A DNA stretch of 64,000 nt, from positions 310,001-374,000 of the forward strand of contig NZ_QRGD01000002.1 of NCBI RefSeq assembly GCF_003449015.1, in the 5' to 3' direction. Numbering within the stretch: position 1 is the first letter of the stretch; every line of letters starts with the position of its first letter. This DNA comes from Aureibaculum luteum. GTDB taxonomy: Bacteria > Bacteroidota > Bacteroidia > Flavobacteriales > Flavobacteriaceae. The translations under genes were made by a program, and so were the position numbers. Shown here piece after piece: positions 1-64,000 of this stretch. The notes under the pieces are model-generated. The model saw only the letters and a list, made by a program, of their open reading frames with translations, made no database searches and had not been told where the DNA came from.

Positions 1-2
1 CG

Positions 3-1097
3 CATACCGCAATGTCAACCACAAATCCCTTAATGGCTTTTGGGTTTAAACTCAATCAAGAAGTTTTAACGCAAAATGATTTTAATCCCGATTTACTAAA
101 TGACCCTACTACGGTTCAAAATTACGCGACTAAAATAGAGGTACAACAACCGGTATTAAATTTTGATGGATTTTACCAACGTGGAGCTGCAAAAGCAAAA
201 TTAAAAGCTACTGAACTGCAATCAGAACGTACTAAAGAATATATGTCTCTAGAAGTTGAAAAAGCGTACATGCAATTGCAATTGGCCTATAAAACAGTTG
301 ATGTGTTGCAAAAAGCACAAGAAACAGCATTGGATAATCAACGAATTGCAGATAATAGTTTTAAACAAGGCTATATGCAAAAGGCAGATCTTTTAGCAGT
401 TGAAGTCCGTGTAACAGAAATTGAAAATCAATTACAATATGCTAAAAGTAATATTGCCAATGCGTCAAACTATTTATCGGTTTTAATGAATGATGATAAT
501 GATAAGATTTTAAAGCCTATAGATTCATTGACGGTTGCTATAACTATGATAACAGAAAATAGTGTACTAAATAATAGAAAAGACATACAAGCTTATGAAA
601 AGGCATCTTTGGCTTTTGAAAAAATGTATAAAGCCGATAAAATGAGTTTTATGCCAAGGTTAAACCTTTTTGGAAGTTATGAATTGTATGATGATGAAAT
701 CTTTAAAGGAGATGCTGAAGGATATCTTATAGGAGCTGCATTGAGTTGGAACATTTTTGAAGGTTCAAAACGTTTTGGAAAAACACAAAAGAGTAAAGCA
801 GATTTTGAAAAATCAAAATTTGAAATGGCACAATATAAAGCCACAAGTTCTTTAGAACTCAATAAAGCCAAACGGAATTTAGAAGATGCCAAAAACAATT
901 TAAAACTTTCAAAATTAGGAGTAGAGCAATCAAAAGAAGCATTGCGAATTCGGACAAACAGATTTAAGCAAGGGCTTGAGAAAACATCAGATTTGTTAAT
1001 GGCAGAAACGCAATTTGCACAAAAACAATTAGAATATTACGGTACCGTATTTAATCACAATTATGTATTGAAGTATGTTGAATTTTTGACGAAATAA
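3..1097 (+). CDS. TolC-family outer-membrane efflux protein (5' end outside window)
   Basis: This is the outer-membrane channel of an RND efflux system, which forms the periplasmic tunnel and outer-membrane pore. The reading frame is open to the left edge, so the ATG at 12 is probably internal. About 361 residues are visible against roughly 430-450 for the family, so the signal peptide and the first strands are missing. Long Lys/Gln/Glu-rich helices with heptad-like spacing (about residues 60-150 and 260-345 from the ATG) alternate with short strand-like segments (FGSYELYDDEIF; GAALSWNIFEGSKR), the duplicated TolC fold. The adaptor gene starts 79 bp downstream on the same strand and the permease follows, so an operon is likely. 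Substrate cannot be read from the sequence. Confidence 0.9.
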   Translation, partial: HTAMSTTNPLMAFGFKLNQEVLTQNDFNPDLLNDPTTVQNYATKIEVQQPVLNFDGFYQRGAAKAKLKATELQSERTKEYMSLEVEKAYMQLQLAYKTVDVLQKAQETALDNQRIADNSFKQGYMQKADLLAVEVRVTEIENQLQYAKSNIANASNYLSVLMNDDNDKILKPIDSLTVAITMITENSVLNNRKDIQAYEKASLAFEKMYKADKMSFMPRLNLFGSYELYDDEIFKGDAEGYLIGAALSWNIFEGSKRFGKTQKSKADFEKSKFEMAQYKATSSLELNKAKRNLEDAKNNLKLSKLGVEQSKEALRIRTNRFKQGLEKTSDLLMAETQFAQKQLEYYGTVFNHNYVLKYVEFLTK

Positions 1098-1176
1098 TAG
1101 CATCATCATCAACTTAGACAATACCAATAATTACTTAAGAAATCAACGAACTACGAAAATAAAAACACAAATAAAA

Positions 1177-2253
1177 ATGAAAAAACATATTCAAATAACC
1201 ATAGTAATAGTCCTTTCGCTTTTGTTAGCAAATTGTGGAAGCGAAGAAAGCAAAACCCTTGCGGATAATTCAACGCCTATTGCCGTGAAGGTTAGTAAGA
1301 CTACTGAAGCTGATGGTCAATTTATTACGGTAAGTGGTAAAATAGAAGCCTCTAATAGTGCCGATTTAAGTACCAGAATGATGGGGTATGTTAATAAGGT
1401 ATATGTTAATGTTGGCGATAAGGTTAAGAAAGGTCAACTATTGGTTTCAATTAATAATGCGGATTTACAAGCTAAAAGAGCACAAGTAAACGCAGGTATT
1501 TCAGAAGCTACTGCAGCTTTTAATAATGCTGAAAAAGATTATAATCGCTTTCAAAGTTTATTAGCAGAAAAAAGTGCATCGCAAAAAGAAATGGACGATA
1601 TGACGGCTAATTTTGAAATGGCAAAAGCACGTTTAGAATCTGCAAATCAAATGAAAAATGAAATTAATGCACAATTCACCTATAGTAATATGATAGCACC
1701 TTTTAGCGGTGTGGTAACGAGTAAAAACATTGATGCGGGTGATATGGCAAATCCAGGAATGCCTCTAATAAGTATAGAAACTCCTGGTAATTTTGAAGTA
1801 ATGGCCATGGTGCCAGAAACAGAGATTTCACGCATCAATAAGGGGGCAGAAGTTGCTGTTTTAGTGAAGTCAATTGGAGCTACGCTAAAAGGTAAGGTTA
1901 CTGAAGTTAGCACATCAGCTAAAAATACAGGTGGTCAATATTTAGTTAAAATTGACATAGATAAAACGGAAGCAGATATTCTTTCTGGAATGTTTGTTAG
2001 TGTTCAATTTCCGGTTGAAAAACAAACTAAGAATCAAGCCATTTTAATACCTCTAGAATCCATAATATCAAAAGGTCAATTGTCTGGTATTTATACGGTA
2101 AGTGAGAGCAATACAGCATTATTACGTTGGTTGCGTTTAGGGAGAACCTATGGAGATCAAGTGGAAGTATTATCAGGTTTAAATGCTGACGAAGCATATA
2201 TTGTTTCCGCGGAAGGTAAACTTTATAATGGAGCAAAAATTACAGTTCAATAA
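1177..2253 (+). CDS. RND efflux periplasmic adaptor lipoprotein (HlyD/MFP family)
   Basis: This is the membrane-fusion subunit that links the inner-membrane RND pump to the TolC-like channel. The N-terminus is a lipoprotein signal with lipobox LLAN-C20. A barrel-sandwich (lipoyl-like) half-motif follows at about residues 70-100 (YVNVGDKVKKGQLLVSI), then a helical hairpin (about 100-160), the second lipoyl half (YSNMIAPFSGVVTSKNIDAG) and beta-barrel and membrane-proximal domains to the C-terminus. The 358-residue length is typical. It lies between the TolC-like gene and the permease. The 138-bp gap to the permease carries a dispersed repeat with a hairpin, which might alter relative expression within the operon. 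Family assignment is firm; substrate is unknown. Confidence 0.93.
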   Translation: MKKHIQITIVIVLSLLLANCGSEESKTLADNSTPIAVKVSKTTEADGQFITVSGKIEASNSADLSTRMMGYVNKVYVNVGDKVKKGQLLVSINNADLQAKRAQVNAGISEATAAFNNAEKDYNRFQSLLAEKSASQKEMDDMTANFEMAKARLESANQMKNEINAQFTYSNMIAPFSGVVTSKNIDAGDMANPGMPLISIETPGNFEVMAMVPETEISRINKGAEVAVLVKSIGATLKGKVTEVSTSAKNTGGQYLVKIDIDKTEADILSGMFVSVQFPVEKQTKNQAILIPLESIISKGQLSGIYTVSESNTALLRWLRLGRTYGDQVEVLSGLNADEAYIVSAEGKLYNGAKITVQ

Positions 2254-2295
2254 CTAATACGTTGCGTTAATGGTAATCATAGAAATCCTTTTTAC

Positions 2296-2338
2296 GTCAG
2301 TTCGAGTGAATTTGCCTAAGCAAATTTGTATAGAGAAC
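2296..2338 (+). repeat. Dispersed intergenic repeat with hairpin
   Basis: The 11-mer GTCAGTTCGAG (2296-2306) recurs exactly at 6326-6336. It is followed here by a perfect 7-bp inverted repeat, AATTTGC-CTAA-GCAAATT (2309-2326). The element sits between adaptor and permease inside one operon. It looks like a degenerate member of a flavobacterial intergenic repeat family; that family identity is inference. Confidence 0.5.
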
Positions 2339-2391
2339 AAGTAAAAAGATGGAAAAGAAACCTTGTTAAACGCCCAAAAAATAAGTAAAAA

Positions 2392-5300
2392 ATGAAAGAA
2401 GGAATCGCAGGTAAAATTGCCAAAGTCTTTATGCAATCGAAATTAACAGTGCTGTTAATGATTGTATTTATGGTTGTTGGTGTTTATAGTTCGTTTTTAA
2501 TTCCACGAGAGGAAGAGCCTCAAATAGATGTGCCTATGGCAGACATTTTTATAGGGTATCCTGGTGCAAGTCCTACAGAAGTAGAATCACGTGTTATTAA
2601 ACCATTAGAGCAATTAATTTCTAATATAAAAGGTGTAGAATATGTGTACTCTACAGCTATGAAGGAACAGGGCATGGTCACTGTTCAATTTTATGTAGGT
2701 GAAGATATAGAACGTTCGTTTGTGAAATTATACAACGAAATCAATAAGCATATGGACAAAATGCCGGAAGGCGTAACGTTTCCGCTAGTAAAAACACGTG
2801 CCATTGATGATGTGCCTATGCTTGGTTTAACACTATGGAGTGAGAATTACGACGATTATCAATTAGGCCAAATGGCTGATGAACTGGAGGAGGAAATTAA
2901 AAAAGTCAATGATGTTTCTATTACGCATAAAATTGGAGGTAGAGACCGTCAATTGCGTGTGGTTTTAGACAAAGACAAATTGGCTGCAAGTGGTTTAGAT
3001 TTTTTATCGGTTTCTGAAATGATAAAGGCTAATAATAGCCAGTTGAATTCCGGTAGTTTTGATAAAAATGATACAGAGTTTCTTGTAAATACCGGAAAGT
3101 TTTTACAAACCGTTACGGATATTGAAAACTTGGTAGTTGGGGTGCAACAAAATCAACCGATCTATTTAAAACAAGTTGCAAAAATTATTGATGGCCCTGA
3201 AGTACCTCAAAATTATGTGAGTTTAGGTTTTGGTAAAGGTAGTGAGAAAGCATCTGATTATAAATCTGATTATCCTGCAGTAACCATTTCTGTTGCCAAA
3301 AGAAAAGGTGCAGATGCTATGAAAATTGCAGAATTAATTATTGAAAAAGTAGATCATTTGCGTACCACATTGATTCCAGATGATGTACATGTTGAAGTTA
3401 CTAGAAATTATGGAGAAACAGCATCTCATAAAGTATCTGAATTGTTGTTACACCTTATAGGGTCAATCATAGCGGTAACTTTTGTAGTAATGCTAGCCAT
3501 GGGCTGGCGTGGTGGTTTGGTGGTATTTTTATCTGTGCCTATTACATTTGCATTGACGTTGTTAAGCTATTATATAATGGATTATACGTTAAACCGAATT
3601 ACATTATTTGCTCTAGTTTTTGTAACTGGTATTGTGGTCGATGACTCCATTATTATTGCAGAAAATATGCATAGGCATTTTAAAATGAAGCGTTTACCAT
3701 TTAAACAAGCGGCGTTGTATGCTATTAATGAAGTTGGAAATCCAACTATTTTGGCAACGTTTACGGTAATTGCTTCCGTTTTACCAATGGCTTTTGTTTC
3801 TGGATTAATGGGGCCTTATATGGCACCAATGCCAATTGGAGCATCAATTGCAATGATATTGTCGCTATTTGTGGCTTTAACGGTTACACCGTATTTGGGT
3901 TATATTTTTTTAAGAGAAAAAACTAAAAAAGGGCAACCAGAAAAAGTTGAAAAACGTTTAGAAGAAACCCGAATTTACCGTTTGTACAACAAATTTGAGC
4001 GTCCATTAATGGAAAGTAAATCAAAACGTTGGATATTTTTAGGAGTTACGTTTGTGGTTTTATTAGGTACGATGCTATTGTTTTTCACGCAATCGGTTGT
4101 GGTAAAAATGCTGCCTTTTGATAACAAGAATGAATTTCAAGTTGTAATTGATATGCCAGAAGGCACAACGTTAGAGCGAACAGGTGTTGTAACACAAGAA
4201 ATTGCTCAATACTTATCTTCACGTCCAGAGATTATCAATTATCAAAATTATGTGGGTACATCGGCACCTATTACATTTAACGGTTTGGTACGTCATTACG
4301 ATTTACGTGGTGGTAGTAATATGGCTGATATTCAAGTAAATTTAATTGATAAAAACGACCGAACAGCACAAAGTCATGATATTGCTAAATTATTGCGTCC
4401 AGATATTCAAAAAATAGCTTCAAAATTCAATGCCAACGTGAAGTTAGTAGAAGTCCCACCAGGGCCTCCTGTAATGTCAACCATTGTAGCAGAAGTCTAT
4501 GGACCTGATTATAACGAGCAAATAAAAATTGCTGATAACATTAAATCAATTTTAAATAATACAGATGATGTTGTAGATGTAGATTGGATGGTCGAAGCTG
4601 ATCAGACAGAGTATCAATTTGAAATCAATAAAGAAAAAGCCATGTTGTATGGTGTGGCACCAAAGCAGATTGCTTATACCATGAATATGGCGTTATCTAA
4701 TAGAGCCATTACCACATTATATGATGAAGATGCTATTAACCAAGTGGGATTAGTTTTAAGTCTAGACGAAAAAGAGAAATCGACTATAACTGATATTTCT
4801 CAACTTAAAGTAAAATCTAAACAAGGAAATATGGTACCGATTGCTGATTTAGTAACAATTAAAGAAGCAGTAAGTGCGAAAAGCATTTTTCATAAAAATC
4901 AAAAACGTGTGGTATATGTGATGGCTGATATGGCTGGTGTATTAGAAAGTCCCGCGTATGCTATTTTAGGAATGGAAGAAAAATTAAAAGAGATTCCATT
5001 ACCAAAAGGCTATGAAATTAATGAAATGTACTTGGGTCAACCTGAATTTGAAGATAACTATACTGTAAAATGGGATGGGGAATGGCAAATTACCTTAGAA
5101 GTGTTCAGAGATTTAGGAATTGCATTTTTAGGTGCTATTATCTTGATTTACATACTAATTGTAGGATGGTTTCAAAACTTTAAAGCACCAATTGTGATGA
5201 TGGTGGCTATTCCTTTATCATTGATCGGAATTATTCTAGGACACTGGATTATGGGAGCGTTTTTTACAGCAACTTCATTTATAGGGATGATTGCGTTAGC

Positions 5301-5649
5301 AGGTATTATGGTGCGAAATTCAGTGCTATTAATTGACTTTATCAATCTAAGAACAGCCGATGGCATTCCCTTAAAACAAGCGGCTATTGAAGCTGGAGCA
5401 GTGAGAACCACTCCTATTTTATTAACGGCCGGAACAGTGGTTATTGGAGCCTTCGTTATTTTGTTTGATCCAATTTTCCAAGGGTTAGCCATATCATTAA
5501 TGGGGGGAACTATAGTTTCAACGGTGTTGACTTTATTAGTAGTGCCATTAGTGTATTACATGATAGAGAAGAAAAAATGGGAACATGTTGATGAAAGTGA
5601 AGATGGAAGTCCGGAGACAAAAGAAATTGAATTCAAAGGTGAGGAGTAG
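2392..5649 (+). CDS. Efflux RND transporter permease (AcrB-like inner-membrane pump)
   Basis: This is the proton-driven inner-membrane pump of the tripartite exporter. At 1085 residues it has the usual RND length and the duplicated layout: a first membrane helix (about residues 18-36), a large periplasmic loop, a helix bundle (about 345-510), a second periplasmic loop and a second bundle (about 900-1060). The proton-relay aspartates in helix 4 are visible in VVDDSIIIAEN (D417, D418). A second-repeat hallmark appears as GIMVRNSVLLIDF. The C-terminal cytoplasmic tail is short and acidic. D417/D418 favour the HAE1-like drug or lipophile branch over heavy-metal pumps, but the substrate is not determined. 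Its neighbours are the adaptor upstream and two small genes downstream in the same orientation. Confidence 0.95.
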   Translation: MKEGIAGKIAKVFMQSKLTVLLMIVFMVVGVYSSFLIPREEEPQIDVPMADIFIGYPGASPTEVESRVIKPLEQLISNIKGVEYVYSTAMKEQGMVTVQFYVGEDIERSFVKLYNEINKHMDKMPEGVTFPLVKTRAIDDVPMLGLTLWSENYDDYQLGQMADELEEEIKKVNDVSITHKIGGRDRQLRVVLDKDKLAASGLDFLSVSEMIKANNSQLNSGSFDKNDTEFLVNTGKFLQTVTDIENLVVGVQQNQPIYLKQVAKIIDGPEVPQNYVSLGFGKGSEKASDYKSDYPAVTISVAKRKGADAMKIAELIIEKVDHLRTTLIPDDVHVEVTRNYGETASHKVSELLLHLIGSIIAVTFVVMLAMGWRGGLVVFLSVPITFALTLLSYYIMDYTLNRITLFALVFVTGIVVDDSIIIAENMHRHFKMKRLPFKQAALYAINEVGNPTILATFTVIASVLPMAFVSGLMGPYMAPMPIGASIAMILSLFVALTVTPYLGYIFLREKTKKGQPEKVEKRLEETRIYRLYNKFERPLMESKSKRWIFLGVTFVVLLGTMLLFFTQSVVVKMLPFDNKNEFQVVIDMPEGTTLERTGVVTQEIAQYLSSRPEIINYQNYVGTSAPITFNGLVRHYDLRGGSNMADIQVNLIDKNDRTAQSHDIAKLLRPDIQKIASKFNANVKLVEVPPGPPVMSTIVAEVYGPDYNEQIKIADNIKSILNNTDDVVDVDWMVEADQTEYQFEINKEKAMLYGVAPKQIAYTMNMALSNRAITTLYDEDAINQVGLVLSLDEKEKSTITDISQLKVKSKQGNMVPIADLVTIKEAVSAKSIFHKNQKRVVYVMADMAGVLESPAYAILGMEEKLKEIPLPKGYEINEMYLGQPEFEDNYTVKWDGEWQITLEVFRDLGIAFLGAIILIYILIVGWFQNFKAPIVMMVAIPLSLIGIILGHWIMGAFFTATSFIGMIALAGIMVRNSVLLIDFINLRTADGIPLKQAAIEAGAVRTTPILLTAGTVVIGAFVILFDPIFQGLAISLMGGTIVSTVLTLLVVPLVYYMIEKKKWEHVDESEDGSPETKEIEFKGEE

Positions 5650-5747
5650 TATAATCTGATAGCTTTTGTTAATTTATTAGGTATTTAAGACTCAAAAAAT
5701 TTCCTATTTAGGGGGGAAGATAATTATAAACAACAAATAATAGAACC

Positions 5748-6053
5748 ATGAAACTATTAATAATTACCGCAGTATCGGCTTTTGAAAAAGAGATCAAAAG
5801 CATATTAAAAAAATCTGAAGTTAAAGTTTTTTCATATCAAGAAATTAAAGGGTTTAGAGACAGTTCTGAAGAATCTGTGGGTTCTAACTGGTTTGCTGGT
5901 GAAACAAACGAAAGAGAATCATTACTGTTCTATGCTTTTGTAAAAAAAGAGAATGTAGACCACGTGTTTTCTTTGGTAGAGAAATTTAACAACGGACAAG
6001 AAACACTGTCAAAAGTGCATGTGGTTGTTATGGATATAGAACGATCAATTTAA
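5748..6053 (+). CDS. Small PII-like (DUF3240-like) protein of the efflux operon
   Basis: This 101-residue soluble protein has no signal peptide. The predicted order is strand (MKLLIITAV), helix ([13 protein letters not shown]), strand, loop, strand ([11 protein letters not shown]), helix ([14 protein letters not shown]), strand ([10 protein letters not shown]). This is the ferredoxin-like layout of the PII/CutA/DUF3240 superfamily. DUF3240 proteins are known from metal-efflux RND operons of proteobacteria, so a regulatory or sensing role for the pump is an inference from context plus fold. It starts 98 bp after the permease and 17 bp before the DUF2892 gene. No catalytic motif is visible. Confidence 0.65.
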
Positions 6054-6070
6054 TTAAAAAAAAGAAAGAT

Positions 6071-6277
6071 ATGTTACAGAATTATATGAATGCAATTGTT
6101 GGGGTCTTTATTATGGCCAGTGTCTTATTAGGTATGTTTGTAAATCCAAATTGGTTATGGTTCACCTTATTTGTAGGAGCCAATTTATTTCAATCTGCAT
6201 TTACAAAATGGTGCCTTTTAAGTAAAATACTAATGAAACTAGGCGTAAAAGAAGAAGGTGGTGGCTGTAAAGTATAA
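6071..6277 (+). CDS. DUF2892 (YgaP-like) small membrane protein
   Basis: This 68-residue protein has two predicted membrane helices (about residues 6-22 and 27-45). A conserved-looking N-terminal patch ([17 protein letters not shown]) and the FQSAFTKWC segment are typical of the inner-membrane domain found in YgaP and DUF2892 proteins. The C-terminus is short and ends GGGCKV. In YgaP this domain accompanies a rhodanese, but no rhodanese is fused or adjacent here. It is the last gene of the efflux operon and precedes the repeat region and bidirectional terminator. Function in this setting is unknown. Confidence 0.75.
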
Positions 6278-6325
6278 AGATATTCTTTTACACTTCAATT
6301 AGAATTATAACACCCTGTTTAAAAT

Positions 6326-6468
6326 GTCAGTTCGAGCCTTTCGACTACGCTCAAGACAGGCTAAAGTCGAGTACGACAAATTGAAGTCTTTTAGTTTAAT
6401 TTTAAAAAAAAAAATACAGAAAGTGGTGTTTAGAATGTCTTACTTTCTGTTTGAACGAAGTCGAGAGT
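6326..6468. repeat. Pair of inverted dispersed-repeat fragments
   Basis: GTCAGTTCGAG (6326-6336) repeats the 11-mer at 2296. CTTTCGACTACGCTCAAG (6338-6355) and TTTGAACGAAGTCGAGAG (6451-6468) are near-inverted copies of each other, about 14 of 18 positions, about 95 bp apart. This resembles a decayed palindromic intergenic element rather than a coding region. Confidence 0.5.
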
Positions 6469-6554
6469 TAAGGATAAGCGTTTCTTTTGTGAAGTAAAGT
6501 AGCAGTGGATTATAACGCTTAATTGATATCTTTATCTACAAGTTGTCATTGTAT

Positions 6555-6597
6555 AAAAAAAAGTACCCATTTATAAGTTAAAAGGGTACTTTTTTTA
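6555..6597. terminator. Bidirectional intrinsic terminator
   Basis: The stem AAAAAAAGTACCC (6556-6568) pairs with GGGTACTTTTTTT (6584-6596) across a 15-nt loop, with A and T tracts on both sides. It can therefore stop transcripts of the efflux operon (+) and of dsbD (-). Confidence 0.85.
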
Positions 6598-6642
6598 ATT
6601 TTTAAACATGTGTTTTTTTACTTCTGACTTCGGTCTCCTATC

Positions 6643-8634
6643 TTATTTAAAGTTCCCAATACCATCTTCAAGCCATTTCAAGTATTCATCAGCGTCTGGT
6701 GTATAGGCAACAGGTGTATTTAGATTTTCTTCATCATGGCCCATCAAAACATAAAAAGGTTGTGTGTTGGCTTTAAAACGAATAGTTTGAAATTCACTCC
6801 ATTTTTGACCAATATATTTTAGTTTTTTACCAGGTCGTAATTTTGAGTCGACTTCTTCACCTTCAGGCAATGGACGTTTATCGTCTACATAAAGAGAAAT
6901 TAAGACTACGTCATTTTTCAACTTATTTAAAATTTCAGGTTTCGGCCATACGTTTTGCTCCATTTTACGACAATTAACACAAGCCCAGCCTGTAAAATCT
7001 AACATCACAGGTTTACCTACTTTTTTAGCATAGGCCAATCCTAAGTCATAATCATTAAATGCTAGTATATCATGTGGGGCCAATAAATGAGCTCCTTCAG
7101 GAATTTCTGTAATTGTAGATGAACCTCCAGATTTTGAGTTACCAACACCATAAGGTGATTCACTATAATCTAATGGCGGTGGGAAGGCTGAAATTACATT
7201 TAATGGAGCTCCCCATAAGCCAGGAATCATATAAATGGTAAAGGTTAATGCTACCAACCCTAAACTCAATCTACCTACTGAAATATGAGGTAAAGGAGAA
7301 TCATGTGGTAATTTTATTTTTCCGAATAAATAAAGTGCTAAGGTTCCAAAAATAGCGATCCATATTGCAATAAATACTTCACGTTCTAACCAATGTAATT
7401 GTAAAACTAAGTCGGCCTGTGATAAGAATTTAAACGCCAAGGCTAATTCTAAGAATCCCAATACAACTTTAACTGTATTTAACCATCCACCAGATTTTGG
7501 TAATGAATTTAACCATCCTGGGAAAGCTGCAAATAGGGCAAAAGGTAGGGCAATGGCTAACGAAAAGCCAAACATACCAATAACTGGGGCAAGTCCACCT
7601 TTAGAAGCTGCTTCTACCAATAAAGTACCAACAATAGGGCCTGTACAAGAAAAGGAAACAATAGCTAATGCCAAAGCCATAAAAAAGATGCCTATAAGTC
7701 CACCTCTGTCTGCTTGATTGTCAATTTTTGTCCCCCATGAACTCGGTAAGGTTATTTCAAAAGCACCTAAAAAGGAAACGGCGAAGAGAACCAAGAGTAA
7801 AAAGAAAATGACATTAAACCATACGTTGGTTGCTAATGCATTTAAAGAGTCAGCACCAAAAATACCAGTTACGGCAATACCTAAAATTAAATAGATTGCT
7901 ATGATTGAAATTCCATAAATAACCGCATTTCTAATTCCAGCTGCTTTCGATTTACTTTGTTTGGTAAAGAAGCTCACCGTCATAGGAATCATAGGAAACA
8001 CACAGGGAGTTAATAGAGCCGCAAAACCTGATAAAAAGGCGATAAAAAAGATGGTCCACAATCCTCTTTGCGATTCTTCTTTAGGAGTATCGCTGTTTAC
8101 AGCATCGGTGGTTGTATTTTCTGATTTTTCAATTTCGGCATCTGTAGTAGCATTTACTTTATCAGAATCGGATGTTACCGTATTCTTGATATTAAAATTA
8201 AAATCTTTTATAGTTGGAGGTGTACATTGTACATCATTACAGGCCATATATTCAACCTCACCTTTTACAACTGACAATTCATTATTTAAGATTCTGATAC
8301 GTTGTTTAAATTCAGCTTTGGTATCAAAATATTTAATTTTCATGTTGAATACAGCATCATCTACGGTATGTCCTTCTTCTTCAGAAGTATTTCCTATCAA
8401 CTCAAAATCATCATTGGTATAAAAAGTAAATGTTGTGGGTATAGGTCCATCTTCTGGTACATTTTGAGCATATAAGTGATAGCCAGATTCAATTGTGGCA
8501 GTAGCAATCAGCGTGTATTCTGTATCAGAATTTTTTTCAACTGAAGTAGTCCATTTAACTGGATCAATAATTTGTGAATGTATTGATGAGAACGATAAAA
8601 ATGCTAAGAAAAGGGTAATTAAAAATTTTGACAT
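6643..8634 (-). CDS. dsbD: Thiol:disulfide interchange protein DsbD
   Basis: DsbD passes electrons from cytoplasmic thioredoxin across the inner membrane to periplasmic thiol proteins. The full three-domain form is present in 663 residues. There is a signal peptide (about 1-20) and a periplasmic N-terminal domain with the redox pair C132/C137 ([10 protein letters not shown]). A polar linker (about 150-190) leads to a CcdA-like bundle of about eight helices carrying the paired membrane cysteines C211 (LTPCVFP) and C330 (SFSCTGP). A C-terminal thioredoxin-fold domain has W-A-C552-V-N-C555. All six catalytic cysteines are retained. The gene lies 67 bp downstream of a stand-alone copy of its own N-terminal domain, probably in one transcript. 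Confidence 0.96.
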
Positions 8635-8701
8635 TTATATAATTATTTTTTATGTTTTAACTAAGACGAACATTTTTTTAAGAACTATCAAAAAAAAGAA
8701 A

Positions 8702-9151
8702 TTAATTTAAAATAAACTCTAAATCGACAGTTGTTGGTGGAGTACACTGTACGTCATTACAAGCCATAAACTCAACTTCACCTGTAATAGTTTTGGTTGT
8801 TTTTAAAATTTTTACCAGTTGTTTAAAAGTAGTTTTGTTTTCGAAAAACTTGATGGTCATCTCAAATACAGCGTCATTTACGGTATGGCCTTTCTCTTCT
8901 TTGGTATTCCCTTTTTTTGCGTAATTAGCATCGCTTTTAAAAGTAAAAGTTGTGGGTATTGGTCCATCTTCGGGAACATTTTGTGAGTATAAGTGCCAAC
9001 CAGAATCAATAGTTGCAATTGCTGACAATTCATACTCAGTATCAGATATTTTTTTGACTGAAGTTGACCATTTAACAGGATTTATAATTTGAGCTTGCAA
9101 TACAGAAGTGGTTAAAGAAACTATTAAAAAAAGTATATATAATTTTTTCAT
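8702..9151 (-). CDS. Stand-alone DsbD N-terminal-domain protein
   Basis: This 149-residue protein has a signal peptide (about 1-20) and consists only of the domain equivalent to DsbD residues 21-150. It aligns almost without gaps to the neighbouring DsbD. Shared blocks include [15 protein letters not shown] and [11 protein letters not shown], and over half of all positions are identical. Both redox cysteines are kept (C131/C136), so it should be a periplasmic thiol carrier able to exchange with a DsbD-type partner; that role is inference. It lies immediately upstream of dsbD and looks like a tandem partial duplication. It ends cleanly after the domain, so it is a designed small protein, not a broken DsbD. 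Confidence 0.85.
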   Translation of the reverse strand: MKKLYILFLIVSLTTSVLQAQIINPVKWSTSVKKISDTEYELSAIATIDSGWHLYSQNVPEDGPIPTTFTFKSDANYAKKGNTKEEKGHTVNDAVFEMTIKFFENKTTFKQLVKILKTTKTITGEVEFMACNDVQCTPPTTVDLEFILN

Positions 9152-9232
9152 GATAAATTTTTAAAATTAAACAGGCTTAATTAGCCGTAAAAATAACCAT
9201 TTACTGTCAGTCTAGTGTTGTTAAAATTAGGT

Positions 9233-9240
9233 TAAAGTTA
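9233..9240 (-). promoter_or_regulatory. Candidate -7 box of the dsbD unit
   Basis: On the minus strand this reads TAACTTTA, one base off TAnnTTTG, about 80 bp before the start codon at 9151. Weak evidence in AT-rich DNA. Confidence 0.3.
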
Positions 9241-9611
9241 GTTGTAAGAATAGACAAAGATTTTTTTAAGTAATAATTTTTTAATTATAACCGACTTAAT
9301 CCTGATTAAAACCCCATTTAAAATCATTTTTTCCGATACCACTATTGATTTTAATTGCAGAAACGATAAACACAATTATTTGTGGACCTAAAACTTATTT
9401 ATAAAGGTAAGGAAATTGAATACCTTCTATTTTTTTATAGTTTTAAAAACCGAAAGCTTTTTTGACAAAACCTCATATTTATGTAGTATTTTTTAAACTT
9501 TTAATTTTAATTAGTGCTAAGCATCAATTTTCTTATCCTTTAGCTTTATTTCCATTAAATAGTTAATTTAAAGAGCTAAGTTAGCATCAAAGTATTCCAT
9601 AATTTATTTTT

Positions 9612-9619
9612 TATCTTTG
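9612..9619 (+). promoter_or_regulatory. -7 box of the transmembrane regulator gene
   Basis: TATCTTTG is an exact match to the Bacteroidota -7 consensus TAnnTTTG. It lies 21 bp before the ATG at 9641, which makes the leader short. It overlaps the TTG at 9617, arguing against that codon as a start. Confidence 0.55.
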
Positions 9620-9640
9620 GTTTCTGTTTTCCAACAATCA

Positions 9641-12421
9641 ATGCGAAAATCTTTTTACATATTCTTTATACTCGTTAATTTCTTTTGTACGGTCTTAAAT
9701 GCTCAGTTTAGCCCTTATTTTAAAAATTATTCTATTGCCGATTATAATGCGGGTAATCAAAATTGGGGATTATCAAAAACGGATAGTAGTCAACTATATG
9801 TAGCGAACAACAGTGGGCTTTTAACTTTTGATGGCATTAAGTGGACCCTTTCTGAAATGCCTAATAAAACAGTTATGCGTTCCGTATTGCATAAAGAAGG
9901 GAGAATTTATGTGGGCTCTTATGAAGAATTTGGTTATTGGCAAAAAGATGATAAAGGTGTTTTAGAATATCATTCTTTAAGTGATTTGATTAAAGGACAA
10001 CCTTTTCAAGATGAAGAATTTTGGCAAATTACAGCTTGGAATGATGCGATTATTTTTCGTTCATTTTTTAATATTTACATATATAAAGACGATAAAATAG
10101 AAATTATACATCCTCCTTCAACAACAATTTCTTGCCACGTAGTTGATAATCAGTTTTATGTAGCCACTTTAAGGCATGGTATTTTTAGCTTAAAAAATAA
10201 TAAACTAATGCCTTTTATTACTGAAGAAGTATTAAAGGAAAAAAAGGTGAGTTTTATTACTTCCTATCAAAATAATAGTTTGTTAATAGGGACAGCTTTG
10301 CATGGTTGTTTTATTTATGAAAATAAAAAACTCATTCCTTGGCAAGCTCCAATAAATAATGAACTAAAGAAGTATCAGCTAAATAATTTTTCAAAAAACA
10401 ATAATAACTTCATGTTTGGTACCATCCAAAATGGACTCTATATAACGAATAAGAAAGGGCAAATTGAATTTCAAGTAAATAAGGAAAATGGGTTGCTTAA
10501 TAATACCATTTTAGGGCAGACATTGACTAATGATGGAAAACTATGGTTGGGCTTAAATAGTGGTATTGCTCAAATTGATCTAAGCTCAAATCTTATTTTT
10601 TATAATGACAGTTCAGGTAAATTAGGGGCCGTTTATGATATAATTAATTTTAGAAACACCACTTATATTGGTAGTAATACCGGACTGTATTATTTGGACA
10701 AAGAAAACAAATTAAAATTTATAGCTCATTCTCAAGGTCAAGTTTGGGATTTAAAAGAGATTAATGGACAATTATTTTGTGGTCATAATAATGGAACTTA
10801 TTTAGTAGAGCATAATAAATTAAAACTAATATCAGCACATGCTGGTGGATGGGTAATCAAAAAAGTACCAGAGCGGCAAAATATTTATGTCCAAGGTACA
10901 TATGTCGGATTGGTATCCTATAAAAAGGAAGGCAATTCTTGGCAAGTAAAACATTTGGGAGCAACAACAAACCCTTTTCGATTTTTGGTTTTTGAAAACA
11001 AATATACTGCCTGGGCTGCACATGCATATAAGGGGTTGTATCGAATTAAATTTGATACCAATTATGATAGCATAGTCAGTATTAAAAATTATAATACCAA
11101 AGGTTTGAGTTCTCAATACAATGTTCGTGTTTACAAAATTAAAAATGACATTTGTTTTAAAACGAACGAAGGATGGCAAAAATATGAAGCTTTAAAAGAT
11201 AGCATAGTAGATGCTCCCATTTTAAATAATGAATTTGGTAAGCACACCTATGTTATTTCAGAAGAAAATGAAAACATTCTTAGCTTAAAAAAAGTGCTTT
11301 CCATTGAATTCAAATCATTCAATACCATTAATTATCAGATGATTGTAACTGATGAATATTTAAAAAACAGGTTGGTTATAGGTTATGAAAATATTTCAAA
11401 TTTTAACAATAATCAGTTAGCACTAAGTTTAAATGATGGCTTTATGATTACTGATAAATCAAAAACAATCTTAAATAAGAAACCGTTAAAACCTATTATC
11501 GATGATTTTAAGTTAAATGGAAAAAAACTTTCACTTGAGCATATAAATAATGAAGATTTTAAATATAAAAGTAACGTTTCCATTGGTTTGACAGTTAATG
11601 GTACATCAAACCATTTCTTTGAGTATACTTTTGATACCATTGCTCCAATAAAATGGATTGTTATTGAAAACGAAAAAATAGAATTAAACAATTTAACTGA
11701 AGGAGAGTATTCCCTATATTTTCGATCAAATAACACTTTTAAAATACCTTCAGAAGTTATATGTTTAAATTTTGATGTGAGTCCACCGTGGTATAGAGCA
11801 AAGACAGGTTATTTATTATATGTTTTATTAGGACTATTAATAATTGCTATTTTTTATTTTCTGCATAAGGGGAAAATTGCCAAGGAGCAACGACTTTTAC
11901 AACTCGAATTGGAAAAAAAGCAAGCCATTATACTTAAAGAAGCAGAAATAGAAAATGAAAAACGGTTGATATCAATTAGAAATGAGGGCCTAAAAAGTGA
12001 AGTTAAATTAAAAAGCAAGCAACTGGCAAACAATGCGATGTCATTGGTAAAGAAAAATGAAACGTTAACGAGTTTAAAAAGAGAATTCGTTTTAAACAGG
12101 AATAGCATTGACCTAGAACTTTATCAAAAATTACTGAAGAAAATTGATGGATCATTAGGTCAAAAAGATGAATGGAAAATCTTTGAATATAATTTTAATC
12201 AGGTTCATGAAGATTTTTTTATAGGCTTAAAAAAACAATTTCCAAAATTGACACATAAAGATTTAAAATTGTGTGCCTATATTAAAATGAATATACTAAC
12301 TAAAGAAATTGCCCCATTAATGAATATTTCTGAAAGAGGAGTTGAAACACACCGTTACCGCCTAAAAAAGAAATTAAATTTAGACAAGGAAGATTTGCAA
12401 ACATTCTTGAAAATTTACTAG
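9641..12421 (+). CDS. SusR-like transmembrane regulator: propeller sensor, Y_Y_Y, LuxR-type HTH
   Basis: This is a one-polypeptide sensor-regulator of about 926 residues. A signal peptide (MRKSFYIFFILV..., about 1-21) is followed by a periplasmic beta-propeller-like region (about 25-640; recurring strand-turn units such as NKTVMRSVLHKEGRIYVGSYEEF). A Y_Y_Y-like domain (about 650-720), one membrane helix (about 722-744) and a coiled coil (about 745-820) follow. The C-terminal LuxR-type helix-turn-helix includes LTHKDLKLCAYIKM and ISERGVETHRYRLKKKL. No kinase or receiver domain is present, so it resembles SusR in logic rather than hybrid two-component systems. The next gene is a SusC, so it probably controls that PUL. 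ATG 9641 is chosen over the in-frame TTG at 9617 because it begins the signal peptide and follows an exact -7 box. Confidence 0.85.
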   Translation: MRKSFYIFFILVNFFCTVLNAQFSPYFKNYSIADYNAGNQNWGLSKTDSSQLYVANNSGLLTFDGIKWTLSEMPNKTVMRSVLHKEGRIYVGSYEEFGYWQKDDKGVLEYHSLSDLIKGQPFQDEEFWQITAWNDAIIFRSFFNIYIYKDDKIEIIHPPSTTISCHVVDNQFYVATLRHGIFSLKNNKLMPFITEEVLKEKKVSFITSYQNNSLLIGTALHGCFIYENKKLIPWQAPINNELKKYQLNNFSKNNNNFMFGTIQNGLYITNKKGQIEFQVNKENGLLNNTILGQTLTNDGKLWLGLNSGIAQIDLSSNLIFYNDSSGKLGAVYDIINFRNTTYIGSNTGLYYLDKENKLKFIAHSQGQVWDLKEINGQLFCGHNNGTYLVEHNKLKLISAHAGGWVIKKVPERQNIYVQGTYVGLVSYKKEGNSWQVKHLGATTNPFRFLVFENKYTAWAAHAYKGLYRIKFDTNYDSIVSIKNYNTKGLSSQYNVRVYKIKNDICFKTNEGWQKYEALKDSIVDAPILNNEFGKHTYVISEENENILSLKKVLSIEFKSFNTINYQMIVTDEYLKNRLVIGYENISNFNNNQLALSLNDGFMITDKSKTILNKKPLKPIIDDFKLNGKKLSLEHINNEDFKYKSNVSIGLTVNGTSNHFFEYTFDTIAPIKWIVIENEKIELNNLTEGEYSLYFRSNNTFKIPSEVICLNFDVSPPWYRAKTGYLLYVLLGLLIIAIFYFLHKGKIAKEQRLLQLELEKKQAIILKEAEIENEKRLISIRNEGLKSEVKLKSKQLANNAMSLVKKNETLTSLKREFVLNRNSIDLELYQKLLKKIDGSLGQKDEWKIFEYNFNQVHEDFFIGLKKQFPKLTHKDLKLCAYIKMNILTKEIAPLMNISERGVETHRYRLKKKLNLDKEDLQTFLKIY

Positions 12422-12491
12422 TCTATTTTGTAAATGTGATAATTCCACCTACAATAATTTGTAAAAACAGGAATTTTGATTGCTTAATACG

Positions 12492-12600
12492 TACGTCATT
12501 ACTACGTCATTTATATATAAATCTCCCCAAATTAATATAATTTAGATTGATTTAAACTACGTCAATAGTGATTTTTTTAACTTTAACATCTCTTGACGTA
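12492..12600. promoter_or_regulatory. TACGTCA repeat cluster upstream of SusC
   Basis: TACGTCATT occurs at 12492-12500 and again at 12503-12511 (11-bp period). TACGTCAAT follows at 12558-12566, and an inverted copy, TTGACGTA, at 12593-12600. A -7-like TAACTTTA lies at 12578-12585. This spacing suggests an operator for a dimeric or multimeric regulator, plausibly the product of the adjacent gene; that link is inference. Confidence 0.5.
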
Positions 12601-12679
12601 ACTAAAATGTATTTCATTTTTTGAATACAGATTTACTTGTATTAAATTTAACCATACTAACATTCAAATATATAATTTT

Positions 12680-15240
12680 ATGAAAAGAGCATGTTTAAAA
12701 AGCACGAACTTTAGTAAAAAAGGTATAGTTAAATCAAATTCAAATCCTTTAATTAAAATAGGATTTTGGATGACTTCAAAAATACCTTTACTATTGTTAT
12801 TTTTTATCTTCACGCTAACAGCAAATGCCCAAGAAATAACTGTTTCTGGGATGGTTACAAGTGCAGATGATAATTTACCACTACCCGGAGTTAATGTCAT
12901 TATTAAAGGAACCACAAATGGTACAAGTACTGATTTTGATGGTAATTATTCCATTTTGGTAAATAAAGGTGAAGTTTTAGACTTCAGTTTTATTGGTTTT
13001 ACAAATCAAAGTATAACTGTAGAAGACCAAACAGAAATTAATGTGGTGATGCAAGTTGATGCACAAGCCTTAGATGAAGTAGTTGTTGTTGGATATGGTG
13101 AATTAAAGGTAAAAGATTTAACTTCAGCTATTACAACGATTAAAGCAGAAGAAATTGGTAAAACACCTACCGGTCAAGCTATGCAAGCTTTACAAGGAAA
13201 AGTGGCAGGTTTACAAGTTGTAAGTAGCGGTGCACCTGGTGCATCTCCAACTATACGTGTTAGAGGTATAGGTAGTTATCCTGGTGTGGGTGATGAAAGT
13301 CCACTATATGTTGTGGATGGTATGTTTTATGATAATATTGATTTTTTGAACCCATCAGATATTGCTTCAATATCTGTTTTAAAAGATGCTTCTGCGTCTG
13401 CAATTTACGGAGTAAAGGCTGCTAATGGGGTAATTTTAATTGAGACCAATTCAGGAAAGTTTAATCAAAAGGGGCAAATTACATATGATGGATATTATGG
13501 AACTCAAATTGCCCAAAATGTTTTAAAAATGGCCAATTCAGAGCAATTTGTAAATATGGCAATGGAATCAGGTTCACCTACAGATATTGGCTATGTACAA
13601 AACGCAATGCAACGTTATGGAAGAAGTAGAACCAATCCTAATGTTCCTGATGTTAATACCGATTGGTATGATGAAATTTTACGACCAGCTGCAATTATGA
13701 ATCACAGTTTAAATTTTACAGGAGGTAGTGAAAACGCCAGTTATGCTATTGGAACCAATTACTTCGCTCAAGAAGGGGTTTTAGATATGAAAAATGAATA
13801 TGAGAGATTTAATGTGCGAGCAAAACTTGATTTTAAAGTAAACAATTGGTTGACAGTTGGAGGTAATACCATTTTTAGTAATGGAACAACGTATGCACAA
13901 GAATCTAGTGCTTGGTTCACCGCTTATTATGCGGTACCTATTATGCCGGTATTAGATCCGTCAAATACTGAGGCATGGCCTACAGCTCTAAATTTCAAGA
14001 AAAATGGGGATACTTTCCTACAATAGGTGCAGGATGGGTACTTTCTAGTGAGTCATTTATGGAAGACAATAATGTAATAGACTATTTAAAAGTAAGAGCA
14101 AGTTGGGGGCAGTTAGGTAATGACAAAGTTCCTGCAAGTGATGGTGCCAATTCTTTAAGTACAGAGGAAGTTGCAATTGGAGATCAATTAGAAACAGGTA
14201 CAGTAGGCAGTAGTACTTTTGACTACTTAAAATGGGAACGAACTGAAGAATATAATATCGGAATTACTTCAAGAATTTTGGATAATAAATTATCAATTGA
14301 AGCTGATTATTATATTAGAAATACTAAAAATGCTATAATTCCTATTAATGTACCCGCTACAGGTCAAAGTATTAGAAGGAATAGTGGTGAAATAAGAAAT
14401 TCTGGTTTTGAATTATCGTTAAATTGGAAAAAATCAATTTCAGATAAGTTAAGTTATAATGTTGGTGTCAATTTGAGTACCTTAAACAATGAAGTTATTG
14501 ATATTTTTGGTCAAGACTATATTGATGGTGGTTCAGCAGAATTTAGACAACGAACTATTGTAGGTGAACCCTTATTGGCATTTTTTGGATATGAAGTAGC
14601 AGGTGTATATCAAAATGATGCTGAAATTGCTGCAGATCCAACCGCTCAAAATGAAATCAATAATAATAACAATATCTTAGTTCCAGGTGATTTCAAATAT
14701 CGAGATGTGAATAACGATGGAAAAATAGATGGAGATGATAGAGTGGTTCTTGGTTCTTATTTACCTTCATTTAATTACGGATTTAATTTAGGTATAGATT
14801 ATAAAAACTTTTCTTTTTCAGCGAACATGTTGGGGCAAACAGGTAATAAAATCTTAAATAGAAAAAGAGGAGAAGTGATCTTTACTCCTGATGGTAATAT
14901 GGATGCAGATTTGGCTATAAATCGTTGGCACGGTGAGGGGACTTCTAATACATACCCATCATCTTCAGGTTTAAGAAGAGGATGGAATCAAAAGATGAGC
15001 GACTACTTAGTAGAGGATGGTTCGTTTTTTAGATTGCAAAATGTTCGTATGGCCTATAAATTTAATGGTGAAGAATTATTTGGTACACCTATGCCAAATG
15101 CAACCATCTCATTAACGGCAGAAAGACCTTTAACTGTGTTTAGTTATAATGGGTTTAACCCAGAAGTGCAAAATGGTATTGATAGACAAGTTTATCCAAT
15201 ACCAGCAGTGTATACAGTAGGATTAAATATCATATTTTAA
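12680..15240 (+). pseudogene. SusC/RagA TonB-dependent transporter, disrupted by deletion and frameshift
   Basis: SusC-family outer-membrane importer in two frames. The first part (12680-14026) has a signal peptide ending LTANAQ, a CarboxypepD_reg-like domain (about 55-130), the EVVVVGYG segment, a full plug and early barrel strands, then runs out of frame after DPSNTEAWPT. The second part, in another frame (about 13980-15240), begins SSKFQEKWGYFPTIGAGW, normally found well into the barrel, and continues to the C-terminal strand ending GLNIIF. Compared with the intact paralogue at 48183, roughly 200 codons between these points are absent, and the join near 13980-13990 also shifts frame. The combined length is about 850 residues against 1003-1135 for the other SusC proteins here. 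The start could also be ATG 12770. Either a real lesion in this PUL's importer or an assembly error. Confidence 0.85.
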
Positions 15241-15249
15241 AAAGAAATT

Positions 15250-16794
15250 ATGAAAAACATAAAAAATTTCACAAAGTATTTTTTGGTCATATTAGTAGCA
15301 ATGGTAGCTATTAACTGTGACAGCAAATTAGATGACCCTGTTGAAAATTTATCATTGTCAGCAGAAGAAGATTTTACGCAATCGAGCAATATGATTTCAC
15401 CTTTAATTGGTGCTTATGCTCAGTTTTATAGTCGTGGATGGGAGGAGTCGTTATTGATTTCAGTAAGGGGAGATGATGTAAACCATGGTGGTTTAGGCGA
15501 TCAACAACCATTCGCAGATACCGATTTTTATAATTATGATAAAGATTATTGGATGTACAATTCAGTATGGCAAAACGGATATAGAGATATATTTGATTTA
15601 CACAATGCCATGGAACGTATAGAAAAATATAAAGATGCTGGGGCCGATGCTGCACTTGCTAATCAATATGTGGCAGAAGTTAAAGTTTTACGTGCACATT
15701 TACTCTTTGAAATTAGTCGTCTTTGGAGTGCAATGTTTATAACAACTTCGTCAGATGCTTCTGAATTGTATCAAGCTAATGTGTCATCAAGGGATGAAGT
15801 ATTACAACATATTTCTGATCAAATGGATGAAGCTATTCCGAATTTATTAGATGAACATCCTGCAAATAGAGCAGATGTTACTGGAGGCGTTACAAAACAT
15901 GCTGCATTGGCTATAAAGGCTCGAGCAAATTTGGAACTGAAAAATTATCAAGCTGTGGCAGAGGCTACAGGTCAAATAATCAGCTCTAATAAATTTAGTT
16001 TATTTCCTGATTTTTATGAGGAATTTAAAACTGCTGGAAAATTGAGTCAAGAGAATATATTGGAAATGCAGTATTCTGACTTTGGACAAGGTTCAGGGCC
16101 TAGTGAAAATCATTTATGGGCACCTTATGGACCTCAAGGCTGGACTCCTGCGGTAACCGGAGCGAGTGCTGGATGGGGGTTTTACGAACCTAGCTTAAAA
16201 TTTATTAAGTTTATGTTAGATCGTAATGAAACGGTACGGTTAGAAACTTCAGTATTATTTACAGATAGAGGAATTGCTAAAATTAAAGAAGATCCAGATT
16301 ATGCAACGTTGCCTAGTTGGATATCAAATACTACCCGTGATGGTGATGTAATTAATGATTATGCAAGAGCAATGTTTGCTAGTGGTAAACATTATTTACC
16401 CTCTAATGAGCTCATTGCAGGAAGAACGTCTTATGGTAGCAATAAAGATTTTATCGTAATTCGTTATTCAGAAGTATTGCTAATGTATGCAGAGGCTCTA
16501 ACACAAGGAGCCACCGGTACTGGAATGACTGCAGATCAGGCTGTAAATCTAGTCAGAGACCGAGCTGGATTAGCTGGTTTATCTGGGGTAACTAAACAAC
16601 AAGTTATGGATGAAAAATTTGCTGAATTAGGAATGGAATGGGGTATCAGGTATTATGATATGGTTAGATTGGGTACAACTAATGAGTTAAACTATGATGA
16701 TCATATATATTCTGACAATAAAAGATTTTTACCTTTTCCTCAAAATCAAATTGATCAAATTCCTGCTTTAAGAGCTTATGTTCAAGGACTATAA
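15250..16794 (+). CDS. SusD/RagB-family surface lipoprotein
   Basis: This is the outer-membrane lipoprotein that caps its SusC partner and binds glycan at the cell surface. The lipobox is VAIN-C23 after a 22-residue signal. TPR-like helices hold the SusD_RagB region (for example VAEVKVLRAHLLFEISRLW, KHAALAIKARANLELKNYQ), and the usual C-terminal block VIRYSEVLLMYAEALTQG ... LGMEWGIRYYDMVRLG is present. The 514-residue length is typical. It begins 9 bp after the disrupted SusC, and the LamG lipoprotein follows after 12 bp. SusD itself is intact, which makes the neighbouring SusC lesion more puzzling or more recent. Confidence 0.95.
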   Translation: MKNIKNFTKYFLVILVAMVAINCDSKLDDPVENLSLSAEEDFTQSSNMISPLIGAYAQFYSRGWEESLLISVRGDDVNHGGLGDQQPFADTDFYNYDKDYWMYNSVWQNGYRDIFDLHNAMERIEKYKDAGADAALANQYVAEVKVLRAHLLFEISRLWSAMFITTSSDASELYQANVSSRDEVLQHISDQMDEAIPNLLDEHPANRADVTGGVTKHAALAIKARANLELKNYQAVAEATGQIISSNKFSLFPDFYEEFKTAGKLSQENILEMQYSDFGQGSGPSENHLWAPYGPQGWTPAVTGASAGWGFYEPSLKFIKFMLDRNETVRLETSVLFTDRGIAKIKEDPDYATLPSWISNTTRDGDVINDYARAMFASGKHYLPSNELIAGRTSYGSNKDFIVIRYSEVLLMYAEALTQGATGTGMTADQAVNLVRDRAGLAGLSGVTKQQVMDEKFAELGMEWGIRYYDMVRLGTTNELNYDDHIYSDNKRFLPFPQNQIDQIPALRAYVQGL

Positions 16795-16806
16795 AAAAAA
16801 CTAAAG

Positions 16807-18519
16807 ATGAAAAAAATTAGAAATATTCTTCCGTACTTATTATTAGTACTATTTATATATTCCTGTAATGATGGAATTGACCCACTTACTGAGGTAGCTC
16901 CAGGGCCAGACGCCACGGCACCAGATGTAATGATTAAGTATCCAATTGAGGGCACAAAAATAAAGGTAAATGAGCCTGTTGTGCCAATTACCATTGAATT
17001 TGAAGTTACAGATGATATCGAGGTTGCAGACATTCAGGTGCTGATGGATGGTACTGAAATTGCTATGATGAGTGATTTTTTAGACTATCGTCGCGTATTA
17101 GCAGAAGTAGCTTTTGATAATGTTACTACAGGTGTTCATGAATTAAAAGTTACAGCAACTGATTTAGACGGTAAATCGACTACATCTACTGTGAATTTTG
17201 AAAAAGAACCACCTTATATTCCTTTATTTCCAGATTTAGGCGAACAGTTTTATATGGCTTTTGATGGCGATTATACGGAATTAATAACGGTTACTAAAGC
17301 TACTAAAATTGGCACACCTGGTTTTTCAGGTGAGGGTGTTGCAAGTCCCAACGCTTATGCGGGTGCAATAGCATCTGAATTAACATTTCCTGTTGAAAAA
17401 ATGAACTTAGGATCCGAAATAACGGGTATGTTTTGGTATAAAGTTAATGCTAGTCCTGACCGTGCAGGTATATTAGTTATTGGGGATAATGCTGATGATC
17501 GTAACCAAGGCTTTAGGTTGTTTAGGGAAGGTAGTGGTACAGAGCAAAGAATAAAATTAAATGTAGGTACTGGTGATGGTGATAGTTGGAATGATGGTGG
17601 CGTTATTGACGTTACCGCTGGAGATTGGGTAAATGTTGCATTCACTATATCTGATACTAAAAGTGTCATTTATTTTAATGGAATTGAACAAAATTCGGGA
17701 AGTTTGTCAGCCCCAATTGATTGGACAGGTGCTTCCGTTCTTGATATAGCTTCTGGCGGTGAAACTTTTTCATACTGGGGGCATGCAAATGACCTAAGTT
17801 ATATTGATGAATTACGTTTCTTTGATAAAGCGTTATCTCAAGAAGAAATTCAGAATGTTCTCGGTGTAACCAATCCTTATGAACCTGCCGATGGTGAGAC
17901 TTTGTATATGACTTTTGATGATAATTTTAGCAATAAAGTAGGCGGAGTAGTTGCCGAAGAAGTTGGTAGTTTAGGTTTTGCAAGTGAAGCAAAAAAAGGC
18001 TCAAATGCTTTTGCAGGAGCTACAGATTCATACCTAACATATCCTATCGATGGTTTATTCGGTGAAGCATTTAGTGTAGCATTTTGGTATAAGGTAAATG
18101 GAGAACCTGATAGAGCAGGTATTATCGTTGTAGGAAATGATACACCAGAAAATAGAATGCAAGGTTTTAGAATTTTTAGAGAAGGTGATGGTTCTGAACA
18201 AAGAATTAAATCTAACATTGGTATCGGCACAAGTGAGGTATGGAATGATGGAGACGTTATTGATGTGACAGCCGGTGAATGGGTACATATTGCAGTAACG
18301 GTCACTACTACAAAAAGTAAAATATTTTTTAATGGTGTAGAAAAAAGAGCTTCTGACATGGCATCTCCTATTGATTGGACGGGCTGCAATAATATGAGTA
18401 TTGGTTCAGGAATGCCAACTTTTGGTTATTGGAATCACTTATCAGATTCAAGTTATATTGATGAATTAAAAGTGTTTAATAAGGCATTATCAAGTGAAGA
18501 AATACAAGATTTAATGTAA
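16807..18519 (+). CDS. Surface lipoprotein with Ig-like and two LamG-like domains
   Basis: This is a likely surface glycan-binding protein of the PUL. The lipobox is IYS-C20. A proline-rich linker leads to an Ig-like domain (about 38-135, starting PDVMIKYPIEGTKIKVNEPV). Two concanavalin-A/LamG-like jelly rolls follow (about 145-355 and 360-570). These are a clear internal duplication: both contain FWYKVN-x2-PDRAGI, a QGFR-[LI]-FREG block, EQRIK, WNDG-x-[VI]-IDVTAG and SPIDWTG- or APIDWTG-type motifs, and each ends with YIDEL-x-[FV]-F-[DN]-KALS. No catalytic motif is visible. It sits third in the SusC-SusD-SGBP order. Ligand is unknown; beta-1,2-glucan is inferred from the GH144 neighbours. 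Confidence 0.8.
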   Translation: MKKIRNILPYLLLVLFIYSCNDGIDPLTEVAPGPDATAPDVMIKYPIEGTKIKVNEPVVPITIEFEVTDDIEVADIQVLMDGTEIAMMSDFLDYRRVLAEVAFDNVTTGVHELKVTATDLDGKSTTSTVNFEKEPPYIPLFPDLGEQFYMAFDGDYTELITVTKATKIGTPGFSGEGVASPNAYAGAIASELTFPVEKMNLGSEITGMFWYKVNASPDRAGILVIGDNADDRNQGFRLFREGSGTEQRIKLNVGTGDGDSWNDGGVIDVTAGDWVNVAFTISDTKSVIYFNGIEQNSGSLSAPIDWTGASVLDIASGGETFSYWGHANDLSYIDELRFFDKALSQEEIQNVLGVTNPYEPADGETLYMTFDDNFSNKVGGVVAEEVGSLGFASEAKKGSNAFAGATDSYLTYPIDGLFGEAFSVAFWYKVNGEPDRAGIIVVGNDTPENRMQGFRIFREGDGSEQRIKSNIGIGTSEVWNDGDVIDVTAGEWVHIAVTVTTTKSKIFFNGVEKRASDMASPIDWTGCNNMSIGSGMPTFGYWNHLSDSSYIDELKVFNKALSSEEIQDLM

Positions 18520-18604
18520 CGTATATTTAAGTTGAGTTAGTAATTTCCGTCTGGGGGTATTAATAGCTTTATTAGTTGACAAACCAACTAAAACCTGGAT
18601 GGTC

Positions 18605-18638
18605 TTTTGGCTGCATTCTTAATTGAATGCAGCCAAAA
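18605..18638. other. Perfect 14-bp intra-PUL hairpin
   Basis: TTTTGGCTGCATTC (18605-18618) pairs perfectly with GAATGCAGCCAAAA (18625-18638) across a 6-nt loop. It is not followed by a T tract, so it is more likely a leaky terminator, processing site or mRNA-end stabiliser between the binding-protein and enzyme genes. The rest of the 243-bp gap shows nothing definite. Confidence 0.6.
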
Positions 18639-18762
18639 TTTACTATACTATTTGTCATTCCTAGTGAAATAAACGAATGTTTTTCAGCGAACTACAAATT
18701 AAATGGAGCGAAGAATCTGTTCAAAACTAGTAGAGAGCTTTATTATAATAATATTACAAAAA

Positions 18763-20151
18763 ATGAAAAAATACAATCACCTATATATATTGACCTTGAT
18801 ACTGTTTTTTGTCTTTTCTTGTGAAAAGAAAAAAGAGTTAGAAGAAATTAAAACTAGTGGTAGCGAAGAAGTTGTTGACTTTAAACTAACAGCTGAGGAT
18901 GAAATTTTGCTAGATACCATTGAAAAACAGACGTTTAATTACTTTTGGGAAGGTGCAGAACCAAATTCTGGATTAGCCCGAGAACGTTTGCATATGGATG
19001 ATATTTATCCCACATCACCTAAAAATACGGTAACCACGGGAGGGAGTGGCTTCGGACTCATGGCTATTTTAGTAGGAGTTGAAAGAAAGTTTATAACTAG
19101 AGAACAGGCTCTTAAAAGGTATCAAAAAATAGTAGCCTTTTTAGAAAAATCTGATCGTTTTCATGGGGCTTGGCCGCATTGGATTAACGGAGAAAATGGT
19201 AAAGTAGTAGCTTTTAGCAAAAAAGATAATGGTGGAGATTTGGTAGAAACCGCATTTTTAGCACAAGGTTTATTAACGGTTGCAGAGTACTTTAGAGAGG
19301 GAAATACCGATGAAAAAATATTGGTAAGTAGCATTGAAAAACTTTGGAAAACTATTGATTGGAATTGGTATACAAAAGGAGAAGATGTATTGTACTGGCA
19401 TTGGTCACCTGAATATCAATGGGAAATGAATTTTCCTGTAGGCGGTTATAATGAGGCCTTAATTATGTATGTACTTGCGGCCTCTTCGCCAACACATCCA
19501 ATTCAAAAATCTGTTTATGATAAAGGTTGGGCAAGAAACGGAGATATAACAAAAGACACGGTTTATTATGGTTTAGAAACTGAATTAGATCATTATGAAC
19601 ATGATAAATCTCCCGTGGGACCACTTTTTTGGGCACATTATTCGTATTTAGGATTAAACCCTAAAGGCTTAACTGATCAGTATGGAGATTATTGGAAGTT
19701 AAATCAGAATCATGCTATGATTCATTATAATTATGCGTTGGATAATCCTAAAAAATATAAAGACTATGGTGAGGATTATTGGGGACTTACTTCTAGTTAC
19801 TCCATTAAAGGTTATGATGGACATCGTCCCGATAGAGATCTTGGAGTAGTTTCACCTACTGCAGCACTTTCTTCATTTCCGTATACACCCAAGGAGAGTA
19901 TGCAAATGTTAAGGCACCTCTATAAAGACATGCCAGAATATATTGGTAAATATGGACCGTATGATGCTATTGCTTTAGATAGTGATTGGAAAACGGTAAG
20001 GTATTTAGCCATTGACCAAGGTCCAATTCCTGTAATGATTGAAAATTATAGATCTGGCCTACTATGGAATTTATTTATGAAAAATAAAGATGTTCAAAAA
20101 GGATTAAAGAAATTAGGGTTTCAAAGTCCAAATTTAAAAACAAATGATTAA
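18763..20151 (+). CDS. GH144-type (glucoamylase-like) lipoprotein, probable endo-beta-1,2-glucanase
   Basis: About 462 residues with lipobox FVFS-C19. The catalytic domain is an (alpha/alpha)6-type glucoamylase-like fold (Pfam glycoamylase family). Hallmarks include TFNYFWEGAEPNSGLARER, TVTTGGSGFGLMAILVGVER, RFHGAWPHWINGENG, DNGGDLVETAFLAQGL and, near the end, IDQGPIPVMIENYRSGLLWNLFM. Characterised GH144 members of this type (for example from Chitinophaga pinensis) are endo-beta-1,2-glucanases. I do not assign catalytic residues. ATG 18763 is chosen over the in-frame ATG 18703 because it begins the lipoprotein signal directly. The next GH144 gene overlaps its 3' end by 8 bp, so the two are translationally linked. 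Confidence 0.85.
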   Translation: MKKYNHLYILTLILFFVFSCEKKKELEEIKTSGSEEVVDFKLTAEDEILLDTIEKQTFNYFWEGAEPNSGLARERLHMDDIYPTSPKNTVTTGGSGFGLMAILVGVERKFITREQALKRYQKIVAFLEKSDRFHGAWPHWINGENGKVVAFSKKDNGGDLVETAFLAQGLLTVAEYFREGNTDEKILVSSIEKLWKTIDWNWYTKGEDVLYWHWSPEYQWEMNFPVGGYNEALIMYVLAASSPTHPIQKSVYDKGWARNGDITKDTVYYGLETELDHYEHDKSPVGPLFWAHYSYLGLNPKGLTDQYGDYWKLNQNHAMIHYNYALDNPKKYKDYGEDYWGLTSSYSIKGYDGHRPDRDLGVVSPTAALSSFPYTPKESMQMLRHLYKDMPEYIGKYGPYDAIALDSDWKTVRYLAIDQGPIPVMIENYRSGLLWNLFMKNKDVQKGLKKLGFQSPNLKTND

Positions 20152-21502
20152 AAGAATCACATATATACTATTACTAATTACAATTATTTCGTGTAAAGAC
20201 GATGCATACGTATATGAACCACCTGTGATAATTGAACCGGACCCTGTACCAACACTTACAGATGAAGAGTTATTAGATCTAACACAAAAAGAAACCTTCA
20301 AGTATTTTTGGGATTTTGCTCATGTTAATTCTGGAGCAGCGAGAGAACGTTATCATCCTGGTAATCCTTCAAATGATGCCAATACAGTAACTACAGGAGG
20401 AACTGGTTTTGGATTAATGGCTATTTTAGTTGGTGTAGAACGAGGGTTTGTAAGTAGAACAGAAGCATCAGAAAGGCTAACTAAAATTTTAATTTTTTTA
20501 GAAAATGCAGACCGCTTTCATGGAGCGTGGCCACATTGGTTAGACGGAGATACAGGTGCTGTAAAACCTTTTAGTACCAAAGATAATGGTGGTGATTTAG
20601 TGGAGACGGCTTTTTTAGTGCAGGGTTTAATCTGTGTTAAAGAATATTTTAAAAACGGAAATGATTCCGAAAAGGAACTGGCTGCAAAAGCAGATGTTCT
20701 TTGGAAAGAAGTAGATTGGAACTGGTACACTAACGGTAATAATGAATTGTTATGGCATTGGAGCCCTAATTTTGGTTTTGACATAAATTTAAGATTGAAG
20801 GGATATAATGAAACATTAATCACTTATATTTTGGCCGCAGCATCACCAGATTATAGTATTTCTAAAGAAGTTTATGAAGTAGGCTGGGCGGATAACGGTA
20901 CTATAAAATCAACTGAAACTCAATATGGATTCCCATTGATATTGAAACATGCTGGTGCTCCACAATTCGGTGGGCCTTTATTTTTTGCTCACTATTCTTA
21001 TTTGGGTTTAAATCCCACCAATTTATCAGATCAATATGCTAATTATTGGCAGCTGAATATAAGTCATGCTAATATCAATTATCAATACTGTGTAGAAAAC
21101 CCTAAAAACTTTAGAGACTATGGAAAAGACTGTTGGGGGTTGACCGCAAGTTATTCTAGAAATACTGATGGCTCCATAGGTTATATGGCTCATAGTCCAA
21201 CTAACGATATTGGCGTTATTTCTCCAACGGCTGCAATAAGTTCTATACCCTATACCCCTCAGGAATCTTTAAAAGCATTACATTATTTTTATGAACATAA
21301 AGATATTTTATTAGGTCCAGCAGGTTTTTATGATGCCTTTAGTCCGCAATACAATGATTGGGTAGCGGAAGCTTATTTAGCAATAGATCAAGGTCCACAA
21401 ATTATAATGATAGAAAATTATAGAACTGGGTTATTATGGAATTTATTTATGCAAAACAATGATGTTAAAAATGGATTAAACAAATTAGGGTTTAATTATT
21501 AG
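20144..21502 (+). CDS. Second GH144-type lipoprotein
   Basis: This 452-residue paralogue of the preceding enzyme has a lipobox at TIIS-C17 and a proline-rich linker (YEPPVIIEPDPVPTL). The same ordered blocks recur: TFKYFWDFAHVNSGAARERYH, TVTTGGTGFGLMAILVGVERGF, RFHGAWPHWLDGDTG, DNGGDLVETAFLVQGL, IDQGPQIIMIENYRTGLLWN. It starts within the last codons of the upstream gene (ATGATTAA overlap at 20144-20151). Having two surface-type GH144 lipoproteins suggests division of labour, for example linear versus cyclic or short versus long chains. That is inference. Confidence 0.85.
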   Translation: MIKRITYILLLITIISCKDDAYVYEPPVIIEPDPVPTLTDEELLDLTQKETFKYFWDFAHVNSGAARERYHPGNPSNDANTVTTGGTGFGLMAILVGVERGFVSRTEASERLTKILIFLENADRFHGAWPHWLDGDTGAVKPFSTKDNGGDLVETAFLVQGLICVKEYFKNGNDSEKELAAKADVLWKEVDWNWYTNGNNELLWHWSPNFGFDINLRLKGYNETLITYILAAASPDYSISKEVYEVGWADNGTIKSTETQYGFPLILKHAGAPQFGGPLFFAHYSYLGLNPTNLSDQYANYWQLNISHANINYQYCVENPKNFRDYGKDCWGLTASYSRNTDGSIGYMAHSPTNDIGVISPTAAISSIPYTPQESLKALHYFYEHKDILLGPAGFYDAFSPQYNDWVAEAYLAIDQGPQIIMIENYRTGLLWNLFMQNNDVKNGLNKLGFNY

Positions 21503-21683
21503 TAGGTCATGCCATATAGGATCTCTTAAATTAAAACATTTGGTATGGAATTACACGTAAGGATATAAAAAGAATGGCATTGGATAATTGCGATCCTTTT
21601 GACCCAATATAAGGTGTTTTTAAATTGTTTTAGAAAGTTTAGTTTTTGAGATAAAAAAGTGCTAACACCTGTTTAAATTATTT

Positions 21684-21691
21684 TAACTTTA
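21684..21691 (+). promoter_or_regulatory. Candidate -7 box before the alpha/beta hydrolase
   Basis: TAACTTTA, one base off TAnnTTTG, lies 24 bp before the ATG at 21716. The rest of the 213-bp gap (21503-21715) shows nothing convincing. Confidence 0.3.
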
Positions 21692-21715
21692 AGGTCCAAA
21701 TAAAAATAAAAAAAG

Positions 21716-22495
21716 ATGAAAACAAAAATAATACTTACCATGGTCTTCTTTTGTTCTGCATTCTCAATATATGCACAACATCAACAGGAATTTGTAAAAG
21801 AATATTTGGTAGAAGGAACAGATACGTTGAAATTAAGGGTTTTGTATCCAAAAGATTTTAAAAAGACTGAAAGTTACCCCTTGGTGGTATTTCTTCATGG
21901 AGCAGGCGAAAGAGGGAATGATAATAAAAAGCAATTGACACATGGGAGTAAATTGTTTGTAGATTCTATTCAAAAATATCCTGCTATTGTAATTTTTCCG
22001 CAATGTAAAGAAGAAGATTATTGGGCAAATGCAACTGTTGATAGAACCACACAACCTTTAACATTAAGTTTTCCAACAGAAAGTAAACCTACAAAATCGA
22101 TGCACTTAGTAATGCGATACTTAGATGAATTGGTGAAGAACTCCTATATAAAAAAGGAACAGATTTATCTTGGTGGTCTTTCGATGGGAGGTATGGGGAC
22201 TTTTGAATTATTAAGTAGAAAACCAAATTTTTTCGCGGCTGCTATTGCCATTTGCGGAGGAGGGAATCCAGAATTGGCTGAAAAATATGCAAAGAATACC
22301 GCCATGTGGATTTTTCATGGAGCGGAAGATAATGTTGTAAATCCACAATTATCCGTAAAAATGGTATCTGCATTATTAAAGTATGGAGGAAAACCAAATT
22401 TCAATATCTATAGTAAAGCCAATCATAACAGTTGGGATAGTGCTTTTGCAGAGCCAGAATTATTGTCTTGGTTGTTTTCCAATAAAAAAGAGTAG
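21716..22495 (+). CDS. Secreted alpha/beta hydrolase (prolyl-oligopeptidase/esterase-like)
   Basis: This 259-residue protein has a signal peptide (about 1-20, ending IYAQ). The alpha/beta-hydrolase core shows an oxyanion-region strand (YPLVVFLHGAGERGNDN) and a nucleophile elbow G-L-S156-M-G-G. A probable acid lies in IFHGAEDNVV and a catalytic histidine at H237 (KANHNSWD). The compact size and HGAGERG motif fit the phospholipase/carboxylesterase or S9-like esterase group. In a PUL it may remove ester substituents from the glycan; this is inference. It lies between the GH144 pair and the GH3 gene in the same orientation, but the 213-bp upstream gap allows its own promoter. Confidence 0.75.
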   Translation: MKTKIILTMVFFCSAFSIYAQHQQEFVKEYLVEGTDTLKLRVLYPKDFKKTESYPLVVFLHGAGERGNDNKKQLTHGSKLFVDSIQKYPAIVIFPQCKEEDYWANATVDRTTQPLTLSFPTESKPTKSMHLVMRYLDELVKNSYIKKEQIYLGGLSMGGMGTFELLSRKPNFFAAAIAICGGGNPELAEKYAKNTAMWIFHGAEDNVVNPQLSVKMVSALLKYGGKPNFNIYSKANHNSWDSAFAEPELLSWLFSNKKE

Positions 22496-22555
22496 CTCAT
22501 TAAAATTTTAAAAAAATATCCTAACCGAGAAATCAGGATTTAAAATCAAGTAAAA

Positions 22556-24868
22556 ATGAATCGACTAAAATTACGAAACACCTTGTTTCTAATCACTTTT
22601 TCGTTACTTTTTATGTCTTGTCAAAGCCAAAAAGTAACCACTGTTCAGACCACATTATCAATCGAAGAAAAAGTAGATTCACTGTTAAATTTAATGACAT
22701 TAGAAGAAAAAATTGGTCAATTAAATTTACCAAGTGCAGGCCAAATAACCACAGGGCAAGCTACAAATTCTGATATCGCTGGTAAAATTGAAAAAGGCTT
22801 AGTAGGTGGACTTTTTAATATAAAATCAGCCGCAAGTATTCATGAAATACAAAAAATTGCAGTGGAAAAAAGCCGTTTAAAAATTCCTTTACTTTTTGGA
22901 ATGGACGTCATTCATGGCTATAAAACTACATTTCCAATTCCTTTAGGGTTATCCTCTTCTTGGGATATGGATCTTATTGAAGAAACGGCCAGAGTAGCAG
23001 CGAAAGAAGCCTCTGCAGATGGTATTAACTGGACGTTTTCTCCTATGGTTGATATATCTAGAGACCCTAGATGGGGTAGAGTTTCGGAAGGTTCTGGGGA
23101 GGATGTATATGTGGGTAGTAGAATTGCTGAAGCCATGGTAAAAGGTTATCAGGGTGAAGATTTAGCTCTAGATAACACCATTATGGCGTGTGTAAAACAC
23201 TTTGCTCTATATGGTGCTGCAGAAGCAGGTAGAGATTATAATACGGTAGACATGAGTAAAATTAGAATGTATAACGAATATTTACCTCCTTACAAGGCTG
23301 CTGTTGATGCTGGTGTGGGTACAGTAATGGCGTCATTTAATGAAATAGATGGTGTGCCAGCAACGGGTAACAAATGGTTACTTACCGATTTATTAAGAAA
23401 GGATTGGGGATTTAATGGTTTTGTAGTCACTGATTATACAGGTATTAACGAAATGATAGCTCATGGTATGGGTGATTTGCAACAAGTGTCTGCTATGGCT
23501 TTAAAAGCAGGAAGTGATATGGATATGGTGGGTGAAGGTTTTTTAACCACACTAAAAAAGTCTATAGACCAAGGTAAAGTTAGTATAGATGAATTAGATA
23601 ATGCCGTTAAAAAAATAGTAACTGCAAAATATAAGTTGGGACTTTTTGATCATCCATATCAGTACAGTAATGTTGAACGAGCAAAGAAGGAAGTTTTTAC
23701 TAAAGAGAATAGAGATTTTGCAAGAAAAGTTGGTGCGGAATCAATGGTTTTATTAAAAAATGAAAATAATGTTTTACCATTAAAAAAATCAGGAACTATA
23801 GCTTTAATTGGCCCATTATCAAATACGGCGTTGAATATGGCAGGGACATGGAGCGTAGCAACAGATCAAGAAAAATCAATTCCCTTGTTGGAAGGTTTAA
23901 AAACAGTGGTCGGTAATAAAGCAACTATAGTACATGCCAAAGGAAGTAATGTGGATAATGATTTAGACTTTGAAAAACGAGTGACCATGTTTGGGAAAGA
24001 AATTCCAAGAGATGGTAGAACGGACAAAGATCTATTAGATGAGGCTCTAAACGTAGCTTCAAAAGCTGATGTTATCGTGGCTGCAATTGGTGAAACTGCT
24101 GAATTCAGTGGAGAGAGTAGTAGTGTAACTAATCTTCAGATACCACAAGTACAAAAAGAATTGTTGAATGCCTTATTAAAAACGGGTAAACCATTGGTTC
24201 TTGTGTTGTTTACAGGCAGACCATTGGCCATAACCGAAGAAGATAAAAATGTACCAGCAATTCTAAATGTATGGTTTCCAGGAAGCGAAGCAGGCTTAGC
24301 AATTTCAGATGTATTATTTGGTGATGTAAATCCTTCAGGTAAATTAACAGCTACGTTTCCGATGAATGTTGGTCAAGTTCCTATCTTTTATAATCATAAA
24401 AGTACGGGAAGGCCTTTGGGGAATAAGGAAGGCAGATTTGAAAAATTTAAAAGTAACTATTTAGATGTTAAAAATGAGCCTTTATATCCTTTCGGATATG
24501 GCTTAAGTTATACGACATTTGATTATGGTAAATTACAATTATCTACAAAAGAAATTTCATTTTCTGAAAAATTAACAGCCACTGTAACGGTTACGAATTC
24601 AGGAAATTATGATGGGGCAGAAGTAGTGCAACTTTATATTCGAGATAAGGTAGGAAGTGTTACCCGTCCCGTAAAAGAATTAAAAGGTTTTCAAAAAATA
24701 TTCCTAAAAAAAGGAGAAAGTAAAAAGGTGAGTTTTACGCTATCAATAGAAGATTTGAAATTTTATAATAGTGATTTAAATTTTGTTGCGGAACCTGGCG
24801 ATTTTGACATTGCGATTGAAGGCTCTTCTGCATTTGAGTTTAAAGAAGGTTTTGTCTTAAAAAAATAA
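22556..24868 (+). CDS. GH3 beta-glucosidase lipoprotein (BglX-like)
   Basis: This is a retaining exo-beta-glucosidase of 770 residues. The lipobox is LFMS-C22. The N-terminal (beta/alpha)8 domain (about 50-390) includes IGQLNLP, FGMDVIHGYKTTFPIPLG and DISRDPRWGRVSEGSGED. The nucleophile is D293 in GFVVTD-YTG. A second alpha/beta domain (about 400-630) contains IGETAEFSGESSS, where the acid/base residue usually lies, and a Fn3-like domain ends the protein (about 670-765). Beside two GH144 enzymes it is the natural candidate to split beta-1,2-gluco-oligosaccharides such as sophorose, as a Bacteroides thetaiotaomicron GH3 does. Specificity within GH3 cannot be fixed from sequence alone. Confidence 0.92.
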   Translation: MNRLKLRNTLFLITFSLLFMSCQSQKVTTVQTTLSIEEKVDSLLNLMTLEEKIGQLNLPSAGQITTGQATNSDIAGKIEKGLVGGLFNIKSAASIHEIQKIAVEKSRLKIPLLFGMDVIHGYKTTFPIPLGLSSSWDMDLIEETARVAAKEASADGINWTFSPMVDISRDPRWGRVSEGSGEDVYVGSRIAEAMVKGYQGEDLALDNTIMACVKHFALYGAAEAGRDYNTVDMSKIRMYNEYLPPYKAAVDAGVGTVMASFNEIDGVPATGNKWLLTDLLRKDWGFNGFVVTDYTGINEMIAHGMGDLQQVSAMALKAGSDMDMVGEGFLTTLKKSIDQGKVSIDELDNAVKKIVTAKYKLGLFDHPYQYSNVERAKKEVFTKENRDFARKVGAESMVLLKNENNVLPLKKSGTIALIGPLSNTALNMAGTWSVATDQEKSIPLLEGLKTVVGNKATIVHAKGSNVDNDLDFEKRVTMFGKEIPRDGRTDKDLLDEALNVASKADVIVAAIGETAEFSGESSSVTNLQIPQVQKELLNALLKTGKPLVLVLFTGRPLAITEEDKNVPAILNVWFPGSEAGLAISDVLFGDVNPSGKLTATFPMNVGQVPIFYNHKSTGRPLGNKEGRFEKFKSNYLDVKNEPLYPFGYGLSYTTFDYGKLQLSTKEISFSEKLTATVTVTNSGNYDGAEVVQLYIRDKVGSVTRPVKELKGFQKIFLKKGESKKVSFTLSIEDLKFYNSDLNFVAEPGDFDIAIEGSSAFEFKEGFVLKK

Positions 24869-24954
24869 AGAACTGAATGTACAATTGAAGCTGCTTAAAT
24901 AACCTTATCAAGCTTAAACTTTTTGTTAAATTAGCATCTCAATAAAAATCAAAA

Positions 24955-25836
24955 ATGAAAAAACTTACCACATTACTTATTTTTTTACTTTTAGCTACAG
25001 TTAATGCACAAACAAAAACGACCTATACCTACGCTATAAAAGGAAAGGATACGTTGCAATTAGATGTTTATCAGCCTGAAAACAGTGTAACTACAGCTAC
25101 ATTACCTACATTGTTATGGATGCATGGTGGTGGTTTTGGAGGTGGAGCAAGAGACGACGAACGGGAGCAAATATTAGCAGAATATGCAGCGAATAATGGT
25201 TTTGTAGGGATATCAATTTCATACCGTTTAATGAGAAAAGGGGAGCCTACAGGTTTTGGATGTAATTGTCCCAAAGAGGAAAAACTTATTACATTCAAAG
25301 GTGCCGCTGAAGATTATATGGACGCGGCATTATTTGTGACAAATAATGCAAAAAAATTAAATATAAATACAAATAAAATTATAGCTGGTGGTAGTAGTGC
25401 AGGAGCAGAGGGTATTTTAAATGCTGTGTACATGCGTGAATATTTTATTAAAAATTTAGAGAAATATAAAACAGTACAATTTGCAGGTGTATTTTCGTTG
25501 GCAGGAGCCATCGTAAATGCTAATTATATAACAAAAGAAAATGCAATTCCGACAGTATTATTCCATGGAACAGACGATAATTTAGTTCCTTTTGGTGCGG
25601 CATCACATCATTATTGTGATGTTGAAAAACCAGGATACCTTGTGTTGGAGGGCTCTAGTATTATTGCTGAAAAATTAAGGGAATTGGAAACCTCTTATTA
25701 TTTTTATGTAAAAAAAGGTGGAAAACATGAAATGGCTGGAGTTCCTTTATATGATTTAGACAATGTGTTTAATTTTTTTAAACAAACCGTTTTAGATGAT
25801 AAAACCATACAGATTAAGAAAATAAACAATAAATAA
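24955..25836 (+). CDS. Secreted alpha/beta hydrolase/carboxylesterase
   Basis: This 293-residue protein has a signal peptide (about 1-18, ending VNAQ). It carries the HGGGF oxyanion motif (H57-F61) typical of hormone-sensitive-lipase or BD-FAE-like esterases, and a nucleophile elbow G-S-S148-A-G. A late FHGTDDNLVPFG segment supplies the probable acid, and a histidine in KKGGKHEMAG completes the triad. A Cys pair (FGCNCPKEE) is unusual and could be a disulfide. The sulfatase starts 3 bp after its stop codon, so the two are co-transcribed. De-esterification of a sulfated or acylated glycan is the contextual guess. Confidence 0.8.
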   Translation: MKKLTTLLIFLLLATVNAQTKTTYTYAIKGKDTLQLDVYQPENSVTTATLPTLLWMHGGGFGGGARDDEREQILAEYAANNGFVGISISYRLMRKGEPTGFGCNCPKEEKLITFKGAAEDYMDAALFVTNNAKKLNINTNKIIAGGSSAGAEGILNAVYMREYFIKNLEKYKTVQFAGVFSLAGAIVNANYITKENAIPTVLFHGTDDNLVPFGAASHHYCDVEKPGYLVLEGSSIIAEKLRELETSYYFYVKKGGKHEMAGVPLYDLDNVFNFFKQTVLDDKTIQIKKINNK

Positions 25837-25839
25837 ATT

Positions 25840-27489
25840 ATGCATCATCTTCTCATTGTTATATTTTTATCTTTATTCTTGCTGTCTTGTAATAATAAAC
25901 AGAAAAACAACAAAGAACAACTCGAGAAGCCTGCGAGACCGAATATAATATTTATAATGGCAGATGACCATGCCGAACAAGCCATTAGTGCTTATGGACA
26001 TCCGATAAGTAAATTAGCACCAACGCCAAACATTGATAGAATAGCGGAAGCTGGAGTACGCTTTGATAATAATTTTAATACCAATTCAATTTGCGGACCA
26101 AGTAGAGCTGTTATTTTAACAGGGAAGCACAGTCATATTAACGGATTTAAAATGAATGGTGATAAATTTGATGGCAATCAAGTTACCTTACCAAAATTAC
26201 TACAAAAAGAAGGTTATCAAACGGCTATCGTAGGGAAATGGCATTTACATGGATATCCACAAGGCTTTGATTACTGGAACATTATTGAAGATCAAGGGCA
26301 CTATTATAATCCCGATTTTATACATAATGGAGATACAACAAGAATAGAAGGTTATGCCACAGATATAATTACAGACATGAGTTTAAAATGGTTGGAAGAA
26401 AATTCAAAAAAAGAGAAACCTTTTTTTATGATGATTCATCACAAAGCTCCACATAGAAACTGGATGCCTGCTCCAAGACACATGAACTTATATGATTCGG
26501 TTACCTTTCCTATGCCTGAAAGCTATTTCTCAAAACACGAAAATCAGTTATCAGCACAGCTGCAATTGCAAACAGTCTATAAGGATATGTATGAAGGGCA
26601 CGACTTAAAAATGACACTAAGAAAAGGTAGTCCAGAATTAGCTCATAATCCATGGACAAATGATTTTGATAGAATGTCTTTTGAGCAACGAGCGGAATGG
26701 GACAAAGCGTATCAATCCAAAAATGATGCTTTTCATGATGCTAACTTGACAGGTAAAGCATTGGCGGTATGGAAATACCAACGTTATATGCAAGAGTATT
26801 TGGCTACCATTAAATCAGTTGATGAGGGGGTAGGTAAAGTTCTCGATTATTTAGAAGAAAATGAGTTGTCAGAGAACACTATTGTAATATACACTTCAGA
26901 TCAAGGGTTTTATCTCGGAGAAAAAGGTTTCTTTGATAAACGCTATATGTATGAAGAGTCTTTAGGCATGCCTTTATTAATGAAATATCCTAAAGGTATT
27001 ACAAAAGGAACAATAGTAGAAGCATTAACACAAAACTTAGATTTTGCGGAGACTTTTTTAGACTATGCCCAAGCTCAAATTCCCGCAGATATGCAAGGAA
27101 AATCACTAAAGCCATTGTTAGAAGGTAAGTTACAGGATAAGGATTTTAGAGATGCGATTTATTACCATTACTATGATTTTCCTGCATTTCATATGGTTCA
27201 TAAGCAGTATGGAGTAAGGACAAAACGTTATAAGTTAATTCATTTTTATGATGATATTGACGCATGGGAGTTATATGACTTACAGACAGACCCAAAGGAG
27301 AATAAAAACCAAATAGATAACCCAGAATTCAAAGCGATAAAAGAAAGCTTATTAATTACATTAGATTCACTGCAAAAGGTATATAAAGTAACTGAAAAGG
27401 ATTTTAAAAAGGCTTCAAAGAATGCGGTGAATCTTAATTATGAAAAATTTAAAAGGTTGAGAGGTACTGAACCTTTGATAGACTTTTAA
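25840..27489 (+). CDS. Formylglycine-dependent sulfatase (S1 family) lipoprotein
   Basis: This 549-residue enzyme has a lipobox at LLS-C17. Metal-binding acids D42/D43 (MADDHAEQ) and the maturation motif C85-G-P-S-R89 are present, so C85 should become formylglycine. The core continues with VGKWHLHGYPQGFDYW and IVIYTSDQGFYLGEKGFFDKRYMYEE. The C-terminal subdomain (about 440-545) is sulfatase-typical (RYKLIHFYDDIDAWELYDLQTDPKEN). It hydrolyses sulfate esters, probably on a carbohydrate; the subfamily is not called. No maturase (anSME) gene is in the window, so it must be elsewhere. The gene is tightly linked to the esterase upstream and the PHP gene downstream. Confidence 0.93.
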   Translation: MHHLLIVIFLSLFLLSCNNKQKNNKEQLEKPARPNIIFIMADDHAEQAISAYGHPISKLAPTPNIDRIAEAGVRFDNNFNTNSICGPSRAVILTGKHSHINGFKMNGDKFDGNQVTLPKLLQKEGYQTAIVGKWHLHGYPQGFDYWNIIEDQGHYYNPDFIHNGDTTRIEGYATDIITDMSLKWLEENSKKEKPFFMMIHHKAPHRNWMPAPRHMNLYDSVTFPMPESYFSKHENQLSAQLQLQTVYKDMYEGHDLKMTLRKGSPELAHNPWTNDFDRMSFEQRAEWDKAYQSKNDAFHDANLTGKALAVWKYQRYMQEYLATIKSVDEGVGKVLDYLEENELSENTIVIYTSDQGFYLGEKGFFDKRYMYEESLGMPLLMKYPKGITKGTIVEALTQNLDFAETFLDYAQAQIPADMQGKSLKPLLEGKLQDKDFRDAIYYHYYDFPAFHMVHKQYGVRTKRYKLIHFYDDIDAWELYDLQTDPKENKNQIDNPEFKAIKESLLITLDSLQKVYKVTEKDFKKASKNAVNLNYEKFKRLRGTEPLIDF

Positions 27490-27541
27490 CAATTTATTTA
27501 ATTTGTTTACCTTAGACGTTCTAAAAATAAACCGACCCCTT

Positions 27542-28744
27542 ATGAAAATTACTGCTACAATTTGTAAACTTATTACCTTGTTAATTTTAGTGTGCATGGT
27601 GTCATGTACACCAAAAGAAAAACCAACGAAGAAGTGGTTGAAAGGGAATTTGCATGCCCATTCCTATTGGAGTGATGGCGACGATTTTCCAGAAATGATA
27701 ATGGATTGGTATAAAACCAATTCATATGATTTTACGGTACTTTCTGATCATAACACCTTAAATGAAGGCGATAAATGGATTACGATATCTAAGAAAGAAC
27801 ATCTGCAAAAAGGATTTAAAAATTACCTAAACAAATTTGGGGAAGATTGGGTGGAGCATAAGTTAGACAGTGCAGATAACATACAGGTCAAATTAAAAAC
27901 ACTACAAGAATATAAGTCACTTTTTGAGGATGAAAGTTTTATAATGATTCCTTCTGAGGAAATAACAACTGGATTTGAAGGGAAGCATATTCATATCAAT
28001 GCCACAAATATTCAGAAAGTAATTAAACCCTTAAAGGGCGATTCAAAAGTAGCTATAATTCAAAAGAATATAGATGCTATTCTCGCTCAAAGAAAAGAAA
28101 TGAACGTACCCATTATGCCGCATATTAATCATCCAAATTTTGGATTTTCCTTAACGGCCGATGATTTTGTACAATTAAATAATGTGCAATTTTTCGAAGT
28201 TTATAATGGTCATCCCGCTGTTCATAATGAAGGCGATTCAACGCATTTAAGTACGGAACAAATTTGGGATGTTGTAAATACGGCATATGTACAAGAAAAC
28301 AAACCATTGCTTTATGGTATAGCCTCAGATGACAGTCACCAATACCACCAATTCTCAAAAAAATATAGTAATGCAGGTAGGGGATGGGTAATGGTTCAAT
28401 CAGATAGTTTAAAGCCAGAAAATATTATTACGGCAATGGAAGTCGGTGATTTTTATGCAACTACAGGTGTTCAATTGGAAGAGTTATCTCGAGAAAACAA
28501 TGAATGGCACATAAAAGTAAAAGAAGAGCCTAATGTGAATTACAAGATTGAATTCATTGGTGTTACTGCGTCAGATAATAAAACAAAGATTATTAAAGCA
28601 GTCAATGGTTTAGAAGCTTCATTAGTTTTAAATGAAGATTATTTATTTATAAGAGCTCGAGTTGTTTCAACCAAAACAAATATTAATTTCTTTGATGAAA
28701 ATGAATTTGAAAAAGCATGGATTCAGCCGATTACTTTTAAGTAA
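27542..28744 (+). CDS. PHP-domain lipoprotein (metal-dependent phosphoesterase-like)
   Basis: About 400 residues. The lipobox is CMVS-C20 when translation begins at ATG 27542, preferred over the in-frame TTG 27503 because it opens the lipoprotein signal directly. A PHP-type metal site is visible: H38-x-H40 in NLHAHSYWSDG, then LSDHNT, a glutamate in IPSEEITTG, HINHP, and a late DDSHQYH. PHP domains carry two or three metals and cleave phosphoesters, but envelope PHP proteins in carbohydrate loci are not well characterised. The C-terminal about 90 residues form a separate beta-rich tail. It lies 52 bp after the sulfatase and before the SLC5 symporter. The natural substrate is unknown. Confidence 0.8.
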   Translation: MKITATICKLITLLILVCMVSCTPKEKPTKKWLKGNLHAHSYWSDGDDFPEMIMDWYKTNSYDFTVLSDHNTLNEGDKWITISKKEHLQKGFKNYLNKFGEDWVEHKLDSADNIQVKLKTLQEYKSLFEDESFIMIPSEEITTGFEGKHIHINATNIQKVIKPLKGDSKVAIIQKNIDAILAQRKEMNVPIMPHINHPNFGFSLTADDFVQLNNVQFFEVYNGHPAVHNEGDSTHLSTEQIWDVVNTAYVQENKPLLYGIASDDSHQYHQFSKKYSNAGRGWVMVQSDSLKPENIITAMEVGDFYATTGVQLEELSRENNEWHIKVKEEPNVNYKIEFIGVTASDNKTKIIKAVNGLEASLVLNEDYLFIRARVVSTKTNINFFDENEFEKAWIQPITFK

Positions 28745-28836
28745 AATTACCTTTAAAAATGGAGGCAATATATTGCGACATTTTTTTAAATAAACGATAT
28801 TTGTATATCAATTAACTAATCACTATTAATACAATT

Positions 28837-30489
28837 ATGACAGCACATTTCGGATTTTGGGATTATTTTATATTTATAACCTATGCACTACTTATTTTAG
28901 GAGTAGGTTTATGGGTATCACGCGATAAAAAAGGACATCAAAAGAACGCTGAGGATTATTTTTTGGCGAGTAAGTCATTGCCATGGTGGGCAATTGGAGC
29001 TTCTTTGATAGCTGCGAATATCTCCGCAGAACAATTTATAGGGATGTCAGGATCAGGATTTGCTTCTGGATTGGCTATTGCCTCATACGAATGGATGGCC
29101 GCATTGACCTTATTAATTGTGGGTAAATATTTCTTACCTATTTTTATTGAAAAGGGTCTGTATACCATTCCCGAATTTGTAGAAAAAAGGTATTCTACCA
29201 ATCTTAAGACCATTTTAGCGGTATTTTGGATTGCTTTATATGTGTTTGTCAACTTAACGACAGTGTTGTATTTAGGAGCTTTAGCCTTAGAAACGATTAT
29301 GGGCGTACCTATGGTTTATGGTGTGTTGGGACTTGCACTTTTTGCGGCTGCCTATTCACTTTACGGTGGATTATCTGCTGTAGCATGGACAGATGTAATA
29401 CAAGTCGTATTTTTAATATTAGGAGGCTTGGTGACTACTTATTTAGCCTTGGATACAGTTTCTGGTGGAAACGGTTTTTTAGCGGGACTTACCAGAGTTT
29501 ATGAAGAAGTACCTGATCGTTTTGCGATGATCTTAGATAAATCAAATCCTGAATTTAAAAACTTACCAGGTATTGCTGTTTTGGTTGGAGGTATGTGGGT
29601 TGCCAATTTATATTATTGGGGTTTTAACCAATACATTATTCAAAGAACATTAGCCGCTAAATCATTAAAAGAAGCTCAAAAAGGAATATTATTAGCTGCT
29701 TTTTTAAAGCTTTTAATTCCCTTAATTGTAGTCATTCCAGGTATTGCAGCCTATGTAATGATCAATGACCCAGAAATTATGGCAAGTCTTGGTGATGCCG
29801 GATTAAAGAACTTACCCTCTTTAGAACAAGCCGATAAAGCATATCCATGGTTATTACAATTTTTACCAACGGGTCTCAAAGGAGTTGCCTTTGCCGCATT
29901 AGCAGCTGCAATCGTATCATCATTAGCTTCGATGTTAAATTCAACGTCAACCATTTTTACAATGGACATCTACAAACAGTATATCAATAAAAATGCAGAT
30001 GATAAAAGTACGGTAGGTATGGGAAGAATATCTGCAGGAGTTGCTTTACTTATTGCAGCACTTTTAGCTCCACAATTGGGTAATTTAGATCAAGCATTCC
30101 AATTTATCCAAGAATATACGGGTATTGTTAGTCCTGGTATTTTAGCAGTATTTATGTTAGGTTTATTCTGGAAAAAAACAACAAATAAAGCGGCCATTAT
30201 TGGTGCATTATCTTCCATTCCTATTGCTATGTATTTTAAAGTTGGTCCGAATGGATGGTCAACAAGTTCTTTATTTGTTGATGTTCCTTTTATGGATCAA
30301 ATGGGATATACATTTATATTAACGATGGTAGTTATAATTATAGCCAGTTTAATACAACATCATGGCAAAAATGATGAAAAAGGTATAGATATTAAGAAGG
30401 GCTTATTTAAAACGAGTCCCGTCTTTAATATTGGTGCATTTGTAATTATGATTATATTAGTCTTATTGTATTCTGTATTCTGGAATTAA
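28837..30489 (+). CDS. SLC5-family sodium:solute (sugar) symporter
   Basis: This 550-residue inner-membrane protein has about 14 predicted helices. SLC5/SGLT signatures are visible: WWAIGASLIAANISAEQFIGMSGSG near the N-terminus, YSLYGGLSAVAWTDVIQ, NLYYWGFNQYIIQR and AALAAAIVSSLASMLNS. These match the sugar-transporting vSGLT-like branch. It probably imports a monosaccharide or short oligosaccharide released by the preceding enzymes, using the sodium gradient, which suits a marine host. Residue-level substrate choice cannot be made. The gene is closed by a strong hairpin terminator. Confidence 0.92.
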   Translation: MTAHFGFWDYFIFITYALLILGVGLWVSRDKKGHQKNAEDYFLASKSLPWWAIGASLIAANISAEQFIGMSGSGFASGLAIASYEWMAALTLLIVGKYFLPIFIEKGLYTIPEFVEKRYSTNLKTILAVFWIALYVFVNLTTVLYLGALALETIMGVPMVYGVLGLALFAAAYSLYGGLSAVAWTDVIQVVFLILGGLVTTYLALDTVSGGNGFLAGLTRVYEEVPDRFAMILDKSNPEFKNLPGIAVLVGGMWVANLYYWGFNQYIIQRTLAAKSLKEAQKGILLAAFLKLLIPLIVVIPGIAAYVMINDPEIMASLGDAGLKNLPSLEQADKAYPWLLQFLPTGLKGVAFAALAAAIVSSLASMLNSTSTIFTMDIYKQYINKNADDKSTVGMGRISAGVALLIAALLAPQLGNLDQAFQFIQEYTGIVSPGILAVFMLGLFWKKTTNKAAIIGALSSIPIAMYFKVGPNGWSTSSLFVDVPFMDQMGYTFILTMVVIIIASLIQHHGKNDEKGIDIKKGLFKTSPVFNIGAFVIMIILVLLYSVFWN

Positions 30490-30522
30490 GACCATAACAA
30501 TTACGTTTTTATTGTATTTTTT

Positions 30523-30571
30523 AATTAAACAACATTTTCTAATTCTAAATTAGAAAATGTTGTTTAATTTT
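30523..30571. terminator. Perfect 22-bp hairpin terminator
   Basis: Two 22-base arms (30523-30544 and 30548-30569) are exact reverse complements around a 3-nt loop (CTA). A short T run follows on the plus strand, and T-rich DNA precedes it. It separates the symporter from the NAD(P)HX repair gene 25 bp away. Confidence 0.85.
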
Positions 30572-30594
30572 ATAGCATATAAGACAATAAAAAT

Positions 30595-32187
30595 ATGCCA
30601 AAAATTCTTTCTGTAAAACAATTATACGCAGCTGATACCGCAACGGTAAAAAAAAATGACATTAGTTTTATCGACCTAATGGAACATGTAGGTACGTTGT
30701 GTTTTCAATGGATTCATGATCGACTTCAAGGAGATCCGATAACCATACAAATATTTTGTGGTACAGGTAACAATGGTGGTGATGGATTGGTAATTGCGAG
30801 ACATTTAAAACAATATGGATACAACGTTAAAACACATATTATTAATTGTGGTAATGATCGTTCGGAAGTCTTTCTTAAGAACTACGACAGACTAAAAGAA
30901 ATTGGTGTTTGGGCAGAGATGATTACTTGTGAAAGTGAACTTCCAGCAGTGTCAGAAAATGACATGGTGGTAGACGCTATTTTTGGGTTAGGTTTAAGTA
31001 GAAAACCAGAAAATTTAATTAAAAAAGTTATTGAGCATATAAACGCTTCAAATGCCTTTGTGTTATCCATAGATTTCCCGTCTGGTTTATATGCAGAAAA
31101 ATCTGTAACTGATACTGTATCTGTTGTAATGGCTTATCATACATTAACTTTTCAAACTCCCAAATTAGCATTTTTATTACCAGAGAATCGTTATTATACT
31201 AAAACTTGGGAAGTACTTGATATAGGTTTGGATGCCGAATATATTTACAACGCCAAAACTGATAATTACCTCCTGTATAAACAAGATATTAAACCAATGT
31301 ATCGTTTTAGAGAGAAGTTTTCTCATAAAGGTGAATTTGGTCATGCTGTAATCATTGGAGGAAGCTATGGTAAAATGGGAGCTGTTACATTGTCTACAAG
31401 GGCCGCAATATCTATTGGTAGCGGTTTAGTTACTGCTCATATTCCACAATGTGGGTATCAAATTATACAAACTTCAGTTCCTGAAATAATGGTAGAAGTG
31501 GATGCCGAAAATGAAATGCAAAATTTTAATATAAAGGTTAATGCATCGGTTATAGGTATTGGAGTTGGTATGGGTACCCATATAGAGACGGTTAAAGGAT
31601 TTACAAAATTTTTAAATAAAAATAAAGTGCCGTTGGTATTAGATGCAGATGCTTTAAACATTATTTCAAAAAATAAAGAATTACTAAAATTAGTACCAGA
31701 AAATTCTGTTTTAACTCCACATCCGAAAGAATTTGAAAGATTAGTAGGGAAATGGAAAAATGATTATGATAAATTAAAAAAACTACGTTCATTATCTAAA
31801 AAACATAAGATTATAATAGTACTAAAAGGAGCCTATTCAGCTATTGCTCATGAAGGTTCATTGTTTTTTAATTCTACAGGAAATCCTGCATTATCAACGG
31901 CGGGTAGTGGAGATGTGTTAACGGGAATAATTACAGGTTTAATTGCTCAAAATTACCATCCATTTGAAGCTGCCAAAATGGGTGTGTATTTGCATGGAAA
32001 AACAGCTGAATTAGCAATGAAGATAAAAGTTTATGAAACATTTATAGCTTCTGATATTATTGAATATTTATCTAGTGCTATTATGGATTTATTAATCAAA
32101 GAACCAAAGGTTGTTCCTCAAAAAGAAGCAACATCAGAAAATGATAAAAAAGCAAAACCTGATGAGGGAAAAGAAATGTATATATAA
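30595..32187 (+). CDS. nnr: Bifunctional NAD(P)H-hydrate epimerase/ADP-dependent dehydratase
   Basis: This enzyme repairs hydrated NAD(P)H. The N-terminal YjeF_N epimerase domain (about 1-215) shows FCGTGNNGGDGLVIARHL and VDAIFGLGLSR. The C-terminal ribokinase-like dehydratase domain (about 230-500) shows GHAVIIGGSYGKMGA, VLDADALNII, LTPHPKEFERL and the nucleotide-site STAGSGDVLTGIITGL. The 530-residue length fits the fused form. The last about 25 residues are a charged, lysine/glutamate-rich tail not needed for the fold. It is a housekeeping gene between two glycan loci and probably unrelated to them. Confidence 0.95.
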   Translation: MPKILSVKQLYAADTATVKKNDISFIDLMEHVGTLCFQWIHDRLQGDPITIQIFCGTGNNGGDGLVIARHLKQYGYNVKTHIINCGNDRSEVFLKNYDRLKEIGVWAEMITCESELPAVSENDMVVDAIFGLGLSRKPENLIKKVIEHINASNAFVLSIDFPSGLYAEKSVTDTVSVVMAYHTLTFQTPKLAFLLPENRYYTKTWEVLDIGLDAEYIYNAKTDNYLLYKQDIKPMYRFREKFSHKGEFGHAVIIGGSYGKMGAVTLSTRAAISIGSGLVTAHIPQCGYQIIQTSVPEIMVEVDAENEMQNFNIKVNASVIGIGVGMGTHIETVKGFTKFLNKNKVPLVLDADALNIISKNKELLKLVPENSVLTPHPKEFERLVGKWKNDYDKLKKLRSLSKKHKIIIVLKGAYSAIAHEGSLFFNSTGNPALSTAGSGDVLTGIITGLIAQNYHPFEAAKMGVYLHGKTAELAMKIKVYETFIASDIIEYLSSAIMDLLIKEPKVVPQKEATSENDKKAKPDEGKEMYI

Positions 32188-32283
32188 CATTAAATTGTTG
32201 TGTTAGAATAGTTGATTGTCAGCTTTGTATAATGTTGTTAATAACTGCATAATAATTCGTCAATAAAGATTGATTTATTTTGA

Positions 32284-32291
32284 TACTTTTG
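32284..32291 (+). promoter_or_regulatory. -7 box of the GH92 gene
   Basis: TACTTTTG exactly matches TAnnTTTG and lies 49 bp before the ATG at 32341. No convincing copy of the locus operator (GTYGTTnGTCGAA) stands at the expected distance. Confidence 0.5.
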
Positions 32292-32340
32292 CGGAAAATT
32301 AAATGCTAACCTGCACAATTGCAGATAATAAGAAAAAATA

Positions 32341-34581
32341 ATGCTCCCCTTAATTAAATTGTTCAATACCAAAATATTATTATTTTTTACCATAAGTTTT
32401 TTTATTAGTTTTTCGTCTATTGCACAACGTGCCGTAGATTATGTAAATCCTTTTATTGGTACTTCAAATTTTGGAGCTACAAATCCTGGTGCTATTGCTC
32501 CAAGAGGTATGGTAAGTGTCTCTCCTTTTAATGTAGCTGGCAAACAAAATAAAAACGAAAAAGATAGCCGGTGGTTATCCAATCCATATGTACATGAAAA
32601 TGAATTCCTAACGGGATTTTCTCATGTAAATTTAAGTGGTGTGGGTTGTCCTGACCTTGGTGTTATTATTTCTATGCCTACTACTGGTGAGTTAGAAATA
32701 GACCATTTAAAATATGGCACTACCTATAAAGATGAAATAGCCAAAGCAGGTTATTATAGCACCACTTTAGATAAGTCGAGTATTAATGTGGAAACAACAG
32801 CAACTACTAGAGTTGGAGTAAGTAGATATAGTTTCCCCGCTGGTAAAGCAAATATTTTACTGAATTTAGGTTTGGGCTTAACAAATGAGCAAGGAGCCAT
32901 GATTAAAGTAGTATCTCCAACAGAAATTGAAGGTATAAGAACGGTTGGTGGATTTTGTTATTACAAACCAGAAGAGACGTATCCTGTGTATTTTGTCGCA
33001 CAAGTGAATGTTAAAAGTGACGAATTTGGAGTTTGGAAAAAAACAAGAAAGGAATCTGGCGTTGAATCAGAATGGATGGGGTATAACGGAAAGGATCGGT
33101 TTTATAAAAATTATTATAAAGAAGTAATGGGAGATAGTATTGGTGGCTATTTTTCATATAATTTTGATAAGCCGACAAAAGTGGAGCTGAAAGTAGGGGT
33201 TTCTTATGTTAGTATTGAAAATGCTAGAGAAAATTTAGAAAGAGAAACTTCAAATTTAACATTTTTAGAAATTTATCATAAAACAGAATTGGAATGGAAT
33301 GATTTACTTTCTAAAATTTCAGTTGAAGGTGGAACAAAAGATGATAAAACGGTATTTTACACGGCCTTATATCATACGCTTATTCATCCCAATACATTGA
33401 ATGATTACAATGGTGAATATCCTAAAATGAGTACTAGAGAGACCTTAAAAACGGATGGTACTCGCTATACTGTTTTTTCACTTTGGGATACCTATAGAAA
33501 TTTACATTCATTAATGTCGTTAGTTTATCCAGAGCAACAGCTAAACATGGTAAATAGTATGCTTGATATTTATGACGAAAGCGGTTGGTTGCCGAAATGG
33601 GAATTAAATGCTACAGAAACGACTACAATGGTTGGCGATCCTGCAGGAATTGTTTTGGCAGATACTTATCTTCGTGGTATTCGTAATTTTGACATAGAGA
33701 AGGCATATGAAGCGATGGTGAAAAGTGCAGATCAAATTGATAGCAATCCGTTAAGGCCGGGTTTAAAAAAATATATTGAAAAAGGATACCTAACAAGTTC
33801 AGATGCGGGTTCAGTGTCTACAACACAAGAATATAATATTTCTGATTTTGCAATTGCTCAATTAGCTCAAGTACTTGGAAAAAAAGATGATGAAGAACGA
33901 TTTAGAGAACGTTCAACTTCATATAGAAATCTATTTGATAAAGATTATAATTTGTTAAGGCCTAAAAATGATGATGGAACATGGTACAGTCCTTTTGACC
34001 CATTAGCAGGTGCAAACTTTACAAAAAATGTTGGTTTTATAGAAGGTAATTCTTGGCAGTATTCTTTTATGGTAAGTCATGATGCTGATTATTTAATAAG
34101 ACTAATGGGCGGTAAGCGAGCATTTACAACGCAATTACAAGAAGTATTTGATAAAGGACATTTTGATATGGCTAACGAACCAGATATAGCCTATCCATAT
34201 TTATTTAATTATGTAAAGGGAGAAGAATGGCGTACGCAAAATATGGTGAATGCTCTAAGAAGATCTTATTTTAAGAACACACCAGATGGCTTGCCAGGTA
34301 ATGATGATACAGGTACCATGTCTGCTTGGATTATTTATACCATGATGGGTATTTATCCAGTAAGTCCTGCGGATCCAATGTATACATTAACTACACCTGT
34401 TTTTGATAAAATTACCATTGAATTAAATCCTAAATATTATAAAGGTAGAGTACTGGTAATTGAAAAAGAAGGATCTGGAAATATCGAAGAAATTTTATTA
34501 AATGGAGAAGAGCATAAAGGATATTTTATCAATCATTTTGAGTTGGTAAATGGCTTTAGATTAAAGTTTTTACTGGAGTAG
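32341..34581 (+). CDS. GH92 alpha-mannosidase
   Basis: GH92 enzymes are calcium-dependent inverting exo-alpha-mannosidases, mostly alpha-1,2, some alpha-1,3/1,4/1,6. This one has 746 residues and a signal peptide (about 1-28, ending SSIAQ). The family opening is clear: VDYVNPFIGT ... NPGAIAPRGMVSVSPFN and LTGFSHVNLSGVGCPDLG. The beta-sandwich domain (about 30-290) precedes an (alpha/alpha)6 barrel with YTVFSLWDTYRNLHSL, GDPAGIVLADTYLRG, EGNSWQYSFMVSHD and the terminal GNDDTGTMSAWIIYTMMGIYPV. It heads the second glycan locus. Exact linkage is not called. Confidence 0.95.
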   Translation: MLPLIKLFNTKILLFFTISFFISFSSIAQRAVDYVNPFIGTSNFGATNPGAIAPRGMVSVSPFNVAGKQNKNEKDSRWLSNPYVHENEFLTGFSHVNLSGVGCPDLGVIISMPTTGELEIDHLKYGTTYKDEIAKAGYYSTTLDKSSINVETTATTRVGVSRYSFPAGKANILLNLGLGLTNEQGAMIKVVSPTEIEGIRTVGGFCYYKPEETYPVYFVAQVNVKSDEFGVWKKTRKESGVESEWMGYNGKDRFYKNYYKEVMGDSIGGYFSYNFDKPTKVELKVGVSYVSIENARENLERETSNLTFLEIYHKTELEWNDLLSKISVEGGTKDDKTVFYTALYHTLIHPNTLNDYNGEYPKMSTRETLKTDGTRYTVFSLWDTYRNLHSLMSLVYPEQQLNMVNSMLDIYDESGWLPKWELNATETTTMVGDPAGIVLADTYLRGIRNFDIEKAYEAMVKSADQIDSNPLRPGLKKYIEKGYLTSSDAGSVSTTQEYNISDFAIAQLAQVLGKKDDEERFRERSTSYRNLFDKDYNLLRPKNDDGTWYSPFDPLAGANFTKNVGFIEGNSWQYSFMVSHDADYLIRLMGGKRAFTTQLQEVFDKGHFDMANEPDIAYPYLFNYVKGEEWRTQNMVNALRRSYFKNTPDGLPGNDDTGTMSAWIIYTMMGIYPVSPADPMYTLTTPVFDKITIELNPKYYKGRVLVIEKEGSGNIEEILLNGEEHKGYFINHFELVNGFRLKFLLE

Positions 34582-34625
34582 CACAAAGAATACAGTGTAA
34601 AATTCTTTTTATTATTAGATAATCT

Positions 34626-34695
34626 ACTATTTATAAGTTCATAGTTGTTGTTTGTCGATTAGATTATTGATTTATAGAAGTCTAAATTATATTTG
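34626..34695 (+). promoter_or_regulatory. Locus operator and promoter of the DUF4838 gene
   Basis: The operator core GTTGTTTGTCGA (34647-34658) has a weaker partner 21 bp upstream (ACTATTTATAAG, 34626). The exact -7 box TATATTTG (34688-34695) begins 34 bp after the GTC. The ATG is 24 bp beyond the -7 box. Confidence 0.6.
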
Positions 34696-34719
34696 AAAGT
34701 GGATATTTAAATATAAACT

Positions 34720-36993
34720 ATGACTTTTTCAAACAGAATTAACAAATTTCGGATAAAAACAAAAGTTATAAGCATTGGAATATTTTGCTTACTATTTAGT
34801 AATGTTTTTATTTCATGTTCTGATAGTAATATCAAATTGACAACTAATGGAACAACAGCTTATGAAATTGTTTATATTGGAAAAACATCTGAAAGTGTAT
34901 ATCAATCAGCAGCAATACTTAAAAAATATATAGACAAAATTGCAGGAACGGATATCAAACTAGTAGATGAGGGGTCTCAAAATAAAAAAAGTCATAAAGT
35001 ATATGTAGGCGGTCTTAATGATTTGAGTTTGACTCCACATGAAGTGAGTATCCAACTAAAAGATAAAAACATTTTTATTTCTGGAGGGTCTGATAACGCA
35101 TTACAGAATGCTGTTTATATTTTTATAGAGGATTATTTGGGTGTCAAATGGTTTTCACCAATTGTAGAGAAAATTCCTTCGCAAAATACAATTTCGATAC
35201 CCGATACTATTAGTTATAATTATAAGCCAGAAATTACTACAAGAACGGTACATTCAAGATTATTTTATGAGAACGATGAATTTGCTGACAAATTAAAAGT
35301 TACTACAGAAGCTTTTCCTACTTATGTGTCAGATGCAAGAGTCCATACTTTTCATAAATTTATTCCTGAAGAAAAATTTTACAAAGAACATTCTGAATAT
35401 TTTGCGTTAAGAGAGAATAAGAGATTGCCTACACAATTATGTTTGACGAATATTGATGTATATAATATAGTAAAAGATTCTGTGGCTTCTTTATTTAAGA
35501 AAAACCCCTTAGCGAAAGTTGTATCCGTAAGTCAAGATGACAATACACAATATTGTCAATGTGAAAATTGTTCAAAAATTGATGAAGAAGAGGGGAGTCC
35601 AGCTGGTTCGTTGATTTTGTTTGTAAATAAAATTGCTGAAAATTTCCCAGATAAGCAAATATCAACATTGGCGTATCAACATACTAGAAAGCCTTGTAAA
35701 ACTAAACCAAGAGAAAATGTATTGATTACACTATGTTCCATAGAGTGTGATAGAAGTGCTCCAATTACAGAAAAGTGCAATGATTTTACGGAAGATTTAA
35801 TGGGATGGAGTAAGTTGACAGATAATATCCGTATTTGGGATTATACCACACAATTCACTAATTTTTTGGCTCCATTTCCAAATATGAACACCTTACAACC
35901 TAATGTTCAATTATTCAGAGATAATAATGCAAAATGGGTTTTTGAACAACATAGTAATAACCCAAGTGAGTTATTTGAATTACGCTCATATATTACGGCA
36001 AAATTATTATGGAATCCTGATTTAGATGTTGATAGTTTAATTACTGAATTTACAGATGGTTATTATGAAGAGGCAGGAGTGTATGTTAAAAAATATGTCG
36101 ATTTAATTCATGCGGAACTTAAAAAACATCCTGATTTTTTCTTATTTCTTTATGGAGATCCCTCACAGGCTTTTGATTCTTATTTGAATCCTGAATTATT
36201 AGAGATTTATAAAGGATATTTTGATGCTGCGGAAAAAGCTGTGGCTACAAAACCTGAAGTATTAAAAAGGGTAAAAGAAGCTAGATTAAGTACTGATTAT
36301 GCTATTTTAGAAGCTGCTAAACAGAATCTTAATTCACAACTTTCCTTAGTATCTCAAGAAAATCCCAACAGTGCCAATGTGTTTATTAAAGAAAAATTGG
36401 AAGACTTTTACAAAACGTGTAAGGCTGCTGATATTAACTTAATGAATGAAATGGGCTTTACAGTAGAAGAATATTATAATTCTTATAAAAAAACAATTGA
36501 AGTCGCCATAAAACCTAATATAGCCAAAGGCAAAAAAGTAACCTTACTCACCAAGCCTAAAAAGTATGCTAATGAAAACCCACAGGTATTAACCGATGGA
36601 GCTCTTGGTGGTAATAATTTTTATGCCAATTGGTTAGGCTTCGAAGGCAATCATTTAGAAGCGGTTATAGACTTAGATTCCATACAAACCATAAGTTCTA
36701 TTTCTACAGCATTTTTACAAGTTACAAATCATGTTGTTTTTTATCCTTTAAATGTTAGTTATTATTACTCAAATGATAACAAAACATTCAAGAAGTTAGG
36801 TGTCTTGGTCAATGATGAGCCCTTAAGTAAAACTAGCAAAATAAATGACATCAAATATTTTGAATTTACTTTCCCAAAAGTTGCTGCTCGTTATATTAAA
36901 ATAAAGGCTGAGAATATGAATACAGCTCCGTATTGGCATCATGCTGCTGGGCTACCAAGTTGGATTTTTGCAGATGAAATAATTGTGGAATAG
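34720..36993 (+). CDS. DUF4838 lipoprotein with C-terminal discoidin-like domain
   Basis: This 757-residue protein has a lipobox at VFIS-C33. Residues about 40-180 resemble the alpha-glucuronidase/GH20-type N-terminal domain (AILKKYIDKIAG, KVYVGGLND, NALQNAVYIFIEDYLGVKWFSP). The DUF4838 core (about 180-590) includes SQDDNTQYCQCENCSKID and CSIECDRSAP, with several cysteines. The C-terminal about 135 residues form an F5/8-type (CBM32-like) domain: VLTDGALGGNNFYANW ... RYIKIKAEN ... WIFADEIIVE. The same domain type ends the minus-strand sulfatase in this window. DUF4838 proteins occur in glycan loci, probably as hydrolases, but I do not assign a reaction. Its own promoter carries the locus operator. 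Confidence 0.8.
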   Translation: MTFSNRINKFRIKTKVISIGIFCLLFSNVFISCSDSNIKLTTNGTTAYEIVYIGKTSESVYQSAAILKKYIDKIAGTDIKLVDEGSQNKKSHKVYVGGLNDLSLTPHEVSIQLKDKNIFISGGSDNALQNAVYIFIEDYLGVKWFSPIVEKIPSQNTISIPDTISYNYKPEITTRTVHSRLFYENDEFADKLKVTTEAFPTYVSDARVHTFHKFIPEEKFYKEHSEYFALRENKRLPTQLCLTNIDVYNIVKDSVASLFKKNPLAKVVSVSQDDNTQYCQCENCSKIDEEEGSPAGSLILFVNKIAENFPDKQISTLAYQHTRKPCKTKPRENVLITLCSIECDRSAPITEKCNDFTEDLMGWSKLTDNIRIWDYTTQFTNFLAPFPNMNTLQPNVQLFRDNNAKWVFEQHSNNPSELFELRSYITAKLLWNPDLDVDSLITEFTDGYYEEAGVYVKKYVDLIHAELKKHPDFFLFLYGDPSQAFDSYLNPELLEIYKGYFDAAEKAVATKPEVLKRVKEARLSTDYAILEAAKQNLNSQLSLVSQENPNSANVFIKEKLEDFYKTCKAADINLMNEMGFTVEEYYNSYKKTIEVAIKPNIAKGKKVTLLTKPKKYANENPQVLTDGALGGNNFYANWLGFEGNHLEAVIDLDSIQTISSISTAFLQVTNHVVFYPLNVSYYYSNDNKTFKKLGVLVNDEPLSKTSKINDIKYFEFTFPKVAARYIKIKAENMNTAPYWHHAAGLPSWIFADEIIVE

Positions 36994-37225
36994 TTTTAGG
37001 TTAGCATATATCAAAATCATGAACGTGTTTAATAGTCTGCTTTAATTTTATTGTAATTTAGTTTTCCTTATTGTGCTAAAATCAGGTCTAAGATTACAAT
37101 TCATATAAATACTTATGACAATTATTATTCAATAAATTTAAGTTTAATTGAGTTCTTTCTACATATAAGAATTCCTAATAAATGGTGTTAAATTATCTTA
37201 CTAAAAAAGACATCTTATTTCTATA
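36994..37225. other. Intergenic stretch before the second SusC
   Basis: AT-rich DNA after the DUF4838 gene. I see no gene, hairpin terminator or clear repeat here; the promoter region begins at about 37226. Confidence 0.6.
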
Positions 37226-37310
37226 GTTATTGAACTATTTCTGCTGGTTGTTAGTCGAAATTATTAGTTGAGTTTTATGATAACTTTAACTTTGTATTCA
37301 TAAACTCAAA
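37226..37310 (+). promoter_or_regulatory. Locus operator, promoter and leader element of SusC (37321)
   Basis: Core GTTGTTAGTCGAA (37247-37259) runs on into ATTATTAG (37260-37267). A partner GTTATTGAAC lies at 37226, 21 bp upstream. The exact -7 TAACTTTG (37287-37294) begins 33 bp after the GTC. The leader carries AACTCAAA (37303-37310), 10 bp before the ATG. Confidence 0.65.
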
Positions 37311-37320
37311 ATATATTTTT

Positions 37321-40300
37321 ATGAAACAAATTTTATTTAAGCTGTTGTTTTTTACTATAGTATTATGTTCGCATAGTATCTTAGCACAAACAACAGTGAC
37401 AGGAACAATTACAGATGCAGCAGGTGGCGAAACCCTTCCTGGTGTAAACATAATTGAAAAAGGCACAACCAATGGTATTACCTCCGATTTTGATGGTAAT
37501 TACAGTATAGATGTTGCTGAAGGAGCCACTTTACATTTTTCTTTTATTGGTTATACACCAAAAGAAGTTGTTGTAAATGGACAAACTACAATTAATATCA
37601 TTTTAGCTGAAAGTGCCGAGGCACTTGACGAAGTGGTAATTACTGCATTAGGAATCAAGAGAGAAGTGAAGTCTCTTGGTTATTCTATGACAGAATTGAA
37701 AGGTGAAGAATTGTCAAAAACGAATACCGTTAACCCGGTACAAGCTTTACAAGGCCAAGTTTCTGGTGTTAGTATTGGTAGCTCTGATGGTGGTCTTTTT
37801 GGTAACTCTAAAATACAGGTACGTGGAGTGTCAACTTTAAACTCTAGTAACAACCAGCCTATATTTGTAATAGATGGTGTTATTTTAGAAAATGGTACTT
37901 CCAATGAGAGTGCAGACTGGAATGGTAGTTCAAATGATTATGGTAATATTCTTAAAAACCTAAATCCTGATGACTATGCTAGTGTTTCTGTATTAAAAGG
38001 AGCCGCTGCCACAGCGTTGTATGGTTCAAGAGGTATTAATGGTGTTGTTTTAATTGAAACTAAAGATGGTGCAGGGTCAAAAGGTTTAGGCATTTCTGTA
38101 AAACAATCTTTTGGTGTTGACCATGTATATAAACAACCAGCATTACAAAATGAATATGGACCTGGTACTTTAGCAGGGTATATTGGCTATGGTAATAAGG
38201 ATACTAACGGTGATTATTTCAGTTATGATACGGAACAATTTTATTATAATGATGATGGAGATAGAACATTAATTAATCATGCAGGTGGTGGACTAAGTTA
38301 TGGACCTAAATTTGATGGTCAACCAATAATTGACTATGATGGAAATGTAATACCTTATAGTGCCAATACGAATAATATGAAAGATGCCTATGATGATGGG
38401 TTTAATTCAAATACTTCTGTATCATTGAGTGGTGGTAATGAAAAAGGTAATTTTTACTTATCAGATTCTTATAATACAAGAACTGGAACATTGCCAAACA
38501 ATAAATTTGAGAGAAATTCAATGTTATTTTCTGGTTCATATAACTTAGCATCTTGGTTAACAGCCAATGCAAGTGTATCATATACTACATCTATCTCTAA
38601 AAACCCTAGAAATGATATTTCTCAGAGTTTCTTTGATGGTACTTTTGAAAGAACTTACAATACGGAAAAGTATCAACAAGAGCAATATTGGTTAGCTTCT
38701 CATGGAGGTGTTACTAATGCCGCTTATGGTGATGAGTTCGCAAATGCACCAAATAGAGGTTTATGGTTTTCTTATGAAAAAAATAACCAAGAAAGAAAAG
38801 AGCAAGTGACTAGACCTATAGTACGTTTAACAGCTACTGTTGCAGATTGGCTTACGATTACTGCAGAAGGTAATATGAACTTTTATACTACTAAATATGA
38901 ACAAAAGGATTTAGGTAGTGGTTATGCTATGGAAGGTGGTTATTATCAATTAAGTCATGCTGATGATGTGAGTAAAACAGGTAAATTAACTTTTAATTTC
39001 ACTAAAGAATTTAATGAAGATCTAAAAGGTAGTTTATTGCTTGGTGGTGAAATTTGGGATCAAGAAAAGTCTAATACCAGAGTAAACACTGATGGTGGAT
39101 TGATTGTTCCGGGTAGATTCTATTTGGGGAACTCAAAGAAAACACTTCAGTCAGACGGTGGAATTTATGCTACCAAACAAATTAATTCAGCTTATTTTAT
39201 GGCAGATTTGTCTTATAAAGAGCAATTATACCTAACGGTAACAGGTAGAAATGACTGGTCATCTGCTTTAGTATATACAGACGGTACAGGTAATAATTCT
39301 TATTTTTACCCTTCAGTATCAACATCATGGATTTTTAACCAAACTTTTGAAATGCCAAAATGGGTTAGTTTTGGTAAATTAAGAGCATCATGGGCACAAG
39401 TGGGTAGTGATACCGATCCTTATTCAATTAACAGAGGATATTCAGGTGACAGGTATGAATTAAGTGGCGGTTTTGCTTATACAAACTCTGTAAATTCTGT
39501 TTTAGTAGATAGAAGTATAAAACCTGAACTTAAAAACTCGTTTGAAGTGGGTGCTGATGTTAGATTCTTTAAAAATCGTTTAGGAATTGACTTTTCTTAT
39601 TATAACGAGACAATTACAGAGCAAATAGGTCAAGTGCCTATTCCTTCAGTTTCTGGTTATAATGGATTGTTAACAAATGTAGGTACACTTACCAATACTG
39701 GTATTGAACTATCTTTAACAGGAACACCAATTAGAACAGATGATTTTAGTTGGAATTCTACCTTTAATTATTGGAAGAATACAACTAAAGTAAAAGACTT
39801 ACATGCTGACTATGGTGCATATAAAACGTTAGGGGGTAATATCAATTATGGTAACTTCCGTGTTGGTTCTGTAGCTTATGAAGGTGGTGAATATGGAGTA
39901 TTGATGTCTGATGCGGCTATCAAAGAGTACCAAGCTACTGACGTTAACGGTAATGAAATAGATAATCCAAATAATGGAAAGAACTTATTAACTTGGGTTG
40001 ATTCAAGACGTGGTGCATATTTTCAAAGAACAGGTGTGGCAACTGAAGTAGGTAAAATACAACCTGATTTTGAAGGATCTTGGAATAATGAATTTAGATA
40101 CAAAGGATTTAGTTTCTCTGTATTGTTAGATGCACGTTACGGTGGTCATATTGCTTCTTATAGTAGCCGTTACGGAACTGCTTATGGTTATTTAGAAGAA
40201 TCTTTAAGAGGTAGAGATGCCGAACATGGTGGTGTAACTTGGACTTCTCAACATGCAGACGAACAAGGAAGAGAGTACTCAGATGGTATAATTCCTGATG

Positions 40301-40728
40301 GTGTTTTTGAAGATGGGCAAATGGTTACAACTCCAAGTGGATCTAGCGTAGATGTTGGAGGGATGACGTATCAAGAAGCTTTTGATGCAGGTTATGTTGA
40401 GCCTACCCATGCAAGTTATTACAATTACAGAATTAATTCTTGGGGACAAGGTGTTGTAAACCCTGATTGGTTTACGGAATTAAAATATATTGCAGTTCGT
40501 AATATATCAATCGGTTATAACTTACCAAAGTCAGTAAGTAGCAGTATAGGAGCATCTAATCTTTATTTAGGTTTGAATGGTAGAAATCTAGGTTATTTAT
40601 ACAATTCTATGCCTAATGACATTAACCCTGAAAGTTTTAGAGGAACATCAAGTACAGAATCATATAGAGAACGTGCTTTTGCTCCATATTTGTCAAGTTA
40701 TACTATGACTATTCTTTTAGATTTTTAA
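37321..40728 (+). CDS. SusC/RagA-family TonB-dependent transporter
   Basis: This 1135-residue outer-membrane importer works with the SusD encoded 18 bp downstream. A signal peptide (about 1-22, SILAQ) is followed by a CarboxypepD_reg-like domain (about 24-105, ending DEVVITALG), a plug (about 115-250: ALQGQVSGVSIGSS, NQPIFVIDGVI, ATALYGSRGINGVVLIETK) and a 22-strand barrel ending in YTMTILLDF. It is intact. Its first about 110 residues are strikingly close to those of the SusC at 43130, whereas plug loops and barrel differ. No STN anti-sigma domain is present, so regulation by an ECF/anti-sigma pair is unlikely. Ligand unknown. Confidence 0.95.
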   Translation: MKQILFKLLFFTIVLCSHSILAQTTVTGTITDAAGGETLPGVNIIEKGTTNGITSDFDGNYSIDVAEGATLHFSFIGYTPKEVVVNGQTTINIILAESAEALDEVVITALGIKREVKSLGYSMTELKGEELSKTNTVNPVQALQGQVSGVSIGSSDGGLFGNSKIQVRGVSTLNSSNNQPIFVIDGVILENGTSNESADWNGSSNDYGNILKNLNPDDYASVSVLKGAAATALYGSRGINGVVLIETKDGAGSKGLGISVKQSFGVDHVYKQPALQNEYGPGTLAGYIGYGNKDTNGDYFSYDTEQFYYNDDGDRTLINHAGGGLSYGPKFDGQPIIDYDGNVIPYSANTNNMKDAYDDGFNSNTSVSLSGGNEKGNFYLSDSYNTRTGTLPNNKFERNSMLFSGSYNLASWLTANASVSYTTSISKNPRNDISQSFFDGTFERTYNTEKYQQEQYWLASHGGVTNAAYGDEFANAPNRGLWFSYEKNNQERKEQVTRPIVRLTATVADWLTITAEGNMNFYTTKYEQKDLGSGYAMEGGYYQLSHADDVSKTGKLTFNFTKEFNEDLKGSLLLGGEIWDQEKSNTRVNTDGGLIVPGRFYLGNSKKTLQSDGGIYATKQINSAYFMADLSYKEQLYLTVTGRNDWSSALVYTDGTGNNSYFYPSVSTSWIFNQTFEMPKWVSFGKLRASWAQVGSDTDPYSINRGYSGDRYELSGGFAYTNSVNSVLVDRSIKPELKNSFEVGADVRFFKNRLGIDFSYYNETITEQIGQVPIPSVSGYNGLLTNVGTLTNTGIELSLTGTPIRTDDFSWNSTFNYWKNTTKVKDLHADYGAYKTLGGNINYGNFRVGSVAYEGGEYGVLMSDAAIKEYQATDVNGNEIDNPNNGKNLLTWVDSRRGAYFQRTGVATEVGKIQPDFEGSWNNEFRYKGFSFSVLLDARYGGHIASYSSRYGTAYGYLEESLRGRDAEHGGVTWTSQHADEQGREYSDGIIPDGVFEDGQMVTTPSGSSVDVGGMTYQEAFDAGYVEPTHASYYNYRINSWGQGVVNPDWFTELKYIAVRNISIGYNLPKSVSSSIGASNLYLGLNGRNLGYLYNSMPNDINPESFRGTSSTESYRERAFAPYLSSYTMTILLDF

Positions 40729-40746
40729 TATAAAATAGATAAAAAA

Positions 40747-42606
40747 ATGAAAAAAATATTTCAATTCATATTAACGATGTCAGTCCTATTTGTTGTAGGA
40801 TGTGACAAAGATGATTTTGCAGATAAGAACAGTAACCCTTCTGAGCTTTCTCAAGCGGATACTAGGTTTCAAGTTACACAGACCATCAATCAAATGTATA
40901 ATGATGATTATACGATATGGTTTTATAATAATTTTGATTATATCTATCCTTGGAGCCAAATTACTACGGCAAGTGCCGGAGGTGGTAATAGTGAACTAAT
41001 GGTAGAGATGGATAACGCAGGTGGACATTCTACCTACCCAACATTTTTTGCAAATATTAGAGATATACGGTCTAAAATAGATGCATTACCAGAAGAGGAT
41101 AAAGCTCAAAGTTTGGGAATGAAAGGGATGACTTATCCTATATCTATCCAAACTTTTATGACCCAAACTGATGTTTCAGGTTCATTGGTGTATTCTGAAG
41201 GGGCAATGGCACCATATACAACACCTGCTCTTATTACGCCAATTTATGACAATCAAGAATTACTTTTTAACACTTGGTTAGAGGAGTTAAATGCAGCTAT
41301 TCCTTTATTAATGGCAGAAGACCAAATAGATATGGGTGCTCAAGATTTAATCTATAATGGTGATTATATGAAGTGGGCAAAGTTTGCTAATTTGTTAAAA
41401 TTAAGAATTGCAGCAAGGCTCGTTAATAAAGATAAAGCTCGAGCGATCCAAATTGTCGAAGAAGTAGTCAATTCAGCTGCTGGATATATGGATGAATTAG
41501 GCGACGATTTTATTTACCAAAAAGGTATCGAATATTATGGTACAGGTAATGGACAACAACCAGGTATCGGTGCAAAAAATCTTGTCGATTTTATGGTAGA
41601 CAATAAAGATCCAAGAGTTAGAGTATTGTTTGAAAAAAATGATTTTAATGGGGAAGTGGTACAAGCATTTATTGATGCAGGTAAACCTTTACCTCCTTAT
41701 GTAGATCAATACGTTGTAAAAGATGGAAGCGGTAATTTTTCAGGTTGGTCAGGTCCAGGAGAACCATGGGTGAGATACTTTGGTGTACCATTGGCTCCTG
41801 ATGCCGTATTGGCGTCAGAAAATGACATTTACTTTAGTCAAGGTATAAGAAATAGAATTAGTGAAGGAGGTGTTGAGAAAACATATACTTCTACTTCTGA
41901 TTTTTCTGAAAGATTAACACGTACAAGATTTTCTTTTACATATCCTACAAAACCAGGAGGTAGATTCTTAGAATTAAAAGATAATTATCCACCACTAAAA
42001 GTAATATTAGGGAGTGCTGCAGAAACCAACCTTTATTTAGCAGAGTTTAAATTATTAGGTGCTAATATTGCTGGAGATGCACAAGAATACTTTAATAAAG
42101 GTGTTGAGTTATCGATTATGCGTATGGACAAAATAGCTGAAGAACACAGATATCCTTACTATGACAATGACCCTGTATATGATGATGCAAGTATAGCTTC
42201 AGCCGGAGCAACTAAATTACAAGCTAATGAAATTACAGCTTTATTGGCAAGACCTGCTTATGATTTAAGTACTGATGGCTTAGAAAAAGTTTATATACAA
42301 CAATTGATTAACCATGCTGGTACACCACATGATACATGGACAACTGCACGTCGTTCAGGTGTACCTAAAACTGGTAGTGCTGTATGGCCAAGAGAACCTT
42401 TCTTATCTGGTGGTGTAGATTTAACGGTACCACGTAGATTTAAATCATCTGAACCATTAGAGTCAAGTAAAAACTATGCGAATGAACAAGCAGCTTTAGA
42501 TGAAGAAGGTTTTACTCCTGGTAGTAATGACCCAGTTCTTTTAAATACACAAAGACTTTGGTTTGATAAAGAAAACCCTCAATATGGAGCAGGACCAAAT
42601 AACTAA
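40747..42606 (+). CDS. SusD-like lipoprotein (SusD-like_2 type)
   Basis: This 619-residue surface lipoprotein, lipobox FVVG-C19, partners the SusC just upstream. It opens with DKDDFADKNSNPSEL, typical of the RagB/SusD-like_2 branch. Helical-repeat segments include YMKWAKFANLLKLRIAARLVNKDKARA and LYLAEFKLLGANIAGDAQEYFNKGVELSI. It ends with a motif found in all three such proteins of this locus (TQRLWFD). It is longer than classic SusD, with extra loops at about 130-180 and 310-360. Substrate is unknown. An intrinsic terminator lies 130 bp beyond its stop codon. Confidence 0.92.
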   Translation: MKKIFQFILTMSVLFVVGCDKDDFADKNSNPSELSQADTRFQVTQTINQMYNDDYTIWFYNNFDYIYPWSQITTASAGGGNSELMVEMDNAGGHSTYPTFFANIRDIRSKIDALPEEDKAQSLGMKGMTYPISIQTFMTQTDVSGSLVYSEGAMAPYTTPALITPIYDNQELLFNTWLEELNAAIPLLMAEDQIDMGAQDLIYNGDYMKWAKFANLLKLRIAARLVNKDKARAIQIVEEVVNSAAGYMDELGDDFIYQKGIEYYGTGNGQQPGIGAKNLVDFMVDNKDPRVRVLFEKNDFNGEVVQAFIDAGKPLPPYVDQYVVKDGSGNFSGWSGPGEPWVRYFGVPLAPDAVLASENDIYFSQGIRNRISEGGVEKTYTSTSDFSERLTRTRFSFTYPTKPGGRFLELKDNYPPLKVILGSAAETNLYLAEFKLLGANIAGDAQEYFNKGVELSIMRMDKIAEEHRYPYYDNDPVYDDASIASAGATKLQANEITALLARPAYDLSTDGLEKVYIQQLINHAGTPHDTWTTARRSGVPKTGSAVWPREPFLSGGVDLTVPRRFKSSEPLESSKNYANEQAALDEEGFTPGSNDPVLLNTQRLWFDKENPQYGAGPNN

Positions 42607-43031
42607 GAACAATTCCTTTATGTTTTTACTTGTTTTTACAAATTAAACGCTCCTATGGAGAGAGTAGAACTTCTAGTTTAGCCACATCTGTGCTTTAAAA
42701 TATAGTTCTTGTTAAGTTTGTTATTTGAGTTAGTAATTAAAAAGAGTCTGAGAAATCAGACTCTTTTTTTATTTTACAATTAACATTTTTATTTTCTGAA
42801 TTTATTGATGATTTTATTTTTTTATTGAATACGTAGTATTAGTATTAATGAAAAATTACTTCTTATGAATGGGTTTAAATAGTATTAACATTTATCTAAA
42901 AAGAATTGAGATTTTAATAGATTTAGAACTTGAAAAATATTCCAATTTTTTTATGTTGTTTTTTTGGAACTTCCTTATTATCATTTATTAATAAATTCAA
43001 GGAATTATTAAAGAAACAATATATTAATCCA
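42607..43031. other. Intergenic stretch between SusCD pairs
   Basis: Contains the terminator at 42739-42770. Otherwise it is AT-rich sequence in which I see no gene. Confidence 0.6.
42739..42770 (+). terminator. Intrinsic terminator after first intact SusCD pair
   Basis: Stem AAAGAGTCTGA (42741-42751), loop GAAA, complementary arm TCAGACTCTTT (42756-42766), then a T tract. Closely similar to the terminator at 48009-48041. Confidence 0.9.
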
Positions 43032-43118
43032 GTTATTAAGTAGAAAAAAAATGTTGTTGGTCGAAATTATTAGTAAAATTTTAGGATAATTTATTATCTT
43101 TAACTCAATAAACTCAAA
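43032..43118 (+). promoter_or_regulatory. Locus operator, promoter and leader element of SusC (43130)
   Basis: Core GTTGTTGGTCGAA (43053-43065) continues ATTATTAG (43066-43073), differing at one of 21 positions from the copy at 37247. A partner GTTATTAAGTAG lies at 43032, 21 bp upstream. The -7 box TATCTTTA (43095-43102) begins 35 bp after the GTC. AACTCAAA (43111-43118) precedes the ATG by 11 bp. Confidence 0.65.
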
Positions 43119-43129
43119 TTAATATATTT

Positions 43130-46100
43130 ATGAAAAAAAATTTATCAAAACTGCTGTTTTTTGTTGTAGTATTATGTTCACATAGTATCTTCGCACAATC
43201 AACAGTAACAGGAACTATCAAGGATGCTGCAGATGGAAGTACGCTTCCAGGTGTTAACATCATCGAGAAAGGTACATCTAATGGTGTAACCTCAGATTTT
43301 GACGGGAAGTATAGCATTGACGTATCCGAAGGTGCTGTATTACAATATTCTTTTATCGGATATACTCCTCAAGAAATTACAGTAAACAATCAAACAGTTA
43401 TTAACCTTTCTTTAGCTCAAAGTGCTGAGGCTTTAGATGAAGTGGTAATAACAGCCTTAGGTATTTCGAGAGAGAAAAAGGCATTAGGTTATGCTATTTC
43501 TGAATTGAAAAGTGATGATTTAAATGTTGCTAAAGAAACCAATGTAGTAAATTCTTTATCAGGTAAGGTTGCTGGTGTTGTGTTAACACAATCAACTTCT
43601 GGTCCTGCCGGTGGTACACGTGTTGTAATTCGTGGTAACAATTCAATTACAGGTAATAATCAACCTTTATATGTAGTTGATGGTGTGCCAATTGATAACT
43701 CTGGTATAGGTTCTGCCGCAGGTAATGGTGGTGGAGAGTATTCTAGATCGGATTTTGGTACTGGTGTATCAGATATTAATCCAGAAGATATAGAATCAAT
43801 GTCTATATTAAAAGGACCAAATGCAGCGGCATTATATGGTTCAAGAGCCAGTAATGGGGTAATTATAATAACGACTAAAAGGGGGAAAATGAATTCTGGA
43901 TTAGGTGTAAGTATTTCATCTAGTGCAACTTTCGAAAATCCTTTATTATTACCTGAATATCAAAATGATTATGGTAGAGGTAGTAATGGTAATTTTCCTG
44001 AAATACCAGTTGGAGGTACATTAGAAGAACAATTAGCTGCTGTTAAAAGTAATTCTTCATGGGGGCCGAAATTTGATGGTTCTCAACAATTGTATTATAA
44101 TGGAGAAATGAGAGAGTATTCAGCACAACCTGATAATGTAAAAGATTTTTTCAGAACAGGTACTACATTTACGAACTCAGTTACTTTAAGTGGTGGTGGA
44201 GAAAAGTCATCTGTTTTATTTTCTTATACACATACAAAAGCAGAAGCTATTGTGCCAAACTCTGATGTAAGAAGACATAACTTTAATTTAAGAGGTTATT
44301 CTAAGTTAACAGATAAATTTACCTTAGATGCAAAGGTAACCTACTTTCAACAAGATGCAAACAATAGAGTGGTTCAAGGTACAGAAGGTCTCATGGCATA
44401 TGTATATGGAATACCAAGAAATATTGACATTAGAGACATGGAGAAATATCAAGATTTAGAAAATCCAGTTAATCCAGACAGACCTTATGATGTTATTTCT
44501 ACAAGTTCAGCTGGAGGAAATCCATACTGGATCTTAAATCATGATATTAATGAAGATACCAGAACACGTGTAAATGGTTTTGCCAAAATAAATTATGAAT
44601 TTACAGATTATTTATCTGCATTTGCAAGAGTAGGTACAGATGTTGTAAAACACGACACTTATGGTGTTAGCCAATGGGGACATCATTTCCAACCAACTGG
44701 CTCTTTAGGGATTAGCGAAAATAGTATCTCGGAAACGAATGCTGACTTCTTATTTATTTTTAATAAGGATATATCAGATAAATTTAATATAGCAGCTAAT
44801 TTTGGTGGTAACCATTCATATAGAACTAGAAAAGGTATTGGAATTAGTGGAAGAGGATTTAAGGTGCCAACGAGAGTTACAGTTTCTAATTTAGTTGATC
44901 CGCAACAATCATATACACCTTTACAAGAGAAAAAAGTGAATTCATTATATGGATCAGCTTCATTCGCTTATGATAGCTACTTATATTTAGATTTAACAGG
45001 AAGAAATGACTGGTCTTCTACGTTGTCTGCCGATAACAGATCTTATTTTTATCCATCTGCAAGTTTAAGTTTTATACCGAGTCAAGCATTTGATTTTTCA
45101 AGTTCTCCAATTAATTTTTTAAAGTTTAGAGGTAGTTGGGCACAAGTAGGTAATGATACAGGTGTTTACCAATTAACAGAAACCTTTAATTTGGCGGCAA
45201 ATGGATATTTGGATTTGGTGCAAATTTCAAGACCATCTGTTAAATATAGTCCAGACTTAAAACCAGAACAGGTAACATCTTCAGAGGTTGGTCTAGAATT
45301 CAAAATGTTTAACAATCGCTTTTTTGGAGATTTATCTTATTATAGTATAACATCAAAAGACTTAATTTTTGACGTACCGGTTCCAGCAGCAACTGGGTAT
45401 AGTACGTTTAGAGAAAATGTTGGGGAGTTATCAAATAAAGGTTTTGAAATTCTAATAGGTGGTACTCCAGTAAAAACGGATGATTTAGAATGGGTAATCT
45501 CAGCTAATATTTCAAAAAATGAAAATAAGTTAGTTTCATTAATTGATGACCTCGATAATTTCTCGTTCGCAGGTAATAATGGTGGTGATGTTCAAGTACA
45601 AGCAACTGTTGGTGGTGGATTTGGGGATATTTATGGTAGAACATGGAAGAGAGTTGAAGAAGGTGTAGATGCTGGAAAATTATTATTGAGTAGTGAAGGA
45701 AGACCTCAAGCCGAAAGTGAACTTAAGAAGTTAGGAAACTATCAACCTGATTATGTAGGTGGTATTACTAATAATATTAATTACAAGAATTTAGGATTAA
45801 GTTTTTTAATTGATTTTAGAATTGGAGGTCAAGTTTATTCAGGTACAGATGCAGCCTTAGATGGAAGTGGTACTTCAGTTAGAACATTGCAATACAGAGA
45901 AAGTGGTGTGGTTGTTGATGGTGTTATAGCCAATGACCCAGCCGATCCAAGTGCAGGTTATACTCAAAATACGACAAATATTACAGGTCAACAATATTGG
46001 GGATCTGTTAGTGGTATTACAGAGAATTATATTTATGACCAAACGAATTTTAGAATGCGTGAAATTGCATTGACCTATAGAATACCTGGAAAAATACTAG

Positions 46101-46285
46101 AAAATGCATTTATAAAAAGTGCTTCTATTAATTTGATTGGAAGAAATTTATTCTTTATTTCAAAGAAAATTGATAATTTTGATCCAGAATCAAGTTATTC
46201 GACGAGTAACTTCTCACAAGGTTTATTATATTATAATTTACCAACAACGAGAAGTATAGGTTTAAACTTAAATATTAAATTTTAA
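43130..46285 (+). CDS. SusC/RagA-family TonB-dependent transporter
   Basis: 1051 residues, intact. It has a signal peptide (about 1-22, SIFAQ), a CarboxypepD_reg-like domain with FDGKYSIDVSEGAVLQYSFI and DEVVITALG, a plug (GGTRVVIRGNNSITGNNQ; NAAALYGSRASNGVIIITTK) and a barrel with aromatic-ended strands, ending SIGLNLNIKF. The SusD gene begins after 4 bp. The N-terminal portion is nearly a copy of that in the SusC at 37321, down to LLFF and VLCSHSI in the signal peptide. Ligand unknown. Confidence 0.95.
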   Translation: MKKNLSKLLFFVVVLCSHSIFAQSTVTGTIKDAADGSTLPGVNIIEKGTSNGVTSDFDGKYSIDVSEGAVLQYSFIGYTPQEITVNNQTVINLSLAQSAEALDEVVITALGISREKKALGYAISELKSDDLNVAKETNVVNSLSGKVAGVVLTQSTSGPAGGTRVVIRGNNSITGNNQPLYVVDGVPIDNSGIGSAAGNGGGEYSRSDFGTGVSDINPEDIESMSILKGPNAAALYGSRASNGVIIITTKRGKMNSGLGVSISSSATFENPLLLPEYQNDYGRGSNGNFPEIPVGGTLEEQLAAVKSNSSWGPKFDGSQQLYYNGEMREYSAQPDNVKDFFRTGTTFTNSVTLSGGGEKSSVLFSYTHTKAEAIVPNSDVRRHNFNLRGYSKLTDKFTLDAKVTYFQQDANNRVVQGTEGLMAYVYGIPRNIDIRDMEKYQDLENPVNPDRPYDVISTSSAGGNPYWILNHDINEDTRTRVNGFAKINYEFTDYLSAFARVGTDVVKHDTYGVSQWGHHFQPTGSLGISENSISETNADFLFIFNKDISDKFNIAANFGGNHSYRTRKGIGISGRGFKVPTRVTVSNLVDPQQSYTPLQEKKVNSLYGSASFAYDSYLYLDLTGRNDWSSTLSADNRSYFYPSASLSFIPSQAFDFSSSPINFLKFRGSWAQVGNDTGVYQLTETFNLAANGYLDLVQISRPSVKYSPDLKPEQVTSSEVGLEFKMFNNRFFGDLSYYSITSKDLIFDVPVPAATGYSTFRENVGELSNKGFEILIGGTPVKTDDLEWVISANISKNENKLVSLIDDLDNFSFAGNNGGDVQVQATVGGGFGDIYGRTWKRVEEGVDAGKLLLSSEGRPQAESELKKLGNYQPDYVGGITNNINYKNLGLSFLIDFRIGGQVYSGTDAALDGSGTSVRTLQYRESGVVVDGVIANDPADPSAGYTQNTTNITGQQYWGSVSGITENYIYDQTNFRMREIALTYRIPGKILENAFIKSASINLIGRNLFFISKKIDNFDPESSYSTSNFSQGLLYYNLPTTRSIGLNLNIKF

Positions 46286-46289
46286 AAAT

Positions 46290-47984
46290 ATGAAAACAAA
46301 TATAATTAAATTATGTTTATTGATTTTTGTAGGTACGTTAATATCATGTACTGGTGATTTCGATGAGATCAATCAAAACCCAAATGGGTTTACAGCAGAT
46401 GATGTAAGTGCAAAATTCTTTATTACAGAGCCTCAGTATAAATTATATGCTGAAGATCGCTATCCTTATTGGAGAGCTCAGTTAATTCATACGGACCGTT
46501 ATGCTGGTCATTTCACATTCGGACATAGTGGTTCTTGGTGGAGTGACGGTTTAGGTTATGATTATTCTTCAGGATATACTGATGCTGCATGGGGTTGGTT
46601 ATCAGGAGAGTTTGGTAAGATTGATGGTTTTATGAAATTAGTAAAATCTGGTGGTGAATTTGAAAATGAATACATGTACGCCGTTGGTTTAATCATGAAA
46701 TCGTTGTATTTCCAAATGTATACGGATACTTGGGGTATGGTACCTTATAGTGAAGCTGGTGTTGAAGGAATTGTAACACCTAAATATGATGCTCAAAAGG
46801 ATATTTATAAAGGAATTATTGCTGATTTAGATGCAGCAATGGCTACTATCGGTGATGCAGAGAGAACTGGAACAGGTATTAATGACCTCGGTGAGAATGA
46901 TGTGTATTGTGGTGGCGATTTACAGAAATGGAAAAAATTAGCCAATACATTAAAATTACGAATAGGAATGAGAGCTCTAGGAGCAACTGGAGATGATTTT
47001 GCAACAGGAGCAATTAATCAAGCATTATCAGCAGATTTATTAGATGCAACTTCTGGTAGTATTTTAATGGATAAGGATGAAATCATTAGTCAATGGGGGA
47101 GTGCTGCATATGGTGATGTTTGGCATAACTTTGGTGGTTTAGGGTCTAAATGGACAGTTGGTAAAACACTAATTGATCATTTAAGAAATTATAACGATCC
47201 TAGATTGTCGGTATTTGCGAAACCTGTTGAAGGTGGTGAGGTAACTATTACCAAGCCAGCCAGTGGTGAAACAGCGGACAACTTTTGGGTTCGTGCGAAC
47301 TTTTTATCAAGTATTTTTGATGCCGCAGGTGCTACATATACGAGAACGGATGCCGCAGATCAAGTTACCTTTAATGTACCAGCAGGGCAATATATTGGCC
47401 AACCGACTAGATTAAGAGGTGAAATGTCATCTTTTGCTAATTTTAAATTTTTCAGTACGCCTTCTGATTTAGTAATAAGAGCTAAAAATGATGGTGCTAT
47501 GTATCCTGAAATTGTACTCACAAGTGCAGAGGCTTATTTTTTACAAGCAGAAGCTGCAGTTAGAGGTTTAGGTACTGGTGATGCTCAAGAATTATTAGCA
47601 ATGGGTATAAAAGAGGCTATGAAAGTTTGGGGTATTTCTGGTGGAGATGCAGATACATATATAGCTCAATCAGCAATAGCAGATATTTCTGCTGGTACCA
47701 TGGAGCAAAAATTAGAAAAAATAGCAATTCAAAGATGGTTAAATACATATACTGATGGTTTTGAAGGTTGGGCTGTTGTTAGAGATACAGGTTATCCATC
47801 TGAATTAGCTACAGGAGTTAATAACCAAGTTATTTTTGCAGACGGTGATTTAGCTGGACAATACCCTCAACGTTTACGTTATGGTACTGCTGAGCAAACA
47901 AGTAATGAAGCTAATTACAATGCGGCCGTTGCAGCTCAAGGAGAAGATGTACAAGCTACTAAATTATGGTATGCGAAGCAATAA
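46290..47984 (+). CDS. SusD-like lipoprotein (SusD-like_2 type)
   Basis: 564 residues with lipobox LIS-C20 and the start CTGDFDEINQNPNGFT typical of this branch. Helical segments include YMYAVGLIMKSLYFQMYTDTWG, DLQKWKKLANTLKLRIGMRA and LTSAEAYFLQAEAAVRGLG. The C-terminal IAIQRWLNTYTDGFEGWAVVRDTGYP is diagnostic. TWG, WKKLANTLKLR and the final TKLWY-type ending are shared with its sister SusD proteins. It is the binding partner of the SusC 4 bp upstream. A terminator follows about 30 bp after the stop codon. Confidence 0.93.
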   Translation: MKTNIIKLCLLIFVGTLISCTGDFDEINQNPNGFTADDVSAKFFITEPQYKLYAEDRYPYWRAQLIHTDRYAGHFTFGHSGSWWSDGLGYDYSSGYTDAAWGWLSGEFGKIDGFMKLVKSGGEFENEYMYAVGLIMKSLYFQMYTDTWGMVPYSEAGVEGIVTPKYDAQKDIYKGIIADLDAAMATIGDAERTGTGINDLGENDVYCGGDLQKWKKLANTLKLRIGMRALGATGDDFATGAINQALSADLLDATSGSILMDKDEIISQWGSAAYGDVWHNFGGLGSKWTVGKTLIDHLRNYNDPRLSVFAKPVEGGEVTITKPASGETADNFWVRANFLSSIFDAAGATYTRTDAADQVTFNVPAGQYIGQPTRLRGEMSSFANFKFFSTPSDLVIRAKNDGAMYPEIVLTSAEAYFLQAEAAVRGLGTGDAQELLAMGIKEAMKVWGISGGDADTYIAQSAIADISAGTMEQKLEKIAIQRWLNTYTDGFEGWAVVRDTGYPSELATGVNNQVIFADGDLAGQYPQRLRYGTAEQTSNEANYNAAVAAQGEDVQATKLWYAKQ

Positions 47985-48008
47985 TTAAATACTGAATATA
48001 TTAATAGT

Positions 48009-48041
48009 TTAAAAGAGCCTGAGAAATCAGGCTCTTTTTTT
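48009..48041 (+). terminator. Intrinsic terminator after second intact SusCD pair
   Basis: Stem AAAAGAGCCTGA (48011-48022), loop GAAA, arm TCAGGCTCTTTT (48027-48038), then a T run. Confidence 0.92.
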
Positions 48042-48082
48042 GTTAAATAATGATCTAAAAATGTGATTAATTAACGTAGAGA

Positions 48083-48173
48083 TGTCGTTTGTGCGTTAAA
48101 AACTGTCGTTAGTCGAATTGGTTATTCAATTTTAAGAAAATTTTAACTATCTTTCCTACCTTATTAACTCAAA
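48083..48173 (+). promoter_or_regulatory. Locus operator, promoter and leader element of SusC (48183)
   Basis: GTCGTTAGTCGAA (48105-48117) is preceded exactly 21 bp upstream by GTCGTTTGTGCG (48084-48095), the clearest tandem pair in the window. The -7-like TATCTTTC (48148-48155) begins 36 bp after the GTC. AACTCAAA (48166-48173) lies 9 bp before the ATG. Confidence 0.6.
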
Positions 48174-48182
48174 AACTTTATT

Positions 48183-51100
48183 ATGAACCAAAAATTTAGG
48201 TATTTATTTATGCTTGTGGCATTACTCTTTTTACAAGGAGCTATTGCTCAAACTATTACTGGTAAGGTTACCGATGAATCTGGCATTGCTCTTCCAGGAG
48301 CAAATGTTATTGAAAAAGGAACTACCAATGGAACAACAACCGATTTTGATGGAAATTATAGCATTGAAGTCTCAGAAGAGGCAACATTGCAATTTTCTAT
48401 GATAGGTTATTCCGAAAAGGCAGTTGTAGTCGGTGGACAAACCACTATTAATGTATCCTTGGCAGAAGGTACACAACTAGACGAAGTAGTTGTTACAGCC
48501 TTAGGTATTAAACGTGCCGAAAAAACATTAGCCTATGCCCAACAAACTGTTGGTGGCGAAGAGCTTACAAATTCCAGAGACGTTAACTTTGTTAACAGTA
48601 TCTCTGGTAAAGCAGCGGGTGTAGAAATTAGAAAAAGTAGTTCAGGGCCAGGTGGTTCTACCAAAATTCAAATTAGAGGTAGTAAATCCTTAAGTGGAGA
48701 TAGTTCTCCTCTATTTGTAATTGATGGTATACCTATGGTAAACAACAGAGGTAGTCAACCAGGAGTTTGGGATGGTGTTGATCAAGGAGATGGTTTATCT
48801 CAATTAAACCCTGACGATATTGAAAGTATGAGTATCTTAAAAGGAGCAAATGCTGCTATCTTATATGGTAGTCAAGGTGCGAATGGAGTTATAGTAATTA
48901 CAACAAAAAGTGGTAAAGCGGGGACAACAGTTGTTAAAGTAAATTCAGGTATTACTTTTGAAAGTATTATCGCATTACCAGAATTGCAATACAGATATGG
49001 TAGTGAAGGTGGTGCTAAAGAAAACTGGTCGACTACTAGAGGAGATTATGATAGTAGTTATGTGGATGATTGGTTTGAAACTGGAGCAAATTACTTCAAT
49101 TCAGTTTCGGTAAGCGGTGGTAATGATAAAACCCAAGCCTATTTTTCGTATGCAAATACTACGGCATCTGGTATAACACCTGGTAATGATTACGGTAAAA
49201 ATAACGTATCATTTAAGCAGTCTACAAAATTGTTTAATGATAAAGTTAAAGTTACTTCTAATATTATTTTAGCACAAGAAAAAACAGATAATAGAAACCG
49301 AGCAGGGTATTACAACAATCCGCTTACTGGTTTGTATTGGTTTCCAAGAGACAGAGATATTAATGACTTTAGAGGTGATAATTATAGAACGTTTAACACT
49401 GATAGAAATGTTTATGAACAAAACTGGTTTGTAGTTGACCATCATCAATCAAATCCATATTGGTTATTGAATGAAGAATCTCAAGAAGACAAAACTAAAA
49501 GGGTTATTGGAAGTTTAAATTTAGATTATAACATTACTGAGCAGCTTACTTTTCAAATTAGAGGAAATATGGATTATGCAGTAAAAGAATATGAAACAAT
49601 ACGTAACGGTGGTGGTAATACAACAACAGTTTCGGCAAATGGAAACTGGATTTATGAAAAGTATGATGATACGAGTACCTATTTGGATGGTATTTTAAGT
49701 TACACCAATAACTTTGGTGATTTCTCTCTTACTGCTTTAGGAGGAGCCACCTACCAAAATACTAATTACGGTAATGGTGTGGGAGTATACCCTGGTGCAG
49801 CAGAAGATCAATTGCTGTATGCCAATGAGTTTTACTTCAATAATTTAACGGATGTAATTCAAGTTAGATCTAATTTAAATAACGGTAAAACTAGTAAAAT
49901 AGAAAAACAATCTTTATTTGGTAACGTAACTATAGGTTTTAAAGAAATGCTATTTTTAGACGTTGCTGGTAGAAACGACTGGGCATCTACGTTAGCATTG
50001 ACGGGTAATGATTCTTATTTTTACCCATCTGTCGGTCTTACGGCAATTTTAAGCGAAATGTTTGAAATGCCAGAGGCAATTAGTTTTGCTAAGTTAAGAG
50101 GTACATATGCTAAGATTGGTAATGAAGTACCATATAACAGAATTTTCCCAAGACATAATATTAATGCAGATGGTTCTGTTGGATTTAATACTGTTAAACC
50201 ATTTTTAGATGCGAAACCGGAAATTATTACAACTACTGAGATAGGATTTGATTTTAGATTTTTTCAAAGTAGATTAGGTATTGATTTTACGTATTATAAT
50301 ATAAATAGTCAAGATCAGTTCATTCAGATAAATGAACCTATTGAAGATTATACTTCCTTTTTCGTTAACGCAGGTGAAATTGAAAATAAAGGGGTTGAAC
50401 TTACCTTAACTGGTAAGCCAATTGTAACTGAAGATTTATCTTGGAATACAGCAATTAACTATTCTAAAAATACAAATAAAATTATCGAATTGCATCCAAG
50501 TGTAGAGACTATAGGTCAAGGTGGTTCTGAAGGTTTTAGATATACTTTAATTGAAGGAGGAGCTATTAGTGATTTGTATGCCTTTAAATTTTTGAGAGAT
50601 GACGAAGGTAGAATTATGTTGGATGATGTTAGTGGAAGACCAAGAAAAACGGCAACAAGAGAATTAATAGGTAACGCTGAGCCAGACTATGCTATTGGTT
50701 GGAGCAATACAGTTACTTATAAGAACTGGGCCTTGAATATGCAGATTAATGGTAAATTTGGTGGTTATACAGTAAGCCAAACAGAGGCTTTATTTGATGG
50801 TAACGGTGTTTCAGAAAGATCTGCGGCAGCTAGAGATAGAGGTTATGAAAATATTAATGCGGTGCAAAATGGTGTAGCAGTTACTCAAATTGATCCTTTT
50901 ACGTATTATGATGCTGTTGGTGGTAGAAATGGTATTGATGAAGCTCATATTTATGACAGAACAAGTATCAGGTTAGCTCAATTATCATTATCTTATAATT
51001 TTAAGGTTGATAGTGTTGATTGGCTTAAAAATGCTTCCTTATCTTTTATAGGAAACAACCTATTCTTTTTCCATAAGGATGCACCATATGACCCTGAATT

Positions 51101-51194
51101 ATCTCAAAGTACAGGAAGAAATGAACCTGGTTCAGATAATTACAATTTACCATCAACGAGAACGTATGGTTTAAACCTAAGTTTAACATTTTAA
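48183..51194 (+). CDS. SusC/RagA-family TonB-dependent transporter
   Basis: 1003 residues, intact. It has a signal peptide (about 1-22, GAIAQ), a CarboxypepD_reg-like domain (about 24-100), DEVVVTALGIKR, a plug with GSTKIQIRGSKSLSG, SPLFVIDGIPM and NAAILYGSQGANGVIVITTK, and a barrel ending YGLNLSLTF. The plug-to-barrel layout makes it a useful ruler for the broken SusC at 12680. The SusD partner begins after 11 bp. Unlike the two preceding SusC proteins, its signal peptide and N-terminal domain are clearly diverged. Ligand unknown. Confidence 0.95.
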   Translation: MNQKFRYLFMLVALLFLQGAIAQTITGKVTDESGIALPGANVIEKGTTNGTTTDFDGNYSIEVSEEATLQFSMIGYSEKAVVVGGQTTINVSLAEGTQLDEVVVTALGIKRAEKTLAYAQQTVGGEELTNSRDVNFVNSISGKAAGVEIRKSSSGPGGSTKIQIRGSKSLSGDSSPLFVIDGIPMVNNRGSQPGVWDGVDQGDGLSQLNPDDIESMSILKGANAAILYGSQGANGVIVITTKSGKAGTTVVKVNSGITFESIIALPELQYRYGSEGGAKENWSTTRGDYDSSYVDDWFETGANYFNSVSVSGGNDKTQAYFSYANTTASGITPGNDYGKNNVSFKQSTKLFNDKVKVTSNIILAQEKTDNRNRAGYYNNPLTGLYWFPRDRDINDFRGDNYRTFNTDRNVYEQNWFVVDHHQSNPYWLLNEESQEDKTKRVIGSLNLDYNITEQLTFQIRGNMDYAVKEYETIRNGGGNTTTVSANGNWIYEKYDDTSTYLDGILSYTNNFGDFSLTALGGATYQNTNYGNGVGVYPGAAEDQLLYANEFYFNNLTDVIQVRSNLNNGKTSKIEKQSLFGNVTIGFKEMLFLDVAGRNDWASTLALTGNDSYFYPSVGLTAILSEMFEMPEAISFAKLRGTYAKIGNEVPYNRIFPRHNINADGSVGFNTVKPFLDAKPEIITTTEIGFDFRFFQSRLGIDFTYYNINSQDQFIQINEPIEDYTSFFVNAGEIENKGVELTLTGKPIVTEDLSWNTAINYSKNTNKIIELHPSVETIGQGGSEGFRYTLIEGGAISDLYAFKFLRDDEGRIMLDDVSGRPRKTATRELIGNAEPDYAIGWSNTVTYKNWALNMQINGKFGGYTVSQTEALFDGNGVSERSAAARDRGYENINAVQNGVAVTQIDPFTYYDAVGGRNGIDEAHIYDRTSIRLAQLSLSYNFKVDSVDWLKNASLSFIGNNLFFFHKDAPYDPELSQSTGRNEPGSDNYNLPSTRTYGLNLSLTF

Positions 51195-51205
51195 TAAGAA
51201 AAGAA

Positions 51206-52783
51206 ATGAAAAAAATAATATATATATTTTTGACAGCACTTTTATTTAATTTAAGTGCATGTACAGATGATTTTGAAAAGTTAAATGAAGACCCTTATCA
51301 GATTACTGATGAATCATTAACACAAGATTTTAACAATGTAGGGGCATTTTATCCGCCCATGTTAAAAAATCTATTTGGCGACCAAATTGAGCACAACTTA
51401 TCTCATGATTCTTGGGTAAGACATTTGGGAACTCCAACAAATTTTTTAGGTGGAATAAATAATACGACATATTATATTAGTTGGAATACCTATTGGAATA
51501 GAATTTACGGTAGCATTATGTCTCCTTCTGCTCAGGTAATGAAAGTTGCAGAAGCTGAAGGTTACCCTGTTTTTGTAGAATGGGCAAGATTAATAAGAAT
51601 TTTAGGGATGTCTAGATTAACAGCTTACCATGGTCCAGTTATATTTACAAAGTTTGGTGAAGAACCTGCCTTGTATGATTCAGAACCAGTACTTTATAAT
51701 GCATTCTTTACGCAGTTAGATGAAATTCAGGCGGTTTTTAATGCAAATACTGATTACGGTGGACTTGGAAAATTTGATGCTAGTTATGGAGGGAGTATTC
51801 CTCAATGGAACAAATTGATCAATAGTTTACGTTTGCGTTTGGCAATGCGTTTGTCAAAAGTAGATCCTGCTTTGGCGAAGACCCAAGGAGAAAAAGCGTT
51901 GAGCGAACCAGGAGGTTTAATAGAAGCTAACGGAGATAATTTTTTAATTTCTTTATATGGAGGTATTTTCCCTCCTGCAAGAATTAGTTTTGGTTGGGGA
52001 GATACGAGAATGAGTGCTTCAATGGAGTCTATCCTTATAGGATATAAAGATGCTAGAGTTGCTAAATTCTTTGATCCGGCAACTGATGATACGTTATATC
52101 CAGATCATCCTGATTATCCTTATAAAGGAATAAGAAATGGGGCGGTTTTAGTTGCAAAAGGTGATAGGTTGAGTTATTCTAATATAAGCGATGATTTTAA
52201 TAGTGTTGAAAGTCGACGTTGCTTCACCGCTGCTGAAGTTAAATTTCTAAAGGCAGAAGCGGCCTTAAGAGGTTGGGCTGGTGCAGGTGATGCCAAAGAG
52301 AATTATGAGGCTGGCGTTAGTACTTCTTTTGCAGATTGGGGTGCTGGTAGTGCTGCAGAGTATTTAGCAGACAATACGAGTTTGCCATTAGACTATAATG
52401 ATCCTAAAGCAGATCCAGGTCCAATTAATGATTTTGTATCTAGAATTACAAATACGGTAGCTTGGGATGATGGGGCAAGTAATGAAATTAAGCTAGAAAA
52501 AATTATTACCCAAAAATGGATTGATGGATATACAAACTCAATCGAGCCATGGGTAGATCATCGTAGAACTGGATACCCAAAACTACCTTACAATTATAAA
52601 AATGATAGTAGTGCAGATTGGGGAGTAATACCAGCAAATGAATTCTTAAAAAGGCAAGTATTCTTAACAAGCCAGAGAGAAAACAATGCATCTTCAGTTG
52701 CTGAAGCTACAGGTTTCCTTGGTGGTCCAGACTTAATTAGTACTAGACTTTGGTGGGACACTGGTTCTGCATCAAATTTTTAA
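51206..52783 (+). CDS. SusD-like lipoprotein (SusD-like_2 type)
   Basis: 525 residues, lipobox LSA-C19, opening CTDDFEKLNEDPYQIT. Family segments are visible: PQWNKLINSLRLRLAMRLSKVD, FTAAEVKFLKAEAALRGWAGAGDAKENYEAGV, IITQKWIDGYTNSIEPWVDHRRTGYP and the STRLWWD ending. It shares architecture with the SusD proteins at 40747 and 46290 but not with the classic SusD at 15250, so the three pairs of this locus form their own subgroup. A strong terminator follows 19 bp after the stop codon. Confidence 0.93.
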   Translation: MKKIIYIFLTALLFNLSACTDDFEKLNEDPYQITDESLTQDFNNVGAFYPPMLKNLFGDQIEHNLSHDSWVRHLGTPTNFLGGINNTTYYISWNTYWNRIYGSIMSPSAQVMKVAEAEGYPVFVEWARLIRILGMSRLTAYHGPVIFTKFGEEPALYDSEPVLYNAFFTQLDEIQAVFNANTDYGGLGKFDASYGGSIPQWNKLINSLRLRLAMRLSKVDPALAKTQGEKALSEPGGLIEANGDNFLISLYGGIFPPARISFGWGDTRMSASMESILIGYKDARVAKFFDPATDDTLYPDHPDYPYKGIRNGAVLVAKGDRLSYSNISDDFNSVESRRCFTAAEVKFLKAEAALRGWAGAGDAKENYEAGVSTSFADWGAGSAAEYLADNTSLPLDYNDPKADPGPINDFVSRITNTVAWDDGASNEIKLEKIITQKWIDGYTNSIEPWVDHRRTGYPKLPYNYKNDSSADWGVIPANEFLKRQVFLTSQRENNASSVAEATGFLGGPDLISTRLWWDTGSASNF

Positions 52784-52802
52784 AATTTAAGTTTATTTAT
52801 AT

Positions 52803-52843
52803 AAAAAGAGTTGTTTTTAATCTAAAAACAACTCTTTTTTTTT
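52803..52843 (+). terminator. Intrinsic terminator after third intact SusCD pair
   Basis: A 17-bp perfect stem (52803-52819 with 52823-52839) around a 3-nt loop, with flanking A and T tracts. Confidence 0.92.
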
Positions 52844-52938
52844 ATTTTGCAGTAGAATTATTTTTATATAAATAAAAGAATTATTGCATAAAGTACATTA
52901 CCTTGAACTTGTTTTAGGTACTCACCAATAGTGATGAG

Positions 52939-53006
52939 ATACTTAAATGAATTAAGTATGACGTTAGTCTAAATTATTAGTATTCACGTAGCATTAAGTA
53001 TTTTTT
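52939..53006 (+). promoter_or_regulatory. Locus operator and promoter of the FG-GAP lipoprotein
   Basis: GACGTTAGTCTAA (52960-52972) continues ATTATTAG (52973-52980), the same downstream extension as at the SusC genes. The partner 21 bp upstream (ATACTTAAATGAA, 52939) is weak. A poor -7 (TATTTTTT, 52999-53006) begins 32 bp after the GTC. Confidence 0.5.
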
Positions 53007-53019
53007 TAATTGGAACTAT

Positions 53020-56000
53020 ATGACAAAAACATACAAAATTATTATTACCCTAGCAGTTTTCGTGTTAACAAACTGTAATAAAAGCGAGGAAAATGATAGT
53101 AGTACTGCTACGGCAAAAAACGAGAATACATTATTTAGCTTGGTGTCTTCTAATGACTCTAATTTAACTTTCGAAAACACCATAACGCAAACCAGAGAGA
53201 ACAATCATATGATAAACTCTCAATTTATATCTGGTGGAGGCGTAGCCGTTGGTGATATAAATAATGATGGTTTGGACGATATTTATTTTACGGGAAATCA
53301 AGTAAGGGATAAATTATTTTTAAACAAGGGAAATTTAAAATTTGAAGATATTTCTGATAAAGCGGGTATTACCAAGGATAATAATTGGTCAACTGGCGTA
53401 ACGTTTGTAGATATTGATAATGATGGCGATAAGGATATTTATGTTTGTAGGTTTACTTATCTAGAAAATGAAAAAAGTCAAAACCAGTTATACATTAACA
53501 ATGGAGACCAAACCTTTGCCGAAAAAGCATCCTCTTTTGGTTTAGATGATAAAGGTTTTTCCATGCAATCGACCTTTTTCGATTTTGATAACGATGGGTT
53601 GTTAGATGTTTACGTTATAAATCAACCGCCAAGTATCCCAAACATTGGAGATAAAATGAGTTTAGAACAGTTTCCAGATATTGCTTTTAGTGATCGATTA
53701 TATAAAAACTTGGGCAATGGAAAATTTGAAGATTATACCGAAAAGTCCAATCTTAGAAATTTTGCTTTCGGATTATCAGCAACTACAGGAGACTTTAACA
53801 ACGACGGTTGGCAAGATATTTATGTTTCCAATGATTTTGATGTGGCGGATCATGTTTATATTAATCAAAAAGACGGCACTTTTAAAGATGAAGTACGCAC
53901 GGCCACTAAACATATTTCAAACTTTAGTATGGGTAACGATATTGCGGACTATGATAATGATGGAAATTTAGATGTTATGGTCGTAGACATGGTAGCAGAA
54001 GATCATAAAAGGATTAAAACGAACATGAGTGGTATGAATCCCGAACAGTTTTGGTCTATCGTAAATAAAGGTGGTCACTATCAATATATGTTTAATACAT
54101 TACAAAGAAATAATGGAAATGGTACGTTTAGTGAATTAGGTCAACTCGCGGGCGTTACAAGTACAGACTGGAGTTGGGCACCATTATTGGCCGATTTTGA
54201 CAACGACGGTTTTAAAGACCTTTTTGTAACCAACGGCGTTGTTTACAATAACCGTTATAGCGATTTAACGACAAAATATGACCAGAAAGTTGATAGTATA
54301 AACAAGGTAGCCCAACAGAAAGGAGTAAATCCGAACGCCATGATAGACGTGATGGATTTTGTAAATATGGCTCCAACAGATAAATTACCGAACTATATTT
54401 ATAAAAATAACGGAGACTTAACTTTTAATAATAAAGTAAAAGATTGGGGCATGGAAATACCAACACTATCAAATGGAGCAGCTTACGCCGATTTTGATTT
54501 AGATGGTGATTTAGATTTGGTTGTGAATAATATTAATGAAACCGCATCATTATATAAAAATACAACTACAGACAGAAGATTAGGTAATTATATACGCTTT
54601 AAGTTTGTTACTGATAATAACGAACCTGTTTATGGGACAAAAATAGCATTGTATAAAAAAGATTCATTGTTGCAAGTTGTTCAAATAACGAATTCGAGAG
54701 GGTTTATGTCTAAAAGTGAAGATGTAGCTCATTTTGGAATTGGAGATGAAAAAATTATTGATAAGGCCATAATTCAATGGAATGATGGCACAACTTCAAC
54801 ACTTTCTAATTTAGAGGTAAATAAAGTCCATCAGATAAAGACAGAAGAGTTACAAAGAGAAGCAACTCAAGATAAACCTAATAAAACTTTACAATTTCAA
54901 GATGTAACCCAATCTCTTAATTTAGATAAAGTGAACCATCAAGAGAATAAAAATGATGATTATGCTTATGAAGTATTGCTTCCACATAAAATGTCGCAAT
55001 TTGGACCTGCCATAGGTGTTGGTGATGTAAATGGTGATAATAAAGAAGATTTTTATTTAGGCGGTGCTGCAGGGTATTCAGGGAAGCTATATATACAAAA
55101 TAATAAAGGAACTTTTGATGAAATTATAGATGGAGCTTGGTCTCAAGACAAGGCTAGTGAAGATATGGGTATCGCATTAATAGATGTTGACAATGATAAA
55201 GATTTAGATCTATTTGTTGTAAGTGGTGGTAATGAATTTAATGAAGGCGATACTGCGTTACAAGACAGGTTATATATAAATAACGGCAGAGGGAAATTTA
55301 CCAAAAGCAATAATTTACCGAAATACCTTACTAGTGGATCGTGTGTAATGCCTTTTGATTTTGACAAAGACGGCGATTTAGATCTCTTTATTGGTGGACG
55401 ATTAACACCGAGAAAATATCCGCATGCAGCAAATAGTTATTTACTGGAAAATACTGGAGGAAAATTTATTGATGCTTCAGATAAAATAGCCCCTGAGATG
55501 AAAGATTTAGGAATGGTAACTGCTGCAAGTTGGACAGATTATAATAATGATGGTTTTGAAGACTTAATAGTGGTAGGTGAGTGGATGCCAGTAACCTTAT
55601 TTATGCAATCGGAAAATGGTACTTTCAAGAAAGAAACCATTCCAAATAGCGAAGGATGGTATTATGAAGTTAAAACGGCGGACATGGACAATGACGGAGA
55701 TAATGACATCATTGTTGGTAATCTCGGTTTAAATTACAAATATAAAGCAAACTCAAAAGAACCTTTTGAAGTTTACAGCTATGATTTTGACAGTAATGGA
55801 AGTTTAGATATTGTGTTGAGTTATTATGAACATGGAATTGCGTTTCCTGTAAGAGGTAAAAGTTGTTCAACGCAACAAATTCCATCGCTAAAAGAGAAAT
55901 TTCCAACTTATGAAGAATTTGGAAATTCTAATTTACAAAATATTTATGGTAGTACGCTCACTGACGCATTGAACTTAAAAGCAAAAACATTTGCATCCGC

Positions 56001-56382
56001 AATTATTGAAAATGGAGGTGATGGTAAATTTATTATTAAACCTTTGCCATCATTGGCTCAAGTATCTTCAATAAATAGCATTTTAATTGATGATTATAAT
56101 TTGGATGGTAATAAAGACATGCTGATTTCAGGAAATTTATATGTATCAGAGATAGAAACACCTCGTAATGATGCAGGTACAGGGCTACTGTTACATGGAG
56201 ATGGTAAGGGTAATTTCACTTCAGTTTCTATTCAAGAAAGTGGTTTTTACACGCCAAACGATGTAAAAGACATGAAAATGATTGAAATTGGTGATAAAAA
56301 CATCATTTTGGCAGCTAAAAATAATGATTACCTCCAAGCCGTTGAATTTTTTAGTTTGGAGGAACTTCGTAAAAGTAATTAA
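53020..56382 (+). CDS. FG-GAP/VCBS-repeat lipoprotein with ASPIC/UnbV domain (CRTAC1-like)
   Basis: 1120 residues, lipobox VLTN-C19. At least 14 calcium-loop FG-GAP/VCBS units of the form D-x-[DN]-x-DG-x2-D-[IL] are visible (GDINNDGLDDIYF, VDIDNDGDKDIYV, FDFDNDGLLDVYV, GDVNGDNKEDFYL and others), implying two beta-propellers. Between them (about 520-610) lies an ASPIC/UnbV segment (GNYIRFKF ... FGIGDEKIIDKAIIQWNDGT). No catalytic residues are evident. Such CRTAC1-like lipoproteins often accompany SusCD pairs in Bacteroidota, where their role is not established; surface binding or scaffolding is inference. It has its own promoter with the locus operator, placing it with the SusC genes in regulation. 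Confidence 0.88.
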   Translation: MTKTYKIIITLAVFVLTNCNKSEENDSSTATAKNENTLFSLVSSNDSNLTFENTITQTRENNHMINSQFISGGGVAVGDINNDGLDDIYFTGNQVRDKLFLNKGNLKFEDISDKAGITKDNNWSTGVTFVDIDNDGDKDIYVCRFTYLENEKSQNQLYINNGDQTFAEKASSFGLDDKGFSMQSTFFDFDNDGLLDVYVINQPPSIPNIGDKMSLEQFPDIAFSDRLYKNLGNGKFEDYTEKSNLRNFAFGLSATTGDFNNDGWQDIYVSNDFDVADHVYINQKDGTFKDEVRTATKHISNFSMGNDIADYDNDGNLDVMVVDMVAEDHKRIKTNMSGMNPEQFWSIVNKGGHYQYMFNTLQRNNGNGTFSELGQLAGVTSTDWSWAPLLADFDNDGFKDLFVTNGVVYNNRYSDLTTKYDQKVDSINKVAQQKGVNPNAMIDVMDFVNMAPTDKLPNYIYKNNGDLTFNNKVKDWGMEIPTLSNGAAYADFDLDGDLDLVVNNINETASLYKNTTTDRRLGNYIRFKFVTDNNEPVYGTKIALYKKDSLLQVVQITNSRGFMSKSEDVAHFGIGDEKIIDKAIIQWNDGTTSTLSNLEVNKVHQIKTEELQREATQDKPNKTLQFQDVTQSLNLDKVNHQENKNDDYAYEVLLPHKMSQFGPAIGVGDVNGDNKEDFYLGGAAGYSGKLYIQNNKGTFDEIIDGAWSQDKASEDMGIALIDVDNDKDLDLFVVSGGNEFNEGDTALQDRLYINNGRGKFTKSNNLPKYLTSGSCVMPFDFDKDGDLDLFIGGRLTPRKYPHAANSYLLENTGGKFIDASDKIAPEMKDLGMVTAASWTDYNNDGFEDLIVVGEWMPVTLFMQSENGTFKKETIPNSEGWYYEVKTADMDNDGDNDIIVGNLGLNYKYKANSKEPFEVYSYDFDSNGSLDIVLSYYEHGIAFPVRGKSCSTQQIPSLKEKFPTYEEFGNSNLQNIYGSTLTDALNLKAKTFASAIIENGGDGKFIIKPLPSLAQVSSINSILIDDYNLDGNKDMLISGNLYVSEIETPRNDAGTGLLLHGDGKGNFTSVSIQESGFYTPNDVKDMKMIEIGDKNIILAAKNNDYLQAVEFFSLEELRKSN

Positions 56383-56463
56383 AAGAATAAAAAAATCAAT
56401 TTTGGGATAGAATTTTTCATGATGTGATAATAGAAATAATACTTATTATAAGTTTAAATTTTT

Positions 56464-56534
56464 GATGTTTAGACTTTTGGAACTGTCATTCGTCGAATAT
56501 TTTATAATAAGAGTTTTTTTCTTATTTACTTTTA
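56464..56534 (+). promoter_or_regulatory. Orphan locus operator and promoter
   Basis: GTCATTCGTCGAA (56485-56497) has a partner GATGTTTAGAC 21 bp upstream (56464). The -7-like TACTTTTA (56527-56534) begins 35 bp after the GTC. No gene follows on this strand before the terminator at 56609. Confidence 0.5.
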
Positions 56535-56540
56535 CAGTAA

Positions 56541-56640
56541 TCAACTAATTATAACATTTTATAGGGAAATAGCAATAATATTTAAGTTGAGTAATTTGAA
56601 TTAGTATTAAAGAGCTAGAGAAGTCTAGCTCTTTTTTTTT
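56541..56640 (+). ncRNA. Candidate short transcript from the orphan promoter
   Basis: About 100 nt between the expected start just downstream of the orphan -7 box and the terminator. No ATG occurs in it on this strand, so it is not a small coding gene with an ATG start. It could be a PUL-associated small RNA or the leader plus tail of a deleted SusCD unit. Existence of the transcript is inferred from promoter and terminator only. Confidence 0.35.
56609..56640 (+). terminator. Intrinsic terminator
   Basis: Stem AAAGAGCTAGA (56609-56619), loop GAAG, arm TCTAGCTCTTT (56624-56634), then a T tract. It has the same design as the terminators behind the SusD genes, but stands 226 bp past the FG-GAP gene and just after the orphan promoter. 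Confidence 0.85.
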
Positions 56641-56781
56641 ATAAAAAGATATTTAATTTGAGTGATACATCTAGGATTTTTAACCTACTAAAGAGTTGTG
56701 TAACATAACAATTTATTTCTACCGTTTATTGGCTTAAAACAAGAAATTGAGAACGCACAGCATACTGAATAGTTTGTACTT

Positions 56782-58620
56782 TTACTCTATATAGAGCTCA
56801 TCAATAAATAACCAAGCATTACTACCTGCACCTTGATGAGTAGGAGGGCATACCCCAATGTTTTTAATATTAATTTTTAAATATCTTGCTGTGAATGGTT
56901 TCTCAACACTAAATTTTCCTTTAAAGGTATTTTTATTTTTGTTGTTTTCTTCGTCAGTTAAAAATAGTGATTCTTTAAAGTCTTTACCATTAGAAGAAAA
57001 ACTAACAGAAACTTGTTTAGGTTTGAAAATCCAATTCCCTGAATCTTCTAAATAGCCACAAGAAATTTTTTCTATATTTTGTTCTTTTTTCAAGTCAATG
57101 AAAAATTCTAAATCTTGGCCTTCTTGACCAATCCATTGTCCTGAGCTATAATCTAAATAACCTCTTTTACCATCTGTTAATACTTTAATATTTTTATAGT
57201 TGGCATGCAAAGGCAAGGTGCTTTTAATAATTGCATCTACGGCCAAATGGTTTACTTTTTTTGTTTCTTTAGGAACGTCATCGATAGAACCATAATCCCA
57301 TTCAATGTATTTTTTTATTAGTTTTTTTACAATTTCTGGATGTTTTGAAGCCAAATTTGTCATTTCTGATACATCTTCATCCAAGTTTGATAAAAACAAA
57401 GCATCACCTTCCAAATCAAGTTCTCCTTTATGAGATGTGTCTTTTGGGTACGCAATTAATTTCCATTTTCCATCTCGGACTACCCATTGACTTCCATATT
57501 TCCAGAACGCAGACGTTCTTGGTGATTTTTGCTGTGTGTTCATTAACATTGAAGACAAATCAATACCGTCAATTGTGGATTTATTATTTTCCAATCCACA
57601 TAATTTCGATAGCGTTGGCATCCAATCTGTATTTAATAAAAACTGTTTACTCACCTTATTTTCGGGTAAATTTCCTTTCCAGCTTATAATGGTTGGTAAT
57701 CGTATACCACCTTCGAATAGGCTACTTTTTGCTCCACGATAAGGTCCAGAACTACCACCCCCATTAAAAGCACGCATTTCTGTAGAATAACCATTGTCAG
57801 ATTGATAAACAATGATGGTGTCTTCTCGTAATCCTAAGCTATCAAGTTGGTCTATTAGCATTCCTATGCGTTCATCAATTGTAGAAATAAATGCTCCGTA
57901 ATCAGATCTTGGAAACTCGACGCCTTTGTCTGAATAATAATTTTTCCATTTTTGAGTAGGTTGGTAGGGATAGTGTGGCATGTTAATGGCATAAAATAAA
58001 AAGAAAGGATCCGGTTGATTTTTATCTATAAAAGCATCCACTTTTTCTGCCATTAAATCAGGAAAGTATTTTCCATCATAAAATACCTCTTTACCGTTTT
58101 CATGTAAATCATGAATGTTAGGCCCTTCCCAAAAGAAAAAATGGGAATAATTATCAATGCAACCTCGTAAATGTCCAAAATAATAGTCAAAACCTTGATT
58201 ATTAGGGCTACTGGCTTCACTCATTCCTAAATGCCATTTACCTACATGAGCCGTTTTATAACCATTATCTTTAAATAATTCGGCCATGGTATATTGTTCG
58301 TCAGGTAAACCATCTGAACCAATACTTGCAGACGTGTTTCCTGGTACACCAGCTCTTTGAGGATAATTACCTGTTAATAAAGCAGCTCTTGAAGGAGCAC
58401 ATACAGGTGCTGCTACATAAGCTTGTGTAAACCGGATTCCATCTTCTGCAAGCTTATCTATGTTTGGCGAAAAAATATCTGTGGCACCATAACAACCTAA
58501 ATCGCCTGCACCTTGGTCATCTGTATAAATCACAATTACATTCGGTTTTTTGATGTTTTGGGCAATTAAATTGTAATAACCAAAAAACAATAGTAAAATA
58601 GTAAGGGGTATTTTTTTCAT
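56782..58620 (-). CDS. Sulfatase (S1 family) with C-terminal discoidin-like domain
   Basis: 612 residues with a type I-like signal peptide (about 1-20, LIAQ). Metal acids D34/D35 (YTDDQG), maturation motif C74-A-P-S-R78 and VGKWHLG are present. YQSDNGYSTEMRAFNGGGSSGPYRGAKSSLFEGG is the late active-site segment. Residues about 470-612 add a CBM32/F5-8-like domain (VLTDGKRGYLDYSSGQWIG ... ARYLKINIKN ... WLFIDELYIE) that resembles the tail of the DUF4838 protein. It acts on sulfate esters, most likely of a polysaccharide to which the tail binds. It is divergent from the next sulfatase, and weaker operator-like sequences lie in its upstream region. Confidence 0.94.
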   Translation of the reverse strand: MKKIPLTILLLFFGYYNLIAQNIKKPNVIVIYTDDQGAGDLGCYGATDIFSPNIDKLAEDGIRFTQAYVAAPVCAPSRAALLTGNYPQRAGVPGNTSASIGSDGLPDEQYTMAELFKDNGYKTAHVGKWHLGMSEASSPNNQGFDYYFGHLRGCIDNYSHFFFWEGPNIHDLHENGKEVFYDGKYFPDLMAEKVDAFIDKNQPDPFFLFYAINMPHYPYQPTQKWKNYYSDKGVEFPRSDYGAFISTIDERIGMLIDQLDSLGLREDTIIVYQSDNGYSTEMRAFNGGGSSGPYRGAKSSLFEGGIRLPTIISWKGNLPENKVSKQFLLNTDWMPTLSKLCGLENNKSTIDGIDLSSMLMNTQQKSPRTSAFWKYGSQWVVRDGKWKLIAYPKDTSHKGELDLEGDALFLSNLDEDVSEMTNLASKHPEIVKKLIKKYIEWDYGSIDDVPKETKKVNHLAVDAIIKSTLPLHANYKNIKVLTDGKRGYLDYSSGQWIGQEGQDLEFFIDLKKEQNIEKISCGYLEDSGNWIFKPKQVSVSFSSNGKDFKESLFLTDEENNKNKNTFKGKFSVEKPFTARYLKINIKNIGVCPPTHQGAGSNAWLFIDELYIE

Positions 58621-58651
58621 TTTTTGAAATTGTTAATTTTTCTAATAGATC

Positions 58652-58722
58652 CTAAAATAAATATAAAATTTTAAAAGAGGTGAATTTTTTAGACAATAGC
58701 TCCTTTAAATTAGATAAACAAC
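58652..58722 (-). promoter_or_regulatory. Possible locus operator of the minus-strand sulfatase
   Basis: Read on the minus strand, GTTGTTTATCTAA (58722 to 58710) is followed exactly 21 bp later by AGCTATTGTCTAA (58701 to 58689). A -7-like TATTTTAG (58659 to 58652) begins 35 bp after the second GTC. Matches are weaker than at the SusC genes. Confidence 0.35.
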
Positions 58723-58732
58723 GGAAATAAAC

Positions 58733-58802
58733 TACATTCGTTGAATTATTTAAGTTGTTTGTCTTTTAAAATATTAGAATTGTTAAGATTGAATTATATT
58801 TA
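58733..58802 (+). promoter_or_regulatory. Locus operator and promoter of the plus-strand sulfatase
   Basis: TACATTCGTTGAA (58733-58745) and GTTGTTTGTC (58754-58763) form a tandem pair with 21-bp offset. The -7-like TATATTTA (58795-58802) begins 34 bp after the second GTC, the same geometry as at the DUF4838 gene. The ATG is at 58831. Confidence 0.5.
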
Positions 58803-58830
58803 TAAAATATAATTTAAAAAGTATAGGTCT

Positions 58831-60354
58831 ATGTTAAAGATACATAATATAAAAGCACTTACGTTGTTGATGGCTTTGAGTTTCATTTCTTGCAAAAGCG
58901 AAAAAGAAAAAAAAGAGACCAATCAACAACCTAATATTATAGTTATTTATGCCGATGATTTGGGCTTTGGTGATGTTAGTGCATATGGAAGTGAGATTTT
59001 AAAAACACCAAATATTGATCGGATTTCGAATGAAGGTATTAAATTCATGAATGGTTACGCGGCTTCACCTACATGTAGTCCAAGTCGCTATGCGTTGTTA
59101 TCTGGTAATTACCCATTTAAAAAGAAAAATGCTAGAGTACTCCCAGGAAATGCTCCTCTAATTTTTGATACGAGTAAGCAAACTTTACCATCTATGTTAA
59201 GAGATGCGGGCTATACTACAGGTGTAGTTGGTAAATGGCACCTAGGGTTAGGTAGTGAAAATATGGATTGGAATGGTGAAATTAAACCAGGACCATTAGA
59301 AATAGGTTTTGATGAATCTTATATAATGGCTTCAACAAATGATAGAGTACCATCTGTTTATGTTAAAGGGCATCGCATTGATGGTTTAGATGCTAAAGAT
59401 CCGATTGAAGTGAGCTACAAAGAAAACTTTGAAGGTGAACCAACAGGAAAAAAGAATCCAGAATTACTAAAATTACATCCTAGTCACGGGCATGACATGA
59501 GTATTCATAACGGAATTTCGAGGATTGGATTTATGCGTGGTGGTAAATCAGCATTATTTACTGACGAAAACATGGGAGATGACTTTTTACGAGAATCAAA
59601 GGCATTTATAGACCGTAATAAAGAAAAGCCATTCTTTTTATTTTATAGTTTGCATCAACCACATGTGCCGCGAGTACCCCATCCTCGATTTGCTGGGAAA
59701 TCTAGTCTAGGTCCAAGAGGTGATGTAATTATTGAAGCTGATTGGGATGTTGGACAATTGTTAGATTATCTAGATGAATTAAAACTAACAGAAAATACGA
59801 TTATAATTTTTTCGAGTGATAATGGTCCTGTACTAGATGATGGTTATAAAAGTGATGCCGTTGAAAAAAATGGGAATCACACACCAGCAGGGAATCTAAG
59901 AGGAGGGAAGTATAGCCTTTTCGATGGAGGAACGCATGTGCCATTTATGCTAATGTGGAAAGGCACGATTGAACCAGACATTTCAAATGCTTTGGTTTCG
60001 CAAATGGACTTACCGGCTTCATTCGCTTCGTTTACGGGACAAAAAAACACAACTGAAGATGGTGAAAATGTGATAGATGCATTGCTGGGAAAATCAGATT
60101 TAGGAAGGGAAAGTTTAATTTTAGGTAGAACGAATGGAATTTCTATTCGCCATGGAGATTGGATATTAATTCCACCACATAAAGGCCCAAAAACTACAGG
60201 GAAGTTCACCAATATTGAAACGGGAAGAGATACGATTTATCAATTATATAATGTGAAAGAAGATATAGGACAGCAGCATAATGTTGCCTTAAAATATCCA
60301 GAGATGGTTAAAAAATTAAAGGATGAAATAAATAAAATAAAAGCAATAAAATAA
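58831..60354 (+). CDS. Formylglycine-dependent sulfatase (S1 family) lipoprotein
   Basis: 507 residues, lipobox SFIS-C21. D42/D43 (YADDLGFGD), C82-S-P-S-R86, VVGKWHLGLG and FFLFYSLHQPHVPRVPHPRFAG are visible. IIIFSSDNGPVLDDGY and LRGGKYSLFDGGTHVPF are the late active-site blocks. It lacks the extra C-terminal domain of its divergent neighbour and the two are only distantly similar, so they probably attack different sulfate positions. Lipid anchoring here and the type I-like signal of the neighbour suggest different localisation. The thioredoxin-like gene follows after 65 bp. Confidence 0.94.
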   Translation: MLKIHNIKALTLLMALSFISCKSEKEKKETNQQPNIIVIYADDLGFGDVSAYGSEILKTPNIDRISNEGIKFMNGYAASPTCSPSRYALLSGNYPFKKKNARVLPGNAPLIFDTSKQTLPSMLRDAGYTTGVVGKWHLGLGSENMDWNGEIKPGPLEIGFDESYIMASTNDRVPSVYVKGHRIDGLDAKDPIEVSYKENFEGEPTGKKNPELLKLHPSHGHDMSIHNGISRIGFMRGGKSALFTDENMGDDFLRESKAFIDRNKEKPFFLFYSLHQPHVPRVPHPRFAGKSSLGPRGDVIIEADWDVGQLLDYLDELKLTENTIIIFSSDNGPVLDDGYKSDAVEKNGNHTPAGNLRGGKYSLFDGGTHVPFMLMWKGTIEPDISNALVSQMDLPASFASFTGQKNTTEDGENVIDALLGKSDLGRESLILGRTNGISIRHGDWILIPPHKGPKTTGKFTNIETGRDTIYQLYNVKEDIGQQHNVALKYPEMVKKLKDEINKIKAIK

Positions 60355-60419
60355 TTAAAGCTCCTATCAATTCTTTTAATTAAATTTACCCTCATTAATC
60401 AAATACGTACAATTAAATT

Positions 60420-61802
60420 ATGAAAAAAGTATTTTACGCAATTAGTATTTTAATTATGTTGTCGGCATGTAAAAGTGAGAGCCCAGCGGTTGAATATGCA
60501 ATTATTTCTGGAAAAGTTATTAATAAAGGCGATGGATTATTAAGACTCTATAGTGGAGATATGAGTTTTATAGACACTATTCAGGTTTCAGACGATGGTG
60601 TATTTAGAGATACCATGAGAGCCAAGTTCGGTGATTTTGTTTTATATGACGGTAAAAGTGTGACTCCAATTCATTTACAACAAGGTAATGATATTCAAAT
60701 AAATTACGATAGTGATGACTTTGACAAAACAATAAAAATATCTGGCGTTGGAGCTGATATAGGTAATTATTTTTTGGCGAAAGGTAAAAAAATAAAAAGT
60801 TTGCAAGGACCAGGTAATTCCTATTTTGAATTGGAAGAAGAAGCCTATAAGAAGAAATCTAACGAAATAAAGGCTATAAATGAAGCGTTATTAGATTCGA
60901 TGACGAGTATTTCTAATGACTTTAGAACAAAGGAAAAAAGAAATCTAAATTACGAATATTTATCAGCGTTAAACAATTATGAATCTTATCATAAACATTA
61001 TGCTAAAAAGCCAGAATTTAAAGTGTCTGAAGGTTTTTTAACAGGACTTGAAGATTTAGATTTTAATAATGAGGAAGATTTTTTATCATCTCAAGCTTAT
61101 GTTAGTTTAGTTACTTCTCATTATATAAAAAAAGCAGAAAAGACTTTGGAAGCAGATTCAACCTTGTCTAGAAGTCTAGTAACGTTAAAATCATTTTCAT
61201 CTGCACCCAATCAGACCATTAAGAATGGGCTATTATACAATCACAGTAAATTTGAAATTTCATATACAGATGATTTAGAAACTTTTTATAACACTTTTAT
61301 GGAGGGTTCAACTAATGAAAATAATAAAAAAGAAATTACTAAAACATACACTAAAATAAAATCAGTGTCAAAAGGGAATGTTTCTCCACAATTTACAAAT
61401 TATGAAAATCATGCAGGAGGTACTACTTCGTTAGACGATTTAAAAGGTAAGTATGTCTATATTGATGTGTGGGCAACATGGTGCGGCCCTTGTCTTGCTG
61501 AAATACCATCACTGAAAAAGGTAGAAAAAACATATCATGATAAAAACATAGTATTTGTTAGTTTGTCAATAGATAAGAAAAAGGATCATGACAAGTGGAA
61601 AAAAATGGTAACAGAAAAAGAATTAGGTGGTATTCAATTGATAGCGGATAATGATTCTAGTTCAAAATTTGTACAAGATTATCAAATTATGGGTATTCCT
61701 CGTTTTATATTAATAGATCCTCAAGGTAATATTGTTAATTCAAACGCTCCAAGACCTTCAGATAAAAAGCTGATTACTTTATTCGATGAATTAAAGATTT
61801 AA
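60420..61802 (+). CDS. TlpA/ResA-like thioredoxin lipoprotein
   Basis: 460 residues, lipobox MLSA-C17. The N-terminal about 100 residues form a beta-rich DUF4369-like domain, the middle (about 120-300) is helical, and the C-terminal about 130 residues form a thioredoxin fold. Its active site is W-C355-G-P-C358 (VWATWCGPCLAEIPSL), with the cis-proline region GIPRFILIDPQG. It is probably an envelope thiol-disulfide oxidoreductase. Such proteins are common in Bacteroidota and frequent near SusCD loci, but the partner is not evident. DsbD, at the other end of the window, could in principle supply electrons. A terminator follows the gene. Confidence 0.88.
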   Translation: MKKVFYAISILIMLSACKSESPAVEYAIISGKVINKGDGLLRLYSGDMSFIDTIQVSDDGVFRDTMRAKFGDFVLYDGKSVTPIHLQQGNDIQINYDSDDFDKTIKISGVGADIGNYFLAKGKKIKSLQGPGNSYFELEEEAYKKKSNEIKAINEALLDSMTSISNDFRTKEKRNLNYEYLSALNNYESYHKHYAKKPEFKVSEGFLTGLEDLDFNNEEDFLSSQAYVSLVTSHYIKKAEKTLEADSTLSRSLVTLKSFSSAPNQTIKNGLLYNHSKFEISYTDDLETFYNTFMEGSTNENNKKEITKTYTKIKSVSKGNVSPQFTNYENHAGGTTSLDDLKGKYVYIDVWATWCGPCLAEIPSLKKVEKTYHDKNIVFVSLSIDKKKDHDKWKKMVTEKELGGIQLIADNDSSSKFVQDYQIMGIPRFILIDPQGNIVNSNAPRPSDKKLITLFDELKI

Positions 61803-61825
61803 TTTATACTTTATAAAAGCCTATT

Positions 61826-61866
61826 AAAATCACTTTAGTTATTTTTACTAAAGTGGTTTTTTGTTT
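61826..61866 (+). terminator. Intrinsic terminator between thioredoxin and kinase genes
   Basis: Stem AAAATCACTTTAGT (61826-61839) with ACTAAAGTGGTTTT (61847-61860), including one T-G wobble, 7-nt loop, then a T tract. It separates the oxidoreductase from the two-component genes. Confidence 0.85.
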
Positions 61867-61878
61867 TAATTTAGCCAA

Positions 61879-63783
61879 ATGCATAAATCAATTTTTAAAC
61901 TAATTTTTATTTTCGGATTACTTTTATCGCAATTGGGCATGTCTCAAGATAAAGATGATGGTAAAACTTGGTATACCGCATTTGGAGAAACGTTTGATAG
62001 AGCACCAGATTCTCTATATCAACAATTACGTGATGCTGATAGCTTTAAGGATAAAGCTTTTTTTATTGAGGAAATTGCAAATATCCATATAGAATTAGGT
62101 AATACAGATTCTATAATTTATTATGGTAAATTACTTGAAGATGAAAATTCAAATATTCAAGCAGAAGGAGTTATTGACAATTTGTATTTATCAAAAGCAT
62201 ATCGAATTATTGGTAAAGGGAAGATGTTACAAGGGCTTTTTGATGAAGCTATGAAGTATTATTTAAAGGGTTTAGAAATAACTAAAATAACCAATAGTCC
62301 ATATTTATATTTTACACATTCCTTAGGACTAGCATCGGTTTATATAAATAAAGAAGAGTTTGAAAAAGCAACACCATTATTAGATAATGCTATTGAAAGT
62401 AGTAAAAATAGCTATTTTACTGGCTTAGCAAAAAAGTATTATGGTGATGTTTATTACTTAAAAAGAGATATTGCAAAAAGTGCACCATACTATAAGGCGG
62501 CTTTAGCTGATTTAGAATTATCCCCTGATAAAAAAATAGCCTTAGATATTAAACTAAATCTAGGAACCATGGACGTGGTTCAAAAAAAACTGGATGAATC
62601 ATTAGTTCTTTTTGAAGAAGTAAAAAATACCGCTCATGAAAAAAAATATTACGATTTGTATGTTGAAGCGGTATTGAGAATTGGAGATGTTTATAAGCGT
62701 AAAAAGGATTATCATAATGCTCAAATAATTTTGTCTGTTGCTCATATAAATTCAGTACAATGGGACAGATTGGGGCTAGAAAAAAAAATCATACAAAATT
62801 TAGTAGACTTGTATAGAGATCAAGAAGATTATGAAAATGCCTATGCGTTAATGACTCAATATGTTAATGTTTCTAGTAGAATAGTACAAGAGCAAAAAAG
62901 CAAAGAAATTAAGGAACTTGAAATTCAATACCAAACCTTGCAAAAAGAAAAGGAAATTAGTTCACTGCAAGAAGAACAATTACTCAAAGAGAGTGAAATT
63001 AAAAGACAAAAAACCATTAAATATGCTATTTTAATCGGATTTTTAGTATTGCTAATCCCTGTAACTGCTTTATTTATAGTTTATTACCAAAAGTTACAAG
63101 CTCAAAGTCAACTGAATACACAGCAAGATGAATTGAATACACAGAAGGTGAGTTCGTTAATCAGAGAGCAAGAGTTAAAGTTAGTAAAAGCGTCGGTAGA
63201 AGCTCAAGATGAAGAAAGAACAAGAATAGCGAGAGAATTACATGATAGTATTGGTGGTAATTTGGCAGCTATAAAATTGCAAATGAACAATCTAAATAAT
63301 AATGCGGATTCTAGTGCTATTATTACACAAATTGATGATACCTATCAACAAGTTAGAGAAATATCTCATAATTTAATTCCAAGCAAGTTTAGTCAGAATG
63401 CTTTTACCACTTTAATAAGTGAATATATTAATAAATTAGATAAATCTTCAGACCAAGATATTGTATTTATGCCTTATCCTGAAGAAAAAATAAATGCATT
63501 GGACGAAAGTATTCAAGTTGAAGTTTTTAATATTATTCAAGAATTAGTGACTAATACGTTGAAGTATGCCAAAGCAAAAAATGTAGAAATTCATTTGAAT
63601 ATACATAATAATTCTTTACAATTGTTGTTTGAAGATAATGGCATTGGCTTTGACCAAAGTAAAACACCAACTGGTATTGGTTTACAAAACATAAAAAGTC
63701 GTTTAGATAAATTAAATGCCGAATTAAATATAGATTCATCAATTAACCATGGTACGGCTGTTACCATTGAAATTCCCTTATAA
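61879..63783 (+). CDS. TPR sensor histidine kinase (HisKA_3 / NarL-type partner)
   Basis: 634 residues. A signal peptide (about 1-22) leads to a periplasmic helical TPR-like sensor region (about 30-340). A coiled coil, one membrane helix (about 379-401) and a cytoplasmic coiled coil follow. The HisKA_3 dimerisation domain contains the phospho-accepting H455 (RIARELHDSIGGNLAAIK). The HATPase_c domain has an N box (ELVTNTLKYAKAKNVEI), DNGIGFD and GIGLQNIKSRL. The stop codon is one base before the response-regulator ATG, so the pair is co-translated. The signal sensed is unknown. Its position beside the sulfatase/SusCD locus makes it the nearest candidate regulator of that locus. Confidence 0.92.
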   Translation: MHKSIFKLIFIFGLLLSQLGMSQDKDDGKTWYTAFGETFDRAPDSLYQQLRDADSFKDKAFFIEEIANIHIELGNTDSIIYYGKLLEDENSNIQAEGVIDNLYLSKAYRIIGKGKMLQGLFDEAMKYYLKGLEITKITNSPYLYFTHSLGLASVYINKEEFEKATPLLDNAIESSKNSYFTGLAKKYYGDVYYLKRDIAKSAPYYKAALADLELSPDKKIALDIKLNLGTMDVVQKKLDESLVLFEEVKNTAHEKKYYDLYVEAVLRIGDVYKRKKDYHNAQIILSVAHINSVQWDRLGLEKKIIQNLVDLYRDQEDYENAYALMTQYVNVSSRIVQEQKSKEIKELEIQYQTLQKEKEISSLQEEQLLKESEIKRQKTIKYAILIGFLVLLIPVTALFIVYYQKLQAQSQLNTQQDELNTQKVSSLIREQELKLVKASVEAQDEERTRIARELHDSIGGNLAAIKLQMNNLNNNADSSAIITQIDDTYQQVREISHNLIPSKFSQNAFTTLISEYINKLDKSSDQDIVFMPYPEEKINALDESIQVEVFNIIQELVTNTLKYAKAKNVEIHLNIHNNSLQLLFEDNGIGFDQSKTPTGIGLQNIKSRLDKLNAELNIDSSINHGTAVTIEIPL

Positions 63784-63784
63784 C

Positions 63785-64000
63785 ATGACACTAGCAAGAA
63801 AGTATAAATTAATTGTAGCAGACGACCACAAAATGTTTTTAGATGGTTTGCTAAGTATAATAGCAAATGAATCAGATTTTGAAATTGTAATGACAGCAAA
63901 TAGTGGTCAGAATGTTATTAAATACCTTGATAATTGTGAAGGTAAAGATGTTGATTTAGTGGTAACGGATATTAATATGCCTGATGTTACGGGAATTGAA
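63785..64000 (+). CDS. Response regulator receiver domain (3' end outside window)
   Basis: The first 72 codons are visible. The receiver fold starts KLIVADDHKMFLDGLL (acidic pocket D13/D14), and the phospho-acceptor is D62 in VVTDINMPD. Pairing with a HisKA_3 kinase predicts a NarL/LuxR-type helix-turn-helix output domain beyond the window edge; that part is not seen. The gene starts one base after the kinase stop codon. Confidence 0.92.
   Translation, partial: MTLARKYKLIVADDHKMFLDGLLSIIANESDFEIVMTANSGQNVIKYLDNCEGKDVDLVVTDINMPDVTGIE

Follow-up and report, generated by a model that had tools for sequence, protein, structure and literature searches.

Results

The 64,000-nucleotide stretch of the Aureibaculum luteum genome analysed here (the window) contains a real, shared tandem operator, to which a LytTR-type two-component response regulator appears to bind. 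The joint account, in which this LytTR operator serves a genome-wide glycan regulon and at 56485 a small RNA, is in our view very probably correct. It rests on sequence analysis of the sites, their conservation, the co-occurrence and linkage of the LytTR genes, and the anatomy of the small RNA.

Operator sites in the window

A sequence-only reading of the window had listed seven operator cores, and all seven are present, at 34647, 37247, 43053, 48105, 52960, 56485 and 58754. We accept five of them as operators; 52960 is marginal and 58754 weak. As described in that reading, boxes resembling TAnnTTTG start 32-36 bp past the GTC (exact at two sites, 34688 and 37287), the TT at positions 5-6 is found in both copies at 7/7 sites, and AAATTATTAG directly follows the core in three. 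The proposed core, GTYGTTNGTCGAA, fits exactly only at 37247, 43053 and 48105. Exact GTYGTTNGTCGAA cores occur four times in the whole genome, the fourth within a Roc-COR gene. The relaxed pattern GWYRTTNGTCKAA has nine genome matches, five at listed sites, compared to 17 for the reversed control, a count that is partly circular because the pattern was derived from the sites themselves.

To rank the window we used matrices whose training sites (6-11 per matrix) came solely from other species and from promoters that are not orthologous. Among approximately 128,000 window positions 43053, 48105 and 56485 rank first to third, followed by 34647 (10th), 52960 (17th), 37247 (19th) and 58754 (98th). 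The same kind of scan finds no operator at GH92 (32341) or at the susC of the first PUL, in agreement with the earlier reading.

All features described here are on the + strand unless noted. The operator at 34626-34659 (upstream half-site at 34626, core 34647-34659, -7-like box at 34688) precedes the DUF4838 gene (34720-36993) and is kept in G009, G007 and G016, of which G009 is the nearest relative of the window genome. The three SusCD pairs, all predicted targets, each have their own copy. The operator at 37226-37259 (box at 37287) lies before SusC1-SusD1 (37321-42606) and is found in G009 and, in a variant form, in G011. The one at 43032-43065 (box at 43095), the top window site in the profile search, lies before SusC2-SusD2 (43130-47984) and is kept in G009. 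The one at 48084-48117 (box at 48148), before SusC3-SusD3 (48183-52783), has the clearest tandem copy and is found in G009 and G016.

Two assignments of the earlier reading stand in part or not at all. The site at 52939-52972 (box at 52999), before the FG-GAP_3/UnbV_ASPIC lipoprotein gene (53020-56382), is marginal (genome-wide profile E 0.24), its core is lost in G009, and the FG-GAP genes of G016 are without a site; the lipoprotein is a possible target. Moreover, two sites had been assigned to sulfatase promoters. For 56485 this is wrong, because the gene that follows (56782-58620) is read from the opposite strand. The site at 58733-58766, which does precede a + strand sulfatase, reaches 7.7 bits and E 0.64 (window alone) with a profile built without it; its core is retained in G009 and G007, and absent from the sulfatase promoter of G016. 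We regard it as doubtful and do not accept it as a regulon member. The scan of the genome and the family that the reading had proposed finds sites in predicted regulon promoters beyond the window and in other genera.

The 21-bp tandem architecture

The 21-bp period of the repeat is clearly recovered: across 20 non-redundant sites from the genus, lag 21 stands 4.9 s.d. above 40 other lags. The upstream copy is degenerate, with a mean half-site score of -1.3 bits and a score of at least 4 bits in 2/20 sites, and it has G at -21 in 13/20, T at -17 in 19/20 and a purine at -14 in 20/20. LytTR proteins are described as binding direct repeats approximately 12 bp apart, upstream of the -35 element (PMC6193735, PMC4064291, PMC2766830), and the 21 bp between the repeat starts in our operator (9 bp + 12 bp) match this layout. 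For AlgR sites the 12-bp spacing is reported as not always kept (PMC4064291). The period is not unique to LytTR proteins, since the HTCS_Man motif, described as two 16-bp sites with a 5-bp spacer, shares it (PMC3878776). The reading of the element as a shared tandem activator site next to -7-type promoters is supported, and such sites also occur on further contigs and in further species and genera.

The operator co-occurs with and is linked to a LytTR pair

The LytTR gene of the window genome (G000:C40:103986) is on a different contig from the window and adjoins a LytS-like sensor gene. Its product is 74% identical to P0002, a protein of G002, and is assigned as its orthologue by this identity; the domain scan was made on P0002 (Pfam Response_reg 2.9e-21, LytTR 2.4e-16), with His_kinase found in P0003. 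An orthologue at least 70% identical to P0002 is present in seven genomes of the genus (G000, G009, G007, G011, G016, G002 and G005). In the other ten the best match is at most 55% identical and a close orthologue was not found, several of these genomes being incomplete (6/10 are less than 90% complete). The best operator profile match is at E 2.6e-5 to 1.5e-3 in the seven positive genomes. In nine of the ten negative ones it is at 0.068 to 0.46, and in one there is none at E ≤ 1; the matches at E 0.07-1 were taken by E value. Because the seven positive genomes look like approximately two clades, this co-occurrence does not represent 17 independent events.

Linkage was also seen. In all seven positive genomes an operon is transcribed divergently from the sensor and regulator genes, and its promoter contains the operator. 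Outside the genus, where 60 genomes matched, we read 27 loci from 20 genera: in 26/27 the highest-scoring match ahead of the LytTR pair is the operator, which lies on the strand opposite to that of the pair. These divergent sites score 14.7 to 27.2 bits, the next best at most 9.8; L232 is without a site, and in L227 the site is farther out. Moreover, a matrix built from Aureibaculum only gives 31 matches of at least 15 bits in approximately 387 kb around the pair (10 of these genomes, 9 genera), ten of which are divergent sites already counted. Of 397 family genomes, 63 encode a protein closely related to the regulator (E ≤ 1e-80).

Other readings of the operator

That the repeats are a chance likeness of AT-rich susC promoters could be argued from the origin of the first pattern, which was taken from the sites themselves, and from the weak and marginal sites at 58754 and 52960. 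But in several species NagB-like and lipoprotein genes are also preceded by sites that played no part in training, 31/31 of the other-genus matches lie outside predicted genes, and the same Aureibaculum matrix has a single match in 400 kb of the window genome away from the regulon. We give this explanation practically no weight.

The sequence-only reading had pointed to the NarL-type response regulator that starts at 63785, at the far end of this locus (its start and a TPR-HisKA_3 kinase occupy 61879-64000). This regulator is adjacent, and it is 87-99.5% identical in four other species with the kinase-regulator pair at 79% or more. However, its role as the binder is not supported, because in G002 and G005 the operator stands 78 bp ahead of a susC, yet neither genome has a match to the regulator at E ≤ 1e-45. 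Conversely, G003, G010, G012 and G014 have the regulator at 83-85% identity, but their operator match is never better than E 0.068. In other genera the operator is found beside LytTR pairs, NarL-type neighbourhoods having been scanned in one locus set. We judge that the 63785 protein is not the operator's regulator and consider its binding highly improbable. It is also quite unlikely that another regulator encoded elsewhere, of the AraC-type HTCS or SusR-like kind, binds the operator and that the LytTR pair is merely its neighbour. Such a role would fit the HTCS_Man motifs, whose 21-bp period comes with predicted control of alpha-mannan genes in B. thetaiotaomicron, in what is described in PMC3878776. 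Against it, the LytTR pair has the operator as its best upstream match in the 26/27 loci from 20 genera, and within the genus the operator follows the presence and absence of this pair. In the linked pair we found LytTR and His_kinase domains, and neither an AraC-type nor a SusR-type regulator.

Predicted regulon

We propose that a glycan cue would cause the LytS-like sensor to phosphorylate the LytTR regulator. The latter would bind two direct half-sites GTYRTTNGT with starts 21 bp apart, the upstream copy being degenerate, and from this position just upstream of a -33/-7 promoter would activate transcription. Predicted members in the window are DUF4838, the three SusCD pairs and perhaps the FG-GAP lipoprotein. 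The same regulon would take in the operon transcribed divergently from the sensor and regulator genes (GH92-symporter-GH130-GH92-GH2-GH20), a NagB/PIG-L enzyme, a fucosidase-sulfatase operon and a 384-aa putative lipoprotein. With GH92, GH130, GH20, GH29, NagB-like and SusCD proteins among its predicted members, the regulon suggests an N-glycan programme (mannose, GlcNAc, fucose and sulfate), whose inducing glycan we infer from the sequences.

A probable small RNA downstream of the 56485 site

The operator at 56464-56497 (box at 56527-56534), kept in G009, G007, G016 and G011, is not followed by a protein gene on its strand. Five species share the site, the promoter-like box, an invariant 25-nt segment (56584-56608) and an intrinsic terminator, which at 56609-56634 consists of an 11-pair stem and a T run. 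Compensatory changes are seen in 2/11 stem pairs; the covariation claim is limited to the terminator, the 5' part of the RNA having RNAalifold pairs only. The operator copy would thus drive a probable, terminated small RNA of approximately 100 nt (56541-56640), with ends placed by the -7-like box and the terminator. It is unlikely that 56485 instead yields a leader, a read-through or an antisense transcript against the convergent sulfatase. The next gene is indeed convergent, and in G011 a + strand gene begins 331 bp past the core. But the terminator with its compensatory changes would leave approximately 140 bp between the end of the transcript and the sulfatase stop in G000, and conservation across all five species falls off past it. 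As for a reading frame over the conserved segment, its upstream part varies between species and, by eye, a conserved start is absent.

The probable small RNA is so far confined to five Aureibaculum-group genomes. Among 80 NarL-regulator loci, the only two that match its model strongly are those of A. flavum and A. marinum; none of the remaining loci does better than E 0.19. Rfam gives no matches at the gathering score for window positions 31000-64000. Outside the genus, three genomes of the family (G059, G103 and G433) give weak matches to the model (E 0.003-0.009). Two weak G000 matches, at 42714 and 47953 (E 0.003 and 0.008), coincide with or follow SusD ends, resemble terminators and were discarded; a G013 match to the 25-nt segment was rejected, as it is inside a coding gene.

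Possible pairing with susC leaders

Complementarity of the small RNA to susC leaders is only suggestive. A complement of at least 8 nt to the 25-nt segment is present in 11/27 susC leaders compared to 9/189 others; shuffled segments match equally well in 155/2000 cases by mean length, in 221/2000 by count and in 13/300 by energy. These tests covered 27/30 loci, leaving out L077 and L081 (leader start unclear) and L094 (no start). The length and count test also left out the G008 leaders, whose starts are unclear; ACTCAA or ACTTAA occurs in 1/10 of them. The susC leader element is present also in genomes without the small RNA. Duplex energies calculated between the leaders and a 70-nt stretch of the small RNA were discarded as too noisy in AT-rich DNA. 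That the RNA might pair with susC leaders and damp SusC synthesis is the least certain part of our account. We tentatively entertain, as a possibility with the balance against it, that the same operator switches on both SusCD and a small RNA with a 25-nt susC anti-leader, an independent flavobacterial counterpart of FopS. If true, post-transcriptional damping or cross-PUL prioritisation would be hard-wired into one PUL operator.

Discussion

Our literature search found no LytTR regulator with its operator assigned to a flavobacterial PUL. Based on many genera, the LytTR-operator assignment would make PUL regulons readable across Flavobacteriaceae genomes, and PUL genes scattered over the genome would form one programme. 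The small RNA would also allow a direct test of whether marine flavobacteria tune SusC by RNA like Bacteroides.

In Bacteroides thetaiotaomicron, FopS is described as a repressor that acts on the susC of a PUL for high-mannose N-glycans, where it binds close to the start codon. FopS and GibS, like the RNA predicted here, are short; the comparison with FopS is by description. Whereas FopS is reported to belong to a 14-member family with canonical promoters, we found no such multicopy paralogous family but one strong copy per genome, with its promoter under a PUL operator. The HTCS_Man and SusR systems of Bacteroides PULs likewise combine long-spacer direct repeats with SusC/SusD and mannosidase genes and alpha-mannan or N-glycan use. 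As described, however, they have an AraC-type output in a single-chain hybrid sensor, whereas here the LytTR regulator and the His_kinase sensor are separate. Among LytTR regulators, AgrA, VirR, AlgR and SilA, and also HdrR/BrsR, are likewise reported to use two imperfect direct repeats, which lie upstream of the promoter and approximately 12 bp apart. As in LytTR systems, a promoter at the locus that encodes the regulator carries a site here too. The half-site is GTYRTTNGTC here, whereas the relatives of HdrR/BrsR are tabulated with the ACCACTTAN type. Finally, what distinguishes the predicted regulon from known LytTR systems is that it would serve glycan use, extends over several contigs in Aureibaculum and includes a probable small RNA.

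Operator sites in the window

Promoters of Bacteroidetes carry -7 and -33 elements, and TAnnTTTG-like boxes are found at all seven operator stretches that the sequence-only reading had placed in the window, starting 32, 33, 34, 34, 35, 35 and 36 bp past the GTC. The stretches themselves are present as reported. The core they were said to share, GTYGTTnGTCGAA, occurs in this strict form only at 37247, 43053 and 48105, the sites at 34647, 52960, 56485 and 58754 being variants. Four strict cores exist in the genome (5.1 Mb, 48 contigs); the fourth, the only one outside the window, lies within a Roc-COR-LRR gene and is taken as chance. That gene (L006:2951-12602, contig C40) adjoins gyrase/topoisomerase IV, putAbiC and PIN_8 genes. 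A relaxed pattern gave nine genome matches, five of them among the seven sites, and 17 in the reversed control, a count that is partly circular because the pattern was taken from the sites themselves.

As a set, five sites stand, 52960 is marginal and 58754 is weak. Site 52960, ahead of the FG-GAP lipoprotein gene, fits the operator profile with an E-value of 0.24 for the genome, and its core is altered in the nearest relative (G009). The promoter flanking 52939-52972 is almost the same in G009, but several key bases of the core differ, which may reflect natural loss or gain. No operator site precedes the FG-GAP genes of the genus-mate G016. The core of 58754, though the site is weak, is identical in G009 and G007. 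Site 56485 had been read as a sulfatase promoter, but no protein gene follows it on the same strand.

The tandem arrangement is borne out: over 20 non-redundant sites, the upstream half-site at exactly 21 bp reaches a z-score of 4.9 against 40 other lags. In the upstream copy, position -14 is a purine in all 20 sites, -17 is T in 19, -16 is T in 16 and -21 is G in 13; the copy is degenerate, scoring at least 4 bits in only two.

Elsewhere in the window, a frameshift or an assembly error has broken the susC of the first PUL (12680-15240) into overlapping frames, 12680-14026 and 13975-15240, which cover TIGR04056 positions 1-387 and 563-981. A free-standing DsbD_N domain protein (8702-9151) adjoins a full DsbD-like protein (6643-8634) with the same N-terminal domain.

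A LytTR regulator accompanies the operator

The binder first suggested was the NarL-type response regulator starting at 63785. Aureibaculum flavum and A. marinum have its closest named relatives, and on this basis the window is assigned to Aureibaculum. The neighbouring kinase (61879-63783) is 61-97% identical to close relatives in seven of 16 genus-mates and has a 47% relative in an eighth. Operator copies also precede DUF4838 or susC homologues in G009, G007, G016 and G011. The NarL-type candidate is not supported: a pattern search of 17 genus genomes showed operator sites in G002 and G005, where this regulator has no match at E ≤ 1e-45. These sites lie 78 bp ahead of a susC, and ahead of an MFS permease and a GH92 gene. 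The cluster in these genomes encodes a LytTR response regulator together with a His_kinase-type sensor, and the GH92 operon runs divergently from this pair.

Among the 17 genus genomes, a LytTR orthologue of at least 70% identity is found in seven (G000, the window's own genome, on contig C40; G009, G007, G011, G016, G002 and G005), whereas the best match in the other ten, six of which are below 90% complete, is 55% or less. A profile built from 20 sites, 58754 excluded, had best E-values of 2.6e-5 to 1.5e-3 in the seven LytTR-positive genomes; judged by E-value alone, nine negative genomes reached 0.068-0.46 and one had no match at E ≤ 1. This contrast is partly circular, because the training sites came from five of the seven positive genomes. 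Two G000 sites are free of this circularity since they lay outside the training: one ahead of a NagB/PIG-L gene, with a similar site in five species, and one, conserved in three species, ahead of a putative lipoprotein of 384 aa. Presence and linkage, not the 21-bp period, decide for the LytTR protein as the predicted regulator.

The linkage extends beyond the genus. Of 397 family genomes, 63 have a match to the G002 LytTR regulator at E ≤ 1e-80; 60 of the 63 are outside Aureibaculum, and from these 60 we read 27 loci of 20 genera. In 26 of the 27, the Aureibaculum matrix has its top match on the strand opposite to the regulator and upstream of it; the distance to the regulator start is 1.12-1.20 kb in 25 loci and 1.45 kb in one. 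These divergent sites score 14.7-27.2 bits and the next best per locus at most 9.8; the exception (L232) has only an 11.0-bit match elsewhere in the locus. Approximately 387 kb around the LytTR pair in ten genomes of nine genera contain 31 matches of at least 15 bits, all outside predicted genes; 400 kb distant from the regulon in the window's own genome gave one match. Of the 31, ten are divergent sites already counted and 21 are new; for two of the new ones the sequence read shows no gene start within 400 bp. Operator matches in other genera are followed by, among others, seven long SusC-like ORFs (two checked, both Pfam-confirmed), a Pfam-confirmed MFS permease and fucosidase, and GH92-like and NagB-like genes named by eye from N-terminal sequence.

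The predicted regulon

Eleven profile matches at E ≤ 1 are found in the window's genome. Six, including 52960, lie in the window; the others precede a fucosidase-sulfatase operon (contig C46), the operon that runs divergently from the LytTR regulator and its sensor (GH92, sodium symporter, GH130, GH92, GH2, GH20; C40), NagB/PIG-L (C40) and the putative lipoprotein (C3), or lie inside a gene (C1). N-glycan use is the suggested role of the predicted regulon, given its combination of mannosidases, a mannoside phosphorylase, a hexosaminidase, fucosidases, a GlcN6P enzyme and sulfatases. A side finding concerns L178:9594-12024 and L363:5036-7473: in G016 a PSCyt1/PSCyt2/PSD1 gene stands under the operator, and a weak G002 site is followed by a 785-aa gene that resembles it by appearance.

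A predicted small RNA and susC leaders

Downstream of 56485, a -7-like box, an unchanged 25-nt segment and a terminator are common to five species; together they predict an RNA of about 100 nt. The terminator stem has compensatory changes in two of 11 pairs, and 98.2% of cells pair. The segment is taken as non-coding, since the reading frame across it has no conserved start in the species compared. Rfam gave no match to the region. The conserved 21-mer (≤2 mismatches) occurs in six of 100 genomes including the window's own, one being a chance match in a gene. The RNA model is strong in three of 397 family genomes (G000, G011 and G016) and weak in three more; G007 and G009, evidently outside this draw, match it on direct locus search.

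Perfect complements of at least 8 nt to the 25-nt segment occur in 11 of 27 susC leaders versus 9 of 189 other leaders. The real segment was equalled by 155 of 2000 shuffled segments by mean length and 221 by count at 7 nt, by 53 and 90 of 2000 random intergenic 25-mers, respectively, and by 13 of 300 shuffles in pairing energy. ACTCAA or ACTTAA lies shortly 5' of the ATG in 18 of 27 G000 susC leaders, and in genomes without the RNA in 3 of 8 (G002), 5 of 10 (G012) and 1 of 10 (G008). Many susC genes (G000 loci L066-L095; loci of G002 and G012) have a leader element, TAACTYAAA or TAATTCAAAT, just 5' of the ATG, including in genomes that lack the small RNA. Pairing of the RNA with susC leaders is at most a plausible hypothesis.

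Comparison with known systems

Among the papers listed from a mostly open-access literature on LytTR, PUL/SusC regulation, GH92 and N-glycans, SusC-linked small RNAs and Aureibaculum, none assigns such an operator, regulator or RNA. The closest precedent for the candidate pairing is FopS, which acts as a repressor of the susC in a high-mannose N-glycan PUL (PMC11697453). LytTR regulators use direct repeats of ~9 bp that are separated by ~12 bp and lie upstream of -35; AlgR partly departs from this spacing (PMC6193735, PMC4064291, PMC2766830). The 21-bp period alone decides nothing, because HTCS_Man motifs have the same period (PMC3878776).
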